From Hyphomicrobiaceae bacterium (GTDB taxonomy: Bacteria > Pseudomonadota > Alphaproteobacteria > Rhizobiales > Xanthobacteraceae), in NCBI GenBank assembly GCA_947472885.1, contig CANJBX010000014.1, forward strand, positions 1 through 64,000: a stretch of 64,000 bases of DNA. The letters run 5' to 3'. Below the pieces are notes generated by a model that saw nothing but the letters and a program-made list of their open reading frames with translations, did not search any database and was not told where the DNA came from. The translations under genes and the position numbers were made by a program. Numbering within the stretch: position 1 is the first letter of the stretch; each line of letters starts with the position of its first letter. Shown one piece after another: positions 1 through 64,000 of this stretch.

Positions 1-87
1 CGCTGAAGGTGCCTGGCTGAACCAGTTTGACGACGTTAGAATTCGACACGGCATATTACTCCTTCGGTGGAGAAGTGGAGGCTTCAA

Positions 88-876
88 CTACCCCCACGAT
101 ATGCCGCCTTCCTGATCTACCCCGTCACCAACTTTTGACCATAGCTCCTTCTCGCCCGTCGGCGCGGCAGCCTGAAACGCCAGTGTGCCGCCTGCCGTCG
201 CGATGGCAAAGAACGTGTTGGCGTACTTCATCACCTTCGGCTGTGTGGTGTAGTCGCCATTCTTGTAGTCGGGATCGTTGCGGATGGTTTCGATCAGCAT
301 CCGCCGCAACATCCAGTTGCGCGCCGCCATCTCGCTCGGCTGTGACGCCATCGGCGCCAGCGCATCCATGTAACCCGGATACTTCACGCCCCATATCCAG
401 GTGTGCATGCCGCCCATGGAATTACCCATGACAAGACGCACATGCTTGAGCCCAAGCCCTTCTTTCACCAGCCGGTACTGCGCCTCGACCATGTCGTCGT
501 AATTGTATTTCGGAAATCTGGTTTTCATCCCGTCTGACGGCTTCGACGTTTTGCCGTGACCGATGGCGTCCGGCAGGATGATGAAATACCTGGTGGCATC
601 CAGCGGCTGACCCGGCCCGAACAGTTCTCCGGCGAAGGCGGGATTCAACACACCCATGCCGTTGCCGGTCGTGCCGTGCAGCATCACCACCGGCTGGCCG
701 GAAGGATCGCCGACCGTCGTGTAATGGATGCGCAGTTCCGGCATCACTTCGCCGGTGTGAAACCTGAAGTCGCGCGCGATCCAGTCGGCCACCTTCGGCG
801 CCGGATAATCCGCGGCCTGTGCGGCGAATGACGCCAGCACACATGCGACCAGCAAGGTCGGCTTGAAAAAGCCCAT
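88..876 (-). pseudogene. alpha/beta hydrolase (MetX-like fold), C-terminally truncated
   Basis: The product is an exported alpha/beta hydrolase related to homoserine acetyltransferase-like enzymes. The start at 876 is chosen because GGGGAG lies just upstream and the protein then opens with a signal peptide ending A-Q-A-A-D. The oxyanion motif L-H-G-T-T is near residue 67 and the nucleophile elbow G-N-S-M-G-G puts the serine near residue 153. The frame stops after 262 residues, whereas family members run to about 350-370. The missing part should carry the catalytic Asp and His, so activity is doubtful. The bases from 1 to 87 do not continue the family in the same frame. The break could be an insertion or rearrangement just outside the window. 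Confidence 0.7.
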
Positions 877-1050
877 GGCGTCTCTCCCCGAAAGTCCACC
901 CAGATGCCCGCGCTGTTTCGCGCGATTGCAGGAACCCAGACTATACCCTTTTGCAGGTATCCGGGGAGCGGGTTTGCCGATGGAACCGGAACACCGGCGG
1001 TACGTTCTTGAGGGGCAGCGCCGCACGCGCGGCTGCGCAGCGGAGGCCCG

Positions 1051-1266
1051 ATGTTCAAGTACGCCATTTTCTTCCTGATTATTTCACTCATCTCCGGCGG
1101 TCTCGGCATGACCTGGCTGTCCGGCTTTGCCCGGCGTATTTCCATGGTGCTGTTTGCGCTGTTCTTCCTCGGCTTCATCGCGCTGCTGGGCTTCGCCTAC
1201 CTGCTCGGCGAAGCATTCAACGCCGGCGCACAGTCGATGCTCATTGGCTTGATGATGGCGGCGTAG
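1051..1266 (+). CDS. small DUF1328-like membrane protein
   Basis: This 71-residue protein consists almost entirely of two hydrophobic segments, residues 3-22 and 30-52, joined by a short basic loop containing R-R. The layout F-K-Y-A-I-F-F-L-I-I-S-L-I-S-G-G-L-G resembles DUF1328/YtjA-type small membrane proteins. I recognise the family from pattern only. GGAGG ends 5 bases before the ATG. Its last 26 bases overlap the 3' end of the convergent DoxX-like gene. No function can be assigned beyond an inner-membrane location. Confidence 0.6.
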   Translation: MFKYAIFFLIISLISGGLGMTWLSGFARRISMVLFALFFLGFIALLGFAYLLGEAFNAGAQSMLIGLMMAA

Positions 1267-1687
1267 CACTTCCGCCTTTGCGCCATGGCCAGTCGATCGT
1301 GCCGGAACAATACAACGCCCACCAGATGATGAGTGGCTGCGCTATGAGGCGCGGTCCGTGGTACCACCACGTATCGGGGATGCCCGCGACGTGGATTCCC
1401 TCAAACGCGTGCTTGATGTTGGCCGGCCACACGGCGAGCGAATAAAGCGCGAGCGCAACGCCGGCCCGGATGCGAAAGCGGTTTGTCAGCAGCGCCGCAG
1501 CGGCGATGAACTCGAATATCCCGGTGAGGAAAATCACCTCGCGCGGGTAAGGCACGAAGGACGGCATGATCATCAGCATTTCGTCCGGTGCGCGCAGATG
1601 CAAAACGCCAGCTAACACAAAGAATGCCGCCATGATCCAGCGCAGGACGGCACGCACGGTATCTGATGTTGCGATTGATGAGGGCAT
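1241..1687 (-). CDS. DoxX-like integral membrane protein
   Basis: The product is a 148-residue protein with four predicted membrane helices. It contains the patterns F-F-V-L-A-G-V-L-H-L near residue 19 and G-I-F-E-F-I-A-A near residue 50, typical of small DoxX/DoxD-like membrane proteins. The start at 1687 (M-P-S-S-I-A-T) is preferred because upstream codons give an unlikely polar N-terminus; the ribosome binding site is weak. DoxX relatives have been linked to quinone or sulfur redox reactions, but nothing here fixes a substrate. The gene is convergent with, and overlaps, the DUF1328-like gene. Confidence 0.6.
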   Translation of the reverse strand: MPSSIATSDTVRAVLRWIMAAFFVLAGVLHLRAPDEMLMIMPSFVPYPREVIFLTGIFEFIAAAALLTNRFRIRAGVALALYSLAVWPANIKHAFEGIHVAGIPDTWWYHGPRLIAQPLIIWWALYCSGTIDWPWRKGGSATPPSSSQ

Positions 1688-1858
1688 GATTCCGCTGAAT
1701 GTAGCCTTTGAGGCAAGATACGCACGGGCCACAAACGGGTTTCGGCACAAAAAGGATCGTCGTCCATCCGCTGCGCGACTGCGCGCGCTTCATTTTTGCA
1801 TGAGACGCCGCACGGACAGGACGATAGATTGCCCGCTCAATCAGGGAGGAGCCATATC

Positions 1859-2620
1859 ATGGCCAAGCAAATGCAGGGCAAGGTTGCCATCGTCACCGGC
1901 GCAAGCAACGGCATCGGACGCGCGATTGCCGAAATGTACGCCGCCGAAGGCGCCAGGACCGTGCTGGTCGCGCGCCGCGCCGAAGTGCTGGAAGAAGTCG
2001 CGGCAGGCATTCGCAAGACCGGCGGCGAAGCGCTGCCCGCGCCGACCGACGTCACGCAGGAAGACCAGGTCACGGCGCTGTTCGACAAGGCGATGAAGGC
2101 CTACGGCCGCCTCGACGTGCTGGTGAACAACGCCGGCGTCGCGACGCATATCAATACCGAGGACATCGACCTCAAGTACTGGAAGGAAGTACTCGACATC
2201 AATATCACGGCGGCCTTCCTGTGCAGCCGCGCCGCCATCCGCATCATGAAGAACCAGCAGCCGCAGGGCGGCCGCATCATCAACATGGGCTCGGTCTCGG
2301 CCAAGACGCCGCGCCCGGACTCGCTGCCCTACACGACCACGAAATACGCCATCCAGGGCATGACCCATCAGCTCACCATGGACGGCCGCAAGTACGGCGT
2401 CGTCGCCTCGATCATCCATCCCGGTGCGACGCTCTCGAGCTTCACGACGCGGCGCGGACGCACCGAAGCCGGCGCCGGCGACAAGCCGGAAGATTTCGTG
2501 ATGGCTGCCGAGGAAGTCGCCAAGGTCGCACTGGTGATGGCGACCTTGCCGCCGGAAGTGAACCTCTACGAGGCGACGATCCTGCCGAACCACATGCGGA
2601 GTTTCATCGGCCGGGGCTAA
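1859..2620 (+). CDS. SDR-family NAD(P)-dependent oxidoreductase
   Basis: A complete 253-residue classical short-chain dehydrogenase/reductase. The start at 1859 follows AGGGAGGAG. The Rossmann motif T-G-A-S-N-G-I-G lies near residue 14, N-N-A-G-V near residue 90, and the catalytic set is S in N-M-G-S-V-S plus Y-T-T-T-K. The cofactor loop has R-R after the second strand (V-A-R-R-A-E), which leans towards NADP, by inference. The substrate is unknown. The gene is monocistronic and is followed by a strong intrinsic terminator. Confidence 0.85.
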   Translation: MAKQMQGKVAIVTGASNGIGRAIAEMYAAEGARTVLVARRAEVLEEVAAGIRKTGGEALPAPTDVTQEDQVTALFDKAMKAYGRLDVLVNNAGVATHINTEDIDLKYWKEVLDINITAAFLCSRAAIRIMKNQQPQGGRIINMGSVSAKTPRPDSLPYTTTKYAIQGMTHQLTMDGRKYGVVASIIHPGATLSSFTTRRGRTEAGAGDKPEDFVMAAEEVAKVALVMATLPPEVNLYEATILPNHMRSFIGRG

Positions 2621-2655
2621 TCTGCGCGCCAAGTGCAGGTGCTGTAATTGCTGAG

Positions 2656-2690
2656 AAAAAGGTCCGCCGGAATGGCGGACCTTTTTTGTT
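2656..2690 (+). terminator. rho-independent terminator after the SDR gene
   Basis: An 11-base-pair stem (2658-2668 with 2674-2684) encloses a 5-base loop and runs into a T-rich tract. It lies 36 bases after the SDR stop codon. Confidence 0.9.
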
Positions 2691-2788
2691 TGCCGCAGAT
2701 TATTCTTGTCTTCGCCGCAGCTTGCAGTTGACAGAATGTTCTCTATTTGTTCCAATTCTCCTGCCATTAAAATCCGGAGGATTTGACC

Positions 2789-3244
2789 ATGTCCATCGAG
2801 ATATTTGTGCTGTCCGATCGCCGTCTGAATTCGATCCAAGAATGGCAAAGCGCCATCGACAATGAAGGTTTCAACCTGAAGCTTGACCGCTCACGGCCAA
2901 TTGCCGAACTCCGTGGTTACTTGCCAGCGAAGTGCAAAGGCAGCGAAGCAGGTTTCGAATGCGACCACTTTGATGCCGCCGAAATCATGGAAGAGACACC
3001 GGACATCGATTTTGACCGGCCATGGAAGCAATGTCTGGCGTTTCGTTTCGGCGGTGACTTCATGGCGCTTTGGGGCGCCACTGCAGCGGCGGCGGCTTAC
3101 GCGCGCGCAACGGACGGCGTTGTTTACGACGGCGAATCTGGCGAAATACTTGCGCCGGAAAGGGCAGTGAAACAGGCGCGCGACCTCGAGAAAAGCATTC
3201 CGGAAATGCTTGCTCTCGTGAACCGCCTTGCCGCACCAAAATAA
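2789..3244 (+). CDS. hypothetical protein, 151 aa
   Basis: I do not recognise the family. The ATG at 2789 is chosen over an in-frame TTG at 2783 because CCGGAGGA sits 7 bases before it. The protein is soluble, with no signal peptide or membrane segment. It has two cysteines in the region K-C-K-G-S-E-A-G-F-E-C and an alanine-rich helix near residue 95. The next gene starts 49 bases downstream with its own ribosome binding site. The two small unrelated proteins sit between terminator-bounded genes, an arrangement seen with immunity-type or stress genes; that link is speculation. Confidence 0.6.
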   Translation: MSIEIFVLSDRRLNSIQEWQSAIDNEGFNLKLDRSRPIAELRGYLPAKCKGSEAGFECDHFDAAEIMEETPDIDFDRPWKQCLAFRFGGDFMALWGATAAAAAYARATDGVVYDGESGEILAPERAVKQARDLEKSIPEMLALVNRLAAPK

Positions 3245-3293
3245 ATCCCGGTCATCCCAGAACGAGCAGCATTGCGAATGCAAGGAATCCTGC

Positions 3294-3806
3294 ATGGACA
3301 TCACACTCGCACGCCATCTGACACGGGCGGCTTTTCGCAGTTCGCGCGAAATTGGCGATTTCGTTCCGTTTCTGAAAGAGAAGCTGAGCGAGGATGAATA
3401 CGCGCGTTACGCCACGGCAATAGCGACCGCAATCGCATCCATCCAACTCGACGTCGTCAATCTTTTGACCGCGGACCATCCTGGGCTCGAAGCAGAGATC
3501 GACGACAGCATCTCCGTGTACGGCAGCTACTTTGAAGCGGATCCCTCCTCGATCATCGCTTCGCGCACGCTCAAGCTGCGTAGCGACGACGGAGAGACCA
3601 GCATCCCAATCAACATTCATCCGCCCGAACGGGAAGGCGGTTCATGGCTCTGCCGTTTCGACATTGATTGGCCGGATGGAAAAGTTGGATTTTGGGGCGG
3701 AGGCGAGGATGCCGTGCAGGCCCTTTTTTCCGCCATGGAGATGATTGGCATTCAGATTTACACCAGCGACTATCACAGGTCCGGGAAGCTAAGCTGGTAC
3801 GAGTAA
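3294..3806 (+). CDS. hypothetical protein, 170 aa
   Basis: I do not assign a family with confidence. The ATG at 3294 follows AAGGAA. The N-terminal 60 residues look helical; the C-terminal half is beta-rich with W-L-C-R-F-D-I-D-W-P and ends in a helix (E-D-A-V-Q-A-L-F-S-A-M-E-M-I-G). The G-x-D-A-x-Q-A-L pattern before an amphipathic helix recalls small proteins found beside polymorphic toxins and other accessory loci, but no toxin gene is nearby. No signal peptide is seen. It probably shares transcription with the gene 49 bases upstream. Confidence 0.6.
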   Translation: MDITLARHLTRAAFRSSREIGDFVPFLKEKLSEDEYARYATAIATAIASIQLDVVNLLTADHPGLEAEIDDSISVYGSYFEADPSSIIASRTLKLRSDDGETSIPINIHPPEREGGSWLCRFDIDWPDGKVGFWGGGEDAVQALFSAMEMIGIQIYTSDYHRSGKLSWYE

Positions 3807-3961
3807 GGCGGCGGCTACGGATTTCCGGTGACGAATGGCGTGCGTGACCTCCTGGTTGGACACGACGCGAAATATCTTTAGAATTGAGCCGCTTCAATCG
3901 ACGTAACGAAGCGGTGTGCATTAAATTCAGCTAATTTCAGTGAATTTCCGGGGAACTTTCG

Positions 3962-3987
3962 GGAACACCCGGCGCTGTAGCGGGTTA
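3962..3987 (+). promoter_or_regulatory. possible EcfG-type general stress promoter
   Basis: GGAAC at 3962-3966 is followed after 16 bases by GGTT, close to the GGAAC-N16/17-CGTT pattern of alphaproteobacterial EcfG sigma factors. It lies about 125 bases before the exported-protein gene at 4110. The rest of the gene-free stretch 3807-4109 shows nothing else. Short motifs like this also arise by chance. Confidence 0.3.
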
Positions 3988-4109
3988 TTACCACTCTGCC
4001 TGACGGAGCCTTCCGCCCGGCCGATGAATATTTGAGGAATGCAGTCTGCAATCAGCGGCGCCTTATTTTCTGCCGTAAATCCAACCCTCTCATATCCAAG
4101 GAGAATTCC

Positions 4110-4550
4110 ATGCGACTTTTGTCCGGACTTCGTACCGCCGCCATCGCCCTCACCGCGCTGGCCGGCGTCGGCCTTTCCACCGCCGCCTATGCCGACAGCG
4201 GCGCGGTCCGTTTTAGCGTCGTAAAGGGCGGCTTCGTGATCGGCGGCTCGGGCGGCAACGGCACCTTGACGTTCAAGGGCCGCAGTTACCCGCTCGCGAT
4301 TGGCGGCCTGAGCTACGGCTTCACTTTCGGTCTTTCCAGCACCGAGTTCAGGGGCCGGGTGACCAATATCCGCCGTCCGTCCGATATCGCGGGCGTGTAC
4401 GCGGCGGCTGGCGCTGGCGCAGCCTTGGGCGTCGGCGGGCAGGCCATCATACTGACCAATCAGAATGGCGCGGTGCTGACGCTTGCCGGCCGTCAGGTCG
4501 GCGCGATTGTCAGCGCGGACCTCAACGGACTGGCACTTTCGATCCGCTAG
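4110..4550 (+). CDS. exported glycine-rich protein of unknown function
   Basis: A 146-residue protein with a clear Sec signal peptide (residues 1-24, cleavage after A-Y-A). The mature part is rich in Gly, Ala and Val with alternating hydrophobic strands, for example G-G-F-V-I-G-G-S-G-G-N-G and A-G-A-G-A-A-L-G-V-G-G, and contains no cysteine. This suggests a small periplasmic or outer-membrane beta protein. I do not recognise a named family. The start at 4110 follows AAGGAGA. A possible stress promoter lies upstream and a hairpin terminator downstream, so it is probably monocistronic. Confidence 0.65.
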   Translation: MRLLSGLRTAAIALTALAGVGLSTAAYADSGAVRFSVVKGGFVIGGSGGNGTLTFKGRSYPLAIGGLSYGFTFGLSSTEFRGRVTNIRRPSDIAGVYAAAGAGAALGVGGQAIILTNQNGAVLTLAGRQVGAIVSADLNGLALSIR

Positions 4551-4561
4551 ATAAAGTTGCG

Positions 4562-4624
4562 GCAGAAGGCTTGCGGGACGGGTGGCAGTGTCGATCAGAC
4601 ACGTGCTGCCCGTTCTGCTTTTTA
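4562..4624 (+). terminator. imperfect hairpin terminator
   Basis: The outer arms GCAGAA (4562) and TTCTGC (4613) plus an inner imperfect GC stem are followed by TTTTTAT. It sits just after the exported-protein gene and touches the stop codon of the convergent gene. Confidence 0.5.
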
Positions 4625-4858
4625 TCGGCGACGCAGTTGCCGATCCAGGGCCTTGCCGGCGGCGTTGAGTTTTGGCTTCGCAGCCGCCTTTCGTTTCACC
4701 GCAGACGGCACCGGCCGTGCCTGCAACGCCTTGCGGGATTCCGCGAGCCGCGCGTCATATCCCGGTGAAGTGACGACGGTCGGCGGACGGGCATATGCGG
4801 ACTGCATCGCGCACATCAACGCCAGCAAGCATGCGGCGGCGGTCGATATATGTTTCAC
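4622..4858 (-). CDS. small exported basic protein
   Basis: A 78-residue protein with a signal peptide of about 23 residues (cleavage after A-Y-A-R or A-Y-A). The mature tail is short and highly basic, rich in Arg, Lys and Ala (V-K-R-K-A-A-A-K-P-K). Translation uses GTG at 4858, supported by AAGGTGA 6 bases upstream. No family is recognised. It is 36 bases from the stop of the upstream cvpA-like gene on the same strand, so the two may be cotranscribed. Confidence 0.55.
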   Translation of the reverse strand: MKHISTAAACLLALMCAMQSAYARPPTVVTSPGYDARLAESRKALQARPVPSAVKRKAAAKPKLNAAGKALDRQLRRR

Positions 4859-4894
4859 ATCGTCACCTTCATCGGCGGACCTGCAAGCTGCGCT

Positions 4895-5395
4895 TCACAG
4901 CGCAAGGCCCCGCTCCTTCTTGATGCGGTCAATGTAGTCCATCACATCGGGCGGAAGCGACTTCAAACCGCGCTGGCCGGCCTCGGAGAGAGATGGCCGC
5001 AGCGTCGATTGCGTCAGCCACGGCGGCTGCACATTCGGCGGAATGATGCGCTCGAAGATCAGCACCATCAGCACGGCGAGCAGCACCGTGCGCAGCGCGC
5101 CGAGCAGCGCACCCGCGATCCGGTCCGTCATGCTGGCGTGCTCACCGAATGCCGCACTCACCGCGCTGCGCATCATGACACCGAGTACGAGCCCCAGCGC
5201 CAGCACGACCCAGAAATAAAGCGCGTTACCGGCCTGCGGCAGCAGCGGCGCGAGCTTCTCCGTGACCGGAATAGCCGTCGGCGCGGCGACCAGATACGCC
5301 ATGATCGTCGCGACGCTGCGCAGCAGGCCGGAGCGAAAGCCCATGACGACGGCAAGCAGCGTGAAGGCGACAATCAGGACATCAAGAATATTCAT
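4895..5395 (-). CDS. CvpA family membrane protein
   Basis: A 166-residue inner-membrane protein with four hydrophobic segments and a polar C-terminal tail, matching the CvpA (colicin V production) family in length and pattern. G-F-R-S-G-L-L-R near residue 19 and D-R-I-A-G-A-L-L-G-A-L-R near residue 90 are the family landmarks. The start at 5395 (M-N-I-L-D-V) is preferred over an upstream extension that lacks family character. CvpA proteins are linked to envelope and purine-gene contexts in other bacteria; here it stands alone apart from the small exported gene that follows. Confidence 0.8.
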   Translation of the reverse strand: MNILDVLIVAFTLLAVVMGFRSGLLRSVATIMAYLVAAPTAIPVTEKLAPLLPQAGNALYFWVVLALGLVLGVMMRSAVSAAFGEHASMTDRIAGALLGALRTVLLAVLMVLIFERIIPPNVQPPWLTQSTLRPSLSEAGQRGLKSLPPDVMDYIDRIKKERGLAL

Positions 5396-5567
5396 GGGTA
5401 AAAAAGCCGCCGAGAAAACAGCAGCGCCCGGCCATGCGGCGCGCCATGTGGAACCCGGACCATGTCTTCCGGGTATTGAGAAAGGCTTACGGGGCTGCGC
5501 GCAACTCCAGCCTGATCTGCGGCGAACGGACCGTTCACCACCGGGCACAGTATGTTAACCTGCCGTC

Positions 5568-6110
5568 ATGGCAATTCCATCGCTCATCCGCTTAGCCGCA
5601 CTCGCCCTCTGCCTTGCGCCGCAGATCGCCACCGCACAGACGCCCGCGCCGCAGCGGCCATTCGACCGTGTCACCGGCATTGTTTTCACCTGCGGCGCAG
5701 CGACCGGCTTCGCCTGGACCGGCGACGCCTGCAACCAGCTCAGCGCCGAATTCAGGAAGCGCGCCGCGGCGGCAAAGCTGCCATTCGCCGAAGTGCCGAT
5801 CACCGCAGACTTCAGGACCAGAAAGCGCGACACCGTCGATGGCTTCAATCAGGACAAGGCCGTCCGGGTGTTCTGGAATTTCACCGAGTCGACCGGCACC
5901 AAGGGGCAGATCAGCGCGGGCCTTTCGAGCAACATCGTCTACGAGCCGACGAAACAGGATAATCCGAATATCGTGCCGGGCCAGCGCATTCCAATGAATT
6001 TCTACGCGCAGTCGGTGCTGTTCGATCCGGGCGTGAAGCTGTCGCAGGCCGACGAATATCTCAACCAGATCACCGGCACTTTCTTCACTCTCGGCGAAGG
6101 TAAGCCCTGA
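5568..6110 (+). CDS. exported hypothetical protein
   Basis: A 180-residue protein with a Sec signal (residues 1-23, A-T-A-Q). The mature domain has one cysteine pair (C-G-A-A and A-C-N-Q, near residues 42 and 54) that could form a disulphide. It ends in a hydrophobic-polar segment F-Y-A-Q-S-V-L-F-D-P-G-V. I do not recognise the family. It is 98 bases upstream of a TctC-type binding protein on the same strand, but nothing ties the two together functionally. Confidence 0.6.
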   Translation: MAIPSLIRLAALALCLAPQIATAQTPAPQRPFDRVTGIVFTCGAATGFAWTGDACNQLSAEFRKRAAAAKLPFAEVPITADFRTRKRDTVDGFNQDKAVRVFWNFTESTGTKGQISAGLSSNIVYEPTKQDNPNIVPGQRIPMNFYAQSVLFDPGVKLSQADEYLNQITGTFFTLGEGKP

Positions 6111-6207
6111 GCGGCGGTGGCGCGACTTAACCGCCCAGCCCCTTGGAAAGCGGCGCGCGCTCCTGCACTATTGCCGGCAACGACAAGTCGACACAAAGGG
6201 AAAAACG

Positions 6208-7188
6208 ATGCGCCTGCTTTTCCGGACGATACTCTCGCTGGCCGTTGCCGCCGCATTCGCAACGCCATTTGCCGCGCCGCTCGCCGCGCAGACCTATCCT
6301 TCCAAGCCCGTCACGATTGTTGTCGGCTTCACGCCGGGCGCGGCCAGCGACCTGATCGCGCGCACGGTCGGCGAACGTCTTGGCGCCGTGTTCAACCAGA
6401 CCGTCATCGTCGATAACCGCGCCGGCGCCAGTGGCAACATCGCAGCGACCTATGTTGCGCGCGCGCCTGCCGACGGCCATACGCTGCTGATCGGCGTCGA
6501 TGCCATCATGACCAGCAACGTCTATCTCTTCAAAGACATCGCGTTCGATCCGGTCAAGGATTTCAGGCCGATCTCCAACGCCGGCGCCAACATCATCGGG
6601 CTTGCGGTCGCCGCCGATCTCCCCGTCAAGAACGTCGCGGAACTGATCGCCTACGCCAAGGCCAATCCCGGCAAGCTGAGCTATGGCTCATCGGGCATCG
6701 GCTCGCCGCATCACCTTTCGGGCGAACTGCTGCGCAAACTGACAGGCGTCCAGATCACCCACGTTCCCTACAAGGGCGGCGGCGCGGCGATCAACGACCT
6801 CGTCGGCGGGCATATCCCGATGGCGTTCCTGAGCATGTCGGCCGCGGTGCCGATGCTTTCGACCGGCAAGATCAAGCTGCTCGCCGTCGTGGAAAAGACG
6901 CGCTACGCTGGCATGCCGGAATTGCCGACCATTGGCGAAACCGTGCCGGGATTTGAAATGTCGTCGTGGCTCGGATTTTTCGCGCCCGCCGGTACGCCCG
7001 ATGCGATCGTCGCGCAGCTCAATAGCGAGATCGGAAAAATCCTCAAGTCCGACGCCGTGCGGGACAAGTTTTCCGCGCTGGGATTTGCCGCCGCCGGAAG
7101 CACGCCCGCCGAACTCGCAGAAACGGTGAAGACCGGGCTGGAAGTGCGCGGGCAACTCATCAAGGCTGCGGGGATTCAGCAGGAGTGA
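6208..7188 (+). CDS. TctC/Bug-family solute-binding protein (isolated)
   Basis: A 326-residue periplasmic binding protein of the tripartite tricarboxylate transporter family, with a Sec signal ending A-A-Q-T. The first ligand loop reads G-F-T-P-G-A-A-S-D, unlike the F-P-x-G-S-G-A-D loop of the 41905-56668 array, so it belongs to the general Bug group rather than the array subfamily. Other landmarks are Y-G-S-S-G-I-G-S-P-H-H-L and H-V-P-Y-K-G-G-G-A-A-I-N-D-L. No tctA or tctB is adjacent. Bug proteins bind carboxylates or similar small organics; the ligand here is unknown. Confidence 0.85.
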   Translation: MRLLFRTILSLAVAAAFATPFAAPLAAQTYPSKPVTIVVGFTPGAASDLIARTVGERLGAVFNQTVIVDNRAGASGNIAATYVARAPADGHTLLIGVDAIMTSNVYLFKDIAFDPVKDFRPISNAGANIIGLAVAADLPVKNVAELIAYAKANPGKLSYGSSGIGSPHHLSGELLRKLTGVQITHVPYKGGGAAINDLVGGHIPMAFLSMSAAVPMLSTGKIKLLAVVEKTRYAGMPELPTIGETVPGFEMSSWLGFFAPAGTPDAIVAQLNSEIGKILKSDAVRDKFSALGFAAAGSTPAELAETVKTGLEVRGQLIKAAGIQQE

Positions 7189-7194
7189 GTTGAT

Positions 7195-7320
7195 CGTAGG
7201 GCGAGTTAGCCGACTTGCCCGCAGAAGCTCGAAGAGCGAAGGCGGGAGGCGGGAGGCGTAACCCACCGTGGCAAGACCACAAATGGCGGATTACGCTTCG
7301 CTAATCCGTCCTACGGACAG
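7195..7320. repeat. palindromic intergenic repeat, copy A
   Basis: Contains GTAGGGCGAGTTAGCCGA and, near 7285-7316, GCGGATTACGCTTCGCTAATCC with its internal palindrome. The same module recurs at 8171-8257. The right end overlaps the 3' end of the minus-strand gene at 7301. Confidence 0.75.
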
Positions 7321-7966
7321 CACAAATTAAATATTCGCCGAAACGCTTTATATCATAATTGCTTCGCAAATAGCTGATGCTCCCACCTTTGGAGGTAACA
7401 GCAATCGTCTTGTCACGTTCAACAGCCAATCCGTAACCTTCGCTCTCGGCCCGCAATAGCGTCTCTAGCGAAAATTCCGAACACGCTTCGCCACTATTAA
7501 GCTGACTAAAACGAGCTACCCGACGACGTCCTTCTTCCTTTTTAGCTTCGCCTATCAATTTTCGAACTATCTTCGGTAGATATTGCTTGTCTTCCTCCAA
7601 AGCAAAAAAGTCACGACCAAGTTTATCAACCCACATTTGGCCATATGGCCGAAGTTCGTCGGCAGCAGCGGCAATATCGTCGTCATATTTGATCAAGGCA
7701 TTCCATCTGGGATCTGACTTCCAATCATCGCCAGGAGGTGGCTGGACAGGTTCCACGACGGGCTGTTGGGCACGAAAATTCTCAATCGTATAGAGAAAAA
7801 GCCCGTACAAGAATTGCAGGAGACCAAAAAAAATTACGCCAGTAGTCACTAAATACATTCCGCCGCCTTTGGACGCAGCGACAGCGTAGGTCGCAAGCGT
7901 CACAACGCAGCCACCTCCCGCCCACAGAAGCCCCCGCTTCATATGTAAAGCACTAGTAGATTCCAA
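7301..7966 (-). CDS. hypothetical membrane-anchored protein
   Basis: A 221-residue protein with two N-terminal membrane helices (about residues 13-31 and 37-60), followed by a proline-rich linker (E-P-V-Q-P-P-P-G-D-D) and a soluble domain of about 140 residues. The family is not recognised. The gene is visibly richer in A and T than its neighbours, and copies of the same palindromic repeat lie on both sides. Both facts suggest recent acquisition. Its last codons run into repeat copy A, so the true C-terminus may have been altered by the repeat. Confidence 0.55.
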   Translation of the reverse strand: MESTSALHMKRGLLWAGGGCVVTLATYAVAASKGGGMYLVTTGVIFFGLLQFLYGLFLYTIENFRAQQPVVEPVQPPPGDDWKSDPRWNALIKYDDDIAAAADELRPYGQMWVDKLGRDFFALEEDKQYLPKIVRKLIGEAKKEEGRRRVARFSQLNSGEACSEFSLETLLRAESEGYGLAVERDKTIAVTSKGGSISYLRSNYDIKRFGEYLICAVRRTD

Positions 7967-8170
7967 TTCTGCTCCTCATCAAAAAGTATAATCTTGTGCG
8001 GGCTAAGCGAAGCGAATCCCACGAAAAACTTAGCGAGAAAAATATCATTCAATCTTCGTAACTTGAGATTTTCGGTAACCCGACGAGTTCTGGTCCGCGC
8101 ATCGCTCAAAGTAACGCCGTAGCCACATGCAAGCCTGATATTCTTCTAGCATTACAACTTGCGCAATAGC

Positions 8171-8257
8171 CTGTAGGGCGGGTTAGCCGCAGGCGTAACC
8201 CGCCGTTAGCAACACGCCAAGATGGCGGATTACGCTTCGCTAATCCGCCCTACGGCT
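8171..8257. repeat. palindromic intergenic repeat, copy B
   Basis: GTAGGGCGGGTTAGCC and GCGGATTACGCTTCGCTAATCC match the copy at 7195-7320. It occupies part of the gene-free stretch 7967-8340, in which nothing else is seen. Confidence 0.75.
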
Positions 8258-8340
8258 ACTACGGCTACCGGCTGCAACTCGCGGGGAAAATCCCTCGTCG
8301 GCCCCTTGGCGATCCTGCCCGGAAAAGTAAGATCACCGGC

Positions 8341-8847
8341 ATGGGGAAACACCTCAGAATTCTGCTTTGCGTTGCCTTCGGCCTTTTCTTGGTTGCCATC
8401 GCCGCGCCACACGCCGCTGCGCTGTCGATTGACGAAGCGCGCGCATCCTGCATCGCAAAGGTGCGCCCGCGCGTTCTCACCTGCATGGTCCAACATGCCA
8501 TCGCGCAAGGCGGGCCCTTGCGTGCCTATGTGGTGCAATGCCGGGAGCCGGTGGTGCCCATCGTGCGGCAATGCGTATTCCAGGCGCTCGCCGCCAGCGG
8601 TCATCCAGCGGTCGCGGGCCGCAGAGCGCCGCGGCCCGGTGACGTTTGTCCGCTCGGCTTCGAGGGCTGTTTCAGCCGCTGCGTTTCCATCGGCGGTTTC
8701 GGCAGCACGCCACCGCCGGTGAGTTGCGCCCGCGCCTGCGGGAGGCGTTGCGCGCCGCCGCGCGCATTTGGCGACACCGCGAACGCAACAATGCCGGGGG
8801 ACGGCCTTCGCGATGCGCCTGTCCCGCCCGCAACCGGCGAGCATTAA
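8341..8847 (+). CDS. exported cysteine-rich protein
   Basis: A 168-residue protein with a signal peptide (residues 1-28, cleavage near A-A-A-L). The mature chain has many cysteines, including G-D-V-C-P-L-G-F-E-G-C-F-S-R-C and C-A-R-A-C-G-R-R-C, which suggests several disulphides in the periplasm or outside the cell. No family is recognised. The opposite strand is also open here, but only this frame gives a convincing signal peptide. The ribosome binding site is modest (AAGTAAGA). Confidence 0.5.
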   Translation: MGKHLRILLCVAFGLFLVAIAAPHAAALSIDEARASCIAKVRPRVLTCMVQHAIAQGGPLRAYVVQCREPVVPIVRQCVFQALAASGHPAVAGRRAPRPGDVCPLGFEGCFSRCVSIGGFGSTPPPVSCARACGRRCAPPRAFGDTANATMPGDGLRDAPVPPATGEH

Positions 8848-8888
8848 GCGGATTCATTTGACGGTTGCGCGAAGCGGCTAAAAAGCGA

Positions 8889-8972
8889 GTAGCCCGGGTT
8901 GAGCGTCGCGAAACCCGGGCTGCCGAAACATAAGACAGCCCCGGATTTCACTTCGTTCAATCCGGGCTACGC
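8889..8972. repeat. palindromic intergenic repeat (CCCGGGTT type)
   Basis: Two palindromic arms, GTAGCCCGGGTTGAGC with GCGAAACCCGGGCT and CCGGATTTCACTTCGTTCA with ATCCGGGCTACG, lie between the exported protein and the DUF2283 gene. This is a different repeat type from the one at 7195 and 8171. Confidence 0.7.
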
Positions 8973-8975
8973 TTG

Positions 8976-9188
8976 CTACGCCGCTCCTGGCAATTCAAAG
9001 CTAAAATCCTTCAGCGCCTCGGGATTTCCCGTCCGCTTGGAGGCGTCAAGGATTTCGATGCCGACAACGCGGCCACTGGCGTCAAAATCGACGACGATGC
9101 CGTCGGAGACTTCCTCACTCTCCGCGACAGCGTTGTCGCTGAGATTGAGATAAACAGCATCCGCGTTTTGATCGACTCTCACACGCAT
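8976..9188 (-). CDS. DUF2283 protein, putative antitoxin
   Basis: A 70-residue protein with the DUF2283 layout: D-A-V-Y-L-N-L-S-D, then V-V-D-F-D-A-S-G-R-V-V-G-I-E-I-L-D-A-S. It starts inside the end of the DUF4258 gene (10-base overlap), so the two are translationally coupled. DUF4258 and DUF2283 genes are often found as adjacent pairs and are proposed toxin-antitoxin modules; DUF2283 would be the antitoxin. No test of this is possible from sequence alone. Confidence 0.75.
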   Translation of the reverse strand: MRVRVDQNADAVYLNLSDNAVAESEEVSDGIVVDFDASGRVVGIEILDASKRTGNPEALKDFSFELPGAA

Positions 9189-9409
9189 GGCTTTGTCCTG
9201 TCGAAGTAGGCTGTAATAACATACTCTGAATCAGCTACAGGCGTCACCACCCGTAACATCACCCGCCGCCCCGGCAGACACTGGAAAAAGGACTTTCGGG
9301 CACCCGATTGTTCCATCAGGTCTGGACTTTCAAGCGTGGCTTCAACCCATGGCTTTTCAATTCCGCGGCGCGCGATCTGGAATTCAGCGTGCTCGTCGTA
9401 GCGAACCAT
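9179..9409 (-). CDS. DUF4258 protein, putative toxin
   Basis: A 76-residue protein of the DUF4258 type, related in fold to BrnT/RelE-like toxins. It has Y-D-E-H-A-E-F-Q-I-A-R-R-G-I near the start and ends V-I-T-A-Y-F-D-R. It is the first gene of a two-gene unit with DUF2283 downstream. It lies 10 bases upstream of the thiC stop codon on the same strand, so thiC transcripts proceed away from it and share no leader. The toxin role is inferred from family pairing. Confidence 0.75.
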   Translation of the reverse strand: MVRYDEHAEFQIARRGIEKPWVEATLESPDLMEQSGARKSFFQCLPGRRVMLRVVTPVADSEYVITAYFDRTKPCV

Positions 9410-9419
9410 GTTTATGGTC

Positions 9420-11471
<2,052 letters not shown>

Positions 11472-11556
11472 AATCTATGCCGCTGCCGGGGGGTGTCAAC
11501 GCGCAAAACGGAACTGTCCGCATGCGGTTACAGGCGGAAAACCCTGCCCGCGGCGC

Positions 11557-11590
11557 AAAAGAAAACGGCGGCGCTACTGGCACCGCCGTC
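11557..11590 (-). terminator. intrinsic terminator after the SLT lytic transglycosylase
   Basis: On the minus strand a 7-base-pair GC stem (11565-11571 with 11583-11589) is followed by TTTTCTTTT. It lies about 145 bases beyond the stop codon at 11733 and upstream of the thiC leader. Confidence 0.6.
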
Positions 11591-11732
11591 TTATTTGCCC
11601 GGCCGGGAATAATGCAACACACCGGCCGGCACGCTTACTTTTACGCAATTATTACGCTTACGAACCAAACGCTACGCAACCCAACGCCGACTCACCTGAC
11701 GCGACTCAACATGGCGCTCACGTAGGAGCAGA

Positions 11733-12467
11733 TTATGACGCCCGTGCGGCACGCAGCGCCGCGCCGTGCAACTTCGGCGCCGGGGCGAACAGGTTACTGA
11801 ACGGGTTGACCGGCGCAGCCTGCCTGGCGCGGCCGCGGCGCGAGCGGGTGGTTTCTTCCGGGCGCGAGAACAGCGTCAGCGGCGAAGCGGTATTCTTTGC
11901 GGCCAGCCGTTCGGCACGGCGGGCTTCCTGGCGCTCGGCGCGGGTCTGCGGCTTGCTGGTGACGGTGAACAGCAACGGATTGCCGTCGGCGGGGTTGGTG
12001 GAAACGATGGTCGGCGCCACCTCGGCACCAATCGGCGCCGGGCGCACAGCGGAAGCGGCCGGCGCATTGGCGTTCCAGCCCTGCGCCTTGGCGGCGTAGT
12101 AATAGCCGCCTGCATAATAACGTACGGCGAGATCGTGGTTGCCCTTGGCGGCGCGATAGGCGCCGGCGAGATACTTCACGGCATAGGTGAGATTGGTGTT
12201 GGCATCGAGCAGGCCCTGCGGGCTGCCAGCGTATCCCATGCTGCGCGCGGTCGCCGGCTTGATCTGCATCATGCCGTAGTTGCCCTTGCTGACAACGCCC
12301 GGACGGTAACGGCTCTCGCGCACGATGACGCGGCGGACCAGCGACTCCGGCACGCCATTGGCGGCGGCATGGGTGGAGATCATCGAATCGTAGGGGCCTG
12401 CCATCGCAGGGGCGGCGTGCATCGTTGCGAGTGAGACAACGGCAACAGCCATAGCAGCGCGAATCAT
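11733..12467 (-). CDS. SLT-domain lytic transglycosylase
   Basis: A 244-residue exported peptidoglycan lytic enzyme. The start at 12467 gives a signal peptide ending A-M-A-G and has GAGG upstream. The soluble lytic transglycosylase core covers residues 25-130: R-E-S-R-Y-R-P contains the catalytic Glu, followed by G-N-Y-G-M-M-Q-I-K-P-A-T-A and a tail of Y-Y-A-G-G-Y helices. The C-terminal 100 residues are low-complexity, rich in Ala, Arg and Pro, and probably disordered. It acts in the periplasm on murein strands. Monocistronic, with its own terminator. Confidence 0.88.
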   Translation of the reverse strand: MIRAAMAVAVVSLATMHAAPAMAGPYDSMISTHAAANGVPESLVRRVIVRESRYRPGVVSKGNYGMMQIKPATARSMGYAGSPQGLLDANTNLTYAVKYLAGAYRAAKGNHDLAVRYYAGGYYYAAKAQGWNANAPAASAVRPAPIGAEVAPTIVSTNPADGNPLLFTVTSKPQTRAERQEARRAERLAAKNTASPLTLFSRPEETTRSRRGRARQAAPVNPFSNLFAPAPKLHGAALRAARAS

Positions 12468-12698
12468 GGGCAGACCTCGTTTGTATGGGATGAGCGTTTT
12501 TTGACGGTTTTTGTGTCCACAATGTGACGATTCGGGAACGCCCTCCCGTTCATCATGAACGCATGGAGTGAATGCGCGGGACGAATGCGAAATTCGCGTG
12601 ATTTGCGCAAAATGCACCGCATGGGGACGACTTTCCCGCCATTGCGCGGCCTTTTCGCCGTGCAATTTTTACAAGCATGTTGGTTATTAATCGCAGCG

Positions 12699-13622
12699 TT
12701 ACGCAGGCTTTCCCGTGCGCAACAGCTTCAACGCCGTGTAGACGGCGGTATTCGCCGGGGTCTTAACGCCCAGCTTGCGTCCCAGTTCCACGACATGGCT
12801 GGCGAGCCAGTCGAGTTCGAGACGATTGCCGCGCTCGAGATCGTGCAGCATCGATGCCTTCATGCCGTAAGGCACCGTCAGCGCGTAGTTGAAACGATTC
12901 TCCGCGAAGTCCGGCGCGAGACCCGCACCCGCCGCGTGGCCGACTGCGGCAACTTCATCCAGAATATTGCGGAACAATGCGCGTGTGTCGGGATCGGCGA
13001 GGATCGCACCAATCGGCATGCGCGTCAGCGCGGTCGCGCCGGACATACCGATCAGGAACACGAACTTCTCCCAGCGGTCACGCTGCATGTTGTCCGATTG
13101 CGTGATGTCGATGCCGGCCGCTTTCGCCGCCGCGACAAATGCCGACAGCGCTGCATCCGGCTTGCCGTCGATGCGCCCGCAGCGCACCTGCGCGAACTTG
13201 CTCGAATGCAGGATGACGCCCGGCTCCTGGATCACCGTGGCAATCAATGCCGTGCCGCCGGCCACGCAGTCCGCGCCCAGGATCGGCGCAAGCCGCTCGA
13301 CACTGTCGACGCCGTTCTGCAACGTGATGACGCGCGTATTCGCATTGACGATCGGCCTGATCTGTTCGCCGGCGCGTTCGGTATCCCACAGCTTGACGGC
13401 GAACAGCACGATCTCGACCGGCGCGACGGTCCCGGGATCATCGGTTGCCGTCACCGGCTTGATGAGCGCATCGCCCTGTGGGCTCACAACCTTGAGGCCG
13501 TTGTCGCGCAGCGCCTTGAGATGCGCGCCGCGTGCGAAAAACACGACGTCGTGGCCCGCCTGCACCAGCCGCGCACCGAGATAACCGCCGACGGCGCCCG
13601 CCGCCATGATGCCAATGCGCAT
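12699..13622 (-). CDS. ketopantoate reductase (PanE/ApbA)-like dehydrogenase
   Basis: A 307-residue NADP-dependent reductase of the PanE/ApbA family. The N-terminal Rossmann motif reads A-A-G-A-V-G-G-Y-L-G, with Ala instead of the first Gly of G-x-G-x-x-G. The family lysine lies in R-W-E-K-F-V-F-L-I, but the asparagines that usually follow (K-x-x-x-N-x-x-x-N) are replaced. These two changes make a true 2-dehydropantoate reductase less certain; related enzymes act on other 2-oxo acids. No pan genes are adjacent. Confidence 0.75.
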   Translation of the reverse strand: MRIGIMAAGAVGGYLGARLVQAGHDVVFFARGAHLKALRDNGLKVVSPQGDALIKPVTATDDPGTVAPVEIVLFAVKLWDTERAGEQIRPIVNANTRVITLQNGVDSVERLAPILGADCVAGGTALIATVIQEPGVILHSSKFAQVRCGRIDGKPDAALSAFVAAAKAAGIDITQSDNMQRDRWEKFVFLIGMSGATALTRMPIGAILADPDTRALFRNILDEVAAVGHAAGAGLAPDFAENRFNYALTVPYGMKASMLHDLERGNRLELDWLASHVVELGRKLGVKTPANTAVYTALKLLRTGKPA

Positions 13623-13749
13623 GAGGTCCCTGCCGATACGACTCGATTCGAATCGGCGTCAGCTTAGTGCGCCACGCCTTGCGGTCCAGCAGGTGCCCCC
13701 GCAGATCGACCACCCTCAGAGAATAATGCCTGGGGAATTCGCGCCGCGC

Positions 13750-15513
13750 TTACTTGCAGACTTCAAAGTAGCGCGTGTTCGCGTGGTTGGATGCGCTGCC
13801 GATGGAACAGCCGGCCTTGACCTGCCGGCAGCCGCCGGGACCACAGATGATCTGCCCCGACCCCGCCGACGATGCCGACTTGGACGCTGCCGGCGCTGCA
13901 GCCGCGGCCTTCGGTGCCGCCGGACGCGCTGCCGTCTTTGCCTTTGGCTTCTCGCATTCGTTGTCATCGTTGAGTTCAGTACCGTCCGGGCAGACGATGG
14001 CAACACAGCGTTCGCCGTCAGCCTTGAAGCCGCTGTCGCATTGCAGCGGACAGATCCGGGACGATTTCTGCTTCACGGCATCGAGCGCATCGAGGCTCGC
14101 CACCTTCGCATCAAGCTTCATGCCCGAATACTTGTTGAAATTTTCCAGCGCACGCCGCGAAACCGCATTCCAGTCGCCGTCGGCCGACGTGGCGAAGCAA
14201 CCAACCCGGCGCAATTCCGTCTGCAGCGACCGCACGACCTCGCCAATCGCGGTACCGGCAGGCGCGGCGGGCTTTGCGGTATCGGCCGTCGGCGGGGTCA
14301 AGGCTGCAAGCTTTGTCTGCTCTGCCGCTTTCGCTTCAGTAGCCTTTGCCTTTGCTTCAGCAGCTTTCGCGTCCGCGACCTTGGCGGCTTCGGCTTTTGC
14401 TGCCTCCGCCGCTTTCGCAGCTTCAAGCTGCTGAGCAGCCTTGGCCTCGGCGGCCTTGGCGGCCTCCGCAGCCTTGGCAGTACTTGCGGCCTTCGCAGCT
14501 TCCGCCTTCACAGCCATGTCGGCTTCCGCCGCCTTGACGGCATCGGCAGCCGCAATCTTGGCACGATTCGCGCGCGCCAGATTGGCATACATTCCGGTGC
14601 TGTGGACGGTAAGGAACGCATCCCAGGCCTGAACCGTCCCGACGCGCTCGACGAATTCGTAATCGCGACGCGCTTCGGCATTGCCATCAACAGCTGGCGC
14701 AGGTGCAGTTGCCAACGCAGCCACGGCTTTCGCCGCCGGCGCCGGCACCAGCGAAAGTTCCGTTCCGCCAAGCGAACCATAGACGTACGGCTCCTGCTTG
14801 GAGTTCGTTGCCTTCAAAACTTCGTCACGCACGCGCCCGAAGGCGATACGCAAATCGACACCGGGCACGGCGATATTCTTGATGATGGCCTTGGCGAACG
14901 GGCTGTTCGAGCCGTCGCCATCCGACGCGGTCGAACCCGCCTTCGCGGCGAAAGCAATGAGCGTGTCGGACGACTGCGGCTCAACCTTGGCAAGACCGCG
15001 GCTCACCGCGCGCGAACCAACCGACCGCTTCATGGTTTTGGCAAAAGGATTGTCACGGCACGCATCGAGAATGACAACGCGGAGACGTTTCACCGGCTCA
15101 AGCACTTTGAGAAAGCGGTCGAGCGAAAGCGTTTCATCTTCAATATCGACGTCGTTCTCCAGCGCAGCATCGACCGGAATGAGATAATTGATGCCGTCAA
15201 CCTCGATGCCGTGGCCGGCGTAATACACCACGCCGATGTCGGCATCGCGCGACGCATTCGTAAAATCGCGAACGGCGCGGCGCATATCCGCGATATTCAG
15301 ATCGCGCTTGCTTTCGATGACATCGAAGCCGGCATCCTTGAAAAGCTTTGCAATCGCCGTCGCATCGTTGCCGGGATTGGGCAGCCGCGAGACGTTCTTG
15401 TAGTCGGAGTTCCCGATGACCAACGCGACGCGCTTCTCGGCTTTTGCGTCGAACGCAATCGCGAGCAGCATCACGACGCAAAGTGGAACAGCGCGCAACC
15501 AGGCGGGCTTCAT
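13750..15513 (-). CDS. exported caspase-like protease (orthocaspase, peptidase C14)
   Basis: A 587-residue protein with four parts. A signal peptide (cleavage near A-K-A) is followed by a p20-like caspase domain (about residues 26-250) with the catalytic His at about 101 in Y-Y-A-G-H-G and Cys at about 152 in L-D-A-C-R-D-N-P-F. Next is an Ala/Lys/Glu-rich helical stalk, about residues 320-420, with repeated K-A-A-E-A. The last part is a peptidoglycan-binding-like segment (R-R-V-G-C-F ... D-G-x-W) plus a Cys-rich tail. The start at 15513 follows AAAGGACG. Bacterial members cleave after Arg/Lys in several studied cases; the target here is unknown. Confidence 0.87.
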   Translation of the reverse strand: MKPAWLRAVPLCVVMLLAIAFDAKAEKRVALVIGNSDYKNVSRLPNPGNDATAIAKLFKDAGFDVIESKRDLNIADMRRAVRDFTNASRDADIGVVYYAGHGIEVDGINYLIPVDAALENDVDIEDETLSLDRFLKVLEPVKRLRVVILDACRDNPFAKTMKRSVGSRAVSRGLAKVEPQSSDTLIAFAAKAGSTASDGDGSNSPFAKAIIKNIAVPGVDLRIAFGRVRDEVLKATNSKQEPYVYGSLGGTELSLVPAPAAKAVAALATAPAPAVDGNAEARRDYEFVERVGTVQAWDAFLTVHSTGMYANLARANRAKIAAADAVKAAEADMAVKAEAAKAASTAKAAEAAKAAEAKAAQQLEAAKAAEAAKAEAAKVADAKAAEAKAKATEAKAAEQTKLAALTPPTADTAKPAAPAGTAIGEVVRSLQTELRRVGCFATSADGDWNAVSRRALENFNKYSGMKLDAKVASLDALDAVKQKSSRICPLQCDSGFKADGERCVAIVCPDGTELNDDNECEKPKAKTAARPAAPKAAAAAPAASKSASSAGSGQIICGPGGCRQVKAGCSIGSASNHANTRYFEVCK

Positions 15514-15605
15514 GCCGCGTCCTTTCGTGAACACTGGCATAATTATACCAGACACTTGGAGGACTTCCAGTGGCCCGCAACCAAAACCACCTTACCCACG
15601 GAAGC

Positions 15606-15724
15606 CGTTTTTGAGCAAATTGTGTGCAAAAGCCGAATTTTCGAGATTTTTGCGGTCAAAATCGCCAAAAGTTCGCGAAAATCCAAAAAAATTGAGAAAA
15701 ATCGGACAAAAGCAGCCAATTTCT
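15606..15724. other. phased A/T tracts, predicted intrinsic DNA bend
   Basis: Within the 314-base gap between the divergent caspase and receiver genes, about twelve A or T runs of 3-7 bases occur with centres near 15610, 15618, 15629, 15638, 15649, 15659, 15668, 15679, 15688, 15699, 15709 and 15720. The mean spacing is close to 10 bases, one helical turn. Such phasing is known to curve DNA. The gap must hold the promoters of both genes. Confidence 0.65.
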
Positions 15725-15827
15725 TGCCTACGCCACCTCACCAATTAAATGGTTATCAAGCACCGCGGGGTCAAAGTCCGAATGTTCTACGGTGGCGTGC
15801 AGCCGCCGGGGCGGCCAGGAGACTGGA

Positions 15828-16280
15828 ATGACGTTTCGACCAAGCATCATCCCGATATCGAATTCAGGCGCTGCGGCACCCGCCGCCAAGCGTCTGGATC
15901 CACTGTCGCTGCTCGTCATCGACGACGATCCGGTTCACCGCATGGTACTCGGCAAGGTCGGCGAAAAAGCCGGCTATGTGCTCACGACCGCCGGTTCCGT
16001 TGAAGACGCGACCCAGAAAATCAGCCAGCACAAGTTCAATTGCATCTCGCTGGACTTGTCGCTTGGCGGCGAGAGCGGCGCGCAGGTCTTGACCAGCATC
16101 GCGACGCATAACAGCAACGCCCTGCTGATCGTCATCAGCGGCGCAGCGGCGGCCATTCGCGAAGAAACCTTGCGAATGGCGAGAGAACTTCAGCTTAACG
16201 TGATCGAGGCACCCAAGCCGGTCGATCTGATCGCGTTGCGCGCCAAGCTCGGCGCACTTTCCGCCGCAGCCAAGATCTGA
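15828..16280 (+). CDS. single-domain response regulator (receiver)
   Basis: A 150-residue protein carrying only a receiver domain after about 28 variable residues. The acidic pair is in L-V-I-D-D-D-P-V, the phospho-acceptor Asp in S-L-D-L-S-L-G-G, the Thr/Ser position in V-I-S-G-A and the Lys in A-P-K-P-V-D. No output domain follows. CCAGGAGAC precedes the ATG. It ends 90 bases from the 3' end of a convergent hybrid kinase with an HPt domain, so it could be that kinase's diffusible partner; this is inferred only from position. Confidence 0.88.
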   Translation: MTFRPSIIPISNSGAAAPAAKRLDPLSLLVIDDDPVHRMVLGKVGEKAGYVLTTAGSVEDATQKISQHKFNCISLDLSLGGESGAQVLTSIATHNSNALLIVISGAAAAIREETLRMARELQLNVIEAPKPVDLIALRAKLGALSAAAKI

Positions 16281-16369
16281 TCCGGCCACATATTCAGCTT
16301 TCAAACTGATGCCGGGCGCACCGCAGTGCGCTCCCCGGCAATAGCTAATAGCTCGCGGGCGGCCGTCGA

Positions 16370-19300
16370 TCAGGTCTCCGCCGCTTGCGCCTGCATTTGC
16401 GCAACTTCGACTTCCACCTGCGCCACAGCGAAGCAGGCTTCGAGCCGGTCGAGCAAGTCCTGGTATGTCTCCGCATCAACCGTCGGTGCCGCGAGTTCAA
16501 GCGTGCGGGCGAGTTCCTGCACCTGACGCAGCGCAAAAGTGCCCGCCGAGCCCTTGAGCGTATGCGCCTCGTCGCGAATTTTCTGGCGGTCATGCACGCA
16601 TGAGAGCTGCCGGAGACGCGCCAGACGCCGCACCGTTTCCGGGACAAACACGTCGAGCGCCATCCGCACGCCAACGGCATCGATTTCTTCCACCAGTATG
16701 TCAAACGCGGCGCGGTCGAGGATTGGCGCAACATCTGTCATCGCAACTTCCGCCGGTGGCGTGACCGGAAGCGCCGCAAGCGCGGCATTCTCATCCGCAA
16801 TCGCCGGCATGTCCGCGACCAGCGAATGATCGTGCAACATGTGCACCAGCGTCTCGATCAGGGTCTGCTTGCGGATCGGCTTGGAGAGAAATTCGTCCAT
16901 GCCGGCTTCGCGGCAGGCGCGGATGTCGTCCGCAAACGCATTGGCGGTGAGCGCGATGATCGGAATGTCCGCCCACGTGCCGCCGAGCGCACGGATCGCA
17001 CGGGAGGCATCAAGGCCATCCATTTCCGGCATCCGCATGTCCATGAACACGACATCGAACGTGCGATGCTGCGCCTGCTCCAGCGCCTGCCGCCCGGTCT
17101 CCGCAACCACGATATAGACATTGCAACCTTCCATCAGCTTGGTGAACACCAGCTGGTTGGTCGGATTGTCTTCGGCAAGCAATATCTGCAACGGCCGCGC
17201 CGCGCGCGCGAGCATGCCGATGAACTCGTCCGTGGTCGCGCGCGCCTGATTGATGCCGAGCGCGCTGGCATCCGCGACCGGCAATGTCAGCGTGACGATG
17301 AAATTAGTCCCCTCACCCATTACCGACTCGACGCGGATCTTGCCGCCCATCTGCTCGATGATGCGCTTGCTGATCGCAAGACCGAGGCCGGTGCCCCCGA
17401 AACGGCGCGTGATGGATGAATCCGCCTGCGAGAACTCACTGAACAGCCGGTTGACCTGATCCGCCGCGATGCCGATGCCGGTGTCGCTGATGGTGCATTC
17501 GATGGTCGCGTGTTGCGCTGTCCGGGCAGTGCACGACGTCTTGATCCCGACAAAGCCGCTTTCGGTAAACTTGATGGCGTTGGTCATCAGGTTCAGCAGC
17601 ACCTGGCGGATACGCGTCTGGTCGCCGACCAGCACGGCGGGAAGGTCGCCATCCGCAGACGTGCGGATCGACAGGCCCTTTTCCAGCGCCTTGGCCTCGA
17701 CGACGCTCACCACATGGTCAAGCAACGCCGCCGGTGCGAATGGCGCAGCCTCGAATTCAACCTTGCCGGCGTCGAGCTTGGAAATATCGAGAATATCGTT
17801 GAGCAGGCGCAGCAGGCTGTTGCTCGATTCGTGAATCGTATCGACGACGCGATGCTGCTCGGCATCGAGGTTGGAGCTGAGCAAGGCAGACGAAAGCCCG
17901 ATGACGGCATTCATCGGCGTGCGGATTTCATGGCTCATCATGGCGAGGAACGCCGACTTCGCCTGATTGGCGGCGACGGCCGCCTGTTCCTGCTGGCGCA
18001 GTTTTTCGGCTTCCTCGGCGGCATGGCGCACTTCTTCCTCAGCCTGCAATGCTTCCGTGATGTCGCGATAGAGCACCACGCGCCCGCCGACCGCGCGCGG
18101 ATAGAACGATGCGACGATCACCCTGCCCGTCGATGTGGTCTGGACATGCTCAAAGTAAGCGTCGGTCCGCATCTCCTCGCGATGTTCAGCGAAGAACTCG
18201 TCGCTCGATATCTTGAACGTCCCCTTGATCTTGCGGATGTCGATGATTTCCCGCGCGGTGATATCCGGCCAAAGGTCGTCTTCATCCAGCATCGTCATGT
18301 CAAGAAACTGCTTGTTGCAGACAAGCAAATGCCCCTTCACATCGAACACACAGAGGCCATAGCCCATGTTGTCGAGCGCATCCTTGAATGTCTCGATCTG
18401 CTGGCGCTGTGCGCTTTCGCTGCGTTCGAGTTCGTGACGCGCCCGCTCGCGTTCGGTGACATCGTCATGGATGATGACCCAACCGCCTTCAGGACGCAGA
18501 TGGTTTGAAACCTGAACGATACGGCCGCCCTTCAGCGTGCGGAGCAAATAGAAGGTTTTACGCTCCTCGACGGGGGCGTAGTATTGCGCGACGTATTGAT
18601 CGACATCGGCGCCGATCAACACGGTGCTGAGCAGCCGCCCCGCGATGTCGCGCAACGGCCTTCCGAAAGAGGCAAACTCCGAATCGAAGCCGTAGTAGTC
18701 CAGGAACTGCTGGTTGCACACGAGCAGCTTGTTGTCGTGGTCGTACATCGACAGGCCCTGACCCATGTTCTCCAGCGCATCGATGAACTGCTCGTTCTGA
18801 AGCGCCAGCGTTGTCTTGCTGGCGTGCAGTTCGCGCTCGACCTGCAGGCGCTCGGTGACATCTTCGTGGACCGCCACCCAGCCGCCGGACGGGCGCGGAA
18901 CGCAAGACACATGAATTGACCGCCCATCGCCGAATTCAAATATCCGGTCGACAGGCTGCGTCATCAGCATCACCTTCATGAAGGCCGCGCGCGCTTCGGG
19001 TGAGTGATCCTGGAACAGCATGCGGTCGAACATACCGTTGGTGATGTCCTCGTACAGCGTGCCCGGACGCAGATCCAGTCCGCCGAGTCCGTAAAGATCG
19101 ATGTAATTCTGGTTGCAAACGACCAGCCGGCTATCGGCATCGAACATCGACATGCCATGCGGACTGCCTTCAACAAGATCCCTGAATCGCTGGGTTTGCA
19201 GCGTCAATTCGCGCTCGCGCGTCTCAAGCTTCATAAGCGCAAGACGCCGGTCCGTGATATCGGCATGCATCACAACCCAGCCGCCGCCGACGCGCGGCGT

Positions 19301-20308
19301 GCGGGTAATGCGGATGTAACGGCCGTTGACGATAATGTCCCGCTCAAGCTCGACATTGCTTTCCGGCACGCTGCCGTCGGCGTTGCGCGTCGTCTTGAAC
19401 ACGTCGGAGACTTTCTGACCGTCCTCCGAATACATCGGATAGCCGCTCGCGAGCCTGACCTTCTTGAGTTGGTCGACGTTGAGGCCCTGATATATGTCCT
19501 CCTCGCTGAACCCGTATATTTCGAGGTAACGGCGATTCATGACATCGAGATTGTAGTCGGCGTCGTACATCGAAATGCCGTGCCGCATGTTTTCGAGCGC
19601 GTCCTTGAAAATCCGGTTCTGCGCCGCGAGCTTGCCTTCGCTGTCGCGCACATCGCGCTCGGCCTTTCGTGTATCGCGGATCATCAACATGATGAGACCC
19701 GACGCCGATATGCCGATGATCAGCACACCAGCCATAATCACGATCATCATCACGGAGGCGGTATCGACCCGCGCGATGGTGGAGGCGATATAGGAGCGAT
19801 TGTCCTTCGCAAGCGCGGCGTCGATTTCATCGACGATGACCTGGATGCGCTTAATTCCGTCCGTCACCTTCAGGAAATAATACACGCGCTCGTCGTCATT
19901 GAGCGTCGGCAGGTTCATGTTGGTGATTTCCTGCCACGACTGCGTGATCGTCGTCGCCGCCTCCCACAACGCAACCTGTTTTTCCGCTGAAACGAACTCC
20001 GTGGAAACGGTCATTACGCGGTCGAGTACGGAATGAAAGCGCGTCATCCGGCGCGCTTTTTCATTGATCTCGCCACGCGAGGCGGGATTGATGTTGAGCA
20101 TCAACGCAAGATAGTTCGATTGGATGTCGCCGAATTCCTCGAGCAGCACGCGCGTAGCGGCAACGCGCTCATGACGCTGCTGGATCGCCGCGACCGCCTC
20201 CTGCACCTTGCCAAGCCCGTAGAGCGAGAACACGGCGGGCACCGTGATGGCGATCAGCACCGTCGCAAGCGACGCCACCATCAGGATCGAGCGGGTGAGA
20301 TTTTTCAT
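16370..20308 (-). CDS. hybrid sensor histidine kinase with four PAS, receiver and HPt domains
   Basis: A 1312-residue inner-membrane signalling protein. In order: membrane helix 1 (about residues 9-30), a periplasmic helical region, membrane helix 2 (about 170-195), and four similar PAS modules, each opening near A-L-E-N-M-x-x-G-x-S-M-Y/F-D. Then come HisKA (H in S-H-E-I-R-T-P-M-N), HATPase (N-L-M-T-N-A-I-K-F, D-T-G-I-G-I, G-G-T-G-L-G-L-A-I), a receiver (M-D-M-R-M-P-E-M-D-G) and an HPt domain (A-H-T-L-K-G-S-A-G). The whole phosphorelay is therefore in one chain. The ligand is unknown. The start at 20308 has a weak ribosome binding site; an upstream start is possible. Confidence 0.9.
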   Translation of the reverse strand: MKNLTRSILMVASLATVLIAITVPAVFSLYGLGKVQEAVAAIQQRHERVAATRVLLEEFGDIQSNYLALMLNINPASRGEINEKARRMTRFHSVLDRVMTVSTEFVSAEKQVALWEAATTITQSWQEITNMNLPTLNDDERVYYFLKVTDGIKRIQVIVDEIDAALAKDNRSYIASTIARVDTASVMMIVIMAGVLIIGISASGLIMLMIRDTRKAERDVRDSEGKLAAQNRIFKDALENMRHGISMYDADYNLDVMNRRYLEIYGFSEEDIYQGLNVDQLKKVRLASGYPMYSEDGQKVSDVFKTTRNADGSVPESNVELERDIIVNGRYIRITRTPRVGGGWVVMHADITDRRLALMKLETRERELTLQTQRFRDLVEGSPHGMSMFDADSRLVVCNQNYIDLYGLGGLDLRPGTLYEDITNGMFDRMLFQDHSPEARAAFMKVMLMTQPVDRIFEFGDGRSIHVSCVPRPSGGWVAVHEDVTERLQVERELHASKTTLALQNEQFIDALENMGQGLSMYDHDNKLLVCNQQFLDYYGFDSEFASFGRPLRDIAGRLLSTVLIGADVDQYVAQYYAPVEERKTFYLLRTLKGGRIVQVSNHLRPEGGWVIIHDDVTERERARHELERSESAQRQQIETFKDALDNMGYGLCVFDVKGHLLVCNKQFLDMTMLDEDDLWPDITAREIIDIRKIKGTFKISSDEFFAEHREEMRTDAYFEHVQTTSTGRVIVASFYPRAVGGRVVLYRDITEALQAEEEVRHAAEEAEKLRQQEQAAVAANQAKSAFLAMMSHEIRTPMNAVIGLSSALLSSNLDAEQHRVVDTIHESSNSLLRLLNDILDISKLDAGKVEFEAAPFAPAALLDHVVSVVEAKALEKGLSIRTSADGDLPAVLVGDQTRIRQVLLNLMTNAIKFTESGFVGIKTSCTARTAQHATIECTISDTGIGIAADQVNRLFSEFSQADSSITRRFGGTGLGLAISKRIIEQMGGKIRVESVMGEGTNFIVTLTLPVADASALGINQARATTDEFIGMLARAARPLQILLAEDNPTNQLVFTKLMEGCNVYIVVAETGRQALEQAQHRTFDVVFMDMRMPEMDGLDASRAIRALGGTWADIPIIALTANAFADDIRACREAGMDEFLSKPIRKQTLIETLVHMLHDHSLVADMPAIADENAALAALPVTPPAEVAMTDVAPILDRAAFDILVEEIDAVGVRMALDVFVPETVRRLARLRQLSCVHDRQKIRDEAHTLKGSAGTFALRQVQELARTLELAAPTVDAETYQDLLDRLEACFAVAQVEVEVAQMQAQAAET

Positions 20309-20716
20309 GATGGCATTCGCGCCGTATTGTTCGGGTTCGCGCGAACGCGACCGGACGGCTAGGGCGCGCTTTCCTTGACAGGCATGGAACACGCCGGGGG
20401 CGCGATAGTTTTCAACAGGTGCGTGGCGTCGCAACACAACATCAACCGGCCCTCGACCCGCGGCTTCGCGGCACCTGAAAACATATCCTTTCCGGGTTAA
20501 TTCGAATTTAAGTCAACGGGTTACCGTGGGTTAGCCGTGTCCCGAAAACGTGGTTTTCGCCGCTGCGGCAGGCATGGAAGCCTGCCAAAACCGGGCATTT
20601 CCGGCCAAATATGGCAGCTTGGTGTTCGTTCCGTTCAGATGTTGTTCAGCCCGATAAGATGAAACTTAATCCCAACGTCGGCGTTAATCACGGCGATGCA
20701 TTTGTGGAGAAGAGCA
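20309..20716. other. gene-free stretch between divergent genes
   Basis: 408 bases separate the kinase start from the Gly/Tyr-rich protein start and must contain both promoters. The only structure seen is a short inverted repeat, GGCAGGC (20567) with GCCTGCC (20580). No open frame with a credible start is present. Confidence 0.5.
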
Positions 20717-21016
20717 ATGAGAAAGATTCTTACGGTACTCGCAGCCACTGCCGCAGTTGCCATCGCGGCAGTGAGTGTCCCGAACCAGGCCGAAGCCCGC
20801 TGGCGTGGCGGTGGCGGCGTTGCAGCCGGCGTCATTGGCGGCCTTGCTGTCGGCGCGATTATCGCTGGCTCCAATCGCGGTTATGGCTACGGTCCTGGCT
20901 ATGGCTACTATGGCGGTGGCCCCGCCTATGCCTACGGCCCGCTATGCTACTGGCAGCGCCAGCGCGTCTGGGACGGGTATGGCTGGCGCATTCGCCGCGT
21001 TCGCGTTTGCGGCTAG
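20717..21016 (+). CDS. small exported Gly/Tyr-rich protein
   Basis: A 99-residue protein with a Sec signal (cleavage after A-E-A). A glycine-rich hydrophobic stretch G-V-A-A-G-V-I-G-G-L-A-V-G-A follows, then a G-Y-G-Y-G-P-G-Y-G-Y-Y-G-G-G repeat tract, and a C-terminal block with two cysteines (L-C-Y-W-Q and R-V-C-G). Such short exported proteins are common in Hyphomicrobiales and have no settled function. GGAGA precedes the ATG. A perfect 15-base-pair terminator follows. Confidence 0.75.
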   Translation: MRKILTVLAATAAVAIAAVSVPNQAEARWRGGGGVAAGVIGGLAVGAIIAGSNRGYGYGPGYGYYGGGPAYAYGPLCYWQRQRVWDGYGWRIRRVRVCG

Positions 21017-21054
21017 TCCACGCCTGACCTGAACAGAAACGGGTTTCACAAATT

Positions 21055-21092
21055 CAAGCCGCCCTGCCGCACCGGCAGGGCGGCTTGTTTTA
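21055..21092 (+). terminator. strong rho-independent terminator
   Basis: A perfect 15-base-pair stem (21055-21069 with 21073-21087), a 3-base loop and then TTTTATTTC, 38 bases after the Gly/Tyr-rich protein gene. Confidence 0.92.
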
Positions 21093-21277
21093 TTTCGTAA
21101 GCAACGATCGCCGGATTCCCGCGCGTTAAATTTTAGTCATGTCGTTGTTGACGGCTGGCGGCATCGCGAGATGAACGCTGATACAGCGCCGCGTTCAATC
21201 GGCGTTCATGCGCGGAACGATAGATGACAGATGCGGTTGATATTTGCTGCGCACGAACAACACGCCGGGAGGCGGTC

Positions 21278-22906
21278 ATGTCAGCGTTGGTTCGGACTGT
21301 TGCACTTGTCTCGATTGTCGCGATGTCCTGCGCGGGCATTGCGGACGCCGCGCCGCCACAGAAGAAGGGTGGCGCACCGGCAGCCGCTCCTGCCGCCCGC
21401 CCTGCTCCGCCACCGCGTGCAGCAGCACCGCGTCCGGCACCGCCCGCCATGGCGCGTCCCGCACCGCAAGCGCCGAGAAATTTCGCCCGGCCTAATGTTG
21501 TGAGACCCAGCGGGCCACCGCCCGGCGCGGCGCAGCGCAACTTCGCAAGACCGGACTTCGCTCGTCCCGCTCCCAATATCGTGCGGCCCGCCGCCGGCCA
21601 GCCGGATTTCGCGCGCGGACGCAACGGGCAGCCGGGATTCACGCAGCCGTCTGCTGCCATCCGTTCAGTTGAGCGTTCGACACGCCCGAATATCTCGCGG
21701 TCGGATTTCCGCAACGTGCGATCGTACCGCGCGGCGGTGCGCGCCAACGCAAGCGCAGCGCGCACAGAGACTCGCGCAGCGCGAATTCAGGATCGCATTC
21801 AGGCGCGCCAAGCCCGTCAGGACCTACTCAACGCCAGCCGCAACGGCGGCGCTGCTGCATTTGCACGCCGTGCGGCACCGGGAGCGGCACTTGCCGTCGG
21901 CGCAGCATTTGCCGCACGTCATGCGGCGCACGCGAACTGGCATAACGACTGGCGCCGCCGCAACCGCTTTGCCTACGGCTGGTATGGCCCGATGTATTGG
22001 CCCTACGCCTATGACAGCATCTTCGCCGACGTGTTCCTGCCGTACAGCTACGCCGACGACTCGTTCTGGGACTACGGCTATGGCGACATCTATGCCGGCC
22101 TGTTCAATCCCTATGGTTATGACGACCTGCTGACGACGCAAGCTCCGCCGGGTGAACGCCGCTACGCCTCGGCGCCGCCCGCGGGCGCGAGCGAAACCAC
22201 CGCCGCCATCCGCCAGCTGGAGCCACTGTGCGGCGACGATTCGCGCGATGTCGCCGGCGTGCCGGTCGATGACATCCAGAATGCAATCAGTCCGACCGAC
22301 CAGCAGCGCGCGGCGCTCGACGAACTCGGCAATGCGTCGGTGAAGGCCGCGCAGATCGTCAAGGCATCATGCCCCTCCGACATCGCGCTGACCGCAACCG
22401 GCCGGCTCGACAACATGAAGCAGCGCATCGAAGCGATGATCGAAGCCGTCTCGACCGTGCGCACGCCGCTCGTCCATTTCTACACCATGCTCGGCGATGA
22501 GCAAAAGGCGCGCTTCAACGCCATCGGCGACCGCGACCAGGCCAGGCAGGACAAGCAGGGCCGCAGGCCGGGCGGCATCGCGCAGTCGTGCGGCATGTCG
22601 GCTGCGGCGCAATGGCCGGAGGCGCAGATCGAGCGCCTGGTAAAGCCGACCGAGGCGCAATCTCTCCAGCTCGATGCGTTGCGTCAGGCGACCGAACAGG
22701 CCGCGGCAAATCTCAAGTCGGCCTGCCCGACGAGCCAGCCCGCAACGCCGTCCGAGCGGCTCGCCGCCATCGACGCCCGGCTGGATGCGATGCTTGACGC
22801 CGTGAACAGTGTGCGCAAGCCGCTGGCGGAATTCTACAGCGGCCTGAGCGATGCGCAGAAGGCGCGCTTCAACGCCGTCGGCCAGCGCAATTCGCGGCAG
22901 GGCTGA
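21278..22906 (+). CDS. exported protein with two LTxxQ-like domains
   Basis: A 542-residue protein. The start at 21278 follows GGGAGGCGG and gives a signal peptide ending A-D-A. Residues 25-150 are low-complexity, rich in Pro, Ala and Arg with repeated N-F-A-R-P; residues 210-290 are rich in Trp and Tyr. The C-terminal half holds two copies of one helical module, each ending F-Y-x-x-L-x-D-x-Q-K-A-R-F-N-A (about residues 400 and 520). This matches the LTxxQ-type Spy/CpxP repeat, so a periplasmic chaperone or stress role is possible. Each module carries a cysteine pair. Confidence 0.75.
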   Translation: MSALVRTVALVSIVAMSCAGIADAAPPQKKGGAPAAAPAARPAPPPRAAAPRPAPPAMARPAPQAPRNFARPNVVRPSGPPPGAAQRNFARPDFARPAPNIVRPAAGQPDFARGRNGQPGFTQPSAAIRSVERSTRPNISRSDFRNVRSYRAAVRANASAARTETRAARIQDRIQARQARQDLLNASRNGGAAAFARRAAPGAALAVGAAFAARHAAHANWHNDWRRRNRFAYGWYGPMYWPYAYDSIFADVFLPYSYADDSFWDYGYGDIYAGLFNPYGYDDLLTTQAPPGERRYASAPPAGASETTAAIRQLEPLCGDDSRDVAGVPVDDIQNAISPTDQQRAALDELGNASVKAAQIVKASCPSDIALTATGRLDNMKQRIEAMIEAVSTVRTPLVHFYTMLGDEQKARFNAIGDRDQARQDKQGRRPGGIAQSCGMSAAAQWPEAQIERLVKPTEAQSLQLDALRQATEQAAANLKSACPTSQPATPSERLAAIDARLDAMLDAVNSVRKPLAEFYSGLSDAQKARFNAVGQRNSRQG

Positions 22907-22924
22907 GGATAAGGGGCACAGGCG

Positions 22925-24166
22925 TCATTGCCCGCGCCGCATGTGCGCCAGCACAGCAGCCGTCGGCCAGCAATCGAGCTTGAGGTTGTTGGCCTTCTGG
23001 TAGTGACCAAGCGCCGCGCGCGTTTTCATGCCGGCCTTGCCGTCGATTTTCTCGCCATAGAGCCTGAGTTCGGTCAGTCGCGCCTGCATCCGCTCGACAT
23101 CAGCGGTCTTGAGCTGCACCACATTGCTCCACGGCGTCTCAAACGGCCGCGTGTCGGCGATGCGGTCGGCGAGGTGGCCGACGAAAAGTACGTAGAGATC
23201 GGACGTATTGTATTCCTTGATGACGTAATAGTTCTTCGAGGTCAGGAACGACGGGCCGTAGATGCCCGCGGGCTGCAGCAACGACGCGGGTTGCGCCAGC
23301 TCTGACACCGTCAGGGTGCGATTGTAGGCCGGCTTGAAACCCGCGTTGAGCCAGGCTTCGACGGTCTGCGTCTGCTCCGGCACACCCGTCGTGCAATCGA
23401 CCGATGCCGGCGCGCGCACTTCCACCGCCCAGCGGTTGCCGCGCTCCCAGCCCTTATCGACCAGTTGCTTTGCCGCCGAGGCCAGCGCATCGGGAATCGA
23501 ATTCCAGATATCGACCTTGCCGTCGCCGTCGAGATCGGTGCCGAAGGTATAAAATTCGGCCGGCAGCAGTTGCACCAGCCCCATCGCGCCGCCCCATGAC
23601 GAGCGCAGGCGCGCGCGCGGCACGCCGTTCTCCAGCATCTTCAGCGCATACAAGAACTGGTTGCGGAAAAACTCCGCGCGGCGGCCGGTGTAAGCCTGCG
23701 TCGCCAGCACGCGGATGGCGTCGTTTCCCAGCTTGTAAGTCCCGAACGCGGTTTCGCGGCCCCAGATCGCAAGAATGATCGGACCCGGCACGCCGAACTG
23801 CTTTTCGATTTCATCCAGCGTGGCGCGATGCTGCGCCAGCAGCTTGCGGCCCTGCCCGGCCAGAAGATCGAACGTGTTTTCGCGCAGATATTCCGCAGGC
23901 GTCTGCACGAATTCGGCTTGTCCGCGCGACGGCGCCTGCGGCCTGCCCGGCACGACGAGATCGGGCAGCGACATATCCGGTTCGAGTTTCGCAATCGCCG
24001 TGTCGAACACCTGCCGCGAGACGCCGAGCTTTTCCGCTTCCGGCCAGACTTCGGAAAGAAATTTTAAAAACGCCGCATCGGCGGCGCGCGCGGGGGCGGC
24101 CAGCATCGTCACGCAGCAGACCATCCACACACCAGCAACAATATGTCTGGCAGCCTGTCCCTGCAT
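22925..24166 (-). CDS. MltB-like lytic murein transglycosylase
   Basis: A 413-residue exported enzyme with a signal peptide (A-A-P-A-R-A-A). The catalytic domain spans about residues 33-330, with the active-site Glu in I-W-G-R-E-T-A-F-G and the block S-S-W-G-G-A-M-G-L-V-Q-L-L-P. A C-terminal peptidoglycan-binding domain (about 350-410) contains G-E-K-I-D-G-K-A-G-M-K-T-R-A-A. It cleaves murein with anhydro-muropeptide release in the periplasm. Its ATG overlaps the stop of the upstream aldolase-like gene (TAATG), implying coupled translation of two functionally unrelated proteins. Confidence 0.92.
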   Translation of the reverse strand: MQGQAARHIVAGVWMVCCVTMLAAPARAADAAFLKFLSEVWPEAEKLGVSRQVFDTAIAKLEPDMSLPDLVVPGRPQAPSRGQAEFVQTPAEYLRENTFDLLAGQGRKLLAQHRATLDEIEKQFGVPGPIILAIWGRETAFGTYKLGNDAIRVLATQAYTGRRAEFFRNQFLYALKMLENGVPRARLRSSWGGAMGLVQLLPAEFYTFGTDLDGDGKVDIWNSIPDALASAAKQLVDKGWERGNRWAVEVRAPASVDCTTGVPEQTQTVEAWLNAGFKPAYNRTLTVSELAQPASLLQPAGIYGPSFLTSKNYYVIKEYNTSDLYVLFVGHLADRIADTRPFETPWSNVVQLKTADVERMQARLTELRLYGEKIDGKAGMKTRAALGHYQKANNLKLDCWPTAAVLAHMRRGQ

Positions 24167-24948
24167 TACGACGTGAACGACGGGTCGAGGCGTTCGGCGA
24201 GGCGCAGCCAGTATTGCCAGCTGTGATCGTCACGCGGACCGGGCCGCCCGCCGCCCATCTGCGCCTTGGTCGTGATCTGGACCGCTTCCGGGATCGGACG
24301 AATTTTCCGCCCGGTCGCCAGCGCGCGTTCGACCAGACGGCATTCGTCGGTCAGCGTGCGCATCCAGCCAAAGGCTTCGCCGAGCGACGCGCCGACACTC
24401 AAGAGGCCATGGTTGAGCATGATGAGCGTGTGTTTCTGCCCAAGGTCCGCGATGATGCGCGGCACTTCATCGGACACGCTCGCCAGACCCTCGAAATCGT
24501 GCATGCCGACTTCGTTGTGCAGGCGGCAGCCGCCCTGGCTGATCGCCGGCAATTCGCCGCCGGTCGCGCTGATGACAACGCCGGCCGGCTCATGGATGTG
24601 GAACACGCAGTTGAGATCGGGCCGGGCTTTCAGAATGCCGGAATGAAAATTGTAACCGGCCGGCGCGAGCTTGAGCCCGGCATGGCTGAGAATATTACCG
24701 TCAAAATCAATCGCCGCCAGCGACGACGCCGTGATCTCGTCCCAGCCGAGGCCCGCCGGATTCATCAAGAGCGCATTGGCGCCGGGAATGCGGAGCGTGA
24801 TGTGGTTGAGCGTGTCATAGTTCCAGCCGAGATGATGCGCGACCCGGAACGCCGCCGCGAGATCGACACGCAGCTTGTGTTCGGCGTCGGAAACCGCGCG
24901 GCCGAGCGCCACGCCGCCGATCCGTGAAATCGCCAGACGTTCGTTCAT
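24166..24948 (-). CDS. class II aldolase/adducin-domain protein
   Basis: A 260-residue cytosolic protein of the class II aldolase/adducin fold. Zinc-ligand-like histidines lie in F-H-I-H-E-P-A-G-V-V and L-N-H-G-L-L-S-V-G. The phosphate-loop region N-H-I-T-L-R-I-P-G is near residue 47. The start at 24948 follows GGAGGAT; a slightly longer frame lacks such a site. Related proteins act as sugar-phosphate aldolases, epimerases or decarboxylases, and the substrate cannot be set here. It shares a TAATG junction with the downstream transglycosylase gene. Confidence 0.85.
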   Translation of the reverse strand: MNERLAISRIGGVALGRAVSDAEHKLRVDLAAAFRVAHHLGWNYDTLNHITLRIPGANALLMNPAGLGWDEITASSLAAIDFDGNILSHAGLKLAPAGYNFHSGILKARPDLNCVFHIHEPAGVVISATGGELPAISQGGCRLHNEVGMHDFEGLASVSDEVPRIIADLGQKHTLIMLNHGLLSVGASLGEAFGWMRTLTDECRLVERALATGRKIRPIPEAVQITTKAQMGGGRPGPRDDHSWQYWLRLAERLDPSFTS

Positions 24949-25020
24949 GGGCGTATCCTCCGGCACATTGATTATTCGCCCCCACTATACGCCACCCGGC
25001 GACCGCCGGGTACTGCCCCG

Positions 25021-25602
25021 CTAGTGGCTTTTGGCTTCCGCCGAAACGCCCATCCGCTCGACCGCCGCGATGCCAAGCGCCGACAGCACGAATACCGTGT
25101 GGATGATGGTCTGCCACATCACGCCGGTTTCGGTGTAGCCGCCTGCCTTGGCGGCACCACCGAGCGCGCCGGCCTCGATGAACGTGCGCAAGAGGTGGAT
25201 CGAGGAAATGCCGATGATCGCCATGGCGAGCTTGATCTTCAGCACTGAGGCGTTGACGTGGGACAACCACTCCGGCTGGTCGGGATGATTTTCAAGCTGC
25301 AGCCGCGACACGAAGGTCTCATAGCCGCCGACGATCACCATGATGAGCAGGTTCGAGATCATCACCACGTCGATCAGACCGAGGACGACCAGCATGATCT
25401 GCTGTTCGCTGAAGGTGAACGCGTGCAGCACGAGGTGCCAGAGTTCCTTGAGGAACAGGATGACATAGACGCCCTGCGCAACGATCAGGCCGAGGTAAAG
25501 CGGCAGCTGCAGCCAGCGCGAACCGAAGATGATGGCCGGCAACGGCTGCAGCGCCCGCGCAACGGGATCGGGTTTCGGCGTCGCGGGATCGGGGGTCGTC
25601 AT
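25021..25602 (-). CDS. UPF0114 (YqhA-like) membrane protein
   Basis: A 193-residue inner-membrane protein with four hydrophobic segments. Family marks include F-G-S-R-W-L-Q-L-P-L-Y-L-G-L, I-D-V-V-M-I-S-N-L-L-I-M-V-I-V-G-G-Y-E and L-K-I-K-L-A-M-A-I-I-G-I-S-S-I-H-L-L. The N-terminal 20 residues are proline-rich and polar. Function is not established for the family. It precedes the aldolase-like gene by 72 bases on the same strand, with a GC inverted repeat but no T-run between them. Confidence 0.85.
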   Translation of the reverse strand: MTTPDPATPKPDPVARALQPLPAIIFGSRWLQLPLYLGLIVAQGVYVILFLKELWHLVLHAFTFSEQQIMLVVLGLIDVVMISNLLIMVIVGGYETFVSRLQLENHPDQPEWLSHVNASVLKIKLAMAIIGISSIHLLRTFIEAGALGGAAKAGGYTETGVMWQTIIHTVFVLSALGIAAVERMGVSAEAKSH

Positions 25603-25711
25603 GGTGAATCTCCGGTGGCGGCGCGCGAATCAAGTGTGGCCGCGAAGGCCACTATATTTGTTTCGCCGGCGCGTTGCTCAAGGACGCAGCGCATTATGCC
25701 GCATAGCGGTT

Positions 25712-26206
25712 TCACAGCGACCGCACGCGCGCGGCGGGCCGCGATGGCGCATGGTCTCGTGCGGGCATTGGAACTTCCGCTGCGGCTTGCGCTTGCGCCG
25801 GCGAAGATTGCGCAGGCGCTTCCGGCCCCATCATCTTTTCGTAATCGGCGGCAGCGGCATCGCCCGCCGCCATGGCGTCGCTCGCGCTCGCGCCGTCGGC
25901 GCGCACTTTCAGGATGGTGCGGAACTTCACCTTCTCGCGCTCCTCGATCAGCGGCCAGAACGCCCTGAAGCACGGCGGCGCCTGCCCGCCGCTGCATCGC
26001 GCAGCACGGCGGCAGGCGCGGTGCTTGCACAGGTCGTAAAAACAAAACCAGGTGGCGGCGAGTTCCTGCGCCGAAAACGGCGGCGTTTCGGGTTGCGAAG
26101 GCTTGGGCGATGCGCGGCGTGATTTGGGCGTCGATGATTTAGGCAGACGTGATTTAGGCGAATGTGAATTAGACAAATGGGATTTAGGCAAATGGGATTT
26201 AGACAT
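25712..26206 (-). CDS. hypothetical protein with N-terminal pentapeptide repeat
   Basis: A 164-residue protein. The start at 26206 has a strong AAGGAGAA site, so the unusual N-terminus is translated: about six five-residue units near K-S-H-L-P, all basic. The middle domain (about residues 42-100) has five cysteines in F-C-F-Y-D-L-C-K-H-R-A-C-R-R-A-A-R-C, which suggests metal binding. The tail is Ala- and Pro-rich. I do not recognise a named family, though Cys/Arg-rich small proteins of this kind are frequent in Hyphomicrobiales. Confidence 0.6.
   Translation of the reverse strand: MSKSHLPKSHLSNSHSPKSRLPKSSTPKSRRASPKPSQPETPPFSAQELAATWFCFYDLCKHRACRRAARCSGGQAPPCFRAFWPLIEEREKVKFRTILKVRADGASASDAMAAGDAAAADYEKMMGPEAPAQSSPAQAQAAAEVPMPARDHAPSRPAARVRSL
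26121..26206. repeat. 15-bp tandem repeat inside a coding region
   Basis: Five 15-base units plus a partial sixth, each beginning GATTTAG or a close variant, encode the pentapeptide repeats at the start of the 25712-26206 protein. The units differ at one to seven positions, so the array is not brand new. Confidence 0.85.
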
Positions 26207-26299
26207 GGGTTCTCCTTCTCGCGGCGCGGTGTTCCGGCGTCCGAGGTGTTGGGGTGAATGCCTCGAACAGCGTTCTCGCGCGAGCGGCGCGGCGTTCGA

Positions 26300-26640
26300 G
26301 GGGCTTGGAGCGCCGGCAGGCGCAACCAGTCGTTATGTGGGCGATCCTGTTGTCAGGATCGCCGCGCCTTCCGGCGCTCCACCCGCCTTCGCGCGCAAGC
26401 AGCGCGCTTCGGTGGGCTATTTTCAGCGGTTTTGCGAAGGCTGCATGGAAGCTGCCTTGCAGGCCCCAGGTCCGCGCTTCCTGCGACTCGGTCCTGACGG
26501 GCGTGACCCGGCTTCAACCTGTCCCAGTCCAGCAGGCTCCCTGCAGAGAAGTCGTAGTGCTTCCCGGTCGGGTCCCGAAGCCTCTCGGGCGCGCGGTTAC
26601 GAGCTGCACGCGCAAGCGCCGCATCCTCCCCCGCTCTCAG
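26300..26640. other. strongly folded non-coding stretch, candidate structured RNA or repeat
   Basis: Part of a 585-base gene-free gap. Three nested inverted repeats form one long hairpin: 26306-26316 with 26371-26381, 26318-26323 with 26364-26369, and 26340-26349 with 26354-26363. A further hairpin, GCGCGC-AAGCA-GCGCGC, follows near 26391-26407, and more GC-rich inverted segments continue to about 26640. Open frames crossing it lack credible starts. I cannot name an RNA family; strand and function are open. Confidence 0.5.
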
Positions 26641-26791
26641 AGCGTCTCACGAGAACGCCCCTCTTGGAGAGGATAATAGGAATATAGAGATAGATAGGAT
26701 ATTTGTCAAGAGGCGGTATTGAGCCAGTTTTGACGTTCTGTATGCTGCCGCGAGAGGTAGAGAAAACGCGCCATTGTTTCAGGAGCGGACA

Positions 26792-27055
26792 TTGAAGAAA
26801 AAGAAGCTCAAGCCCATCCCGAAGTTCAAAAGCGAGGCCGAAGAACGCAAGTTCTGGGAAACGCACGACACGGCGCCCTATGTCGATTTGAGCAAGGCGC
26901 AGCGCGCGACCTTCCCCAACCTCAAGCTGTCAACGACGACGATCTCGTTGCGATTGCCGCTATGGATGCTCGACCGGATCAAGGTCAAAGCCAACAAGTG
27001 CGATGTTCCGTATCAGGATTTGATCAAGGTGTGGCTGGCAGAGAAGGTGGGGTAG
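26792..27055 (+). CDS. CopG/BrnA-type antitoxin-like protein
   Basis: An 87-residue protein of the CopG/BrnA antitoxin type. It has the typical opening K-F-K-S-E-A-E-E-R-K-F-W-E-T-H-D and F-P-N-L-K-L-S-T-T-T-I-S-L-R-L-P, then a ribbon-helix-helix tail with V-P-Y-Q-D-L-I-K-V-W-L-A-E-K. It starts at TTG 26792, chosen because AGGAG lies 6 bases before it. Family members bind their own promoter and neutralise a partner toxin. No BrnT-like gene is beside it; instead a GIY-YIG gene begins 2 bases after its stop. Confidence 0.8.
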   Translation: MKKKKLKPIPKFKSEAEERKFWETHDTAPYVDLSKAQRATFPNLKLSTTTISLRLPLWMLDRIKVKANKCDVPYQDLIKVWLAEKVG

Positions 27056-27057
27056 CG

Positions 27058-27765
27058 ATGACACGCGAAGACATTATTCGCGACATTAAAAAAATTACTG
27101 AAGCGGATGGCGGAAAGCCTCCCGGAGCAAGGAAATTTGAGAACGAGACAGGAATTAAAGAATCAAATTGGCATGGGATTTACTGGGCGCGCTGGGGTGA
27201 CGCCCTCAAAGAAGCCGGTTTCTCGGCAAATAGCCTTCAGTCAAAAACAGCCGATGAAGCCATTTTTCGTGCGCTCGTCGAAGCCGTCAATCATTTCGGT
27301 AAATTTCCCACGAAAGCCGAGTATCAATTGTTTCGCCGCAGCAAACCAAACTCTCCCTCAGACAGGGTATTGTTCGGGTCACAGGAGAGACGACACGGAA
27401 TCATTAAGGACTTTCGCGATTGGCTGAATACAAAAACAGATCACACGCACATTGCGGCACTACTTCCGAAAATTGTAGACGCGGCCTCCAAAAATACGAA
27501 CGGCTTAGTCGAAGGCTCCGTCTATTTAATAAAATCTGGAGCGCATTATAAAATTGGTAGAAGCGACCAAATTGAACGTCGAGTGAAAGAAATTAGAATC
27601 GCATTGCCAGACAAAGCAGAATTGGTCCACCACATCCGCACAGACAATCCCGCTGGCATCGAAGCATACTGGCACAATCGATTTGCAGACCGTCGCGCAA
27701 ATGGTGAGTGGTTCAAGTTGACGCGCGCAGATATAGCCGCTTTCAGAAAACGGCGATTCCAATAA
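27058..27765 (+). CDS. GIY-YIG/T5orf172-type nuclease-like protein with HEAR-like repeats
   Basis: A 235-residue protein. The N-terminal 120 residues resemble two homing-endonuclease-associated repeats (W-A-R-W-G-D-A-L-K-E-A-G-F; then F-G-K-F-P-T-K-A-E-Y). The C-terminal domain (about 155-235) has the T5orf172/MUG113 version of a GIY-YIG fold: G-S-V-Y-L-I, Y-K-I-G-R-S, E-R-R-V, G-I-E-A-Y-W-H-N-R-F and N-G-E-W-F-K. The likely catalytic residues Tyr, Arg and Glu are present. It starts 2 bases after the CopG-like gene, so the two form one operon. Its AT-rich codons differ from the surrounding genes, suggesting horizontal transfer. Confidence 0.75.
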   Translation: MTREDIIRDIKKITEADGGKPPGARKFENETGIKESNWHGIYWARWGDALKEAGFSANSLQSKTADEAIFRALVEAVNHFGKFPTKAEYQLFRRSKPNSPSDRVLFGSQERRHGIIKDFRDWLNTKTDHTHIAALLPKIVDAASKNTNGLVEGSVYLIKSGAHYKIGRSDQIERRVKEIRIALPDKAELVHHIRTDNPAGIEAYWHNRFADRRANGEWFKLTRADIAAFRKRRFQ

Positions 27766-27810
27766 CCCCAAGTCTTATTCTGCGCATGATCAAGAAGTAG
27801 CCTCAGAATT

Positions 27811-27905
27811 CGTCATGCCCGGCCTTGTGCCGGGCATCCACGTCTTTCTTGGTGCTGACAGCAACGAAGCAAGGCGTGGATGGCCGGGACAAGCCCGGCC
27901 ATAAC
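27811..27905. repeat. intergenic repeat (GCCCGGCC type), copy A
   Basis: Two palindromic arms, ATGCCCGGCCTTGTGCCGGGCAT and ATGGCCGGGACAAGCCCGGCCAT, flank about 45 bases. A relative lies at 31558-31648. Confidence 0.75.
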
Positions 27906-27925
27906 GTAATAAAAAGTTTCAGAAT

Positions 27926-28147
27926 TTAGACCTCAGCCAATTCAAGCCGGCTCTCGATGCGCTCGACACGATCCGACAGGCGATCAATGCGGTTCGACAT
28001 TTCCGCGAGGCGCACGGTGACCTGGGCAAATCCGGTTTCGAGAGCGCCGACACGCTGCTTCACTTCGCGCATATCTTCACGCAAGCCATCGACCGCACCG
28101 CGGATATGGCGGAGGTGTTCAAGCACGAGGTTTTCAGTCTCGGTCAT
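27926..28147 (-). CDS. small coiled-coil protein
   Basis: A 73-residue protein made of one continuous heptad pattern (L-R-H-I-R-G-A-V-D-G-L, V-K-Q-R-V-G-A-L-E, I-D-R-L-S-D-R-V-E-R-I-E). It has no other domain, signal or membrane helix. It probably forms a dimeric or trimeric coiled coil. No clear ribosome binding site precedes the ATG at 28147. Similar short proteins occur near accessory genes in this order, with unknown role. Confidence 0.55.
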   Translation of the reverse strand: MTETENLVLEHLRHIRGAVDGLREDMREVKQRVGALETGFAQVTVRLAEMSNRIDRLSDRVERIESRLELAEV

Positions 28148-28217
28148 GGAAATAACTTAGCACATAACGCTGCCGCAGACGATAGTTTTGAAGCGAAATC
28201 CAGACACGACAATGGTC

Positions 28218-28367
28218 TCACCCTCCCCTGGAGGGGGAGGGTCGGCGAGCGTCTTCCTGACAGGAAGATGCGAGACGGGGTGGGGTGAGCCTTACCTCTG
28301 CAAAGTTCACTCACCCGCTTGTCTGCGCTTCGCTCCGACAAGCGACCCTCCCCCTCCAGGGGAGGGT
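28218..28367. repeat. large inverted repeat (CCCTCCCCTGGAGGGGGAGGG type)
   Basis: Arms of about 22 bases (28220-28241 and 28346-28367) are near-perfect inverse copies, each also palindromic. The interior has arms around GTCTTCCTGACAGGAAGA. It sits downstream of ettA, between it and the coiled-coil gene. Confidence 0.75.
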
Positions 28368-28406
28368 AAAGAAGCCGCATTCGCCAGCGCGCTATAGCGC
28401 GCAGCG

Positions 28407-30062
28407 TCAGCGCGAAAACTTCTTATACTTGATCCGGTGCGGCATCGCGCTATCCGTCCCCAACCGGCGCATCTTGTCGGCCTCGTAATCCTGGAAGTTG
28501 CCCTCGAACCATTCGACGTGGCTCTCGCCCTCGAAGGCGAGGATATGCGTCGCGATGCGGTCAAGGAACCAGCGGTCATGGCTGATGATGACGGCGCAGC
28601 CGGCGAAATCCTCCAGCGCCTCTTCGAGCGCGCGCAGCGTATCGACGTCGAGATCGTTGGTCGGTTCGTCGAGGAGGAGCAGGTTCGCGCCGGAGCGCAG
28701 CATCTTGGCGAGATGCACGCGGTTCCTTTCGCCGCCTGACAGCGCGCCGACCTTCTTCTGCTGGTCGGCGCCCTTGAAGTTGAACGACGAGACATAGGCG
28801 CGCGAATTGACTTCCTTCTTGCCGAGCAGGATCTGGTCGTTGCCGTCGGAAATTTCCTCCCAGACGTTCTTCTTGCCGTCGAGCGCATCGCGCGACTGAT
28901 CGACGTAGCCGAGATGCACGGACTCGCCGACCTTGATGGTGCCGGCGTCGGGCTTGTCCTGGCCGGTAATCATGCGGAACAGCGTGGTCTTGCCCGCGCC
29001 GTTCGGCCCGATGACGCCGACGATGCCGCCCGGCGGTAGCTTGAACGTCAGGTTCTCGATCAAGAGGTTGTCGCCGAAGCCCTTGTTGAGCCCTTCGAAG
29101 TCGACGACGTTCTGGCCGAGACGTTCGGCGACCGGAATGACGATCTGCGCGACGTTGTGCGTCTTCTCGTTGGCCTGTTTGAGCAGGTCCTCGTAACGCT
29201 CATAGCGCGCCTTGGATTTTGCCTGACGCGCCTTGGGCGACGCTGCGATCCATTCGGACTCGCGCGCGATGGTGCGCTTGTGGGCGTCGTCTTCGCGGCT
29301 TTCCTGCTCGAGGCGCTTCTGCTTCTGCTTCAGCCAGGTCGAGTAGTTGCCCTCGTAGGGAATGCCGCGGCCGTGGTCGAGTTCGAGAATCCAGCTCGTG
29401 ACGTTGTCGAGGAAGTAGCGGTCATGGGTGACGATCAGGATCGCGCCGGGATAGTCGCGCAGATGGCCTTCGAGCCAGTGCACGCTCTCGGCGTCGAGAT
29501 GGTTGGTCGGCTCGTCGAGCAGCAGGAGTTCCGGCTGTTCGAGCAGCAACCGGCACAGCGCGACGCGGCGCTTCTCGCCGCCGGAGAGCTTTGCAATGTC
29601 GGCGTCGTCGGCCGGGCAGCGCAGCGCGTCCATGGCGAGATCGACCTGTGAGTCGAGGTCCCACAGGTTCTTGGCGTCGATGATGTCCTGCAGCTTCGCC
29701 ATTTCGTCGGCGGTCTCGTCGGAATAGTTCGACGCGATCTCGTTGTAGCGATCGACCAGCGCCTTCTTGGCGGCGACGCCATCCATCACGTTCTCGCGCA
29801 CCGACTTGGTCTCGTCGAGCTGCGGCTCCTGCTGGAGATAGCCGACGCGCGCGCCTTCGGCGACGAAGCCCTCGCCGGTATAATCGGTGTCAATGCCGGC
29901 CATGATGCGCAGCAGCGTGGACTTGCCGGAGCCGTTGACGCCGAGGACGCCGATCTTGGCGTCCGGGTAGAACGACAGGTTGATGTTCTCCAGCACCTTG
30001 CGGTTGCCCGGATAGGTCTTGTTGAGACCGCGCATGTGGTAGATGAACTGACGACCGTTCAT
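28407..30062 (-). CDS. ettA: energy-dependent translational throttle protein EttA (ABC-F ATPase)
   Basis: A 551-residue soluble ABC-F protein with two ATPase domains and no membrane segment. The first Walker A is G-V-N-G-S-G-K-S-T with signature [11 protein letters not shown] and [10 protein letters not shown]. The linker carries the [10 protein letters not shown] region. The second Walker A is G-P-N-G-A-G-K-T-T with [11 protein letters not shown] and [10 protein letters not shown]. In E. coli EttA binds the ribosomal E site and gates the first peptide bond according to the ATP/ADP ratio. Length and order of motifs fit EttA rather than Uup or YheS. Confidence 0.96.
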
Positions 30063-30314
30063 GGTGCCCTTGACCCGTATTTTGGGGGGAATTTGAACGT
30101 TGATGTAGCGGCCCGCCGGGCATTCGGCAAGCAGGCGCGCGCGCCTTCGTAACCCTTCGGAAACGCTGAATGCAGAGCGCGGCGCGTTTGAAACCCGCTT
30201 TTAAAGACTGCGGCGCAGGCTCTGTCCCGTGAGTTACCGGCGCGCCAGAAGGCGACGCGCGGTGGCGGCCAACGCGCCGCAGGAAATTCGGGATCGCGCG
30301 TCATGGTGTCCAGT

Positions 30315-30530
30315 ATGGAAAAACCACCCGGTCTTCAGGTGGGTCTTGGGGCAAGCCTTGCGGCTTCCTGGCGGACCTTCATCCACGACCTGTCCGGCAA
30401 CTACCGGCCGGAGCGGCATTACATGCGCGGCCCCGGCCCGAAATGGCGGGAAAAGCACATGAGCGCCGCGCCGAACGCAGCTGCCGGACACAGCGCATCC
30501 CCACTGTATCCGCAGGGCATCCCGGCGTAG
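30315..30530 (+). CDS. possible small ORF of unknown function
   Basis: A 71-residue frame inside the 509-base gap between divergent ettA and a TctC-type gene. The central block W-R-T-F-I-H-D-L-S-G-N-Y-R-P-E-R-H-Y is protein-like, with basic and aromatic residues. There is no convincing ribosome binding site before the ATG at 30315, and the frame could be chance in GC-rich DNA. Nothing else is seen in the gap. Confidence 0.3.
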   Translation: MEKPPGLQVGLGASLAASWRTFIHDLSGNYRPERHYMRGPGPKWREKHMSAAPNAAAGHSASPLYPQGIPA

Positions 30531-30571
30531 TCTCGCGCGGTGCGAATATCGCGCACCGACCGGAACGCCCC

Positions 30572-31549
30572 ATGCGAAATGCACTGCTTGCCATCACCGC
30601 CCTGCTTATCCCTGCCGCTTTCCTGCCCGCATTTGCTCAGGCCCAGCCGGCGAATTACCCCAGCCAGCCGATCAAGGTCATCGTGTCCGTACCTGCGGGC
30701 GGCGGCGTCGATACCGCCACACGGATCGTGGCCGAAGGCATGCGCCAGCGGCTCGGCCAGCCGGTCATCATCGAGAACCGCGGCGGACAGGCCGGCAACT
30801 TCGGCGCGGAAGCGGTATTTGCGGCGGAGCCGGACGGTTACACGCTGATGGCGTCGCAGCCCTCGCCGCTGACCGTCAATGCGCTGCTCTACAAGAAACT
30901 CAATTACGATCCGGCGGCGTTCGTGCCGGTCGCGATCATGTCCACCATCCCGAATGCGCTGACCGTGCGCGCGGATTTCCCGGCCAAAACCGTCGAGGAA
31001 TTCATCGCCTATACCAAAGCAAACCCCGGCAAGCTCAACTACGCCTCGCAGGGCACCGGCACGACATCGCACCTCACCGCCGAACTGTTCCAGAGCCGCA
31101 CCGGCGCAAAGCTCGTGCATGTGCCGTACAAGGGAACCGCGCCCGCGCTCAAGGACCTGATCGCCGGTCATGTCGATCTGATGTTCACCGAAATCGCCAC
31201 CGGGCTTGAACTGCACCGCGCCGGCAAGGTGCGCATCCTCGCCATCGCGGCGGCGCAGCACTATGCCAGCGCGGACGAGATCCCGACCTTCGCCGACAAG
31301 GGCATCGCGGATTTCATTTCCGTCACCTGGAATGCGATCACGGCGCCACCCAAGACACCGGCAGCCATCGTCAACAAGTTGAGCGACGCTATCCTCGACA
31401 GCCTGAAATCGAATGACATCGCGGCGCGCTTTCGCACCCTCAACATGCAGACCGAGCTGATGCGGCCCGAGGAAGCCAGGGCTTTCATCGCGGCGGATGC
31501 CAAACGCTGGGCCGAGGTCATCCGCACGGCGAATGTGAAGGCGGAGTAA
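30572..31549 (+). CDS. TctC/Bug-family solute-binding protein (isolated)
   Basis: A 325-residue periplasmic binding protein with a Sec signal ending A-Q-A-Q. The first ligand loop reads S-V-P-A-G-G-G-V-D and the later landmarks are Y-A-S-Q-G-T-G-T-T-S-H-L and H-V-P-Y-K-G-T-A-P-A-L-K-D-L. These place it in the general Bug group, apart from the 41905-56668 array. No membrane component is adjacent, so it would have to use a TctAB pair elsewhere (one lies 26 kb away) or act as a sensor. The ligand is unknown. Confidence 0.85.
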   Translation: MRNALLAITALLIPAAFLPAFAQAQPANYPSQPIKVIVSVPAGGGVDTATRIVAEGMRQRLGQPVIIENRGGQAGNFGAEAVFAAEPDGYTLMASQPSPLTVNALLYKKLNYDPAAFVPVAIMSTIPNALTVRADFPAKTVEEFIAYTKANPGKLNYASQGTGTTSHLTAELFQSRTGAKLVHVPYKGTAPALKDLIAGHVDLMFTEIATGLELHRAGKVRILAIAAAQHYASADEIPTFADKGIADFISVTWNAITAPPKTPAAIVNKLSDAILDSLKSNDIAARFRTLNMQTELMRPEEARAFIAADAKRWAEVIRTANVKAE

Positions 31550-31557
31550 AAGGATTC

Positions 31558-31648
31558 TGTCATCGCCGGGCTTGTCCCGGCGATCCCGACAAGGGACGCA
31601 CAGTGCCCGCCTAAGCGAGATGGCCGGAACAAGTCCGGCCATGACGAG
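31558..31648. repeat. intergenic repeat (GCCCGGCC type), copy B
   Basis: Arms TCATCGCCGGGCTTGTCCCGGCGA and ATGGCCGGAACAAGTCCGGCCATGA match the module at 27811-27905 in design. Located between the TctC-type gene and the hydroxyacid dehydrogenase gene. Confidence 0.75.
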
Positions 31649-31690
31649 GGTAGAGTCCTTGCTACATTCAGTTCAGTAAAGGTTTGAAGT

Positions 31691-32653
31691 ATGAAACACC
31701 GCCTCGCCATTCTTGACGACTACCAGAACGTCGCACTCAAGCTCGCCGACTGGTCGGCGGTGAAAGGCGACCTCGACATCACGGTGTTCGACCAGCCGCT
31801 GGGCGACGAAGCCGCGGTAATCAAGGCGCTGCAAGGCTTCCATATCATCAGCGCCATGCGCGAGCGCACGCGCTTTCCGCGCAAGGTCATCGAGTCCCTG
31901 CCCGACCTCAAGCTCCTGCTCACCACCGGCATGCGCAACGCCGCCATCGACATGAAAGCCTGTGCCGAGCGCGGCATTCCGGTTTGCGGCACCGGCGGCT
32001 TCGGCAACGCGACAGCAGGCATCGCGGTCGGGCTGATGCTCGAACTGACGCGCCGCATCGGATTTGAAAACGCGCGCATGAAGGCCGGCGAACCCTGGCA
32101 GGTCACGCTCGGCCACGACCTCGAAGGCAAGACGCTCGGCGTCCTCGGCCTCGGCAAGCTCGGCTCACGCGTCGGCAAGGTGGCGCAGGCGCTCGGCATG
32201 AAGGTGATCGCCTGGAGCCAGAACCTGACGGCGGAAGCGGCGGAGAAGCGGGACGCACGACTCGTCACCAAGGACGAACTGTTCAGGCAGGCCGACGTCC
32301 TCACGATTCATCTGGTGCTGAGCGACCGTTCGCGCGGCCTGGTCGGCGAACACGAACTCGGCCTGATGAAACCGACCGCCTATCTCATCAACACGGCGCG
32401 CGGCCCCATCGTCGATGAGCAGGCGCTGATCGCCACGCTCACCGCCAGGAAGATCGCCGGCGCCGGCCTCGATGTGTTCGATGTCGAGCCGCTGCCGCGC
32501 GACCATGCGTTCCGCAAGCTCGACAATGTCGTGCTGACCCCGCACCTCGGCTACGTCAGCGCGGAGAACTACACCGTGCAGTTTCGGGAAATCGTCGAGG
32601 ACATCCGCGCCTTCATCGACGGCAAGCCGATACGGGTGATTCCCGACGCCTGA
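31691..32653 (+). CDS. D-2-hydroxyacid dehydrogenase family protein
   Basis: A 320-residue NAD(P)-dependent enzyme. The nucleotide motif G-L-G-K-L-G-S-R-V-G is near residue 152. The catalytic trio is Arg in N-T-A-R-G-P-I-V, Glu in D-V-F-D-V-E-P-L-P and His in L-T-P-H-L-G-Y. The N-terminal substrate domain covers residues 1-105. This family reduces 2-oxo acids or oxidises D-2-hydroxyacids; the substrate is not evident. The gene stands alone and starts at ATG 31691 with GG-rich sequence upstream. Confidence 0.88.
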   Translation: MKHRLAILDDYQNVALKLADWSAVKGDLDITVFDQPLGDEAAVIKALQGFHIISAMRERTRFPRKVIESLPDLKLLLTTGMRNAAIDMKACAERGIPVCGTGGFGNATAGIAVGLMLELTRRIGFENARMKAGEPWQVTLGHDLEGKTLGVLGLGKLGSRVGKVAQALGMKVIAWSQNLTAEAAEKRDARLVTKDELFRQADVLTIHLVLSDRSRGLVGEHELGLMKPTAYLINTARGPIVDEQALIATLTARKIAGAGLDVFDVEPLPRDHAFRKLDNVVLTPHLGYVSAENYTVQFREIVEDIRAFIDGKPIRVIPDA

Positions 32654-32988
32654 AACACGCTCGATCCGTCCCGCCAGAATGCCCCGAAAGGTCCAGATTA
32701 CGGCCCTTTTGGTGTGGCATCCTTGCATCACCCACCGGGAATATGACCTGTCCTTGACCCCTTAACGGGCAGCGGCTGCCCGGTCTGGCTGCGGGGCAGC
32801 AAAAACAGCCACGATTACAGTCCTGTAATGAATAGCGCCGGGCCCCCCTTCCGGCCCGCATTAATACCGTCTGGCTTGTCCGGTTGACGGGACAACCCCC
32901 GACACTTTAAGGGAAATTAGGATTGGGATCGCCGGAATTGGGGGGCTGTCCTGATACACAGTATTCGTGCTTCAGGGGTCTATCCCAC
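32654..32988. other. gene-free stretch, nothing recognised
   Basis: 335 bases before the HAD phosphatase operon. They must hold that operon's promoter. GC-rich, with short C and G runs (32844-32850), but no clear repeat, RNA or open frame. Confidence 0.4.
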
Positions 32989-33699
32989 ATGCCATCACGG
33001 GTTCGGGTATTCGTCGATTTCGACGGTACTATTTCGCTGGAAGACACTACCGACGTTGTTCTCGAACGGTTCGCCGATAAGTCGTGGCAGAAGATCGAAG
33101 CCGAATGGCTCGCTGGCCACATCGGCTCGCGCGAGTGCCTGAAGCGGCAGATCGAACTGGTACGCGCCACCCCGGAAGAACTCGACGCGCTGTGCGAGGA
33201 AGTTCCGCTCGACCCGCAGTTCCCCGAACTCGTCGCGCTATGCCGCAGCAAGGGCATCCCCGTCACGGTTGTTTCCGACGGCCTCGACCGCCAGATCAAG
33301 CGCATGCTCGCGCGCATGGGAGTTGACGTGCCGGTCCTCGCCAACAAACTTACCTACGTCGGCGACAGCCGCTGGACCCTCGAATTTCCCTATGCCAACA
33401 CGGGCTGCGAAGCCGGTGCCGGCAACTGCAAGTGCCTTGCCCTGACCAAAGAACCGGACACCCTGCGCATTTTGATCGGCGACGGACGTTCGGATTTCTG
33501 CGCCTCGGAAACAGCGGACTTCGTGCTGGCTAAATCCGCGCTCGCAGAGCATTGTCAGGCCAACGACGTTCCTTTCATCGTGTTCGGAAATTTCGCCGGC
33601 GCGACTTCACTGCTCGCAGACTGGATCGATGCGCTTGCGCATCACCATCCGGCGACGAGCAACGCAGGAGGACCCGTCGATGCCACACCCCACACTTAA
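32989..33699 (+). CDS. HAD-IB family phosphatase (MtnX/SerB-like)
   Basis: A 236-residue cytosolic phosphatase. The nucleophile motif F-V-D-F-D-G-T-I is near residue 9; motif II is V-V-S-D-G-L; motif IV is I-G-D-G-R-S-D. A cysteine cluster (N-T-G-C-E-A-G-A-G-N-C-K-C) between motifs recalls MtnX-type enzymes of methionine salvage, but no other mtn gene is near. It is the first gene of a three-gene unit; the aminotransferase ATG lies 20 bases inside its 3' end, so translation is coupled. A phosphorylated amino-sugar or amino-acid intermediate is a reasonable guess for its substrate. Confidence 0.85.
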   Translation: MPSRVRVFVDFDGTISLEDTTDVVLERFADKSWQKIEAEWLAGHIGSRECLKRQIELVRATPEELDALCEEVPLDPQFPELVALCRSKGIPVTVVSDGLDRQIKRMLARMGVDVPVLANKLTYVGDSRWTLEFPYANTGCEAGAGNCKCLALTKEPDTLRILIGDGRSDFCASETADFVLAKSALAEHCQANDVPFIVFGNFAGATSLLADWIDALAHHHPATSNAGGPVDATPHT

Positions 33700-35098
33700 A
33701 CTCGCAGCCGATTCCGGCAGCGCAACGAACGACGCCGAGCTGTTGAAGCTCGAAGCCGAATACTGCTCGTTCGGCGATACCGTCCACTATTCCGAACCGC
33801 CCAAGATCTTCGACCGTTGCGAAGGCTCGTTCATCTATGGCAACGAGGGACGCGAGTTCCTCGATTTGCAGATGTGGTACTCGGCGGTGAACTTCGGTTA
33901 CGCCAACAAGCGCCTCAACGACGCGCTCAAGAAGCAGATCGACCGGCTGCCGCAGGTGGCGAGCCAGTACCTGCATCGCGAGAAGATCGAACTCGCGACC
34001 ATGATCGCGAAGGACGCGCAAAACAAATTCGGCCGCAAGGGCCGCGTGCATTTCAACGTCGGCGGTTCGCAGGCGGTGGAAGACTCGCTCAAGCTCGTGC
34101 GCAATGCCAGCAACGGCAAGAGCCTGATGTTCGCCTTCGAGGGCGGCTATCACGGCCGCACGCTCGGCGCGACCGCGATCACTTCGTCGTACCGCTATCG
34201 CCGCCGCTACGGCCATTTCGGCGAGCGCGCGCAGTTCCTGCCGTTCCCGTATCACTTCCGCGGCCCGAAGGGCATGAGCAAGGAAGAATACGGCGAGCAG
34301 TGCGTGGCGCAGTTCGCACGCCTGTTCGAGAGCGAATACAACGGCGTCTGGGACCCGAAGGCAAAACAATCGGAATACGCCGCGTTCTATGTCGAACCGA
34401 TCCAGGGCACCGGCGGCTATGTCATCCCGCCGATGAACTTCTTTAAAGGGCTCAAGAAGGTGCTCGACGACCACGGCATCCTGCTGGTCGTCGATGAAAT
34501 CCAGATGGGCTTCTTCCGCACCGGCAAGCTGTGGTCGATTGAACACTTCGGCGTGCAGCCGGACATCCTCGTATTCGGCAAGGCGTTGACCAACGGCCTC
34601 AACCCGCTGTCGGGCGTGTGGGCGCGCGAAGAACTCATCAACCCGAAGGTGTTTCCGCCGGGCTCGACGCACTCGACGTTCGCGTCCAATCCGCTCGGCA
34701 CCGCCGTCGGCCTCGAAGCCATGAAGCTGATGCACGAAGACGGCTTTGCCGCTTCGATCATGAAAAAGGGCGCCTACTTCCTCAAGGGCCTCGAAGACCT
34801 CAAACGCCGCCACAAAATCATCGGCGATGTGGACGGCCTCGGCCTCGCGCTGCGCGCCGAAATCTGCGAGCCGCACGACAGCTTCACGCCATCGAAGGCC
34901 ATCGTCGACCGCATGGTGGACGAAGCCCTCAAGGGCGACCTCGAACACAAAGGCCGCAAGTACGGCCTCGTGCTCGACATCGGCGGCTACTACAAGAACG
35001 TCATCACGCTGGCGCCGTCGCTCACCATCACGAAGGAAGAGATCGACCTCGGCCTCGTGTTGATGGATCAACTCATGACCCGCGTCATGAAGAAGTAA
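33680..35098 (+). CDS. class III aminotransferase
   Basis: A 472-residue PLP-dependent aminotransferase. The cofactor region shows V-D-E-I-Q-M-G-F and the Schiff-base lysine in V-F-G-K-A-L-T-N-G-L (about residue 302), followed by H-S-T-F-A-S-N-P-L. The long N-terminal part and F-E-G-G-Y-H-G-R-T-L-G-A-T fit the 4-aminobutyrate/ornithine aminotransferase group. The start at 33680 follows GCAGGAGGA and overlaps the HAD gene by 20 bases. An alpha/beta hydrolase follows after 18 bases. The three-gene order suggests one pathway whose product is unknown. Confidence 0.9.
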   Translation: MPHPTLKLAADSGSATNDAELLKLEAEYCSFGDTVHYSEPPKIFDRCEGSFIYGNEGREFLDLQMWYSAVNFGYANKRLNDALKKQIDRLPQVASQYLHREKIELATMIAKDAQNKFGRKGRVHFNVGGSQAVEDSLKLVRNASNGKSLMFAFEGGYHGRTLGATAITSSYRYRRRYGHFGERAQFLPFPYHFRGPKGMSKEEYGEQCVAQFARLFESEYNGVWDPKAKQSEYAAFYVEPIQGTGGYVIPPMNFFKGLKKVLDDHGILLVVDEIQMGFFRTGKLWSIEHFGVQPDILVFGKALTNGLNPLSGVWAREELINPKVFPPGSTHSTFASNPLGTAVGLEAMKLMHEDGFAASIMKKGAYFLKGLEDLKRRHKIIGDVDGLGLALRAEICEPHDSFTPSKAIVDRMVDEALKGDLEHKGRKYGLVLDIGGYYKNVITLAPSLTITKEEIDLGLVLMDQLMTRVMKK

Positions 35099-35116
35099 TC
35101 AGGGCGAACGCAGGCC

Positions 35117-36055
35117 ATGGCGATTACCGACAGAAGTTTCATCCTCGGCCAGGGCCGCACCGGCGTTCTTCTGGTGCACGGCCTCGGCGGCACGCCGATT
35201 GAATTCAAGCTCGTCGCCAAGGGCCTCGCCCGCAACGGCTTCAAGGTCTACTGCTGCCAGCTCGCTGGCCATTGCGGCTCCACCGAAGACCTCATCAAGA
35301 CGAAGTGGGAAGACTGGTACGCCAGCGTCGAGGAATCCTTCGAAGTGCTGCGCAAGGATTGCGACACCATCGTTGTCGGCGGCCTCTCGATGGGCGCGGT
35401 ACTCGCGCTTCACCTCGCCGCCAAGCGGCCCGATGAAGTCCATGGCCTCGCGCTCTATGCGCCGACGCTGTGGTACGACGGCTGGGCGATGCCGTGGTAC
35501 CGCTTCATGCTCAGCCTCGGCATGAAGACGCCGTTTGGCCGCTGGATCGTGCGGCGCTTCTACAATTTCGTCGAGACCGAGCCTTACGGCATCAAGGACC
35601 CGACCATCCGCGCCGTTGTCGTTGCCGCCATGCAATCCGGCGATTCCACGCTGGCCGGCGTGCTGACGACGCCGGGCGAGGCCGTGATCGAGCTTTACCG
35701 GCTTGCGAATGTCGTCAAGAAGGAACTGCCGCAGATCGACGCTCCGGCCTTCATCGTGCAGGCGCGCGAGGACGACCTTTCGAGCCTGCGCAACACCGAA
35801 TATCTCCAGCGCCACCTTGGCGGTCTGGTCGATACGCTGATCCTCGACGACAGCTATCACATCGTCACCGTGGACCGGCAGCGCGACCTGCTGATCGAAG
35901 GCACCGTCGCCTTCGGCATGTTGCTCGCCGGCCGCATGCGGATGCAGGAACACAGCAACGAAATCGTCCGCCCGCTCAGCGACGCGGCCAAGCCTGCGGA
36001 AAACGCCGCCCGTTCCGGCCCGAATGCCAAGGGCCATACGCAGGGTAACACCTGA
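35117..36055 (+). CDS. alpha/beta hydrolase (Est30/carboxylesterase-like)
   Basis: A 312-residue soluble hydrolase. L-L-V-H-G-L-G-G-T-P is the oxyanion region near residue 17; the nucleophile elbow is G-G-L-S-M-G-A (Ser about 96); the acid is likely in Q-A-R-E-D-D-L-S; the base is His in D-S-Y-H-I-V-T. These fit the Est30/thioesterase-like branch, including the H-I-V-T-x-D motif. A polar 35-residue tail follows. It is the third gene of the HAD/aminotransferase unit, 18 bases behind, so it probably removes an ester or activates an intermediate of the same pathway. Confidence 0.87.
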   Translation: MAITDRSFILGQGRTGVLLVHGLGGTPIEFKLVAKGLARNGFKVYCCQLAGHCGSTEDLIKTKWEDWYASVEESFEVLRKDCDTIVVGGLSMGAVLALHLAAKRPDEVHGLALYAPTLWYDGWAMPWYRFMLSLGMKTPFGRWIVRRFYNFVETEPYGIKDPTIRAVVVAAMQSGDSTLAGVLTTPGEAVIELYRLANVVKKELPQIDAPAFIVQAREDDLSSLRNTEYLQRHLGGLVDTLILDDSYHIVTVDRQRDLLIEGTVAFGMLLAGRMRMQEHSNEIVRPLSDAAKPAENAARSGPNAKGHTQGNT

Positions 36056-36151
36056 CGCCTTGCCTGCGGCAAACGCGCACGGGCCATCCTAAAGACGCGC
36101 AAGACCGCTCCTGCCGTGTCGGCTATACTGCCGGAAAACACAGGAGGAACG

Positions 36152-37180
36152 ATGCGCAAGGCCACCGTCAGGGCGGCAATCGCCGCTACCCTCTCCCTGC
36201 TGATGTTACTGCCTTGCGCGGCGCAGACTGCCAGGGAATGGGAGACAGTGATCGCCGCCGCCAAGCGCGAGGGCGAAGTCACGGTCTATACGGCCTACCT
36301 CTCCCCGCGGACCAACGACCCCATCGCCAAGGCGTTCGAGAAGAAATACGGCATCCCGGTCAACTATCTCGCGGCGCGCGGCAGCGAAATCCGCGAGCGC
36401 ATCCGCGCCGAGCAGAACGCCGGGCGCTTTCTGGGCGACGTCCTGCACCACGCGCTGTCGTCGGTCAGCACCTGGGCGAAAGACGACAACAACCTGATGC
36501 CGCTTGGCAACATACCGAATGCCCTCAATCTGAAGCAGCCGTTCAAGACCCTTGCCGACAGGTTTCAGGTGCCGATCTTCACGATCAACTACGGCTTCCT
36601 CGTCAACACGCGGATCGTGAAGCCGCAGGACGAACCGAAAAGCTGGACCGACCTGCTCGACCCCAAGTGGAAGGGCAAGATGATCAGCGACGATCCGCGC
36701 GCAGCAGGCGGCGGCGCCGTGATGTTCCGCATGCTGCACGACCGTTTCGGCAAGGACTATCTCGAAAAATTTGCCGCGCAAAAGCCGGTGCTGGGGCGCG
36801 ACTATGCCGTGATGGCGCGGCGCGTCGCACAGGCCGAATTCCCGCTCTATGTGCCCTACATCCTCTCCGATTATTCCAACATCAAGGGATTGCCGGTGAA
36901 GTTCATCGTGCCGGAGGAAGGCGTCAGCTATGGCTCCTATGCCGCCGCCGTGATGCGCAACGCGCCGCATCCCAACGCCGCGCGGCTGCTGGCGGATTTC
37001 TACCTGTCGGACGAAGTGCAGACGATCTACGCCCGGGAAGCCCATGGCATTGTCGTCGAAAAGATCTCGGCGGAAGTATCGGCCGAAGTCGGGCAGCTGA
37101 TGAACGCCAAGCCGCTGGTGAAGGAAAACTTCCCGGCGATCGACGCGATGTACGATCTGGCGAAGCGGATTTATAAGTAG
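36152..37180 (+). CDS. extracellular solute-binding protein (ABC, iron/spermidine-type)
   Basis: A 342-residue periplasmic binding protein with a Sec signal (C-A-A-Q-T, possibly a lipobox-like cysteine at L-P-C-A). It has the type-II binding-protein pattern V-T-V-Y-T-A-Y near residue 41, P-K-S-W-T-D-L-L-D-P-K-W-K-G and Y-V-P-Y-I-L-S-D-Y. This matches the Fe3+/spermidine-putrescine group of ABC binding proteins. CAGGAGGAAC precedes the ATG. No permease or ATPase gene accompanies it, so its transporter partner must lie elsewhere. It is 96 bases after the hydrolase operon. Confidence 0.85.
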   Translation: MRKATVRAAIAATLSLLMLLPCAAQTAREWETVIAAAKREGEVTVYTAYLSPRTNDPIAKAFEKKYGIPVNYLAARGSEIRERIRAEQNAGRFLGDVLHHALSSVSTWAKDDNNLMPLGNIPNALNLKQPFKTLADRFQVPIFTINYGFLVNTRIVKPQDEPKSWTDLLDPKWKGKMISDDPRAAGGGAVMFRMLHDRFGKDYLEKFAAQKPVLGRDYAVMARRVAQAEFPLYVPYILSDYSNIKGLPVKFIVPEEGVSYGSYAAAVMRNAPHPNAARLLADFYLSDEVQTIYAREAHGIVVEKISAEVSAEVGQLMNAKPLVKENFPAIDAMYDLAKRIYK

Positions 37181-37200
37181 AAAGAGCCCAACAAACACCG

Positions 37201-37295
37201 CCCTCATCCTGAGGTGCCCGCGCACAGCGCGGGCCTCGAAGGATGGGCCGCGACCTCGCCCTTCGAGGCTCGCTACGCTCGCACCTCAGGGTGAG
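37201..37295. repeat. intergenic repeat (CCTCAGGGTGAGG type)
   Basis: CCCTCATCCTGAGGTGCCCGC at the left and CGCACCTCAGGGTGAGG at the right are inverse arms, with GGCCTCGAAGGATGGGCCGCG and CCTTCGAGGCTCGCTACGCT between. It ends a few bases from the Rieske gene stop codon. Confidence 0.8.
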
Positions 37296-37300
37296 GTCGC

Positions 37301-37714
37301 TCACATATCAATGACGACGTAATTCTCTTCCACCGCCACGTCGAATTTCTCGGCGATATACGGCCCCTTCACCAGCGCTTCGCCCGGCTCGACCGCGATC
37401 TTGAACTGGCGGACCTTGAAGTCCTCCGGGTCGCACCACGACTGGCCGGTGCGGATGTCGAACTCCCAGCCATGCCACGGGCAGCGCACGAACTCGTCCT
37501 TGCGGGTGAGCTTGTATTCGCCAACCTTGCCGGGCGCGACGAGCGAGGAAATCTGGCCGTCGCACATCGGGCCGCCGGCGTGCGGGCAGCGATTGGCCAG
37601 CGCGAAGAATTCGCCGCCGACGTTGAACACGCCGACTTCGCGCCCCTTCACGGTGACGAGTTTCTTTTCGCCGGGCTTGATGTCCACGACGGAGGCTACG
37701 ACGTGGCGGGTCAC
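37301..37714 (-). CDS. Rieske [2Fe-2S] ferredoxin-like protein
   Basis: A 137-residue soluble Rieske protein. Cluster ligands are Cys43 and His45 in C-P-H-A-G-G and Cys78 and His81 in C-P-W-H-G-W, both with full consensus. It has no catalytic oxygenase domain, so it is likely an electron carrier. Its ATG overlaps the stop of the upstream amidohydrolase by 4 bases, and the second amidohydrolase is coupled in the same way. The three genes form one unit. A Rieske carrier beside two metal-dependent hydrolases suggests a catabolic oxygenation pathway whose oxygenase is not in the window. Confidence 0.92.
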   Translation of the reverse strand: MTRHVVASVVDIKPGEKKLVTVKGREVGVFNVGGEFFALANRCPHAGGPMCDGQISSLVAPGKVGEYKLTRKDEFVRCPWHGWEFDIRTGQSWCDPEDFKVRQFKIAVEPGEALVKGPYIAEKFDVAVEENYVVIDM

Positions 37715-38808
37715 AGCTGGTACAGCGCCTTGGCGTTATCGCGGAAGATCATCGCGCGCTGCTTCTCGTTGAGGTTGATCTTGAACGTGTAGCGCGGATC
37801 GTCGAAATCCCAGTGCGGGTAGTCGGTCGAGAATACGAGCTTGTCCCAGCCGATCCACTCGATCATGTCCATCAGGTGATGCGGATGCTCCGGCTCCTCG
37901 ATGGGCTGGGTCGCGAACCACAGGTGCTGCTTGACGTATTCCGACGGCGGGCGCTTGAGGTGCGGCACTTCCTTGCGCATGCGCTCCCAGTGCTTGTCCA
38001 TGCGCCACGTCAGGCCGGGCACCCAGGTGAAGCCGCATTCGATGAAACAGACTTTCAGCTTCGGAAACCGCTCGAACACGCCTTCGAAAATCATGCTCGC
38101 CAGCACGCTCTGCATGCCGGTCTCGAACGAATAATGTTCCTGCATGTAATAGGTCGGCCAGCCGGAGCCGGTCGATGGATAGCCACCGCTGGCGCCGGCC
38201 GGATGCAGGCCAATCGGAAGGCCGGCAGCTTCGGCGGCGGCGTAGATCGGCCAGTAGCGGCGGCGGCCCAACGGCTCCGAGGTGCGCGGCGAAATGATGA
38301 TCTGGCGATAACGGCTGTCCGGCGCGCAGCGCTCGATCTCGGCGACGGCGCTGATCGGGTCTTCCTGCGGCACCACGATGCCGGCGCGCAAGCGCGGCTC
38401 GGGCTTCACCCATTCCTCAAGCTGCCAGGTGTTGACCGCGCGCGACAGCGCCGCGGCGAAATCCTGATTCTGTTCTTCCATGCCGCCGCGCGCGAGCGCG
38501 ACCAGCATGCCGATCTCGACGCCGTTCGGATCGAGATGCTGCTGCTTCATGAATTCGAGGTCCGAACCCGGCTGGCCGCCGCCCGGCGGAAACGCATCGG
38601 CCCGGCGTCCGGCCGCCATCATGCGCGGGTGCGTGAGTTGCCCCGTCATGCCCTGACGGGTATGCGCGCCGAAGGTCTTGGCGTGTTCGCGCCAGCGTTC
38701 CGCGAGATAAGGCACCAGCGTCGCCGGCGACTTGTGATCCGGGTGAATGTCGCAATCGACGATCGACAGGTGCTGCCGCAGCGTCTTTTCCATCACGGGC
38801 GCGTTCAT
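37711..38808 (-). CDS. amidohydrolase family protein (ACMSD-like), first of two paralogues
   Basis: A 365-residue metal-dependent hydrolase or decarboxylase of the amidohydrolase-2 (ACMSD-like) group. The metal site begins with D-C-D-I-H-P near residue 18; G-L-H-P-A-G-A and the Asp in F-S-T-D-Y-P-H-W complete it. The pair with the 38805-39926 gene shares the D-C-D-I-H-P and S-T-D-Y-P-H-W-x-F-D blocks and R-R-Y-W-P-I-Y, so they are old paralogues. Both ends overlap neighbours by 4 bases. The exact reaction is unknown. Confidence 0.87.
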   Translation of the reverse strand: MNAPVMEKTLRQHLSIVDCDIHPDHKSPATLVPYLAERWREHAKTFGAHTRQGMTGQLTHPRMMAAGRRADAFPPGGGQPGSDLEFMKQQHLDPNGVEIGMLVALARGGMEEQNQDFAAALSRAVNTWQLEEWVKPEPRLRAGIVVPQEDPISAVAEIERCAPDSRYRQIIISPRTSEPLGRRRYWPIYAAAEAAGLPIGLHPAGASGGYPSTGSGWPTYYMQEHYSFETGMQSVLASMIFEGVFERFPKLKVCFIECGFTWVPGLTWRMDKHWERMRKEVPHLKRPPSEYVKQHLWFATQPIEEPEHPHHLMDMIEWIGWDKLVFSTDYPHWDFDDPRYTFKINLNEKQRAMIFRDNAKALYQL

Positions 38809-39926
38809 CGGATTTTCTCGCCGTTGTTCTGGGTGCCAGGAACTTGCCCGATAGTACCGCCACCATTAAGGCGGGGATAGGTTTCGAGCGCGTTATCGGT
38901 CAGCAATTTCTTCAACGTGGCCTCGGGCAGCCCGTCCGGCAAGACCTCGCCGCCGTCGAAATGCCAGTGCGGGTAATCGGTCGAGAACAGGAATACCTTG
39001 TCGGTTCCGATATGCTCGACGGTACGCAGGAACTTGTCCGGGTCCGAGGACGGCGCATCGACCGGCTGCAGCGTGAACCGCACGTTGTCGCGCACGACTT
39101 CGGCCGGCGCGCGGTCGAGCCACGGCACCTCGGCGCGCACACCGCGCCATTCCTTGTTGATGCGCCACAGCAGCGTCGGCAGCCAGGTGATGCCGGATTC
39201 CACGCAGATCATCTTGAGCTTTTGATATTGCTGGAACACGCCTTCGGCGATGAAGCTCACCAGCATGTTCTCGAAGGCCGCGCCGTTCGAGACGTAATCC
39301 TCGACCTGATAGGACGGCCAGCCGGAATAGGTCGGCGCGGTGCGGAACAGGCTGCCGGCATGAACGCCGATGGGCAGGCCATACTTCTCGCACGCCTTGT
39401 AGATCGGCCAGTACCGGCGATTACCCAGCAGCGTGTCTCCCATCACCAGCATCGTGATCTGCACGAAACGCTGGTCCGGCGCGACGCGCTCGATCTCTTT
39501 CACGGCGAGTTCGGGGTTCTGGTACGGAATGAGGATCGACGCGCGCAGGCGCGGATCGCGGTCGAGCAATTCCTTCACGGTCCAGTCGTTGACCGCCGCG
39601 CACAGCGCCGCGGCCATGTCCTCATTGAACAGCGCCACCGCGCCATGCAGCACGTTGCAGATCGCATACTTTGTGCCAAACGCATCGAGCGCATCGCGGC
39701 GCAACGCATCGAAGTCGCTGCCCGGCAGGCCCTTGGCCGGACGCCAGTCCGGCCGGCACGACAGCGGCGAATTCGGCGGATAGCTCATCAGCGTGAACGG
39801 CGACTTGTCGATGTGGCGATTGATGAACTGGTCGCGCCAGTAATCGTCGAGATACGGCAGCAGCGCCGAGGTCGCTGGCACTGCCGGATGAATGTCGCAA
39901 TCGATTGCGCCGTGGGGGACTTTCAT
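38805..39926 (-). CDS. amidohydrolase family protein (ACMSD-like), second paralogue
   Basis: A 373-residue protein and the first gene of the operon. The start at 39926 has GGAG 7 bases upstream; an in-frame ATG at 39944 lacks one. The D-C-D-I-H-P motif is at residues 9-14, G-V-H-A-G is in the middle and F-S-T-D-Y-P-H-W-H-F-D near the C-terminus. H-W-H-F-D differs by one residue from its neighbour's H-W-D-F-D. Two hydrolases plus a Rieske carrier are transcribed together; the substrate is unknown. Confidence 0.87.
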   Translation of the reverse strand: MKVPHGAIDCDIHPAVPATSALLPYLDDYWRDQFINRHIDKSPFTLMSYPPNSPLSCRPDWRPAKGLPGSDFDALRRDALDAFGTKYAICNVLHGAVALFNEDMAAALCAAVNDWTVKELLDRDPRLRASILIPYQNPELAVKEIERVAPDQRFVQITMLVMGDTLLGNRRYWPIYKACEKYGLPIGVHAGSLFRTAPTYSGWPSYQVEDYVSNGAAFENMLVSFIAEGVFQQYQKLKMICVESGITWLPTLLWRINKEWRGVRAEVPWLDRAPAEVVRDNVRFTLQPVDAPSSDPDKFLRTVEHIGTDKVFLFSTDYPHWHFDGGEVLPDGLPEATLKKLLTDNALETYPRLNGGGTIGQVPGTQNNGEKIR

Positions 39927-40092
39927 TCGCAACTCCGAAAACAATGCCGCAGTGGCAGCCGGACGTACAGCGGCAGTGCCGTCAAATTCGTACTTTTGGC
40001 CTAAAAATCAATAGCTCAGGCGGCGCAGCAGGTATCCGGCGGCTCGCCCACCCGGTGTGCCGACCAGCCCCCGGCCACAAGTGGGATGCAGC

Positions 40093-40206
40093 CTATCCCT
40101 GCGGTTCGATCCTGGGGCGGTGCGGACGTAGCCGCCCCAGTCCTTGACGTCCTGAATGAGCCGCGCCTGCCCGATTTCCGGGGTGGTGATCCACGGATCG
40201 CCGCCG
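40093..40206 (-). pseudogene. 3' remnant of an array-type TctC gene
   Basis: About 110 bases match the 3' end of the gene at 41905-42867 (compare 41906-42016) with only a few substitutions and a 2-base insertion, GG, near 40114. The remnant still encodes D-P-W-I-T-T-P-E-I-G-Q-A-R-L and then shifts frame before the I-E-P-Q-G end. Similarity stops abruptly at the GGATCGCCGCCG block. It lies 1.7 kb outside the array in a 550-base gene-free gap (39927-40477). Confidence 0.85.
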
Positions 40207-40299
40207 GGCTGGACGCGGATCGCACCGCGCCTTTCGCGATCCTGCTTTTACAGTTCATCCACAGTTCGGCGCATCACACATCGCGTCACCACTGGCCGG

Positions 40300-40461
40300 C
40301 CGAAGAAAAGGCTGCAAGCCCATCTCGCAAAGCTCGAAGATCAGGGCTTCGCCAACATCGGCTTCCTGCGCGACAACTATCTGCGCGTCGCCGGCAACGG
40401 GGCTTTCGATGCTGCGCTGAAACTGATTATTGATGGGTTGGAGGCTGAAAGGCGCGGCTAA
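40300..40461 (+). pseudogene. possible C-terminal gene fragment
   Basis: An open stretch encodes L-A-K-L-E-D-Q-G-F-A-N-I-G-F-L-R-D-N-Y and continues for about 30 more protein-like residues to a stop at 40461. No start codon or 5' part is present, since the upstream bases are the TctC remnant. It looks like the end of an unrecognised gene cut by the same rearrangement. Confidence 0.35.
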
Positions 40462-40477
40462 CGCTTTTTCGCTACTT

Positions 40478-41059
40478 TCAAGCTACTTGCTGTCGATTAC
40501 CGTAAGCTTGGCTACTGTGCGTTGTAGTTATGAATGTTTCGATTGCTTGCGTTCTGCGGAACCATTCACCGCGAATACGATCCGCAGCAAATTTGTGGTG
40601 CAGTTCTTTTTCTAACTTTGTCGTGGCTTTAATTGTGGCCAAGACTTTCAGCGTGTGGTGTGACGATGTTTGCAGCGAAGATAGCCGGTCCTCAATCTTG
40701 CTAGCGAAACCAATTTTCACCGCTGAATTGTCTCCTTCCATTCCGATGAAATAAACAACGCCGCTTCTGTTGTGTAGGCGCTTTTGTTTTGGAGACGGCG
40801 GGGGCTGTGTGTCGTGTAGCCAGTCTTCCAACTCTCGAATGGCTGCCGAGAATGGTGTACTCAGCTTTTGCAGTTCACGTTTTGATGGTCGGCTGTCACT
40901 GTACCAATCGACGTGAGCCTGCTTCATTTGCTTTAGCCAGTGAATAGCTTCACCCCGCGAACTCACCATCGCTTTTCGCGAGTCTTGCCGAGCGCGCTCC
41001 TGCAATGCACCGCAATCAATAGCGCCGTTGCAGATATATGGGCCGAACCGTTCCGCCAT
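40478..41059 (-). CDS. GIY-YIG/T5orf172-type protein
   Basis: A 193-residue protein. The N-terminal 105 residues are helical and polar, with no family that I recognise. The C-terminal domain has V-V-Y-F-I-G, V-K-I-G-F-A-S, I-E-D-R-L, K-L-E-K-E-L-H-H-K-F and I-R-G-E-W-F. This is the same T5orf172/MUG113 version of the GIY-YIG fold as in the 27058 gene, but without HEAR-like repeats. Base composition is AT-richer than the neighbours. It lies directly beside gene debris, which points to an unstable or recently acquired segment. Confidence 0.7.
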   Translation of the reverse strand: MAERFGPYICNGAIDCGALQERARQDSRKAMVSSRGEAIHWLKQMKQAHVDWYSDSRPSKRELQKLSTPFSAAIRELEDWLHDTQPPPSPKQKRLHNRSGVVYFIGMEGDNSAVKIGFASKIEDRLSSLQTSSHHTLKVLATIKATTKLEKELHHKFAADRIRGEWFRRTQAIETFITTTHSSQAYGNRQQVA

Positions 41060-41157
41060 GTCGGATCCGAATCAATCGCAGCTTCTATAAAGCTAGCATA
41101 GTTGCCTAACATCGAATCTGGCTCGCAACTCGGCACGGTCTATTGATTAATCTCCGG

Positions 41158-41583
41158 CTAAACAAGTCTCGCGAGATTCTTCAGCGACTCCTGCCAGCCG
41201 AGATAACACGCTTCCACCGGAATAAGGTCGGGGATGCCTTCCTGCACGATGCTGACGTCGGTACCGACGACGACCGCCTTGAGCGTCACCGTCACCTGCA
41301 TTTCGCCCGGCAAATTGGGATCGTCGAATTTGTCGGTGTAGCGCAGGCGCTCGCCGGGCTTAAGCTCCAGATAGTTTCCGCCGAAAACATGGCTCCCGCC
41401 CGTTGTGAGGTTGCGAAACGACATCCTGAAGGTGCCGCCGACTTTCGCGTCGAGGTGATGCACGGTGCAGGTAAAGCCGTTGGGCGGCAGCCACTTCGCC
41501 AAGGCATCCGCCTCGATAAAGGCGCGATAGACCTTGCCGGGCTTCGTCGTCAGAACGCGGTGCAGCCGAACCGTACCGGGCAT
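41158..41583 (-). CDS. SRPBCC (AHSA1-like) protein
   Basis: A 141-residue soluble protein of the AHSA1/START-like SRPBCC group. Typical blocks are L-H-R-V-L-T-T-K-P-G-K-V-Y-R-A-F, A-L-A-K-W-L-P-P, V-G-G-T-F-R-M-S-F and G-G-N-Y-L-E-L-K-P. The C-terminal helix contains L-G-W-Q-E-S-L-K-N-L-A-R-L-V. Such proteins have a hydrophobic pocket and diverse small-molecule roles. It is not linked to either neighbour. Confidence 0.85.
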   Translation of the reverse strand: MPGTVRLHRVLTTKPGKVYRAFIEADALAKWLPPNGFTCTVHHLDAKVGGTFRMSFRNLTTGGSHVFGGNYLELKPGERLRYTDKFDDPNLPGEMQVTVTLKAVVVGTDVSIVQEGIPDLIPVEACYLGWQESLKNLARLV

Positions 41584-41692
41584 GATGTTTCTCCCTACTT
41601 GCCGCTACGTTCCCTTACCTTCGGGAAATAATGAGAGGATGGAAATAGGGCCACATATTTTATGTCGATACTCTCGAAACGACCACAGTGCG

Positions 41693-41870
41693 CTCCTTCT
41701 CCCCGCAAAGCCCGTCGAAGACGGGCGTGAACGCCCTCTTGCTGGGGAGAAGGTTGGGATGAGGGGCTTTCCTAAATTCGCAAAACGGCCCCTCACCCGG
41801 CGCCATAGCGCGTCGAAGACGCGCGTAAACGCGCTGATGGCGCCGACCTCTCCCCGCAAGCGGGGAGAGG
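41693..41870. repeat. compound intergenic repeat (CTCTCCCCGCAAGCGGGGAGAGG type)
   Basis: The block has two hairpin families. GCCCGTCGAAGACGGGC-GTGAACGCC and its relative GCGCGTCGAAGACGCGC-GTAAACGC form one; CTCTCCCCGCAAGCGGGGAGAG forms the other. It fills most of the 321-base gap 41584-41904 at the 3' end of the TctC array. Confidence 0.75.
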
Positions 41871-41904
41871 TAAGAAAGCGAGCGGCGTTGTCGCGAAAAT
41901 CGCT

Positions 41905-42867
41905 TTATCCCTGCGGCTCGATCCTGGCGGTGCGGACGTAGCCGCCCCAGTCCTTGACGTCCTGGACAAGCCGCGCCTGCCCGATTTCCGGGGTGGTGAT
42001 CCACGGATCGCCGCCGATGCTGTTGAGGAATTTCTTGCTCTCCGGCGTGGCGTTGATTTCGTTGAACCACTTGTTGATCTGATCGACGATGGGCTTGGGC
42101 GTGCCAGCGGGCACCATGGCGGCGAACCAGCCGAGCAGGTCCATGTCGATGCCCTGTTCCTTCATGGTCGGCAACTCAGGCGCAGCTTCCAGCCGCGCCG
42201 CCGTGCTGAGGCCAAGGATGCGCAGCTTGCCTTCACGCGCCTGCGTCATGGAGTAAACGGGATCGTAAGTCGCGAAGTCGAGTTGCCCGGAAGCCAGATC
42301 GTTCGCGGTGTCGAACGAGGTCCGGTACGGCACTTCAACCGCGTCGATGCCGGCCGCAGCCTTGTAGGCCAGCGCCATCACCTTGCCGGGCGGGTTCGAC
42401 GTGCCGAAGCTCGCCTTGTCCTTCTTCTCCTTCAGGAAGGCCGTCAGTTCCGCGACGTTCTTCCAAGGCTTCTTGACATCGACCGCCAGCATATAGGGCT
42501 GTTTGTTGAGCGTTGCCGCAACCTGGATCGCCTTGGCGACATCGACCGGCGGGTTCTTGAACAGGCTCATGTTGGCGGCAATCGACGAACCGCCCTGAAT
42601 GTAGATCGTGTAGCCGTCGGGCTTGGCCCGCGCGACGTATTCCGTCGCGATGTTGCTGACCGCACCGGGCTTGTTATCGACGACGATGTTGCGGCCGCTC
42701 AAGGTCCGCAGCTTCTCGGCGTAGTAGCGCACGAACAGGTCGGCGCCGGACCCCGCGGGATAGGCGCAGACGACGTGAATATCCTGATTTGGGTAGGATT
42801 GCGCATGGGCCGGTGCCGTCAACGCACATGCAAGCACCAACGCTCCTGCAAACGACCTGATCGTCAC
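41905..42867 (-). CDS. TctC-type binding protein, array member 14 (last)
   Basis: A 320-residue binding protein with a Sec signal (A-H-A-Q-S) and a GTG start at 42867 after GGGGAGG. The first ligand loop is A-Y-P-A-G-S-G-A-D. The second region reads F-A-T-Y-D-P-V-Y and the third T-S-N-P-P-G-K-V-M-A, where Ala replaces the usual Gly-Glu of the M-G-E block. It ends A-R-I-E-P-Q-G. It is the distal gene of the array, 99 bases behind member 13. Its 3' end was the source of, or shares a source with, the remnant at 40093. Confidence 0.9.
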   Translation of the reverse strand: MTIRSFAGALVLACALTAPAHAQSYPNQDIHVVCAYPAGSGADLFVRYYAEKLRTLSGRNIVVDNKPGAVSNIATEYVARAKPDGYTIYIQGGSSIAANMSLFKNPPVDVAKAIQVAATLNKQPYMLAVDVKKPWKNVAELTAFLKEKKDKASFGTSNPPGKVMALAYKAAAGIDAVEVPYRTSFDTANDLASGQLDFATYDPVYSMTQAREGKLRILGLSTAARLEAAPELPTMKEQGIDMDLLGWFAAMVPAGTPKPIVDQINKWFNEINATPESKKFLNSIGGDPWITTPEIGQARLVQDVKDWGGYVRTARIEPQG

Positions 42868-42966
42868 GCGCGCCTCCCCTGATTTTCGCTTCCCGTCCGG
42901 CGCCGGTTTTCCGGCTGCCGTCGTTTCCCGCAGCGTTGACCGCCGCCGGGATTATTCCCGGACAGC

Positions 42967-43962
42967 CTATCCCTGCGGTTCGATCTCCGCGACCTTGACG
43001 TAGTTCTTCCAGTTCTCGATGTCCTTGAGAAAGTAAGCCTGCGCCTCACCGTGCTTCGTGACCCATGGATCGGAGGCGAACTTGCCGAGGAACTGCTTGG
43101 TCTCCTCGGTGCCGACCACCTCTGCGGTCCATTCATTGAGCTGCCGCATGATCGGCTCCGGCGTGCCCGTCGGCACCATCAATCCGAAATAGCCCGTGAG
43201 GTTCATCGGCACGCCGAGTTCGCCCATGGTCGGAATGTCGGGATTGGCGTTCAGCCGCTGATCGGTCGAAACCGAAAGCACACGCAGCCGGCCCTCGCGC
43301 ACCTGCGCCATGGCGAATACGTTATCGACCAGAATGTAATCGACCGTGCCGCTGGCCAGATCGTTGATTGAATCTGCGGCGGTCTTGTACTGGACCTCGA
43401 CGGTCTGCAGCCCAAGCGTCTTCTTGTAGATGGCGCCCATCACCTTGCCGACCGGATTGGTCGTGGCATAGGTGCCCTTTTCCTTCTTCTCCTTCATCGC
43501 CGCGGTAACTTCGGCGACGCTTTTCCACGGCTTGCTGGTGTGCACCGCCATCATGGTCGGCTGCTTGTTGATGGTGCCGACGAGCTGGACGGACTTTGAA
43601 ACATCCATCGTCGGGTTCTTCAAAAGGCTGGCGGCGGCGGCGACGCCACTCGCGCCGTGGATCAGAATGGTGTGACCGTCGGGCTTCGAGCGCACCAGAT
43701 ATTCGGTTGAGATATTGCCGAGCGCGCCGGGCTTGTTCTCGACGAGTGCGGCACGGCCACCGAGCTTCGGGCGCAGCTTTTCCGCCATGTAGCGCACGAT
43801 CACGTCCGCGCCGCTGCCGGCCGGGAACGCGCAGATGAAGTGGACGTCGGCGCTCGGGTACTGCTGCGCCAGCGCGGGCTTGCCCAGGGCGGCGAGCGTG
43901 ACGGCGGCGGCAGCGCCACGCGCGACATCGCGGCGCGAAAGCATTGGCGATTTCGTGTTCAT
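42967..43962 (-). CDS. TctC-type binding protein, array member 13
   Basis: A 331-residue protein whose N-terminus has a twin-arginine-like motif S-R-R-D-V-A-R before a hydrophobic stretch and A-L-A-Q-Q. The loops are A-F-P-A-G-S-G-A-D, then I-L-V-D-N-V-F-A with Asn-Val instead of the common D-P-V, and T-T-N-P-V-G-K-V-M-G-A. E-K-K-E-K-G-T-Y replaces the usual G-D-K-A-S-Y. It ends A-E-I-E-P-Q-G. The D-N-V loop links it to members 5 and 6. GAGGGTG precedes the ATG. Confidence 0.9.
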   Translation of the reverse strand: MNTKSPMLSRRDVARGAAAAVTLAALGKPALAQQYPSADVHFICAFPAGSGADVIVRYMAEKLRPKLGGRAALVENKPGALGNISTEYLVRSKPDGHTILIHGASGVAAAASLLKNPTMDVSKSVQLVGTINKQPTMMAVHTSKPWKSVAEVTAAMKEKKEKGTYATTNPVGKVMGAIYKKTLGLQTVEVQYKTAADSINDLASGTVDYILVDNVFAMAQVREGRLRVLSVSTDQRLNANPDIPTMGELGVPMNLTGYFGLMVPTGTPEPIMRQLNEWTAEVVGTEETKQFLGKFASDPWVTKHGEAQAYFLKDIENWKNYVKVAEIEPQG

Positions 43963-44080
43963 GTTGACACCCTCGGTTTCCTGTCCCTGCCGCCCGCCCC
44001 GGTTTTACCGAAGCCTTGTTTCGTTTTTTATTTTTGGGTCGTTGCGCGGCGGCACCGATGCGCCGCCGCGCATATTCAGA

Positions 44081-45067
44081 TTACTGCTGCTCGATCTTCG
44101 CAGCCTTGACGTAACCTTCCCAGGCGTTCTGGTCCTTGACCATCTGGGCCTGACCTTCTTCCGGCGTGGTGATCCACGGATCGCCGCCGAACTTGTTGAG
44201 GAAGATGCGGGTTTCCTCGGTCGCCTCGATTTCGTTGAACCACTTGTTGAGCTGATCGACGATGGGGCGCGGCGTTGCCGCCGGCACCATGGCGGAGAAC
44301 CATCCGAACAGTTCGATACCGGGGATGCCTTCCTCGGTCATGGTCGGCAGGTCGGGCAGCGCCTTCATGCGCTTCCCGGTCGAAACCGCGAGCATGCGGA
44401 AGCGGCCTTCGCGCGTCTGCACGATGGCGACCACGGGGTCATACATGCCGTAGTCGATGGCGCCGCTGGCAAAGTCGTTCAGCGCATCGACGGCGGTGCG
44501 GTACGGCACGTCCACGGCCTTGACGCCGGTGGCGTTCTTGTAGAGTTCGCCCATCACCTTGCCGGTGGTGTTGGATTCCGCGTAGCTCGCCTTTTCGCCC
44601 TTGGCGATCATGCCCGCGGTAAGCTCTTTCATGTTCTTGTACGGGCTGTTGGCCGGTACGACGACCATGAACGGCTGCTGGTTCAGCGTGGCAACCACCT
44701 GCAGGTCCTTGGACGGGTTGATCGGCGGCTTCTTGAACAGCCAGAAATTCGCCGCCGTCGAGTTACCGGCATGAATGTGGATCGTGTAGCCGTCCGGTTT
44801 GGCGCGCGCGGTGTATTCCGCGGCGATGTTGCCCGCAGCGCCGGTCTTGTTCTCGACGACCACCGGCTTGCCGGCCTTCTTGCGCAATTCCTCGGCGAAG
44901 TAGCGCACCAGCACGTCCGCGCCGCTGCCGGCCGGGAATGCGCAGATAATCTGAATATCCTGCGCCGGGTATGCCTGTGCCGATGCTCCGGCCGGAGCAA
45001 ACGCCAGCGCGGCGGCGAGCGCGGCCGGTCCAACCAGCAGCGACCGGCGGGTGGTGTTGATCTTCAT
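44081..45067 (-). CDS. TctC-type binding protein, array member 12
   Basis: A 328-residue protein starting at ATG 45067 after GGAGAT; an in-frame TTG at 45073 is less likely. The signal has T-R-R-S-L-L-V and ends S-A-Q-A. The loops are A-F-P-A-G-S-G-A-D, Y-G-M-Y-D-P-V-V and E-S-N-T-T-G-K-V-M-G-E. It ends A-K-I-E-Q-Q, one residue shorter than most members. A GC-rich inverted repeat (about 44045-44073) lies just beyond its stop, but the T-run is on the wrong side for a minus-strand terminator. Confidence 0.9.
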   Translation of the reverse strand: MKINTTRRSLLVGPAALAAALAFAPAGASAQAYPAQDIQIICAFPAGSGADVLVRYFAEELRKKAGKPVVVENKTGAAGNIAAEYTARAKPDGYTIHIHAGNSTAANFWLFKKPPINPSKDLQVVATLNQQPFMVVVPANSPYKNMKELTAGMIAKGEKASYAESNTTGKVMGELYKNATGVKAVDVPYRTAVDALNDFASGAIDYGMYDPVVAIVQTREGRFRMLAVSTGKRMKALPDLPTMTEEGIPGIELFGWFSAMVPAATPRPIVDQLNKWFNEIEATEETRIFLNKFGGDPWITTPEEGQAQMVKDQNAWEGYVKAAKIEQQ

Positions 45068-45139
45068 CTTCAAAGAATCTCCGTTGAATTTAACAAGCGT
45101 TCGATAGCAGGCGAAGCCGCCACGTCAACTTTTGTGGCT

Positions 45140-46141
45140 TCAGCTTTGCGGTTTCAGCTTGGCGATACGCACATACTCTTCCCAGTCCTTGATGTCTTTC
45201 AGAAGGCGGGCCTGGCCTTCGTCCGGCGTCGAAACCCATGGATCGCCGCCGAAATTGGTCAGGAACTTCGCAGTCTCCGGGTTTTGGTGAATGGTCTTGA
45301 ACCAGCCGTTGATCTTGTCGACGATGGGCCGTGGCGTTTCCGACGGCACCATGACCGAGAACCAGCCGACGAGGTCCATCTTGTATCCGGCCTCGCTCAT
45401 GGTCGGGATTTCAGGCGCGGCCTTCAGCCGGTCATTGGATGCGACCGCGAGAATGCGTAGCCGGCCTTCGCGGGCCTGCGACAGCGCAAACACCGGATCG
45501 TGGCAGCCGAAATCGACCGTGCCATTCGCCATGTCGTTGAGCGTGTCCTGCGCCATCTTGTAGTTGACTTCGACGCTCTGGAGCCTGGCCAGCTCCTTAT
45601 ACATCGCGCACATCACCACGCCGGAATTAGCGGCGGTGCCGTAGCTCGCCTTGTCGCCGCGCTCCTTGAGGTGCTTGGTCAGTTCGGCAATGTTCTTCCA
45701 CGGCTTCGACGCATCGACCACCAGCATGAACGCCTGCTTGTTGATGGTGGCGGCAATCTGGATCTGCTTGCTGGCGTCAACCTTGTTGTTCTTGACCAGG
45801 TGATAGTTCGACGCCAGCGTGTTGCCGGCATGAATGAACATCGTGTAGCCGTCGGGCTTCGAGCGCACGACATACTCGGTGGCGATGTTGCCGCCCGCGC
45901 CGGCCTTGTTCTCGACCAGCACCGCCTTTTCCGTGAACGGGCGTATCCGCTCGGCAAAGAACCGCACCAGCACATCGGCGCCGCTGCCGGGCGGAAATGC
46001 GCTGGCGATGTGGATGTCCTTGCTCGGATAGGGCGGCTCTTTTGCCTGGGCGCTGGCGGCGCCCGTGGAAAGCCCGAACGCGAGCGACGCCGACAACAGC
46101 GCCAACCCGTAGGAAGCTTTTTTTCGCGCGGTCATTTTCAT
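45140..46141 (-). CDS. TctC-type binding protein, array member 11
   Basis: A 333-residue protein with a Sec signal (A-S-A-Q-A). The start at 46141 lies 10 bases after the stop of member 10; an upstream in-frame start would overlap it. The loops are A-F-P-P-G-S-G-A-D, F-G-C-H-D-P-V-F and T-A-A-N-S-G-V-V-M-C-A, where Cys replaces the Gly of M-G. The end is A-K-L-K-P-Q-S, the most divergent terminus in the array. The tight spacing suggests cotranscription with member 10. Confidence 0.9.
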   Translation of the reverse strand: MKMTARKKASYGLALLSASLAFGLSTGAASAQAKEPPYPSKDIHIASAFPPGSGADVLVRFFAERIRPFTEKAVLVENKAGAGGNIATEYVVRSKPDGYTMFIHAGNTLASNYHLVKNNKVDASKQIQIAATINKQAFMLVVDASKPWKNIAELTKHLKERGDKASYGTAANSGVVMCAMYKELARLQSVEVNYKMAQDTLNDMANGTVDFGCHDPVFALSQAREGRLRILAVASNDRLKAAPEIPTMSEAGYKMDLVGWFSVMVPSETPRPIVDKINGWFKTIHQNPETAKFLTNFGGDPWVSTPDEGQARLLKDIKDWEEYVRIAKLKPQS

Positions 46142-46151
46142 GGTCGTGTTC

Positions 46152-47114
46152 TCAACCCTGCGGTTCAATCTTGGCTAATCTTACGTAATCGGCCCAATCT
46201 TTGTAGTCCTTTAGGTATGCAGCGCGTGCCTCGTCCCGCGTCGTCACCCATGGGTCATAGCCTGTCCCTGCGAAGAATTGCCGCGCCTCCCCGGTTCCGG
46301 AGATTTCAGAAATGACGGCATGGAGCTGGTCGAGGATGGATTTCGGAGTTCCCTGCGGGGCAAACACTGCCCACCACGCCGGCAGATCGATCTTGTGGCC
46401 CGCCTCCGTCAGGGTCGGAAAATCGGCCATCGCAACCGAACGCTGCGCGGTCGAGACCGCCAGCACGCGGAACCGGCCGGCTTTCGCCATGCCGAAACCC
46501 GCGGCAGCGTCGATGAACGCGAAATCGAGGTTCCCGGCGCTGAGATCGTTGATCCAGTCCGACGAGGTCTTGTAGCCCACCTCGACCGCCTTGGCCCCGA
46601 TGCTGTCGCGGTACAGCGCACCGGCGACGCGCGCGGTCGGGAATGCCGTGCCGTAACTCGCCTTGTCGCCCTTTGCCTTCACCGCCGCCGTCAGGTCGGC
46701 GACCTTCTGGTAGGGCGAATTTGCCGCAACCACCATCAGGATCGGCGCGCGCGCCATCGACGCCACGACCTCGAATGTCCGGACATCGACCGGCGGATTC
46801 TTGAACAGGTAGGCCGTCGCGACCAGCGAACTGCCACCCGTCATATATAAGGTATGGCCGTCCGGCTTCGCCTTGGCGACGTATTCGGTGGCGATGTTGC
46901 CGACCGCGCCGGGCTTGTTCTCGACCAGCACGGTCTTGCCGAGTTTCACCTTCAGCTTGTCGGCGAGAAAGCGCGCGGTGACGTCGGGGCCGCTGCCCGC
47001 GGCGAAGCCGACGACGAGATGAACGTCCTGGCCCGGATAGGTCTGCGCCTGCGCAAGCGAAGCCGCAGCAGCGAGGATTGCGGCGGCCACGATACCCATG
47101 CTGCTGCGCTTCAT
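46152..47114 (-). CDS. TctC-type binding protein, array member 10 (most divergent)
   Basis: A 320-residue protein with a Sec signal (A-Q-A-Q-T). It differs from all other members at every loop: G-F-A-A-G-S-G-P-D, then F-A-F-I-D-A-A-A-G in place of D-P-V-F-A, and T-A-F-P-T-A-R-V-A-G-A. M-A-R-A-P-I-L replaces the N-x-Q-P-F/A-M block. It ends A-K-I-E-P-Q-G. The gaps to both neighbours are only 7 and 10 bases, so members 9, 10 and 11 are probably on one transcript. It most likely binds a different ligand. Confidence 0.9.
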   Translation of the reverse strand: MKRSSMGIVAAAILAAAASLAQAQTYPGQDVHLVVGFAAGSGPDVTARFLADKLKVKLGKTVLVENKPGAVGNIATEYVAKAKPDGHTLYMTGGSSLVATAYLFKNPPVDVRTFEVVASMARAPILMVVAANSPYQKVADLTAAVKAKGDKASYGTAFPTARVAGALYRDSIGAKAVEVGYKTSSDWINDLSAGNLDFAFIDAAAGFGMAKAGRFRVLAVSTAQRSVAMADFPTLTEAGHKIDLPAWWAVFAPQGTPKSILDQLHAVISEISGTGEARQFFAGTGYDPWVTTRDEARAAYLKDYKDWADYVRLAKIEPQG

Positions 47115-47121
47115 CGCCTGA

Positions 47122-48099
47122 TCATCCCTGCGGTTCGAGCTTGGCGAGTTGCAGATATTCCTTCCAGTCGACCATTTCCTTTTCCAGTTGGGCCTGCGCT
47201 TCCGCCGGCTTCATCAGATAGGGATCACTGGCGAAGCCGTTGAGGAATTTCTTGGTCTCTTCCATCGCCGTGATCTGGTCGAACCATGCGTTCAACTGAT
47301 CGACGATCGGCTTCGGCGTCTTCGACGGCACCATCGCGGCCCACCACAGATCAAGCTTCATCGGAATGCCGCCCTCGGTCATGGTCGGCAGTTCGGGCGC
47401 AGCGGACAGCCGGTTGGTGGTGCTGACGCCGAGCACGCGCAGCTTGCCCTGCTTGTGCTGCGCGGTCGCGAACACCGGCTCCATCAGCGCGTAATCGACC
47501 GAACCGCTCATCATGTCGTTCATGATGTCGGCAGATGTCTTGTAGTTGACATCGACAGCGGCGAGTCCCGCCTTCGCCTTGTAGATCGCGCCCATGACGA
47601 TGCTCGGCGGCGCGGAGGTGGCGTAGGTTGCCTTGTCGCCCTTCGCCTTCATCGCGGCGGTGAGTTCGGCCAGCGTCTTCCACGGCTTGCTGGCGTCAAC
47701 CACCAGCATGAAGGCCTGCTTGTTGATGCCGGCGAAAACCTGGAACGCATTAACGTTCTCGACCGGCGGACGCTTGTAGAGATACATGTTGGCCGCAAGG
47801 CCGGTGCCGCCATGCACCAGGACCGTGTAACCGTCCGGCTTCGACTTCGCGACATATTCAATGGCGATATTCGCCCCCGCACCGGGACGATTCTCGACCA
47901 GCACCGTGCGGCCGCTGAGCGCTTTGAGGCGCTCGCCGTAGTGCCGCACGATGGCATCCGCGCCGGAGCCGGCCGGAAACCCGCAGATCAGGTGGATGTC
48001 GTTCGCCGGATACTGCTGCGCCCACGCGCTGGTTCCCGCACCTGCAACACCGAAGGCCAATGCGCCTGCGGTCAGGCCCAACATCTCGCGTCTTTTCAT
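47122..48099 (-). CDS. TctC-type binding protein, array member 9
   Basis: A 325-residue protein starting at 48099 after AGGAGAGAG. The signal has K-R-R-E-M-L-G and ends A-W-A-Q-Q. The loops are G-F-P-A-G-S-G-A-D, Y-A-L-M-E-P-V-F (Glu instead of Asp) and T-S-A-P-P-S-I-V-M-G-A. It shares the M-E-P loop and S-I-V-M-G-A block with member 8, marking a recent pair. It ends A-K-L-E-P-Q-G. It is 7 bases ahead of member 10. Confidence 0.9.
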   Translation of the reverse strand: MKRREMLGLTAGALAFGVAGAGTSAWAQQYPANDIHLICGFPAGSGADAIVRHYGERLKALSGRTVLVENRPGAGANIAIEYVAKSKPDGYTVLVHGGTGLAANMYLYKRPPVENVNAFQVFAGINKQAFMLVVDASKPWKTLAELTAAMKAKGDKATYATSAPPSIVMGAIYKAKAGLAAVDVNYKTSADIMNDMMSGSVDYALMEPVFATAQHKQGKLRVLGVSTTNRLSAAPELPTMTEGGIPMKLDLWWAAMVPSKTPKPIVDQLNAWFDQITAMEETKKFLNGFASDPYLMKPAEAQAQLEKEMVDWKEYLQLAKLEPQG

Positions 48100-48143
48100 T
48101 ACTCTCTCTCCTGTTTCATTCCAGACGCGGCGACCGCCGCGCC

Positions 48144-49121
48144 CTATCCCTGTGGTTCCATCTTGGCGAGGCGCATGTATTCCGCCCAGGCCTTCTCGTC
48201 CCGGTTCACCATCGCCTGCGCCTCCTCCGGCGTGACGATGAATGGATCGCTGGCGAAGCCGTTGAGGAACTTCTTGGTTTCTTCCATCGACGTGATCTGG
48301 TCGAACCACTTATTGAGCTGCTGCGCAATCGGCCGCGGCGTTGCCGCCGGCACCATGCCCGACCACCACAGGTTCAGGCTCAAGCCCGCGATGCCCGATT
48401 CCAGAAACGTCGGAATTTCCGGCGCAGCGCTCAGGCGCTTCTCGCTCGATACCGCCAGCACGCGCAACCTTCCTTGCCGGTGCTGGCCCATGGCGAATAT
48501 CGGCTCCATCATGGCGTAGTCGATGTTGCCGCCTAGCATGTCGTTCATCATATCGGAGGACTGGCGGTAATTCACTTCAACCGATTGCAGACCGGCGCCT
48601 GCCTTGTACATCGCGCCCATCACGATACTGGCCGGCGCGCCGGTGCCGTAGCTAGCCTTGTTCCCCTTGGCCTTCACGGCCTCCGTCACCTCGGCAACTG
48701 TCTTCCACGGCCTGTTGGCATCGACCACCATCATGAAGGCCTGACGATTGATCGATGCAAAAACCTGGAAGTCATTGACCGAGGACACCGGCGGCTTCTT
48801 GAACAGGTGCATGTTGGAGGCAAGGTTGTAGCCGCCGTTCACCAGAACCGTGTAGCCATCGGGTTTCGATCTCGCGACATATTCCATCGCGATGTTGCTG
48901 CCTGCGCCGGGCTTGTTCTCGACGATCACCGTGCGGCCGGCAATGGCGCGCAGCTTCTCGGCGTAATAGCGGACAATCGTGTCGGCGCCCGTACCTGCCG
49001 GATAACCGCAGATCAGATGGATGTCCTGACTGGGGTATTGCTGCGCACTGGCGCCGCCTGCCAACAATGGCGCGGCCAACAGAATCATTCCAGCGAGACG
49101 TATCAATGAGCGACGTTGCAT
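48144..49121 (-). CDS. TctC-type binding protein, array member 8
   Basis: A 325-residue protein with AAGAGGAG before the ATG. The signal has Q-R-R-S-L-I-R, a weak twin-arginine match, ending A-S-A-Q-Q. The loops are G-Y-P-A-G-T-G-A-D (Thr for Ser), Y-A-M-M-E-P-I-F and T-G-A-P-A-S-I-V-M-G-A. It is closest to member 9 by loop sequence and by the F-A-S-D-P near the C-terminus. It ends A-K-M-E-P-Q-G. Confidence 0.9.
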   Translation of the reverse strand: MQRRSLIRLAGMILLAAPLLAGGASAQQYPSQDIHLICGYPAGTGADTIVRYYAEKLRAIAGRTVIVENKPGAGSNIAMEYVARSKPDGYTVLVNGGYNLASNMHLFKKPPVSSVNDFQVFASINRQAFMMVVDANRPWKTVAEVTEAVKAKGNKASYGTGAPASIVMGAMYKAGAGLQSVEVNYRQSSDMMNDMLGGNIDYAMMEPIFAMGQHRQGRLRVLAVSSEKRLSAAPEIPTFLESGIAGLSLNLWWSGMVPAATPRPIAQQLNKWFDQITSMEETKKFLNGFASDPFIVTPEEAQAMVNRDEKAWAEYMRLAKMEPQG

Positions 49122-49188
49122 GGCTTCGTACTCCTCTTGTCGTTGCGCTTCCTCTCCGAAAACCGGGTCTTGTGCCCGGAGATCGCCG

Positions 49189-50187
49189 TTATCCCTGAGG
49201 TTCTATCTTCGCGAGGCGCGCGTAGTCGCCCCAGTCCTTGATGTCCTTCAGGAGACGCGCCTGCGCCTCGTCCACCGACGCCGCCCAGGGATCGCCGCCG
49301 AACCTGTTGAGGAACGCCTTGGTCTCATCGGTGGTGATGACCTGCCTGAACCATGCGTTGATCTGCTCGACGACGGGCCGCGGCGTACCGGCCGGCACCA
49401 TGGCGGAGAACCAGCCCATCAGGTCCATGGGAATGCCGGCTTCCGTCATGGTCGGAAGTTCAGGCACCGCAGACATGCGTTGCGCGGTCGAGACGGCGAG
49501 CATACGGACACGGCCTTCGCGCGCCTGCGACATCGAGAATACCGGATCGTACATGCCGTAATCGATGGCACCGCTGAGGAGATCGTTGAGCGAGTCCACG
49601 CCGACACGGAAAATCACCTCGACCGCCTTCACGCCGGTCTTCTGCTTGTAGATTTCGCCCATCACCGTGCCGGTCGAAGCCGACGTGGCATAGGTCGCCT
49701 TGTCGCCCTTTGCTTTCAGGAACTCGGTGACTTCCGCCACCGTCTTCCACGGCTTCCTGGCATCGACCACCATCATGAACGGCTGGCGGTTGATGGTCGC
49801 CGCCATCTGCACGTCCCTGGTGGCGTCGATGGGCGGCTTCTTGAACAGATGCATGTTCGCCGCGACCGCGCTCGCCGCATGGACGAACACCGTGTAGCCG
49901 TCGGGCTTCGAGCGCATCACATATTCCGCCGCGACATTACCCGCCGCGCCGAAACGGTTTTCGACGAGGATCGTGCGGCCGACAACCGGACGCAGCTTCT
50001 CGGCGACGTACCGCACGATGGTGTCGGAACCGCTGCCGGCCGGAAACGCGCAGACAAAGTGAATATCCTGCGATGGATATTGCTGCGCCAGCGCAGGCAT
50101 CGGAAACAGGCCCGTAGCCGGCAGGACCGCCGCACCAAGCGTTGTCTTGATAAATGTTCTGCGCGAGATATCGAATGTCGGCTTCAT
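49189..50187 (-). CDS. TctC-type binding protein, array member 7
   Basis: A 332-residue protein with AGAAGGACG before the ATG. The signal has S-R-R-T-F-I-K, an excellent twin-arginine motif, followed by T-T-L-G-A-A and A-L-A-Q-Q. The loops are A-F-P-A-G-S-G-S-D, Y-G-M-Y-D-P-V-F and T-S-A-S-T-G-T-V-M-G-E. Its first 38 residues are nearly the same as those of member 6, but the ligand loops differ. It ends A-K-I-E-P-Q-G. Confidence 0.92.
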   Translation of the reverse strand: MKPTFDISRRTFIKTTLGAAVLPATGLFPMPALAQQYPSQDIHFVCAFPAGSGSDTIVRYVAEKLRPVVGRTILVENRFGAAGNVAAEYVMRSKPDGYTVFVHAASAVAANMHLFKKPPIDATRDVQMAATINRQPFMMVVDARKPWKTVAEVTEFLKAKGDKATYATSASTGTVMGEIYKQKTGVKAVEVIFRVGVDSLNDLLSGAIDYGMYDPVFSMSQAREGRVRMLAVSTAQRMSAVPELPTMTEAGIPMDLMGWFSAMVPAGTPRPVVEQINAWFRQVITTDETKAFLNRFGGDPWAASVDEAQARLLKDIKDWGDYARLAKIEPQG

Positions 50188-50226
50188 CGAAGAACGTCCT
50201 TCTCGCTTGAAAAGGTCAGACCTGGA

Positions 50227-51225
50227 TCAACCCTGCTGCTCGATCTTGGCGACCTTGACGAATTCGCGCCACTGCTCGATTTCCTTGAGGAAGAACGCCC
50301 GCGCCTCCTCCGGGCTGTTGATCCATGGATCGCTGGCGATGCTTGCAAGGAACGCCTTGCCCTCATCGCTCGAAACGACTTCGCTGATCCACTTGCCGAG
50401 CTGCTCGACTACCGGCTTCGGCGTACCAACCGGCACAAGGCCCGCCCACCAGCCGCGCAGGTCCATCGCATAACCGAGTTCGGTCATGGTCGGATAATCC
50501 GGCGCCGCCTTCATGCGCTGGCCCGTGCTGACCGCGAGAATCCGCATCCGCCCAGCGCGCGCCTGAGCGACCGCGAAGACGTTGTCGGGAATCGCGTAGT
50601 CGATGTTGCCGCTGGCGAGGTCGTTGAGATAATCGGCGGAGGAGCGATAAGGAACATCGACCGCCGCCAATCCGGCGCGCTCCTTGTACATGGCGCCGAC
50701 GACTTTCGCGGTGGGGTTCGACGTCGCGTAGCTCGCCTTTTCGCCCTTTGCCTTCATCGCCGCAGTCAATTCGGCCATGGTCTTGATCGGCCCGTCGGCG
50801 CGCACGCCGATCATCAGCGGCTGCTTGTTGATGGTGCCGGCGATTTGCAGCTGCTTGCCGACATCGACCGTCGGATTCTTCGAGATGGCCTGACTGGCGG
50901 CGAGCGCACTCGCGCCGGTGATATAGACCGTGTAGCCGTCGGGTTTCGAGCGTGCGACATATTCCGTCGCGATATTGCCGATCGCACCCACCTTGTTCTC
51001 GACGATGACCTGGCGGCCGGACAGCACCCGTATCTTCTCGCTGAAGAAACGCACGATGATATCCGCGCCGCTGCCGGCCGCGAATCCGCAGATGAAGTGA
51101 ATGTCCTGCGACGGATACTGCTGCGCCAGCGCGGGCATCGGAAACAGGCCTGCGGCCGGCATGGCCGCAGCGCCGAGCGTGGTCTTGAGCAGCGTCCTGC
51201 GCGAGATATCTAGTGACGACTTCAT
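50227..51225 (-). CDS. TctC-type binding protein, array member 6
   Basis: A 332-residue protein with AAGGATAA before the ATG. The signal has S-R-R-T-L-L-K-T-T-L-G-A-A, a twin-arginine type close to members 5 and 7. The loops are G-F-A-A-G-S-G-A-D, Y-A-I-P-D-N-V-F and T-S-N-P-T-A-K-V-V-G-A, matching member 5 in each. It ends A-K-I-E-Q-Q-G. It lies 39 and 41 bases from its neighbours with no terminator, so cotranscription with members 5 and 7 is likely. Confidence 0.92.
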   Translation of the reverse strand: MKSSLDISRRTLLKTTLGAAAMPAAGLFPMPALAQQYPSQDIHFICGFAAGSGADIIVRFFSEKIRVLSGRQVIVENKVGAIGNIATEYVARSKPDGYTVYITGASALAASQAISKNPTVDVGKQLQIAGTINKQPLMIGVRADGPIKTMAELTAAMKAKGEKASYATSNPTAKVVGAMYKERAGLAAVDVPYRSSADYLNDLASGNIDYAIPDNVFAVAQARAGRMRILAVSTGQRMKAAPDYPTMTELGYAMDLRGWWAGLVPVGTPKPVVEQLGKWISEVVSSDEGKAFLASIASDPWINSPEEARAFFLKEIEQWREFVKVAKIEQQG

Positions 51226-51266
51226 CCGGCAATTATCCTTATTTCGCGCAGGTATTCAGATTACGG

Positions 51267-52265
51267 TCAGCCTTGCTGCTCGATATTGGCGAGCTTCACG
51301 AACTCACCCCATTTGTTGATGTCCTTGATCAGGTAGGCCTGCCCCTCTTCCGGCGTGGAAATCCACGGATCGCTGGCAACGCCCGCAAGGAATGTCTTGG
51401 TATCCTCGGTCTGGAGAACCTGTTTGAACCAGGCGTTGAGCTGATCGACAATCGGGCGCGGCGTCGCGGAAGGCACCAGCGCCGCCCACCAGCTTCGCAC
51501 GTCGAGGGAATAGCCCTGCTCCGTGAGCGTCGGAAGTTCCGGCGTGGATTTCATGCGGGTGTCGGAACCGACTCCGAGGATCTTGATGCGCCCGGCCTTG
51601 GCGGCCTGCATGGCGCCGACGTTATCGATCAGGATGAAATCGAGATTGCCGGATGAGAGGTCGTTGAAGAAATCCGCGGCGGTCTTGTAGGGCACTTCGA
51701 GCGCGCCCACGCCGGCTTCTTTCTTGTAAAGCGCGCCCAGCACTTTTGTGGTCGGGTTGGTGAATCCGTAGCTCGCCTTGTCGCCCTTCAGCTTCAATGC
51801 TGCGGTCAGCTCCTTCGCGGAGTTGAACGGCGAGTCGGCGCGAACGGCGAGCATCATGGTTGCGTTGTAGATAGTCGCCGCCACCTGCAAAGCCTTGCCG
51901 GCATCGACCGTCGGATTCTTGAACAGGTGCATGTTCGTTGCAACGGCGTTCGCGCCGGTTACATAAACCGTGTAACCATCCGGCTTGGCGCGCGCGACAT
52001 ACTCGGTCGCGATGTTGCCGATAGCGCCCGGCTTGTTCTCGACAATGATGGTCTTGCCCGAGATCGGCTGGATCTTGTTGGCGAAGTGGCGGACGATTAC
52101 ATCCGCGCCGCTCCCTGCGGCGAAGCCACAGATGAAATGGATGTCCTGGGCCGGATAGGCCTGCGCCAGCGCGGGCATCGGAAAGAGGCTCGCCGCCGGT
52201 ATGGCGGCGGCGCCAAGCGAGGTCTGCAGAAGCGTTCTGCGCGAAATCCTGAATTCGTTTGCCAT
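51267..52265 (-). CDS. TctC-type binding protein, array member 5
   Basis: A 332-residue protein starting at 52265 after GGAAGGAAG. The signal has S-R-R-T-L-L-Q-T-S-L-G-A-A, near-identical in layout to members 6 and 7. The loops are G-F-A-A-G-S-G-A-D, F-I-L-I-D-N-V-G and F-T-N-P-T-T-K-V-L-G-A. T-I-Y-N-A-T-M replaces the N-x-Q-P-F-M block seen elsewhere. It ends A-N-I-E-Q-Q-G. With member 6 it forms the clearest recent duplicate pair. Confidence 0.92.
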   Translation of the reverse strand: MANEFRISRRTLLQTSLGAAAIPAASLFPMPALAQAYPAQDIHFICGFAAGSGADVIVRHFANKIQPISGKTIIVENKPGAIGNIATEYVARAKPDGYTVYVTGANAVATNMHLFKNPTVDAGKALQVAATIYNATMMLAVRADSPFNSAKELTAALKLKGDKASYGFTNPTTKVLGALYKKEAGVGALEVPYKTAADFFNDLSSGNLDFILIDNVGAMQAAKAGRIKILGVGSDTRMKSTPELPTLTEQGYSLDVRSWWAALVPSATPRPIVDQLNAWFKQVLQTEDTKTFLAGVASDPWISTPEEGQAYLIKDINKWGEFVKLANIEQQG

Positions 52266-52355
52266 CGCTGGACTTCCTTCCACGTCTAATAAGTCCCGGC
52301 AGCGGCACGGCAGCATCATTGCCGCCGCCCGCTGGCCGGAAAGCGTTTGCCGCGA

Positions 52356-53339
52356 TCAGCCTTGCGGCTGGATCTTGGCGAGCTTCACGTAACCCGCCCA
52401 GTCAGGAACGTCCCTGACCAGACGCGCCTGCGCGGCTTCAGGCGTTTCGATCAGCGGATCGCCGCCGAATTGCGGGAGGAACTTCCGCGAGTCTTCGGAC
52501 TTGCCGACTTCGGTGAACCATTTGTTGATCTGATCGACGACCGGCTTGGGCGTGCCGGAAGGCACCATGGCCGCCCACCAGCCAGTGAGGTTCATCTTGA
52601 CGCCCTGTTCGCTCATGGTCGGCAGATCGCCGGTGGCTTTCAGCCGCTGGCCGCTCGAGATGCCGAGGATGCGCCAGTCGCCCTTGTTGTGCATGCTCAG
52701 CGCCTGCACCGGATCGGCGGAGCCGAAATCGAGCGCGCCGCTGACCATGTCGTTGACCATATCCTGGCCGGTCCGGTAGTCGACCTGGACTGCCTTGATG
52801 CCGGTCTGGTCCTTGTAGATTTCGGCAAGGATGGTCGAGGACGGATTGGCGGTGCCGTAGCTCGCCTTGTCGCCCTTCACCTTCATCGCCGCTGTCAGAT
52901 CCGCCAGCGTCTTGTGGGGTTTGCTGGCATGAACAACGATCATGTAGGGCTGCTGGTTGATGGTGCCGGCAACCTGGATCTGCTTGGTCACGTCCACCGG
53001 CGGCACCTTGGACAGGCTCATGCTCGAAGCAACGCCGCTGCCGGCGTGAACGAACACGGTGTAGCCATCGGGCTTGGAACGCGCGACGTATTCCAGTGCG
53101 ATATTGCCGCCTGCGCCAGCACGGTTCTCGACGATAATGTTCTTACCGGTCAGCGGACGTACTTTTTCGGCGAAGAACCGCACCAGCACGTCGGCGCCGC
53201 TGCCGGGCGGGAACGCGCAGATGAAGTGGATGTCCTGCGCCGGATATTGTTGTGCGCTGACGCCGGTCGGCGACACCGCGAATGCTGCCGCAAGCGCCAG
53301 TGAACCGGCGCAACGCAGCAACGAAGAAAGCATCTTCAT
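52356..53339 (-). CDS. TctC-type binding protein, array member 4
   Basis: A 327-residue protein starting at 53339 after AGAGGGGAAA. It has a Sec signal ending V-S-A-Q-Q. The loops are A-F-P-P-G-S-G-A-D, F-G-S-A-D-P-V-Q (Gln instead of the aromatic) and T-A-N-P-S-S-T-I-L-A-E. M-H-N-K-G-D-W-R-I-L replaces the usual Q-R-E-G-R-L-R-I-L. It ends A-K-I-Q-P-Q-G. The P-P-G loop joins it to members 1-3 and 11. Confidence 0.9.
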   Translation of the reverse strand: MKMLSSLLRCAGSLALAAAFAVSPTGVSAQQYPAQDIHFICAFPPGSGADVLVRFFAEKVRPLTGKNIIVENRAGAGGNIALEYVARSKPDGYTVFVHAGSGVASSMSLSKVPPVDVTKQIQVAGTINQQPYMIVVHASKPHKTLADLTAAMKVKGDKASYGTANPSSTILAEIYKDQTGIKAVQVDYRTGQDMVNDMVSGALDFGSADPVQALSMHNKGDWRILGISSGQRLKATGDLPTMSEQGVKMNLTGWWAAMVPSGTPKPVVDQINKWFTEVGKSEDSRKFLPQFGGDPLIETPEAAQARLVRDVPDWAGYVKLAKIQPQG

Positions 53340-53432
53340 TGGTTTCCCCTCTGCACTTTTTTGCCTAAGTTTTCGGTAAACGCTTCGTTGCAGTCGCCGG
53401 CGGCGCGTCATTGCCATCACCGGCGATCATTC

Positions 53433-54410
53433 TCATTGCGGCTCGATCTTCGCGAGCTTCACGTATTCGCGCCAATCCTTCTCGTCCTTGATGAGCAAGG
53501 CCTGCCCCTCTTCCGGCGTGGAGACGAACGGATCGCCGCCGAACTGGTTGAGGAACTTCTTGGTCTCGTCCATGGCGAGGATTTGCTTGAGGTAATCGTT
53601 GAGCTGGGTAATCACCGGCTTGGGCGTCGCCGAAGGCGCGATGTAGGCCCACCACGAGGTGAGGTCCATGCCCTTCACGCCGGATTCGTCCATCGTCGGC
53701 ACATCCGGGATCGCCGCCAGGCGCTTGCCCGAACTGTGCGCCAGAATGCGCAGGCGGCCTTCGCGCTGCTGCGCGAGCGAGAACACCGGATCGTGCATGC
53801 CGTAGTCGAGCTTGCCATCCAGAATTTCATTGAGCGAGCCGGCCGAGTCCTTGTAGCGGACTTCGACCGCCTTCACGCCGGTGATCGCCTTGTACATTTC
53901 ACCCATCACGATGCCGGACGGCGCGGCCGTGGCGTAGGACGCCTTCTCGCCCTTGGCCTTCAGCACGGCGGTGATATCGGCGACGTTCTTGTAAGGACCC
54001 TTGGCATCCACCACCATCATGAAGGCCTGGCGGTTGATGGTGCCCGCGATCTGGAATGCCTTGACGACATCGACCGGCGGATTTTTCTGCAGGTGCATGC
54101 CCGCGGCGGTGCCGCTGCCCGCATTGATCAACAGCGTGTTGCCGTCCGGCTTCGACTTCGCGACATATTCGACGGCGATCGAACCCGACGCGCCGACCTT
54201 GTTCTCGACCAGCACGTTGCGGCCCGAGATGGCGCGCGTCTTCTCGGCGAAGTAGCGCGTGATGACATCCGCGCCGCTGCCCGGCGGAAACCCGGTAACG
54301 AAATGGAGGTCCTCTTTGGACGCCGTCTGCGCGCCGGCAGCGAATGGCACGGCGCAGATCGCCGCAGCCAGCAACGCACGGCGTGACACACGATAAGAGG
54401 TGAACTTCAT
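53433..54410 (-). CDS. TctC-type binding protein, array member 3
   Basis: A 325-residue protein starting at 54410 after GGGAGGGTG. The signal has V-S-R-R-A-L-L-A-A. The usual A-Q-x-Y-P-x-Q-D-I-H junction is A-Q-T-A-S-K-E-D-L-H here. The loops are G-F-P-P-G-S-G-A-D, Y-G-M-H-D-P-V-F and T-A-A-P-S-G-I-V-M-G-E. S-W-W-A-Y-I-A-P replaces the W-x-A-M-V-P block. It ends A-K-I-E-P-Q. A strong terminator lies 105 bases upstream of it, so it needs its own promoter in the 208-base gap. Confidence 0.9.
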   Translation of the reverse strand: MKFTSYRVSRRALLAAAICAVPFAAGAQTASKEDLHFVTGFPPGSGADVITRYFAEKTRAISGRNVLVENKVGASGSIAVEYVAKSKPDGNTLLINAGSGTAAGMHLQKNPPVDVVKAFQIAGTINRQAFMMVVDAKGPYKNVADITAVLKAKGEKASYATAAPSGIVMGEMYKAITGVKAVEVRYKDSAGSLNEILDGKLDYGMHDPVFSLAQQREGRLRILAHSSGKRLAAIPDVPTMDESGVKGMDLTSWWAYIAPSATPKPVITQLNDYLKQILAMDETKKFLNQFGGDPFVSTPEEGQALLIKDEKDWREYVKLAKIEPQ

Positions 54411-54514
54411 GGCACCCTCCCTGATCAGTTCTTTTTTGCGTCCCGGCCGGAACGTTGCCAGCGCTGATGCGATGGACAAAGCAACGGCGGGCGCTTGTTT
54501 TGAATTATGGCACA

Positions 54515-54548
54515 TAAAAAAGGCGCGGTGACCTGCGTCACCGCGCCT
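54515..54548 (-). terminator. intrinsic terminator between array members 2 and 3
   Basis: A perfect 12-base-pair stem (54521-54532 with 54537-54548) with a 4-base loop; on the minus strand it runs straight into TTTTTT. It lies about 70 bases after the stop of member 2 and would end transcription coming from tctBA and members 1-2. Confidence 0.88.
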
Positions 54549-54618
54549 CTATGGTCGCTGGAATTAGCCTCGGAAGTCAACCAACCGAGGTTATTCCGTG
54601 CATTGCCCACTGGCCCAC

Positions 54619-55599
54619 TTAGCCCTGGGGCGTGATCTTGGCGACTTCGATGTACTTCTTCCAGCTCTCGACATCCTTGAGCAGGCGCGCTTGCGCCTGA
54701 TCCGGCGTTTCGATCAGCGGATCGCCGCCGAACTTGTTGAGGAACGCCTTGGTGTCGGCCGAACCGACAATTTCAACGAACCACTTGTTGAGCTGTTCGA
54801 TGATCGGCTTCGGAGTTCCCTGCGGAACGATGACGCCCCACCAGCCGGTGAGATCCATCGGAACGCCCTGCTCCGCCATGGTAGGCAGGTCCGGCGTGGC
54901 GTCGAGACGCTTGCCGGTCGAGACGCCGAGAATGCGCAGGCGGCCTTCACGCTGCTGGGCAAGCGCAAACACCGGATCGTGCATGCCGTAGTCCACCGAG
55001 CCGCTGGCCATGTCGTTCAGTCCGTCCGGCGCGCTCTTGTAGGAGACTTCCACGGCCTTCACGCCGGTCGCCACCTTGTAGAGTTCGCCCATCACGCTGC
55101 CGGTCGGGGCAGCCGAACCATAGGTCGCCTTGTCGCCCTTCTTCTTCATCGCTTCCGTCACTTCGGCGACGGTCTTGTAGGGCGACTTGGTATCGACCAG
55201 CATCATGAAGGGCTGGCGGTTGATCGTCGCCGCCATCTGGAATGCCTTGTTGACGTCCGGGAATACCGGCGTCTTGAACAGCGAGACGTTGGCCGCGATG
55301 GCGCTGCCGGCGTGAATGAAGACCGTATAGCCGTCAGGCTTGGCGCGACCGACGTATTCCTGCGCAATGTTACCGCCGGCGCCTGCCCTGTTTTCAACGA
55401 TGATGTTCCGGCCGGAAGCCGCGCGCAGCTTTTCGCTGAAGTAACGCACCAGCACGTCCGCACCGCTACCGGGCGGGAAGGCGCAGATCACATGAATATC
55501 CTGGTTGGGGTAACCCTGCGCTTGCACGCCTGCGGGCACCATTGCCAGCACGGCCGCTGCAACCATCGACGCACCGGCGCCGAACCACTTGAACTTCAT
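54619..55599 (-). CDS. TctC-type binding protein, array member 2
   Basis: A 326-residue protein starting at 55599 after AAGGAGAGA. It has a Sec signal ending V-Q-A-Q-G. The loops are A-F-P-P-G-S-G-A-D, Y-G-M-H-D-P-V-F and S-A-A-P-T-G-S-V-M-G-E. V-F-P-D-V-N-K-A replaces the P-P-V-D-V-x-K block. It ends A-K-I-T-P-Q-G. It is bracketed by intrinsic terminators, so it can be expressed as a single-gene unit. Confidence 0.92.
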   Translation of the reverse strand: MKFKWFGAGASMVAAAVLAMVPAGVQAQGYPNQDIHVICAFPPGSGADVLVRYFSEKLRAASGRNIIVENRAGAGGNIAQEYVGRAKPDGYTVFIHAGSAIAANVSLFKTPVFPDVNKAFQMAATINRQPFMMLVDTKSPYKTVAEVTEAMKKKGDKATYGSAAPTGSVMGELYKVATGVKAVEVSYKSAPDGLNDMASGSVDYGMHDPVFALAQQREGRLRILGVSTGKRLDATPDLPTMAEQGVPMDLTGWWGVIVPQGTPKPIIEQLNKWFVEIVGSADTKAFLNKFGGDPLIETPDQAQARLLKDVESWKKYIEVAKITPQG

Positions 55600-55628
55600 T
55601 TCGTCTCTCCTTCGATGAGCCGTTTTTA

Positions 55629-55665
55629 CAAAAAGAAAAACGCAGCGGCGGTGTGCCGCTGCGTT
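55629..55665 (-). terminator. intrinsic terminator between array members 1 and 2
   Basis: An 11-base-pair stem (55639-55649 with 55655-55665) is followed on the minus strand by TTTTTCTTTTTG. It starts 14 bases after the stop of member 1. Confidence 0.88.
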
Positions 55666-55678
55666 ACGCAAATTTTAC

Positions 55679-56668
55679 TTAGCCTTGTGGCTCGATTTTC
55701 GAGATCTTCACGAACTCGCGCCACAATTCGATTTCCTTCAGGAACAGGTCCTGCCCCTTCGCCGAGTCCAGCAGCAACTGGTCGCCGCCGAACTTGGCGA
55801 GGAACTCGCGGGTCTCGTCCGAGCCGACGACCTGCATGAACCACTTGTTGATCTGGTCGATGGCAGGCTGCGGCGTGCCGGCCGGCACCATCGCCGCCCA
55901 CCAGCCCATCATGTTCAGCTCGGAGACGCCCTGTTCCTTCAGCGTCGGAATATCCGGATTGGCCTTGAGCCGCTCCGCGGTCGACACTGCGAGGATGCGC
56001 AGGCGGCCTTCGCGCTGCTGCGCCATGGCATAGACCGGATCGTGCACCGAGTAATCGAGCACGCCGGAAAGCTGCTCGTTGAGCGAGTCGACCGCATTCT
56101 TGTAGGTCACTTCGCGGGCCTTGATGCCGGCGCCGAGCTTGTAGACCTCGCCGACCACGGTGCCGAACGGCGCTGCGGTTGCATAGCTCGCCTTGTCGCC
56201 CTTGGCCTTCATTGCCGCGGTCAGATCAGCGAGCGTCTTGTGCGGGGACTTCGCATCGACCAGCACCATGAACGGCTGGCGATTGATCGTCGCGGCAACC
56301 TGGATGGTCTTGCCGACATCGACCGGGGGATTCTTGAACAGGCTCATGCTGGCGGCGACGCCGGAGGCGCCATGCACCAGCACGGTGTAGCCGTCAGGCT
56401 TCGCGCGCGCGACGTACTCGATGCCGATGTTGCCGCCGGCACCCGAGCGATTCTCGATGATGACGTTCTTGCCGGTCAGCGGCCGGACTTTTTCAGCGAA
56501 GTAACGCACCAGCACGTCGGCGCCGCTGCCGGGCGGGAACACGCAGATGAAGTGAATGTCCTGGTTGGGATACTGCTGGGCGCGTGCGCCCGGAGAAACC
56601 GCCAGCGCCGCCGCCAGAATTGCAGCAGGTGCCAGGCGTCGCATCAGCGATTGCATTGCAATGCTCAT
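55679..56668 (-). CDS. TctC-type binding protein, array member 1 (next to tctA)
   Basis: A 329-residue protein starting at 56668 after GGGAGGG. It has a Sec signal ending A-R-A-Q-Q. The loops are V-F-P-P-G-S-G-A-D, Y-S-V-H-D-P-V-Y and T-A-A-P-F-G-T-V-V-G-E. The usual D-P-W/L near the C-terminus is F-G-G-D-Q-L-L. It ends S-K-I-E-P-Q-G. It follows tctA after 113 bases and is followed by an intrinsic terminator. By position it is the likely original partner of this TctAB pair. Confidence 0.93.
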   Translation of the reverse strand: MSIAMQSLMRRLAPAAILAAALAVSPGARAQQYPNQDIHFICVFPPGSGADVLVRYFAEKVRPLTGKNVIIENRSGAGGNIGIEYVARAKPDGYTVLVHGASGVAASMSLFKNPPVDVGKTIQVAATINRQPFMVLVDAKSPHKTLADLTAAMKAKGDKASYATAAPFGTVVGEVYKLGAGIKAREVTYKNAVDSLNEQLSGVLDYSVHDPVYAMAQQREGRLRILAVSTAERLKANPDIPTLKEQGVSELNMMGWWAAMVPAGTPQPAIDQINKWFMQVVGSDETREFLAKFGGDQLLLDSAKGQDLFLKEIELWREFVKISKIEPQG

Positions 56669-56781
56669 CGGACCCTCCCTTGAATTTTTGGCGGACGATC
56701 CGCAACATTGTGCGTCGTCCGCCACCGTCCAGCCCGCAACGAGTTGTTTTTCTTATTCCCGTTGCAGGATAGTCAGTCTCT

Positions 56782-58284
56782 TTATTCCTGGAACGCTTCT
56801 TCGCGCGTCTTTCGGAATGCCGGCAGCACGATCAAGGCGATGACAAGCGCCGTGCAGACCAGCAGGATCGCCGAAATCGGGCGCTGCAGGAAGATCATTG
56901 GATCGCCGCGTGACAACACCAGCGAACGGCGGAGGTTTTCCTCCATCAGCGGCCCGAGGATGAAGCCGAGGATCATCGGAGCCGGTTCGCAATCGAAGCG
57001 CAGCAGGATGTAGCCGAACAGCGCGAAGCCGGCGGTGAACAACATCAGCACGGAGTTGTTGTTGGTCGAATACACGCCGATGACGCAGAACAAGAGGATC
57101 GCCGGATACAGGAAGCGATACGGCATCGAAAGGAGCTTCACCCAGATGCCGATCATCGGCAGGTTGATGACGACCAGCATCAGGTTGCCGATCCACATCG
57201 ATGCGACCATGCCCCAGAACAGGTCGGGGCGGCTGGTCATCACCGCCGAGCCGGGCTGGATGCCCTGGATCATCATCGCGCCCATCATCAGCGCCATGAT
57301 GGCGTTGGACGGCAGGCCGAGGGTGAGCAGCGGAATGAATGACGTCTGCGACGCGGCGTTGTTGGCGGACTCAGGCGCCGCGACACCTTCGATGGCGCCC
57401 TTGCCGAAGCGGGACGGGTCCTTGGCCATCTTCTTTTCGACGGTATAGGCCGCGAACGATGCCAGCACGGCGCCGCCGCCCGGCAGAATGCCGAGGATCG
57501 AACCGAGCAAGGTACCGCGGATCACAGGCATCCACGCATCCTTGACGTCGCTCACCTTCGGCCACAGATCGCGGAACTTCGCCGTGATGGCGTCGCGATG
57601 CGTGTCGGGCTGTTCAAGATTCTTGACAATTTCAACAACGCCAAACATGCCGATGACCATCGGCAAGAAGTCGAGGCCGTCCCACAGAACCGAAACGCCG
57701 AACGTGTAGCGCGTCGCGCCGCTGTTGATGTCGGTACCGACAAGGCCGAGCAGCAGCCCGATCAGGATCATGGCGATCGCCTTGACCACCGAACCGTGCG
57801 CAAGCACGACGGCGGTGACGAGGCCAAGCACCATCAGCGAGAAATAATCGGGCGAGTTGAACTGCTGGGCGATGGCCGCAAGCGGCGGGGCGAATGCGCA
57901 GATAAAGAGCGTGCCGACGCAGCCCGCGAAGAACGACCCCAGCGCGGACACCGCGAGCGCGGCGCCGGCGCGTCCCTGCTTCGCCATCTGATGGCCGTCG
58001 ATACAGGTTACAATGGATGACGCTTCACCCGGCATGTTCACAAGGATCGACGTCGTCGATCCGCCGTATGCAGCGCCGTAATAAATACCGGCGAGCATCA
58101 CGAGCGACGACAAGGGATCGAGGCCGTAGGTGATCGGCAGCAGGATCGCGATGGTCGGGATCGGGCCGATGCCCGGCAGCACGCCGATCAGCGTGCCCAG
58201 AAGACATCCGATCAGGGCAAAGCCGAGATTGGCCCAGGTTCCCGCGGCGCCAAAGCCGGTGGCAAGGTTGCTGAGAATGTCCAC
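56782..58284 (-). CDS. tctA: tripartite tricarboxylate transporter large membrane subunit TctA
   Basis: A 500-residue inner-membrane protein with about 11-12 hydrophobic segments. It holds the TctA signature blocks: V-L-P-G-I-G-P-I-P-T-I-A-I-L-L-P near residue 35, Y-G-A-A-Y-G-G-S-T-T-S-I-L-V-N-M-P-G-E near residue 68, and D-G-H-Q-M-A-K-Q-G-R-A-G-A-A-L. It forms the translocation channel, driven by an ion gradient. It starts at GTG 58284, one base after the tctB stop, so the two are coupled. It is the only TctA in the window and therefore the obvious partner for the fourteen binding proteins that follow. Confidence 0.96.
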   Translation of the reverse strand: MDILSNLATGFGAAGTWANLGFALIGCLLGTLIGVLPGIGPIPTIAILLPITYGLDPLSSLVMLAGIYYGAAYGGSTTSILVNMPGEASSIVTCIDGHQMAKQGRAGAALAVSALGSFFAGCVGTLFICAFAPPLAAIAQQFNSPDYFSLMVLGLVTAVVLAHGSVVKAIAMILIGLLLGLVGTDINSGATRYTFGVSVLWDGLDFLPMVIGMFGVVEIVKNLEQPDTHRDAITAKFRDLWPKVSDVKDAWMPVIRGTLLGSILGILPGGGAVLASFAAYTVEKKMAKDPSRFGKGAIEGVAAPESANNAASQTSFIPLLTLGLPSNAIMALMMGAMMIQGIQPGSAVMTSRPDLFWGMVASMWIGNLMLVVINLPMIGIWVKLLSMPYRFLYPAILLFCVIGVYSTNNNSVLMLFTAGFALFGYILLRFDCEPAPMILGFILGPLMEENLRRSLVLSRGDPMIFLQRPISAILLVCTALVIALIVLPAFRKTREEAFQE

Positions 58285-58285
58285 G

Positions 58286-58795
58286 TTAACGTACCCCGGT
58301 CATTTGGCTCTTCACAAATTGCACCGACGCATCCCACAATGGTGTCGGCAGCGGCTGTCCGAGTCCGACCTTGAACACGAACACAGTCCCAACCGAGAGA
58401 CCGATACCAAATATCGCCGACTCTTTGAGATTGAAGCCAGGACGGGCCAAAGCGGCGATAATCACCAACACGGCCGCAGTTATTTCGAGGCCGACAGGCA
58501 CTTCGTAGATCTCAAAATTCATCAAGTACCCAAACACGATGATCGAAATCAACACGAAGAACATCGGCCGTAACTTCGGCGCGGCAATTGGCGGGCCTTC
58601 GACGATCAGTGACTTGATGCCGATGCCGGCGCCGAGCGAGATGATGATCATACTCAACAGGAATGGGAAATAACCTGGGCCCATGCGGCCGGCCGTCCCA
58701 TAGGTGAGATCTTTTCCAAAATAGAGACCGGCGATTCCGATCAGCATGATGACCATTGCTGAACCGAAATCCCGCGGAGCTTTCACACGAAACAT
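58286..58795 (-). CDS. tctB: tripartite tricarboxylate transporter small membrane subunit TctB
   Basis: A 169-residue membrane protein with four hydrophobic segments (about residues 13-30, 43-62, 80-97 and 105-150). G-R-M-G-P-G-Y-F-P near residue 37 is the TctB landmark. The start at 58795 follows GGTGGGA. It opens the transcription unit tctB-tctA-binding proteins. Usual gene order elsewhere is tctC-tctB-tctA, so having all binding-protein genes downstream is a departure. No TctDE-type two-component genes or LysR regulator are next to it. Confidence 0.93.
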   Translation of the reverse strand: MFRVKAPRDFGSAMVIMLIGIAGLYFGKDLTYGTAGRMGPGYFPFLLSMIIISLGAGIGIKSLIVEGPPIAAPKLRPMFFVLISIIVFGYLMNFEIYEVPVGLEITAAVLVIIAALARPGFNLKESAIFGIGLSVGTVFVFKVGLGQPLPTPLWDASVQFVKSQMTGVR

Positions 58796-58925
58796 GCGTA
58801 TCCCACCCAAGTAATCTGTGCCCGTGCGATATGCTATCTGCGGACGGCGACAAGGGCAACTATTTGTCGCTACGGGAAAAACCGCCCATACAAGGTGGGC
58901 AGCACTTTCAACCGCTGCAGTGTGC

Positions 58926-59001
58926 TGGTGGGCCCGGCAGGACTCGAACCTGCAACCAAGCGGTTATGAGCCGCTAGCTCTAACCATTGAGCTACAGGCC
59001 C
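58926..59001 (-). tRNA. tRNA with CAT anticodon, probably tRNA-Ile2
   Basis: Read on the minus strand from 59001, a 7-base acceptor GGGCCTG pairs with CGGGCCC, followed by discriminator A and an encoded CCA. The D arm is GCTC-AATGGTTA-GAGC, the anticodon arm GCGGCTCATAACCGC gives CAT, and the T arm is GCAGG-TTCGAGT-CCTGC. The short D loop resembles lysidine-modified tRNA-Ile2 more than elongator tRNA-Met, but Met cannot be excluded by eye. Confidence 0.93.
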
Positions 59002-59273
59002 CACGGCAACATCACAGCGACATTACGTAGCATCTTTTTAGGCAGAGATACCTAGATCGATACCAAAATCCGGCGCCCGTCGCCCAACCTTGTGCGCAAG
59101 TTCGCCCATGGAATGTGCAACCGGAAGCCTGCGCAGCGATAACGTCGCGCGTGGAGCCATAAGTAGCTGTGTGGATTCTCGTACCATACCAAGTCTGCTA
59201 TCGTCTTATTCGTAATAAAGCGAGATCGCGCGGCGTACTTCCGCGATACACGCGCTTCTCGGGAAATACATCC

Positions 59274-60136
59274 ATGCTGCCGCGCCTCCGGTTTGTGGTT
59301 GCTGCACTCGCCATTGCTATTTTGCCAATGGTTTTGCTCAGCTCCGGCGTTTTTCCGACGCCACATACCGCACCGACAATGGAAATCCCGCGCGCCGACA
59401 AGCCTGTCTCCCTCGGACCGAACGAATACAGCGAAGCCCGCTACCGGCAGGACCGCATGGTGCTTGCCTATGCGCGGCGCGCCAACGAGCTTTCGCGATT
59501 GCGAGAACTGGCAAGTGTGCCACTGGATGCCTGGGTCGCCGCTCCTTCAGGCGCCGAGGTGACAACCCCGGGCCATGCCGGGAACACCGAAAGCGCCCCC
59601 GCCGCGCCGGCTGCCCCTCCCGCAACCGGCACACCTTCGGCAAACGAGTCCAGGACCAACGAATCCCGCGCGCGTGACATCCAGGGTGAAGTCGTCGCCA
59701 CGCTGTCGCTCGCGAAGATCGCGGCCGAAACCGCGGTGGAAACGCCTTCCATTCCATTGTCGGAAATCGTGGCGGAACCACGCGCGCTGCCGGCGCGGGA
59801 AAAGCCTGCCGTCACTGCGGCTGAAACCCTGGTGCCCGTCCCGGTTAAACCCTGCCGGTGCCGCAAGTTTACTTCGCCCTGAATGCCGGTGGCGTAACAG
59901 GCGAGATTCTGCGCACGCAGCAGCCGCCGGTCGGCTACTTCGCACTGCTGCCGAAACCCAAGTCCAAGGCAGGCAAAAAGACGAACTGCAGCAAGCGCAT
60001 CGTGGCAAAGCCTGCCCCAGCCGCCGATCAGAAACCGCCGTTCAGCGACCTGTTCTCCTGGTTGTTCGGACAGGCCGCAGCAGCACAACTCCCGGCAATA
60101 GCGGCCGCCGCGGCAACCAAGACCGCCGCCCGCTGA
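59274..60136 (+). pseudogene. exported proline/alanine-rich protein, apparently frameshifted
   Basis: The first frame (59274-59882) encodes a signal/anchor segment (L-P-R-L-R-F-V-V-A-A-L-A-I-A-I), then a conserved-looking block N-E-Y-S-E-A-R-Y-R-Q-D-R-M and a Pro/Ala-rich region. It ends in an odd tail C-R-C-R-K-F-T-S-P. A second frame continues at once with P-V-P-Q-V-Y-F-A-L-N-A-G-G and runs to 60136. Restoring one C in the CCC run at 59849-59851 joins the two into one protein of about 287 residues. It is either a real mutation or a sequencing error. No family is recognised. Confidence 0.6.
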
Positions 60137-60287
60137 TTTAATTAAATCCGCTCCACCGCAAACACGCGCCGGTAGCGCGTCACCGCGCATTTGCACGGCT
60201 GAATTGCAACAATTTCACGCCTCGAACGGATCGATAGGGCCAATATAGGCGTTGTGTTCGGAATCGGAATTTTCAGGAGGCCCGGGC

Positions 60288-60422
60288 ATGAGCTGTCACA
60301 TCAACCCTGAACGCGTCAGTACCGCCGCAGGCGGCGCACGCATTGTCGTGTGGTCGTTCCTCGGCATCTGCGTCGTCGCCGCCACCATCTATGACGTCGC
60401 CCACTGGGTGACGGGCTGGTAA
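60288..60422 (+). CDS. 44-aa single-span membrane peptide
   Basis: A very short gene with a strong CAGGAGG site 8 bases before ATG 60288. It encodes M-S-C-H-I-N-P-E-R-V-S and then one hydrophobic helix (about residues 19-40, I-V-V-W-S-F-L-G-I-C-V-V-A-A), ending W-V-T-G-W. The function is unknown. It stops 15 bases from the stop of the convergent monooxygenase gene. Confidence 0.6.
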   Translation: MSCHINPERVSTAAGGARIVVWSFLGICVVAATIYDVAHWVTGW

Positions 60423-60437
60423 GTCAGGCTTCTTGCG

Positions 60438-61607
60438 CTAGGACGCGCCGACACCGAGCGCGCGCAGGTAATTCTTTGCACTCGATTCAAAGTTCAGCGC
60501 GCGGTGGGTCGCTCCAGCCGTAACGTCGCGGAAGACCACCTGCAACGGACTGTTATCGAAAATCCAGCCTGAACCCGACGCGACGCACAGCCGGTCCGTT
60601 GCCGTCCGCGCCAGCCGCGTGATGTAAGCGCCGCGCATCCGGTTTCTCAACACATCCTGATCGCTGATCGCTTCGCCTGCCGCGATGCGCGCGACGGTGC
60701 GCGCGAGATGGGTGTCGAGCAGCGTGTTCACCGTATCGATGTCCGCCGCCGATTCCGCGATCTTGAGCTGCAGCGCGTCGAGGTCCGGGATCGGCGTCCC
60801 CGCCGCAAGTTTCATGCGGGTCGAATCCACCACGATCTGCAGTGCGCGGTCGGCAAGCCCGACGATCACCGGGCAAAGCGAGAACGCGGTGAGAAACCGG
60901 CGCGGCGCACGCAAGGTCGGATAATCAGGATGGATGTCCTTGCCCGGCGCGGTGCCGAGCAACATTTCTTGCTGGGTAATCGAACGGCTGTCGGGCACGA
61001 ATACATTATTCGCCGTCAGCGAACGGCTGCCAGTGCCGACAAGGCCCATGACGTACCAGTCATCGACCGCCTGCATTTCCGAGCGCCGCACCAGAAACTG
61101 CCGCACCACCCTGGCCGCACCCTCGCCGCATGGTGCGGTGAGCAACACCCATTGCGCGTGATCCGACCCGCTGATGAAGCGCCACTGCCCCGACAGCTTG
61201 TAACCGCCGGCAACCTTCTCCGCCTTGCCCGACGGATCGACCGCCGCGCAGCCGCGCGCTGACGGGTCGCTGCCCCAGATTTCGTCCTGCCCTTCGCGCG
61301 GAAACAACGCCATCACCCAGCCGAGTTCGGCGACCACCGCATAGACCCACGCGCTCGATGCGCAGCCATGCGCCAGTTCGCGCACCAGATGCGCGAACAC
61401 CGAGAACTCCATCTGCAAGCCGCCGTAACGCTTCGGCTGCAGGACGCGGAAAAAGCCCGCCCGTTCGAAATCCGCAACCGTCTCGTCAGGCACGCGGCGC
61501 TCGGCCTCGGTGCGCGGCGAACGTTCCAGCAGGCTCGGCACCAGCGCGCGGGCGCGCGCCAGCAACTCGGCCGCATCGGGCGTTTCGGTGGAACGCAGCG
61601 TGGTCAT
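60438..61607 (-). CDS. acyl-CoA-dehydrogenase-fold flavin monooxygenase (HsaA/HpaB-like oxygenase)
   Basis: A 389-residue flavin-dependent oxygenase of the acyl-CoA dehydrogenase fold. Key blocks are P-K-R-Y-G-G-L-Q-M-E near residue 58, the W-R-F-I-S-G-S-D-H-A-Q-W flavin region, and F-R-D-V-T-A-G-A-T-H-R-A near the C-terminus. It resembles two-component phenol hydroxylases such as HsaA. It would insert oxygen ortho to a phenol using reduced flavin from a separate reductase, which is not nearby. It overlaps the dioxygenase gene by 4 bases (ATGA), so hydroxylation and ring cleavage are coupled in one operon. Confidence 0.85.
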   Translation of the reverse strand: MTTLRSTETPDAAELLARARALVPSLLERSPRTEAERRVPDETVADFERAGFFRVLQPKRYGGLQMEFSVFAHLVRELAHGCASSAWVYAVVAELGWVMALFPREGQDEIWGSDPSARGCAAVDPSGKAEKVAGGYKLSGQWRFISGSDHAQWVLLTAPCGEGAARVVRQFLVRRSEMQAVDDWYVMGLVGTGSRSLTANNVFVPDSRSITQQEMLLGTAPGKDIHPDYPTLRAPRRFLTAFSLCPVIVGLADRALQIVVDSTRMKLAAGTPIPDLDALQLKIAESAADIDTVNTLLDTHLARTVARIAAGEAISDQDVLRNRMRGAYITRLARTATDRLCVASGSGWIFDNSPLQVVFRDVTAGATHRALNFESSAKNYLRALGVGAS

Positions 61608-62611
61608 TTGGCGCGCGCGGCCAGAAACTTCTCAAGCGTCATCCCGGATTCCTTCAGGATCGGCGGCTTCAGCGCGAGGCCTGCGAACGGCGAGGCATCT
61701 TCGACCCAGCTTTGCACGGGCGGATAACCCCAGATTTCCTTGCGCATCGGGCTGTTCTTGTCCCAGCGGATCGGCTCGCACTCGATGTCCATGATCTGGT
61801 AGTGCGTCGTGAACAGTTCGCAGCGATGGCCGTCCGGGTCGCGGAAATAAACATACTGCGCATGGCCCGGGCCATGGCGTCCCGGCCCGCGCTCGACGAT
61901 ACCGCCCATGCCGAGGCTGCCCGCCGTATCGCAGGCACGGATCAAGGTGCCAACGTCGATAGACGTATAGGCGAAGTGATGCAGCCGCGGCCCCTCGCCG
62001 GTGAAGAACACGATGTCGTGCGGATTGCCTTTGCGCTGCAGGAAAATGCCGGCCATTTCCTCGACGTGATCGGCGACGATGTATTCCGACATACGGAAAC
62101 CCTGCGACATATAGAAGTCGCAGGCGCCCTGAACATCGTGCGTCAGGATTTGATAATGATCGAGCCGGTGCGCGCAGCCGCCCTTGAAGAGCCGCACCGC
62201 CGTCACGAGACGCGGCACGACCGTCATGGTGGCGCAGAACTCCAGCGGCACGCCGGACTTGTCGGTCGTGTGCAGGGTGCGGCCCTGATGCGGCACCTCG
62301 ACCCACTTAGTCGGCAGGCCCTGCGCCTTGTACCAGGCCTCGGCCTTGACCAGATCGTCGTCGGTGAACATCCGCATGCCGATGCGCAGGCATTCCGGTG
62401 TGCCGTTCCACTTTTTCAGCACGAGACTGTGGTGGCAGGCTTCCTCGAGGCCGCGCAGATAAACCGTGTCGCTGTTCTCCTCGGTGACGATGAGGCCGAT
62501 CAGTTCGGTGTAGAAATGCTTGCTCGCTGCAAGATCCCGCACCGTCATCACCACATGGCTCGTCCGCGTGATGTTGAACGTCGGATGGAATACGGGATTG
62601 GGGATATGCAT
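61604..62611 (-). CDS. extradiol ring-cleavage dioxygenase (catechol 2,3-dioxygenase-like)
   Basis: A 335-residue two-module VOC-fold dioxygenase. The Fe(II) ligands in the C-terminal module are His in R-L-D-H-Y-Q-I-L, His in R-L-H-H-F-A-Y and Glu in H-R-C-E-L-F. The start at 62611 follows GAGG and removes an improbable upstream extension. It cleaves a catechol next to its hydroxyls to a muconic semialdehyde. The coupled downstream flavin monooxygenase probably makes that catechol. The substrate (phenylacetate-, steroid- or biphenyl-like) is not resolved. No regulator is adjacent. Confidence 0.92.
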   Translation of the reverse strand: MHIPNPVFHPTFNITRTSHVVMTVRDLAASKHFYTELIGLIVTEENSDTVYLRGLEEACHHSLVLKKWNGTPECLRIGMRMFTDDDLVKAEAWYKAQGLPTKWVEVPHQGRTLHTTDKSGVPLEFCATMTVVPRLVTAVRLFKGGCAHRLDHYQILTHDVQGACDFYMSQGFRMSEYIVADHVEEMAGIFLQRKGNPHDIVFFTGEGPRLHHFAYTSIDVGTLIRACDTAGSLGMGGIVERGPGRHGPGHAQYVYFRDPDGHRCELFTTHYQIMDIECEPIRWDKNSPMRKEIWGYPPVQSWVEDASPFAGLALKPPILKESGMTLEKFLAARAK

Positions 62612-63076
62612 GGGGCGTGACCTCGCGCAGTGCGTTTCTTGGTTCCGCCCATGATCGTGTTGTTGCTTACGAGTGCAAGCCCAAAAACAGGGGATCAGCC
62701 GCCCGCGAGGCGGCAATGCACAGTCAGCGGGTTGCAGCGTTGTTTGTCGGAGACCTTTTTTGAGAAGCAACAGGTGCAACCCTCTCCCACAAGGGGAGAG
62801 GGTATCCAGGCAAAAGCCAGATCAGAATTTTGAAAGCACGTGAGTGGGTACAACGGTGCCGCTACGCCAGCCGCCGCAGGCTGTCGCCCGGCTCGCCATG
62901 GCGTTCGTTATCGTAGTGTTAGCCCGACAGGCGCAAACCCCGACGTTTTGACCCAGAAACAGCCGCTTAAATTGAAGTTGGCGGCGCCATTGCCGGAACG
63001 ACGAAAGCGATTGACCTCGTTCTTTTTTTGTTCTTGATAGGGCTTTCGCGATTTGAAGGCCCTTAAGTCCACGGAA
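62612..63076. other. gene-free stretch with one short hairpin repeat
   Basis: 465 bases between divergent genes. It holds both promoters and, at 62780-62802, CCCTCTCCCACAAGGGGAGAGGG, a hairpin like one arm of the repeat at 41693-41870. Nothing else is recognised. Confidence 0.5.
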
Positions 63077-64000
63077 TGACAACCTTTTCACCTCAGCAAG
63101 ATCAGGCGCTGCAGGCCGTTTCGGCCTGGCTGGCGGAAAAGCCGGGCGGCGTCGGCACCCAGCAGATTTTCCGCCTGTTCGGTTATGCCGGCACCGGCAA
63201 GACCACCCTCGCCCGGCATCTCGCCGACAGCGTCGATGGCAAGGTCGCGTTCGCGGCTTTCACCGGCAAGGCAGCGCTCGTGATGCGCGCCAAGGGTTGT
63301 TACAACGCCACCACCATTCACAGCCTGATCTACCGCGCCCGCGAGAGCGGCGAGGAAACGCCAAGCTTCGACCTGTGGAACGAAGCGCCAGCGTCGAAGG
63401 CCAAGCTGATCGTAATCGACGAATGCTCGATGGTCGATGCCGAGCTTGGCCGCGATCTCCTGTCATTCGGCGTGCCGTTGCTGGTGCTGGGCGATCCGGC
63501 GCAACTGCCGCCGATCAGCGGCGGCGGCTTCTTCACCGAGACCAAACCGGACATCATGCTGACCGAAGTGCACCGGCAGGCGCGCGACAACCCGATCGTC
63601 CGGCTGTCGATGGATGTGCGCGAAGGCCGCGGCCTTGAGTACGGCACCTATGACGACACGCAGGTGGTGCGGCGCGCGGACCTCGATCCGGCGCGCGTCC
63701 TTGAGGCCGAACAGGTGCTGGTCGGCCGCAACAACACACGCCGCGCCTATAATGGCCGCATGCGCGAGCGGCGCGGCTTCGACGATCCGATGCCGATGGC
63801 CGGCGACAAGCTGGTTTGCCTGCGCAACAACCGCAAGAAGGGCCTGTTCAACGGCGGCCTCTGGCAGGTGAAGACACGACCAACGACGCGCAAATCGCTC
63901 ATCAAGCTACACCTGCAGCCGGACGAAGCCGTCGGCAGCAAGGGCGTCAAGGTCACAATCCGCAGCGAATGCTTCACCGGCGAGATCGAGAAGTTCGAAT
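63077..64000 (+). CDS. RecD-like/UvrD-type DNA helicase, 3' end outside window
   Basis: The first 308 codons of an ATP-dependent helicase of the RecD2/Dda-like branch of superfamily 1. Walker A is G-Y-A-G-T-G-K-T-T near residue 42; the next motif has A-A-F-T-G-K-A-A; Walker B is V-I-D-E-C-S-M-V; motif III is L-G-D-P-A-Q-L-P-P; then E-V-H-R-Q. The open frame continues to the last base. It probably acts in repair or replication restart. The ATG at 63077 follows CACGGA, a weak ribosome binding site. Confidence 0.88.

Follow-up and report, generated by a model that had tools for sequence, protein, structure and literature searches.

Can one permease serve many different receptors, and do such receptors bind different ligands? 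Since the work on Bordetella, genomes have been known that encode hundreds of TctC receptors alongside only a handful of permeases. In the genome examined here there were 130 TctC matches versus 8 TctA matches, one of the latter being a fragment. The accessible part of a study of such systems still raises it as a possibility that one permease accepts many receptors (PMC5994714).

Organisation of the locus

In the window (the whole stretch of DNA analysed, 64,000 nucleotides) fourteen matches to PF03401 (TctC) were found in tandem on the minus strand at 41956–56509, after tctB and tctA. All fourteen scored above the 27-bit cut-off (128.9–172.2 bits), which supports the Bug-type identity given to these proteins in the initial annotation. 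The cluster opens with tctB, encoding the small membrane subunit (58286–58810, minus strand; PF07331, 50.5 bits), and continues with the permease gene tctA (56782–58284, minus strand; PF01970, 529.6 bits). The genes with PF01970, PF07331 and PF03401 matches are co-directional from 58810 to 41905, so that tctA, tctB and tctC are all present, and the locus is a tripartite tricarboxylate transporter (TTT) locus in which a single TctB-TctA permease is followed by fourteen tandem receptor genes.

The receptors, all on the minus strand and all with a PF03401 match, were numbered from the one closest to tctA. With their C-terminal tails they are M1 (55679–56668, IEPQG), M2 (54619–55599, ITPQG), M3 (53433–54410, IEPQ), M4 (52356–53339, IQPQG), M5 (51267–52265, IEQQG), M6 (50227–51225, IEQQG), M7 (49189–50187, IEPQG), M8 (48144–49121, MEPQG), M9 (47122–48099, LEPQG), M10 (46152–47114, IEPQG), the most divergent member, M11 (45140–46141, LKPQS), M12 (44081–45073, IEQQ), M13 (42967–43962, IEPQG) and M14 (41905–42867, IEPQG); the start codons of M4 and M9 were picked by eye. 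The tail I-E-P-Q-G is thus exact in five members and occurs as close variants in the other nine, as the initial annotation had described. Its reading of the second loop was also confirmed by alignment, with D-P-V in M1–M4, M7, M11, M12 and M14, D-N-V in M5, M6 and M13, E-P-I in M8, E-P-V in M9 and D-A-A in M10. The two isolated PF03401 matches in the window, at 6355 and 30719, lack the features of the array, in agreement with the contrast drawn earlier.

Terminator-like hairpins with a T run were found on the minus strand in the M1/M2 gap (55639–55665, z = −3.69) and in the M2/M3 gap (54519–54550, z = −6.03), which suggests that expression may be graded within the array. Neither the promoter scan (2 sites vs 4.5 in shuffles) nor the terminator scan (16 vs 18.3 in shuffles) gave more sites than shuffled sequence. 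A single gene conversion tract was detected, between M10 and M11 at codons 81–95 (p = 0.013, home-made test on third codon positions). Sequence comparison further revealed a 113-bp copy of the M14 3' end (40094–40206, minus strand, 94.7% identical), possibly a relic of the array.

Origin of the receptor genes

The initial annotation had regarded the array as a distinct subfamily, and this was not borne out. In trees of the TctC proteins of the same genome (122 rows, after 14 short fragments had been dropped) all 14 members fell within a 26-gene clade, mixed with 12 dispersed genes, some of which are sisters of single array members, and monophyly of the array was rejected both with all 14 rows (p-AU = 9.9×10−57) and when M10 was left out (p-AU = 1.6×10−5). 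Given that the 12 dispersed genes carry the same marks, these marks are not specific to the array. The dropped fragments included the halves of two genes broken by TAG (C23 and C39, 450 and 426 bits), which probably belong to the 26-gene clade as well; reassignment of TAG was rejected because this codon terminates 32 of the 122 full-length TctC genes.

A recent amplification of the fourteen genes was likewise rejected, the paralogues being 41–64% identical and several members having counterparts in other genera. Among the best 80 of 372 related loci, the nearest relatives of M1, M3, M11 and M12 belong to an array in another genus, where they follow a TctA that is 88.7% identical, and the array therefore appears to be old. 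With respect to the second loop, 11 D-N rows fell into a single clade of 12 rows, the remaining row being D-P (one tree, SH-aLRT 94), and the own-genome trees did not join M13 to M5 and M6; the D-N form would then track one clade, or perhaps two.

A remodelled pocket

Proteins of the TctC/Bug family are characterised by binding a carboxylate via two bridging waters. The M7 model, the only one made among the 14 members (pLDDT 95.8), has the two-lobed Bug fold, with Bug27 (Z = 37.9) as best structural match, AdpC at Z = 37.3 and 11 Bug/TctC rows at Z = 31.3–37.9, the next family being at 16.4. Pocket positions were assigned by sequence alignment to TphC, the numbering of which is used throughout, and in this alignment both loops named in the initial annotation border the pocket as it is described in the accessible sections of the TphC paper (PMC8556258). 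The shared first loop was found in all 14 members as F/Y-P/A-P/A-G-S/T-G-A/S/P-D. The corresponding signature P-F-x-A-G-G-x-x-D, described as ‘almost ubiquitous’ (PMC5812351), is typical of the family rather than defining; the array retains its first G and its D in 14/14 members and has S/T at its second G in 14/14, a G that is absent also from 24 of the 95 other TctC proteins of the genome.

Column counts in the same genome (one further row of <280 residues removed) set the whole clade apart from these 95 proteins: S/T-G in loop 1 was found in 26/26 clade members vs 13/95 others, a two-residue deletion in the distal-site loop (150–156) in 26/26 vs 21/95, absence of the pincer glycine Gly178 in 26/26 vs 28/95, and D/E at N197 in 24/26 vs 29/95. 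By alignment, the 26-gene clade shares a remodelled pocket with S/T-G in loop 1, a shortened distal loop, no Gly178 and a mostly acidic position 197.

Known structures (TphC, TBP, BugD, BugE, AdpC, Bug27, 4x9t and 25hk) were compared by eye. TphC, which works with TpiBA in terephthalate uptake (PMC8556258, in the sections considered), has the same fold and pincer, whereas most or all members of the array clade differ from it at N197, G178, T242 and the longer 150–156 loop. Bug27 and Bug69 of Bordetella pertussis differ in being orphan receptors that bind quinolinate, and they show that such close Bug paralogues can be compared ligand by ligand (PMC11452294). The distal loop of Bug27, the best structural match, is of TphC length as read by eye, whereas it is shortened in the array clade.

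The nine pocket columns differ between all 14 members. Position 155 is T or S in 9/14, leaving five members with no hydroxyl there, the S156 hydroxyl is kept in 4/14 only, and position 242 is T or S in 2/14, T242 being lost in 12/14. In TphC, none of the seven ligands stabilised the T155A variant any longer, and terephthalate binding was lost with P86T/Q150S (PMC8556258, section 12); T242 is dispensable for terephthalate in the same source. As far as these mutants go, binding in a relative is therefore decided by 86/150 and 155 at least, among the nine positions.

Conservation of the pocket between orthologues

The comparison of orthologues with paralogues covered six of the 14 members, with orthologues for each (M1–M3, M6, M11 and M12). 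In the window array the nine pocket columns differed less within orthologues than the rest of the protein (0.100 vs 0.245) and more between paralogues (0.550 vs 0.433), giving a contrast ratio of 5.0 for the pocket vs 1.7 elsewhere (p = 0.001). A seven-gene array gave ratios of 3.6 vs 2.1 (p = 0.04), and a Rhizobiaceae array of three genes gave 33 vs 2.7 (p = 0.014). With conservation-matched controls the window array remained significant (p = 0.0035, 6 columns left) and the other two arrays were not (p = 0.12 with 4 columns and p = 0.24 with 9 columns). The pocket columns of these six members are conserved between orthologues yet different between paralogues, and the binding pockets probably differ between array members. 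The part of the initial annotation that predicted several ligand classes is to this extent supported, the pocket positions of six of the 14 members behaving as if specificity differs. We lean towards a single old permease whose many receptors take up different acids, perhaps aromatic ones.

It is rather doubtful that the ligands of the members are identical or overlap strongly and that the array is kept for dosage or differently regulated expression, with the differences being drift. Such a view would fit the nearly constant loop-1/pincer anchor set, for which the contrast ratio was not raised (p = 0.20), the pocket columns overall, whose variability between paralogues did not exceed that of the remaining columns (0.360 vs 0.441), the two of three matched controls that were not significant, and the graded expression suggested by the M1/M2 and M2/M3 hairpins. 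Dosage, however, needs no proteins that are only 41–64% identical and whose pockets are conserved between genera.

Partners of the receptors

Two peptide patterns served to retrieve the related loci; since loop 1 was one of the two, loop-1 counts among these loci are biased, and the counts in the own genome are unbiased. Among the 77 distinct loci in the best 80 of 372, 30 had a TctA match, by coordinates directly upstream and on the same strand in 29, and related permeases in other bacteria are followed by 1, 2, 3, 4 or 7 such receptor genes. Neorhizobium, Rhizobium and Xaviernesmea (L081, L084 and others) have tctBA with tandem receptors of the same profile group and a TctA about 75% identical, the difference being three receptors instead of fourteen. 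When 397 genomes of the order were sampled (five candidates scored per genome), no other genome was found at E = 1e-105; matches occurred in 6 of 119 genomes of the family, the window's own genome counted.

As far as the accessible texts go, the longest tandem tctC array found in the open-licence literature consists of nine TTT receptor genes in Rhodoplanes sp. Z2-YC6860 (Rosa et al. 2018, PMC5994714). According to the part of that report considered, it resembles the present array in its tandem TctC genes within a TctC-rich alphaproteobacterial genome, in the low identity of its members to one another (mostly below 50%, compared with 41–64% here) and in having some members closest to genes elsewhere; it differs in having nine genes instead of fourteen, and a tctBA pair ahead of the nine is not mentioned in that part.

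The excess of TctC over TctA matches in the genome and the twelve dispersed clade members, some of them sisters of single array members, could also mean that many members serve other permeases or sensor proteins, the array being a store from which genes moved out, and a sensory Bug protein has a precedent in BctDECBA of Bordetella (PMC5994714, accessible part). We regard this as unlikely given that a similar permease is repeatedly adjacent to such receptors in the best 80 of 372 loci.

Ligands of the receptors

If the single permease serves receptors for different acids, each receptor would use the usual Bug pincer to catch a small organic acid of its own, the loop-1 backbone holding one carboxylate and the far part of the ligand being read by the shortened 150–156 loop and the pincer residues 178–179, together with 86, 194 and 242. 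All or most receptors would then pass their ligand to the same TctBA, as gene order suggests.

Aromatic-acid genes near the array are HpaD-like and HsaA-like. UbiD, a molybdenum hydroxylase or a LigXa-type Rieske protein was found in 5 of 9 related loci inspected (a raw count), and the remaining 4 had none of the aromatic genes tested for. VanA, a PF02441 flavoprotein, FAA hydrolase and CoA transferases are encoded near some dispersed clade members, and 5 of these 12 adjoin housekeeping or unrelated genes. The acid at 197 and the hydroxyls lost at 156 and 242 in most members weakly favour one-carboxylate ligands with a hydrogen-bond donor at the far end, and hydroxylated aromatic or heteroaromatic acids may tentatively be named as candidates, at least for the five members with no hydroxyl at 155.

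Most Bug proteins with solved complexes considered here bind diacids, aspartate and glutamate included, and the screen proposed in the initial annotation assumed dicarboxylates or phthalate-type diacids. The one-carboxylate argument is weakened, and the diacid alternative strengthened, because nine members keep T or S at position 155, where TphC requires its T155, and T242 is dispensable in TphC, in the sections considered (PMC8556258). Diacids are still improbable as ligands of the array given the D/E at N197 in 14/14 members, the rarity of T or S at 242 and of S156, and the five members lacking the 155 hydroxyl. Speculative, and in our judgement somewhat unlikely as a whole, is a plug-in transporter in which one TctBA would serve fourteen, perhaps also dispersed, receptors, each specialised for a different acid, aromatic or hydroxylated, with pockets poor for diacids and a supply graded by the hairpins.

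The second residue of the loop-2 triplet aligns with I198 and is the first residue of helix 181–189 in the M7 model. Proline is common at helix starts. I198 is absent from the contacts named in section 10 of the TphC paper, and N197, with which the first residue aligns, contacts terephthalate through water (PMC8556258). The proposal that D-P-V, D-N-V, E-P-V/I and D-A-A mark four ligand classes draws on this N197 alignment and on M8 and M9, in which E at 197 is paired with L at another pocket position, 242, but is very unlikely given that the first residue is D/E in 14/14 members, that the second aligns with a position unnamed among those contacts and starts a helix, that the D-N rows follow one or perhaps two clades, and that no two of the eight D-P-V members share the same ten-residue pocket string, so that the triplet was rejected as a class marker. 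Positions 86, 150–156, 178–179, 194 and 242 appear to be better candidates for specificity.

Implications

For future tests the nine pocket positions supersede the triplet, and the altered distal site hints at the compounds with which a screen should begin. The question of many receptors for one permease becomes directly testable in a cluster that combines a single permease with fourteen receptors, some having counterparts in other genera. Differing pockets, if true, would let one pump serve many different acids.

Organization of the receptor array

The 3.88 Mb genome consists of 128 contigs, the window being part of contig 14, and contains 130 TctC matches (fragments counted in) and eight TctA matches, one of them a fragment. 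On the minus strand, tctB (58810-58286) lies 5' of tctA (58284-56782), which is followed by the fourteen TctC genes M1-M14 (M1 nearest tctA), the array ending at 41905. All fourteen match PF03401, the intergenic gaps are 7 to 208 bases and pairwise protein identity is 41-64%. T-run hairpins were found on the coding strand in the M1-M2 and M2-M3 gaps; both fold better than 200/200 shuffles and could lower the output of M3-M14. Other array gaps also fold well, and terminator-like sites in total were not above shuffles.

The 3' end of M14 (41906-42016) recurs 1.8 kb downstream as a 113-bp copy (94.7%; 40094-40206), with a T5orf172/MUG113 gene (40478-41059) in between. The copy may be what remains of a fifteenth gene since lost, or the mark left by an insertion. 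Also downstream, on the array's strand, are two genes with a four-base overlap (37711-39944), the second encoding an Amidohydro_2 protein; no NCBIfam matches were found for this pair.

Kinship of the array members

In a tree of the 122 full-length TctC proteins of this genome, M1-M14 fell inside a 26-row clade together with 12 dispersed genes (SH-aLRT 96), and in a careful tree of 38 rows the support for this clade was 99/97, with M12 and M11 sister to genes on contig 3 and contig 1, respectively (both 100/100). Forced monophyly of M1-M14 was rejected (p-AU = 9.9e-57; 1.6e-5 with M10 removed), and the array members can thus not be regarded as a distinct subfamily, as the initial annotation had proposed. 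This rejection and the dispersed sisters indicate that genes were relocated, either into the array from elsewhere in the genome or out of it. The motifs described in that annotation were recovered in the alignment, including the first loop, the C-terminal tail and the second-loop triplets (14/14), and the two isolated TctC proteins of the window do differ from the array members. The PQG-type tail is usual in the 26-row clade (strict pattern: array 14/14, dispersed members 9/12, other TctC 10/95; looser pattern: 11, 10 and 12).

The 5' ends of the neighbours M5 (52265), M6 (51225) and M7 (50187) encode a similar twin-arginine-looking leader, M6 and M7 being 81% identical in leader DNA vs 66% in the mature part. 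M7 branches away from M5 and M6 in the tree of 122 despite this similarity, and leaders were perhaps exchanged among the three. A second array in the same genome (L116, L193; contig 3, about 8084-13314) has three TctC genes followed by tctB-tctA; its TctA is 65.6% identical to that of the window and its receptors belong to the nearest group outside the 26-row clade.

Pocket changes shared by the clade

Columns were numbered by TphC, a terephthalate receptor, with its ligand contacts taken from section 10 of PMC8556258. Four marks set the clade apart from the other TctC proteins of the genome: S/T then G at 34-35 (26/26 vs 13/95), a 150-156 loop shorter by two residues (26/26 vs 21/95), absence of Gly at 178 (26/26 vs 28/95) and D/E at 197 (24/26 vs 29/95). 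All four occur together in 9/95 other TctC, and these nine are among the 12 outgroup rows, the nearest group outside the clade. By eye, TphC, TBP, BugD, BugE, AdpC, Bug27, 4x9t and 25hk have N, Q, T or S at 197 and G at 178, whereas the clade has mostly D/E and lacks G. The loop seems, also by eye, to be shortened in 25hk as well, and the deletion by itself is therefore not unique to the clade.

Specificity columns and the second-loop split

If members had fixed ligands of their own, pocket residues would be expected to match across orthologues but vary across paralogues. Three sets were compared: six window members plus their orthologues in two further genera, giving 14 rows; 14 rows from a seven-gene array shared by two MAGs; and 6 rows from the three-gene array of two Rhizobiaceae. 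At nine pocket columns (86, 150, 154, 155, 156, 178, 179, 194 and 242) the between/within ratio was 5.0 vs 1.7 elsewhere (p = 0.001), 3.6 vs 2.1 (p = 0.04) and 33 vs 2.7 (p = 0.014), respectively, and at seven anchor columns it was not raised in the three arrays (p = 0.20, 0.63 and 1.0), none of the p values being adjusted for the use of three arrays and three column sets with several statistics. Under a stricter control, with columns matched for orthologue conservation, the values were p = 0.0035, 0.12 and 0.24 with 6, 4 and 9 pocket columns left, and raw paralogue variability over all 16 pocket columns was not raised (0.360 vs 0.441), so that support from sequence is good in the window array but no more than suggestive in the other two. 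The nine-column strings are distinct in all 14 members, and these columns are probably the seat of specificity. In section 12 of PMC8556258, T155A in TphC abolished stabilisation by all ligands tested and P86T/Q150S abolished terephthalate binding, while T242A kept it; positions 86/150 and 155 thus have experimental backing, and there is less of it for 242, which is T in TphC and G, L, S or A among M1-M14.

The initial annotation had predicted several ligand classes from the second-loop triplets. Their first residue (D/E) aligns with N197 of TphC and the second (P/N/A) with I198. Modelling of M7 (pLDDT 95.8) gave a strand (176-179, M7 numbering) followed by the D at residue 180 and a helix (181-189), which would place the P/N/A residue at the helix start. 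On a tree of 96 rows with the triplet columns left out, six changes were needed at the second residue and two at the first. All 11 D-N rows fell within one 12-row clade in the tree including related loci (SH-aLRT 94), with L017, a gene of this genome, as the D-P exception. In own-genome trees M13 groups with the TctC locus L016 and not with M5 and M6, which raises the possibility that D-N originated twice. The eight D-P-V members have eight distinct strings at ten pocket positions. M8 and M9, sister proteins that both have E197 and L242, look like a real pocket class.

Age and spread of the array

The source genome was compared with 40 relatives, making 41 genomes in total; matches above 320 bits were found in two relatives, G016 and G004, the next relative reaching 313. 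In G004, counterparts of M1, M3, M12 and M11 stand behind a TctA of 88.7% identity. In G016, one short contig carries the TctA end, counterparts of M1 and M12 and a further member; a second contig has seven complete members plus one truncated by the contig end. Orthology is one-to-many for M11 and M12, as each has a dispersed sister in the window's own genome that is about as close as the other-genus counterpart. A TctA match was present in 30 of the 77 related loci kept (the distinct ones among the best 80 of 372), by coordinates directly upstream on the same strand in 29, with 1, 2, 3, 4 or 7 receptors after TctA, contig ends permitting.

The seven-gene array behind tctBA (L061, L063) has identical gene order in two MAGs, and L062 and L077 seem to be a third copy split over two contigs; its neighbours include a molybdenum hydroxylase (L061, L063) and UbiD (L063). 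Five TctC genes, L024 (C23), L025 (C39), L144 (C17) and L151 (C26) in this genome and L105 in G016, are each broken by a single in-frame codon, at five different positions and in 5/5 cases TAG. Since TAG is also the natural stop in 32/122 full-length TctC genes, these look like young nonsense mutations. Two further TctC genes (L119 and L120, contig 33 of this genome) are in pieces in different frames.

Ligand class and comparison with known arrays

Two genes in the same direction are found upstream of tctB, at a distance of 1.6 kb. One scores 291.5 bits for the ring-cleaving dioxygenase HpaD, close to the curated cut-off of 321.4; the other is well under the cut-offs for HsaA (260.3 of 450) and p-hydroxyphenylacetate hydroxylase (217.1 of 650). 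UbiD, a molybdenum hydroxylase or a LigXa-type Rieske oxygenase was found at 5/9 related tctBA loci and none of these at the other 4/9 among the neighbours tested (some per locus, 20 proteins in total), a raw count with no background rate. Genes near 7/12 dispersed clade members, likewise a raw count with no background rate, include a VanA-type Rieske protein with a PF02441 flavoprotein (UbiX type), FAA hydrolase, CoA transferases, thiolase, hydantoinase, GMC oxidoreductase and amidohydrolase; the neighbours of the remaining 5/12 are housekeeping or unrelated genes. T/S is kept at column 155 in 9/14 array members, which counts against a one-carboxylate ligand. Amazon River data have prompted the proposal that TTT genes are linked to the breakdown of lignin (PMC7597016).

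No description of the 26-row clade, and no array as long as the present fourteen behind one tctBA, was found in the open-licence literature. Tandem TctC arrays are already known: Rhodoplanes sp. Z2-YC6860 is described in PMC5994714 as having a tandem array of nine, compared with fourteen behind one tctBA here. Most of the nine share less than 50% identity, and the closest relatives of several lie elsewhere than in that array. We classify the window locus as a TTT system whose receptor set is enlarged.
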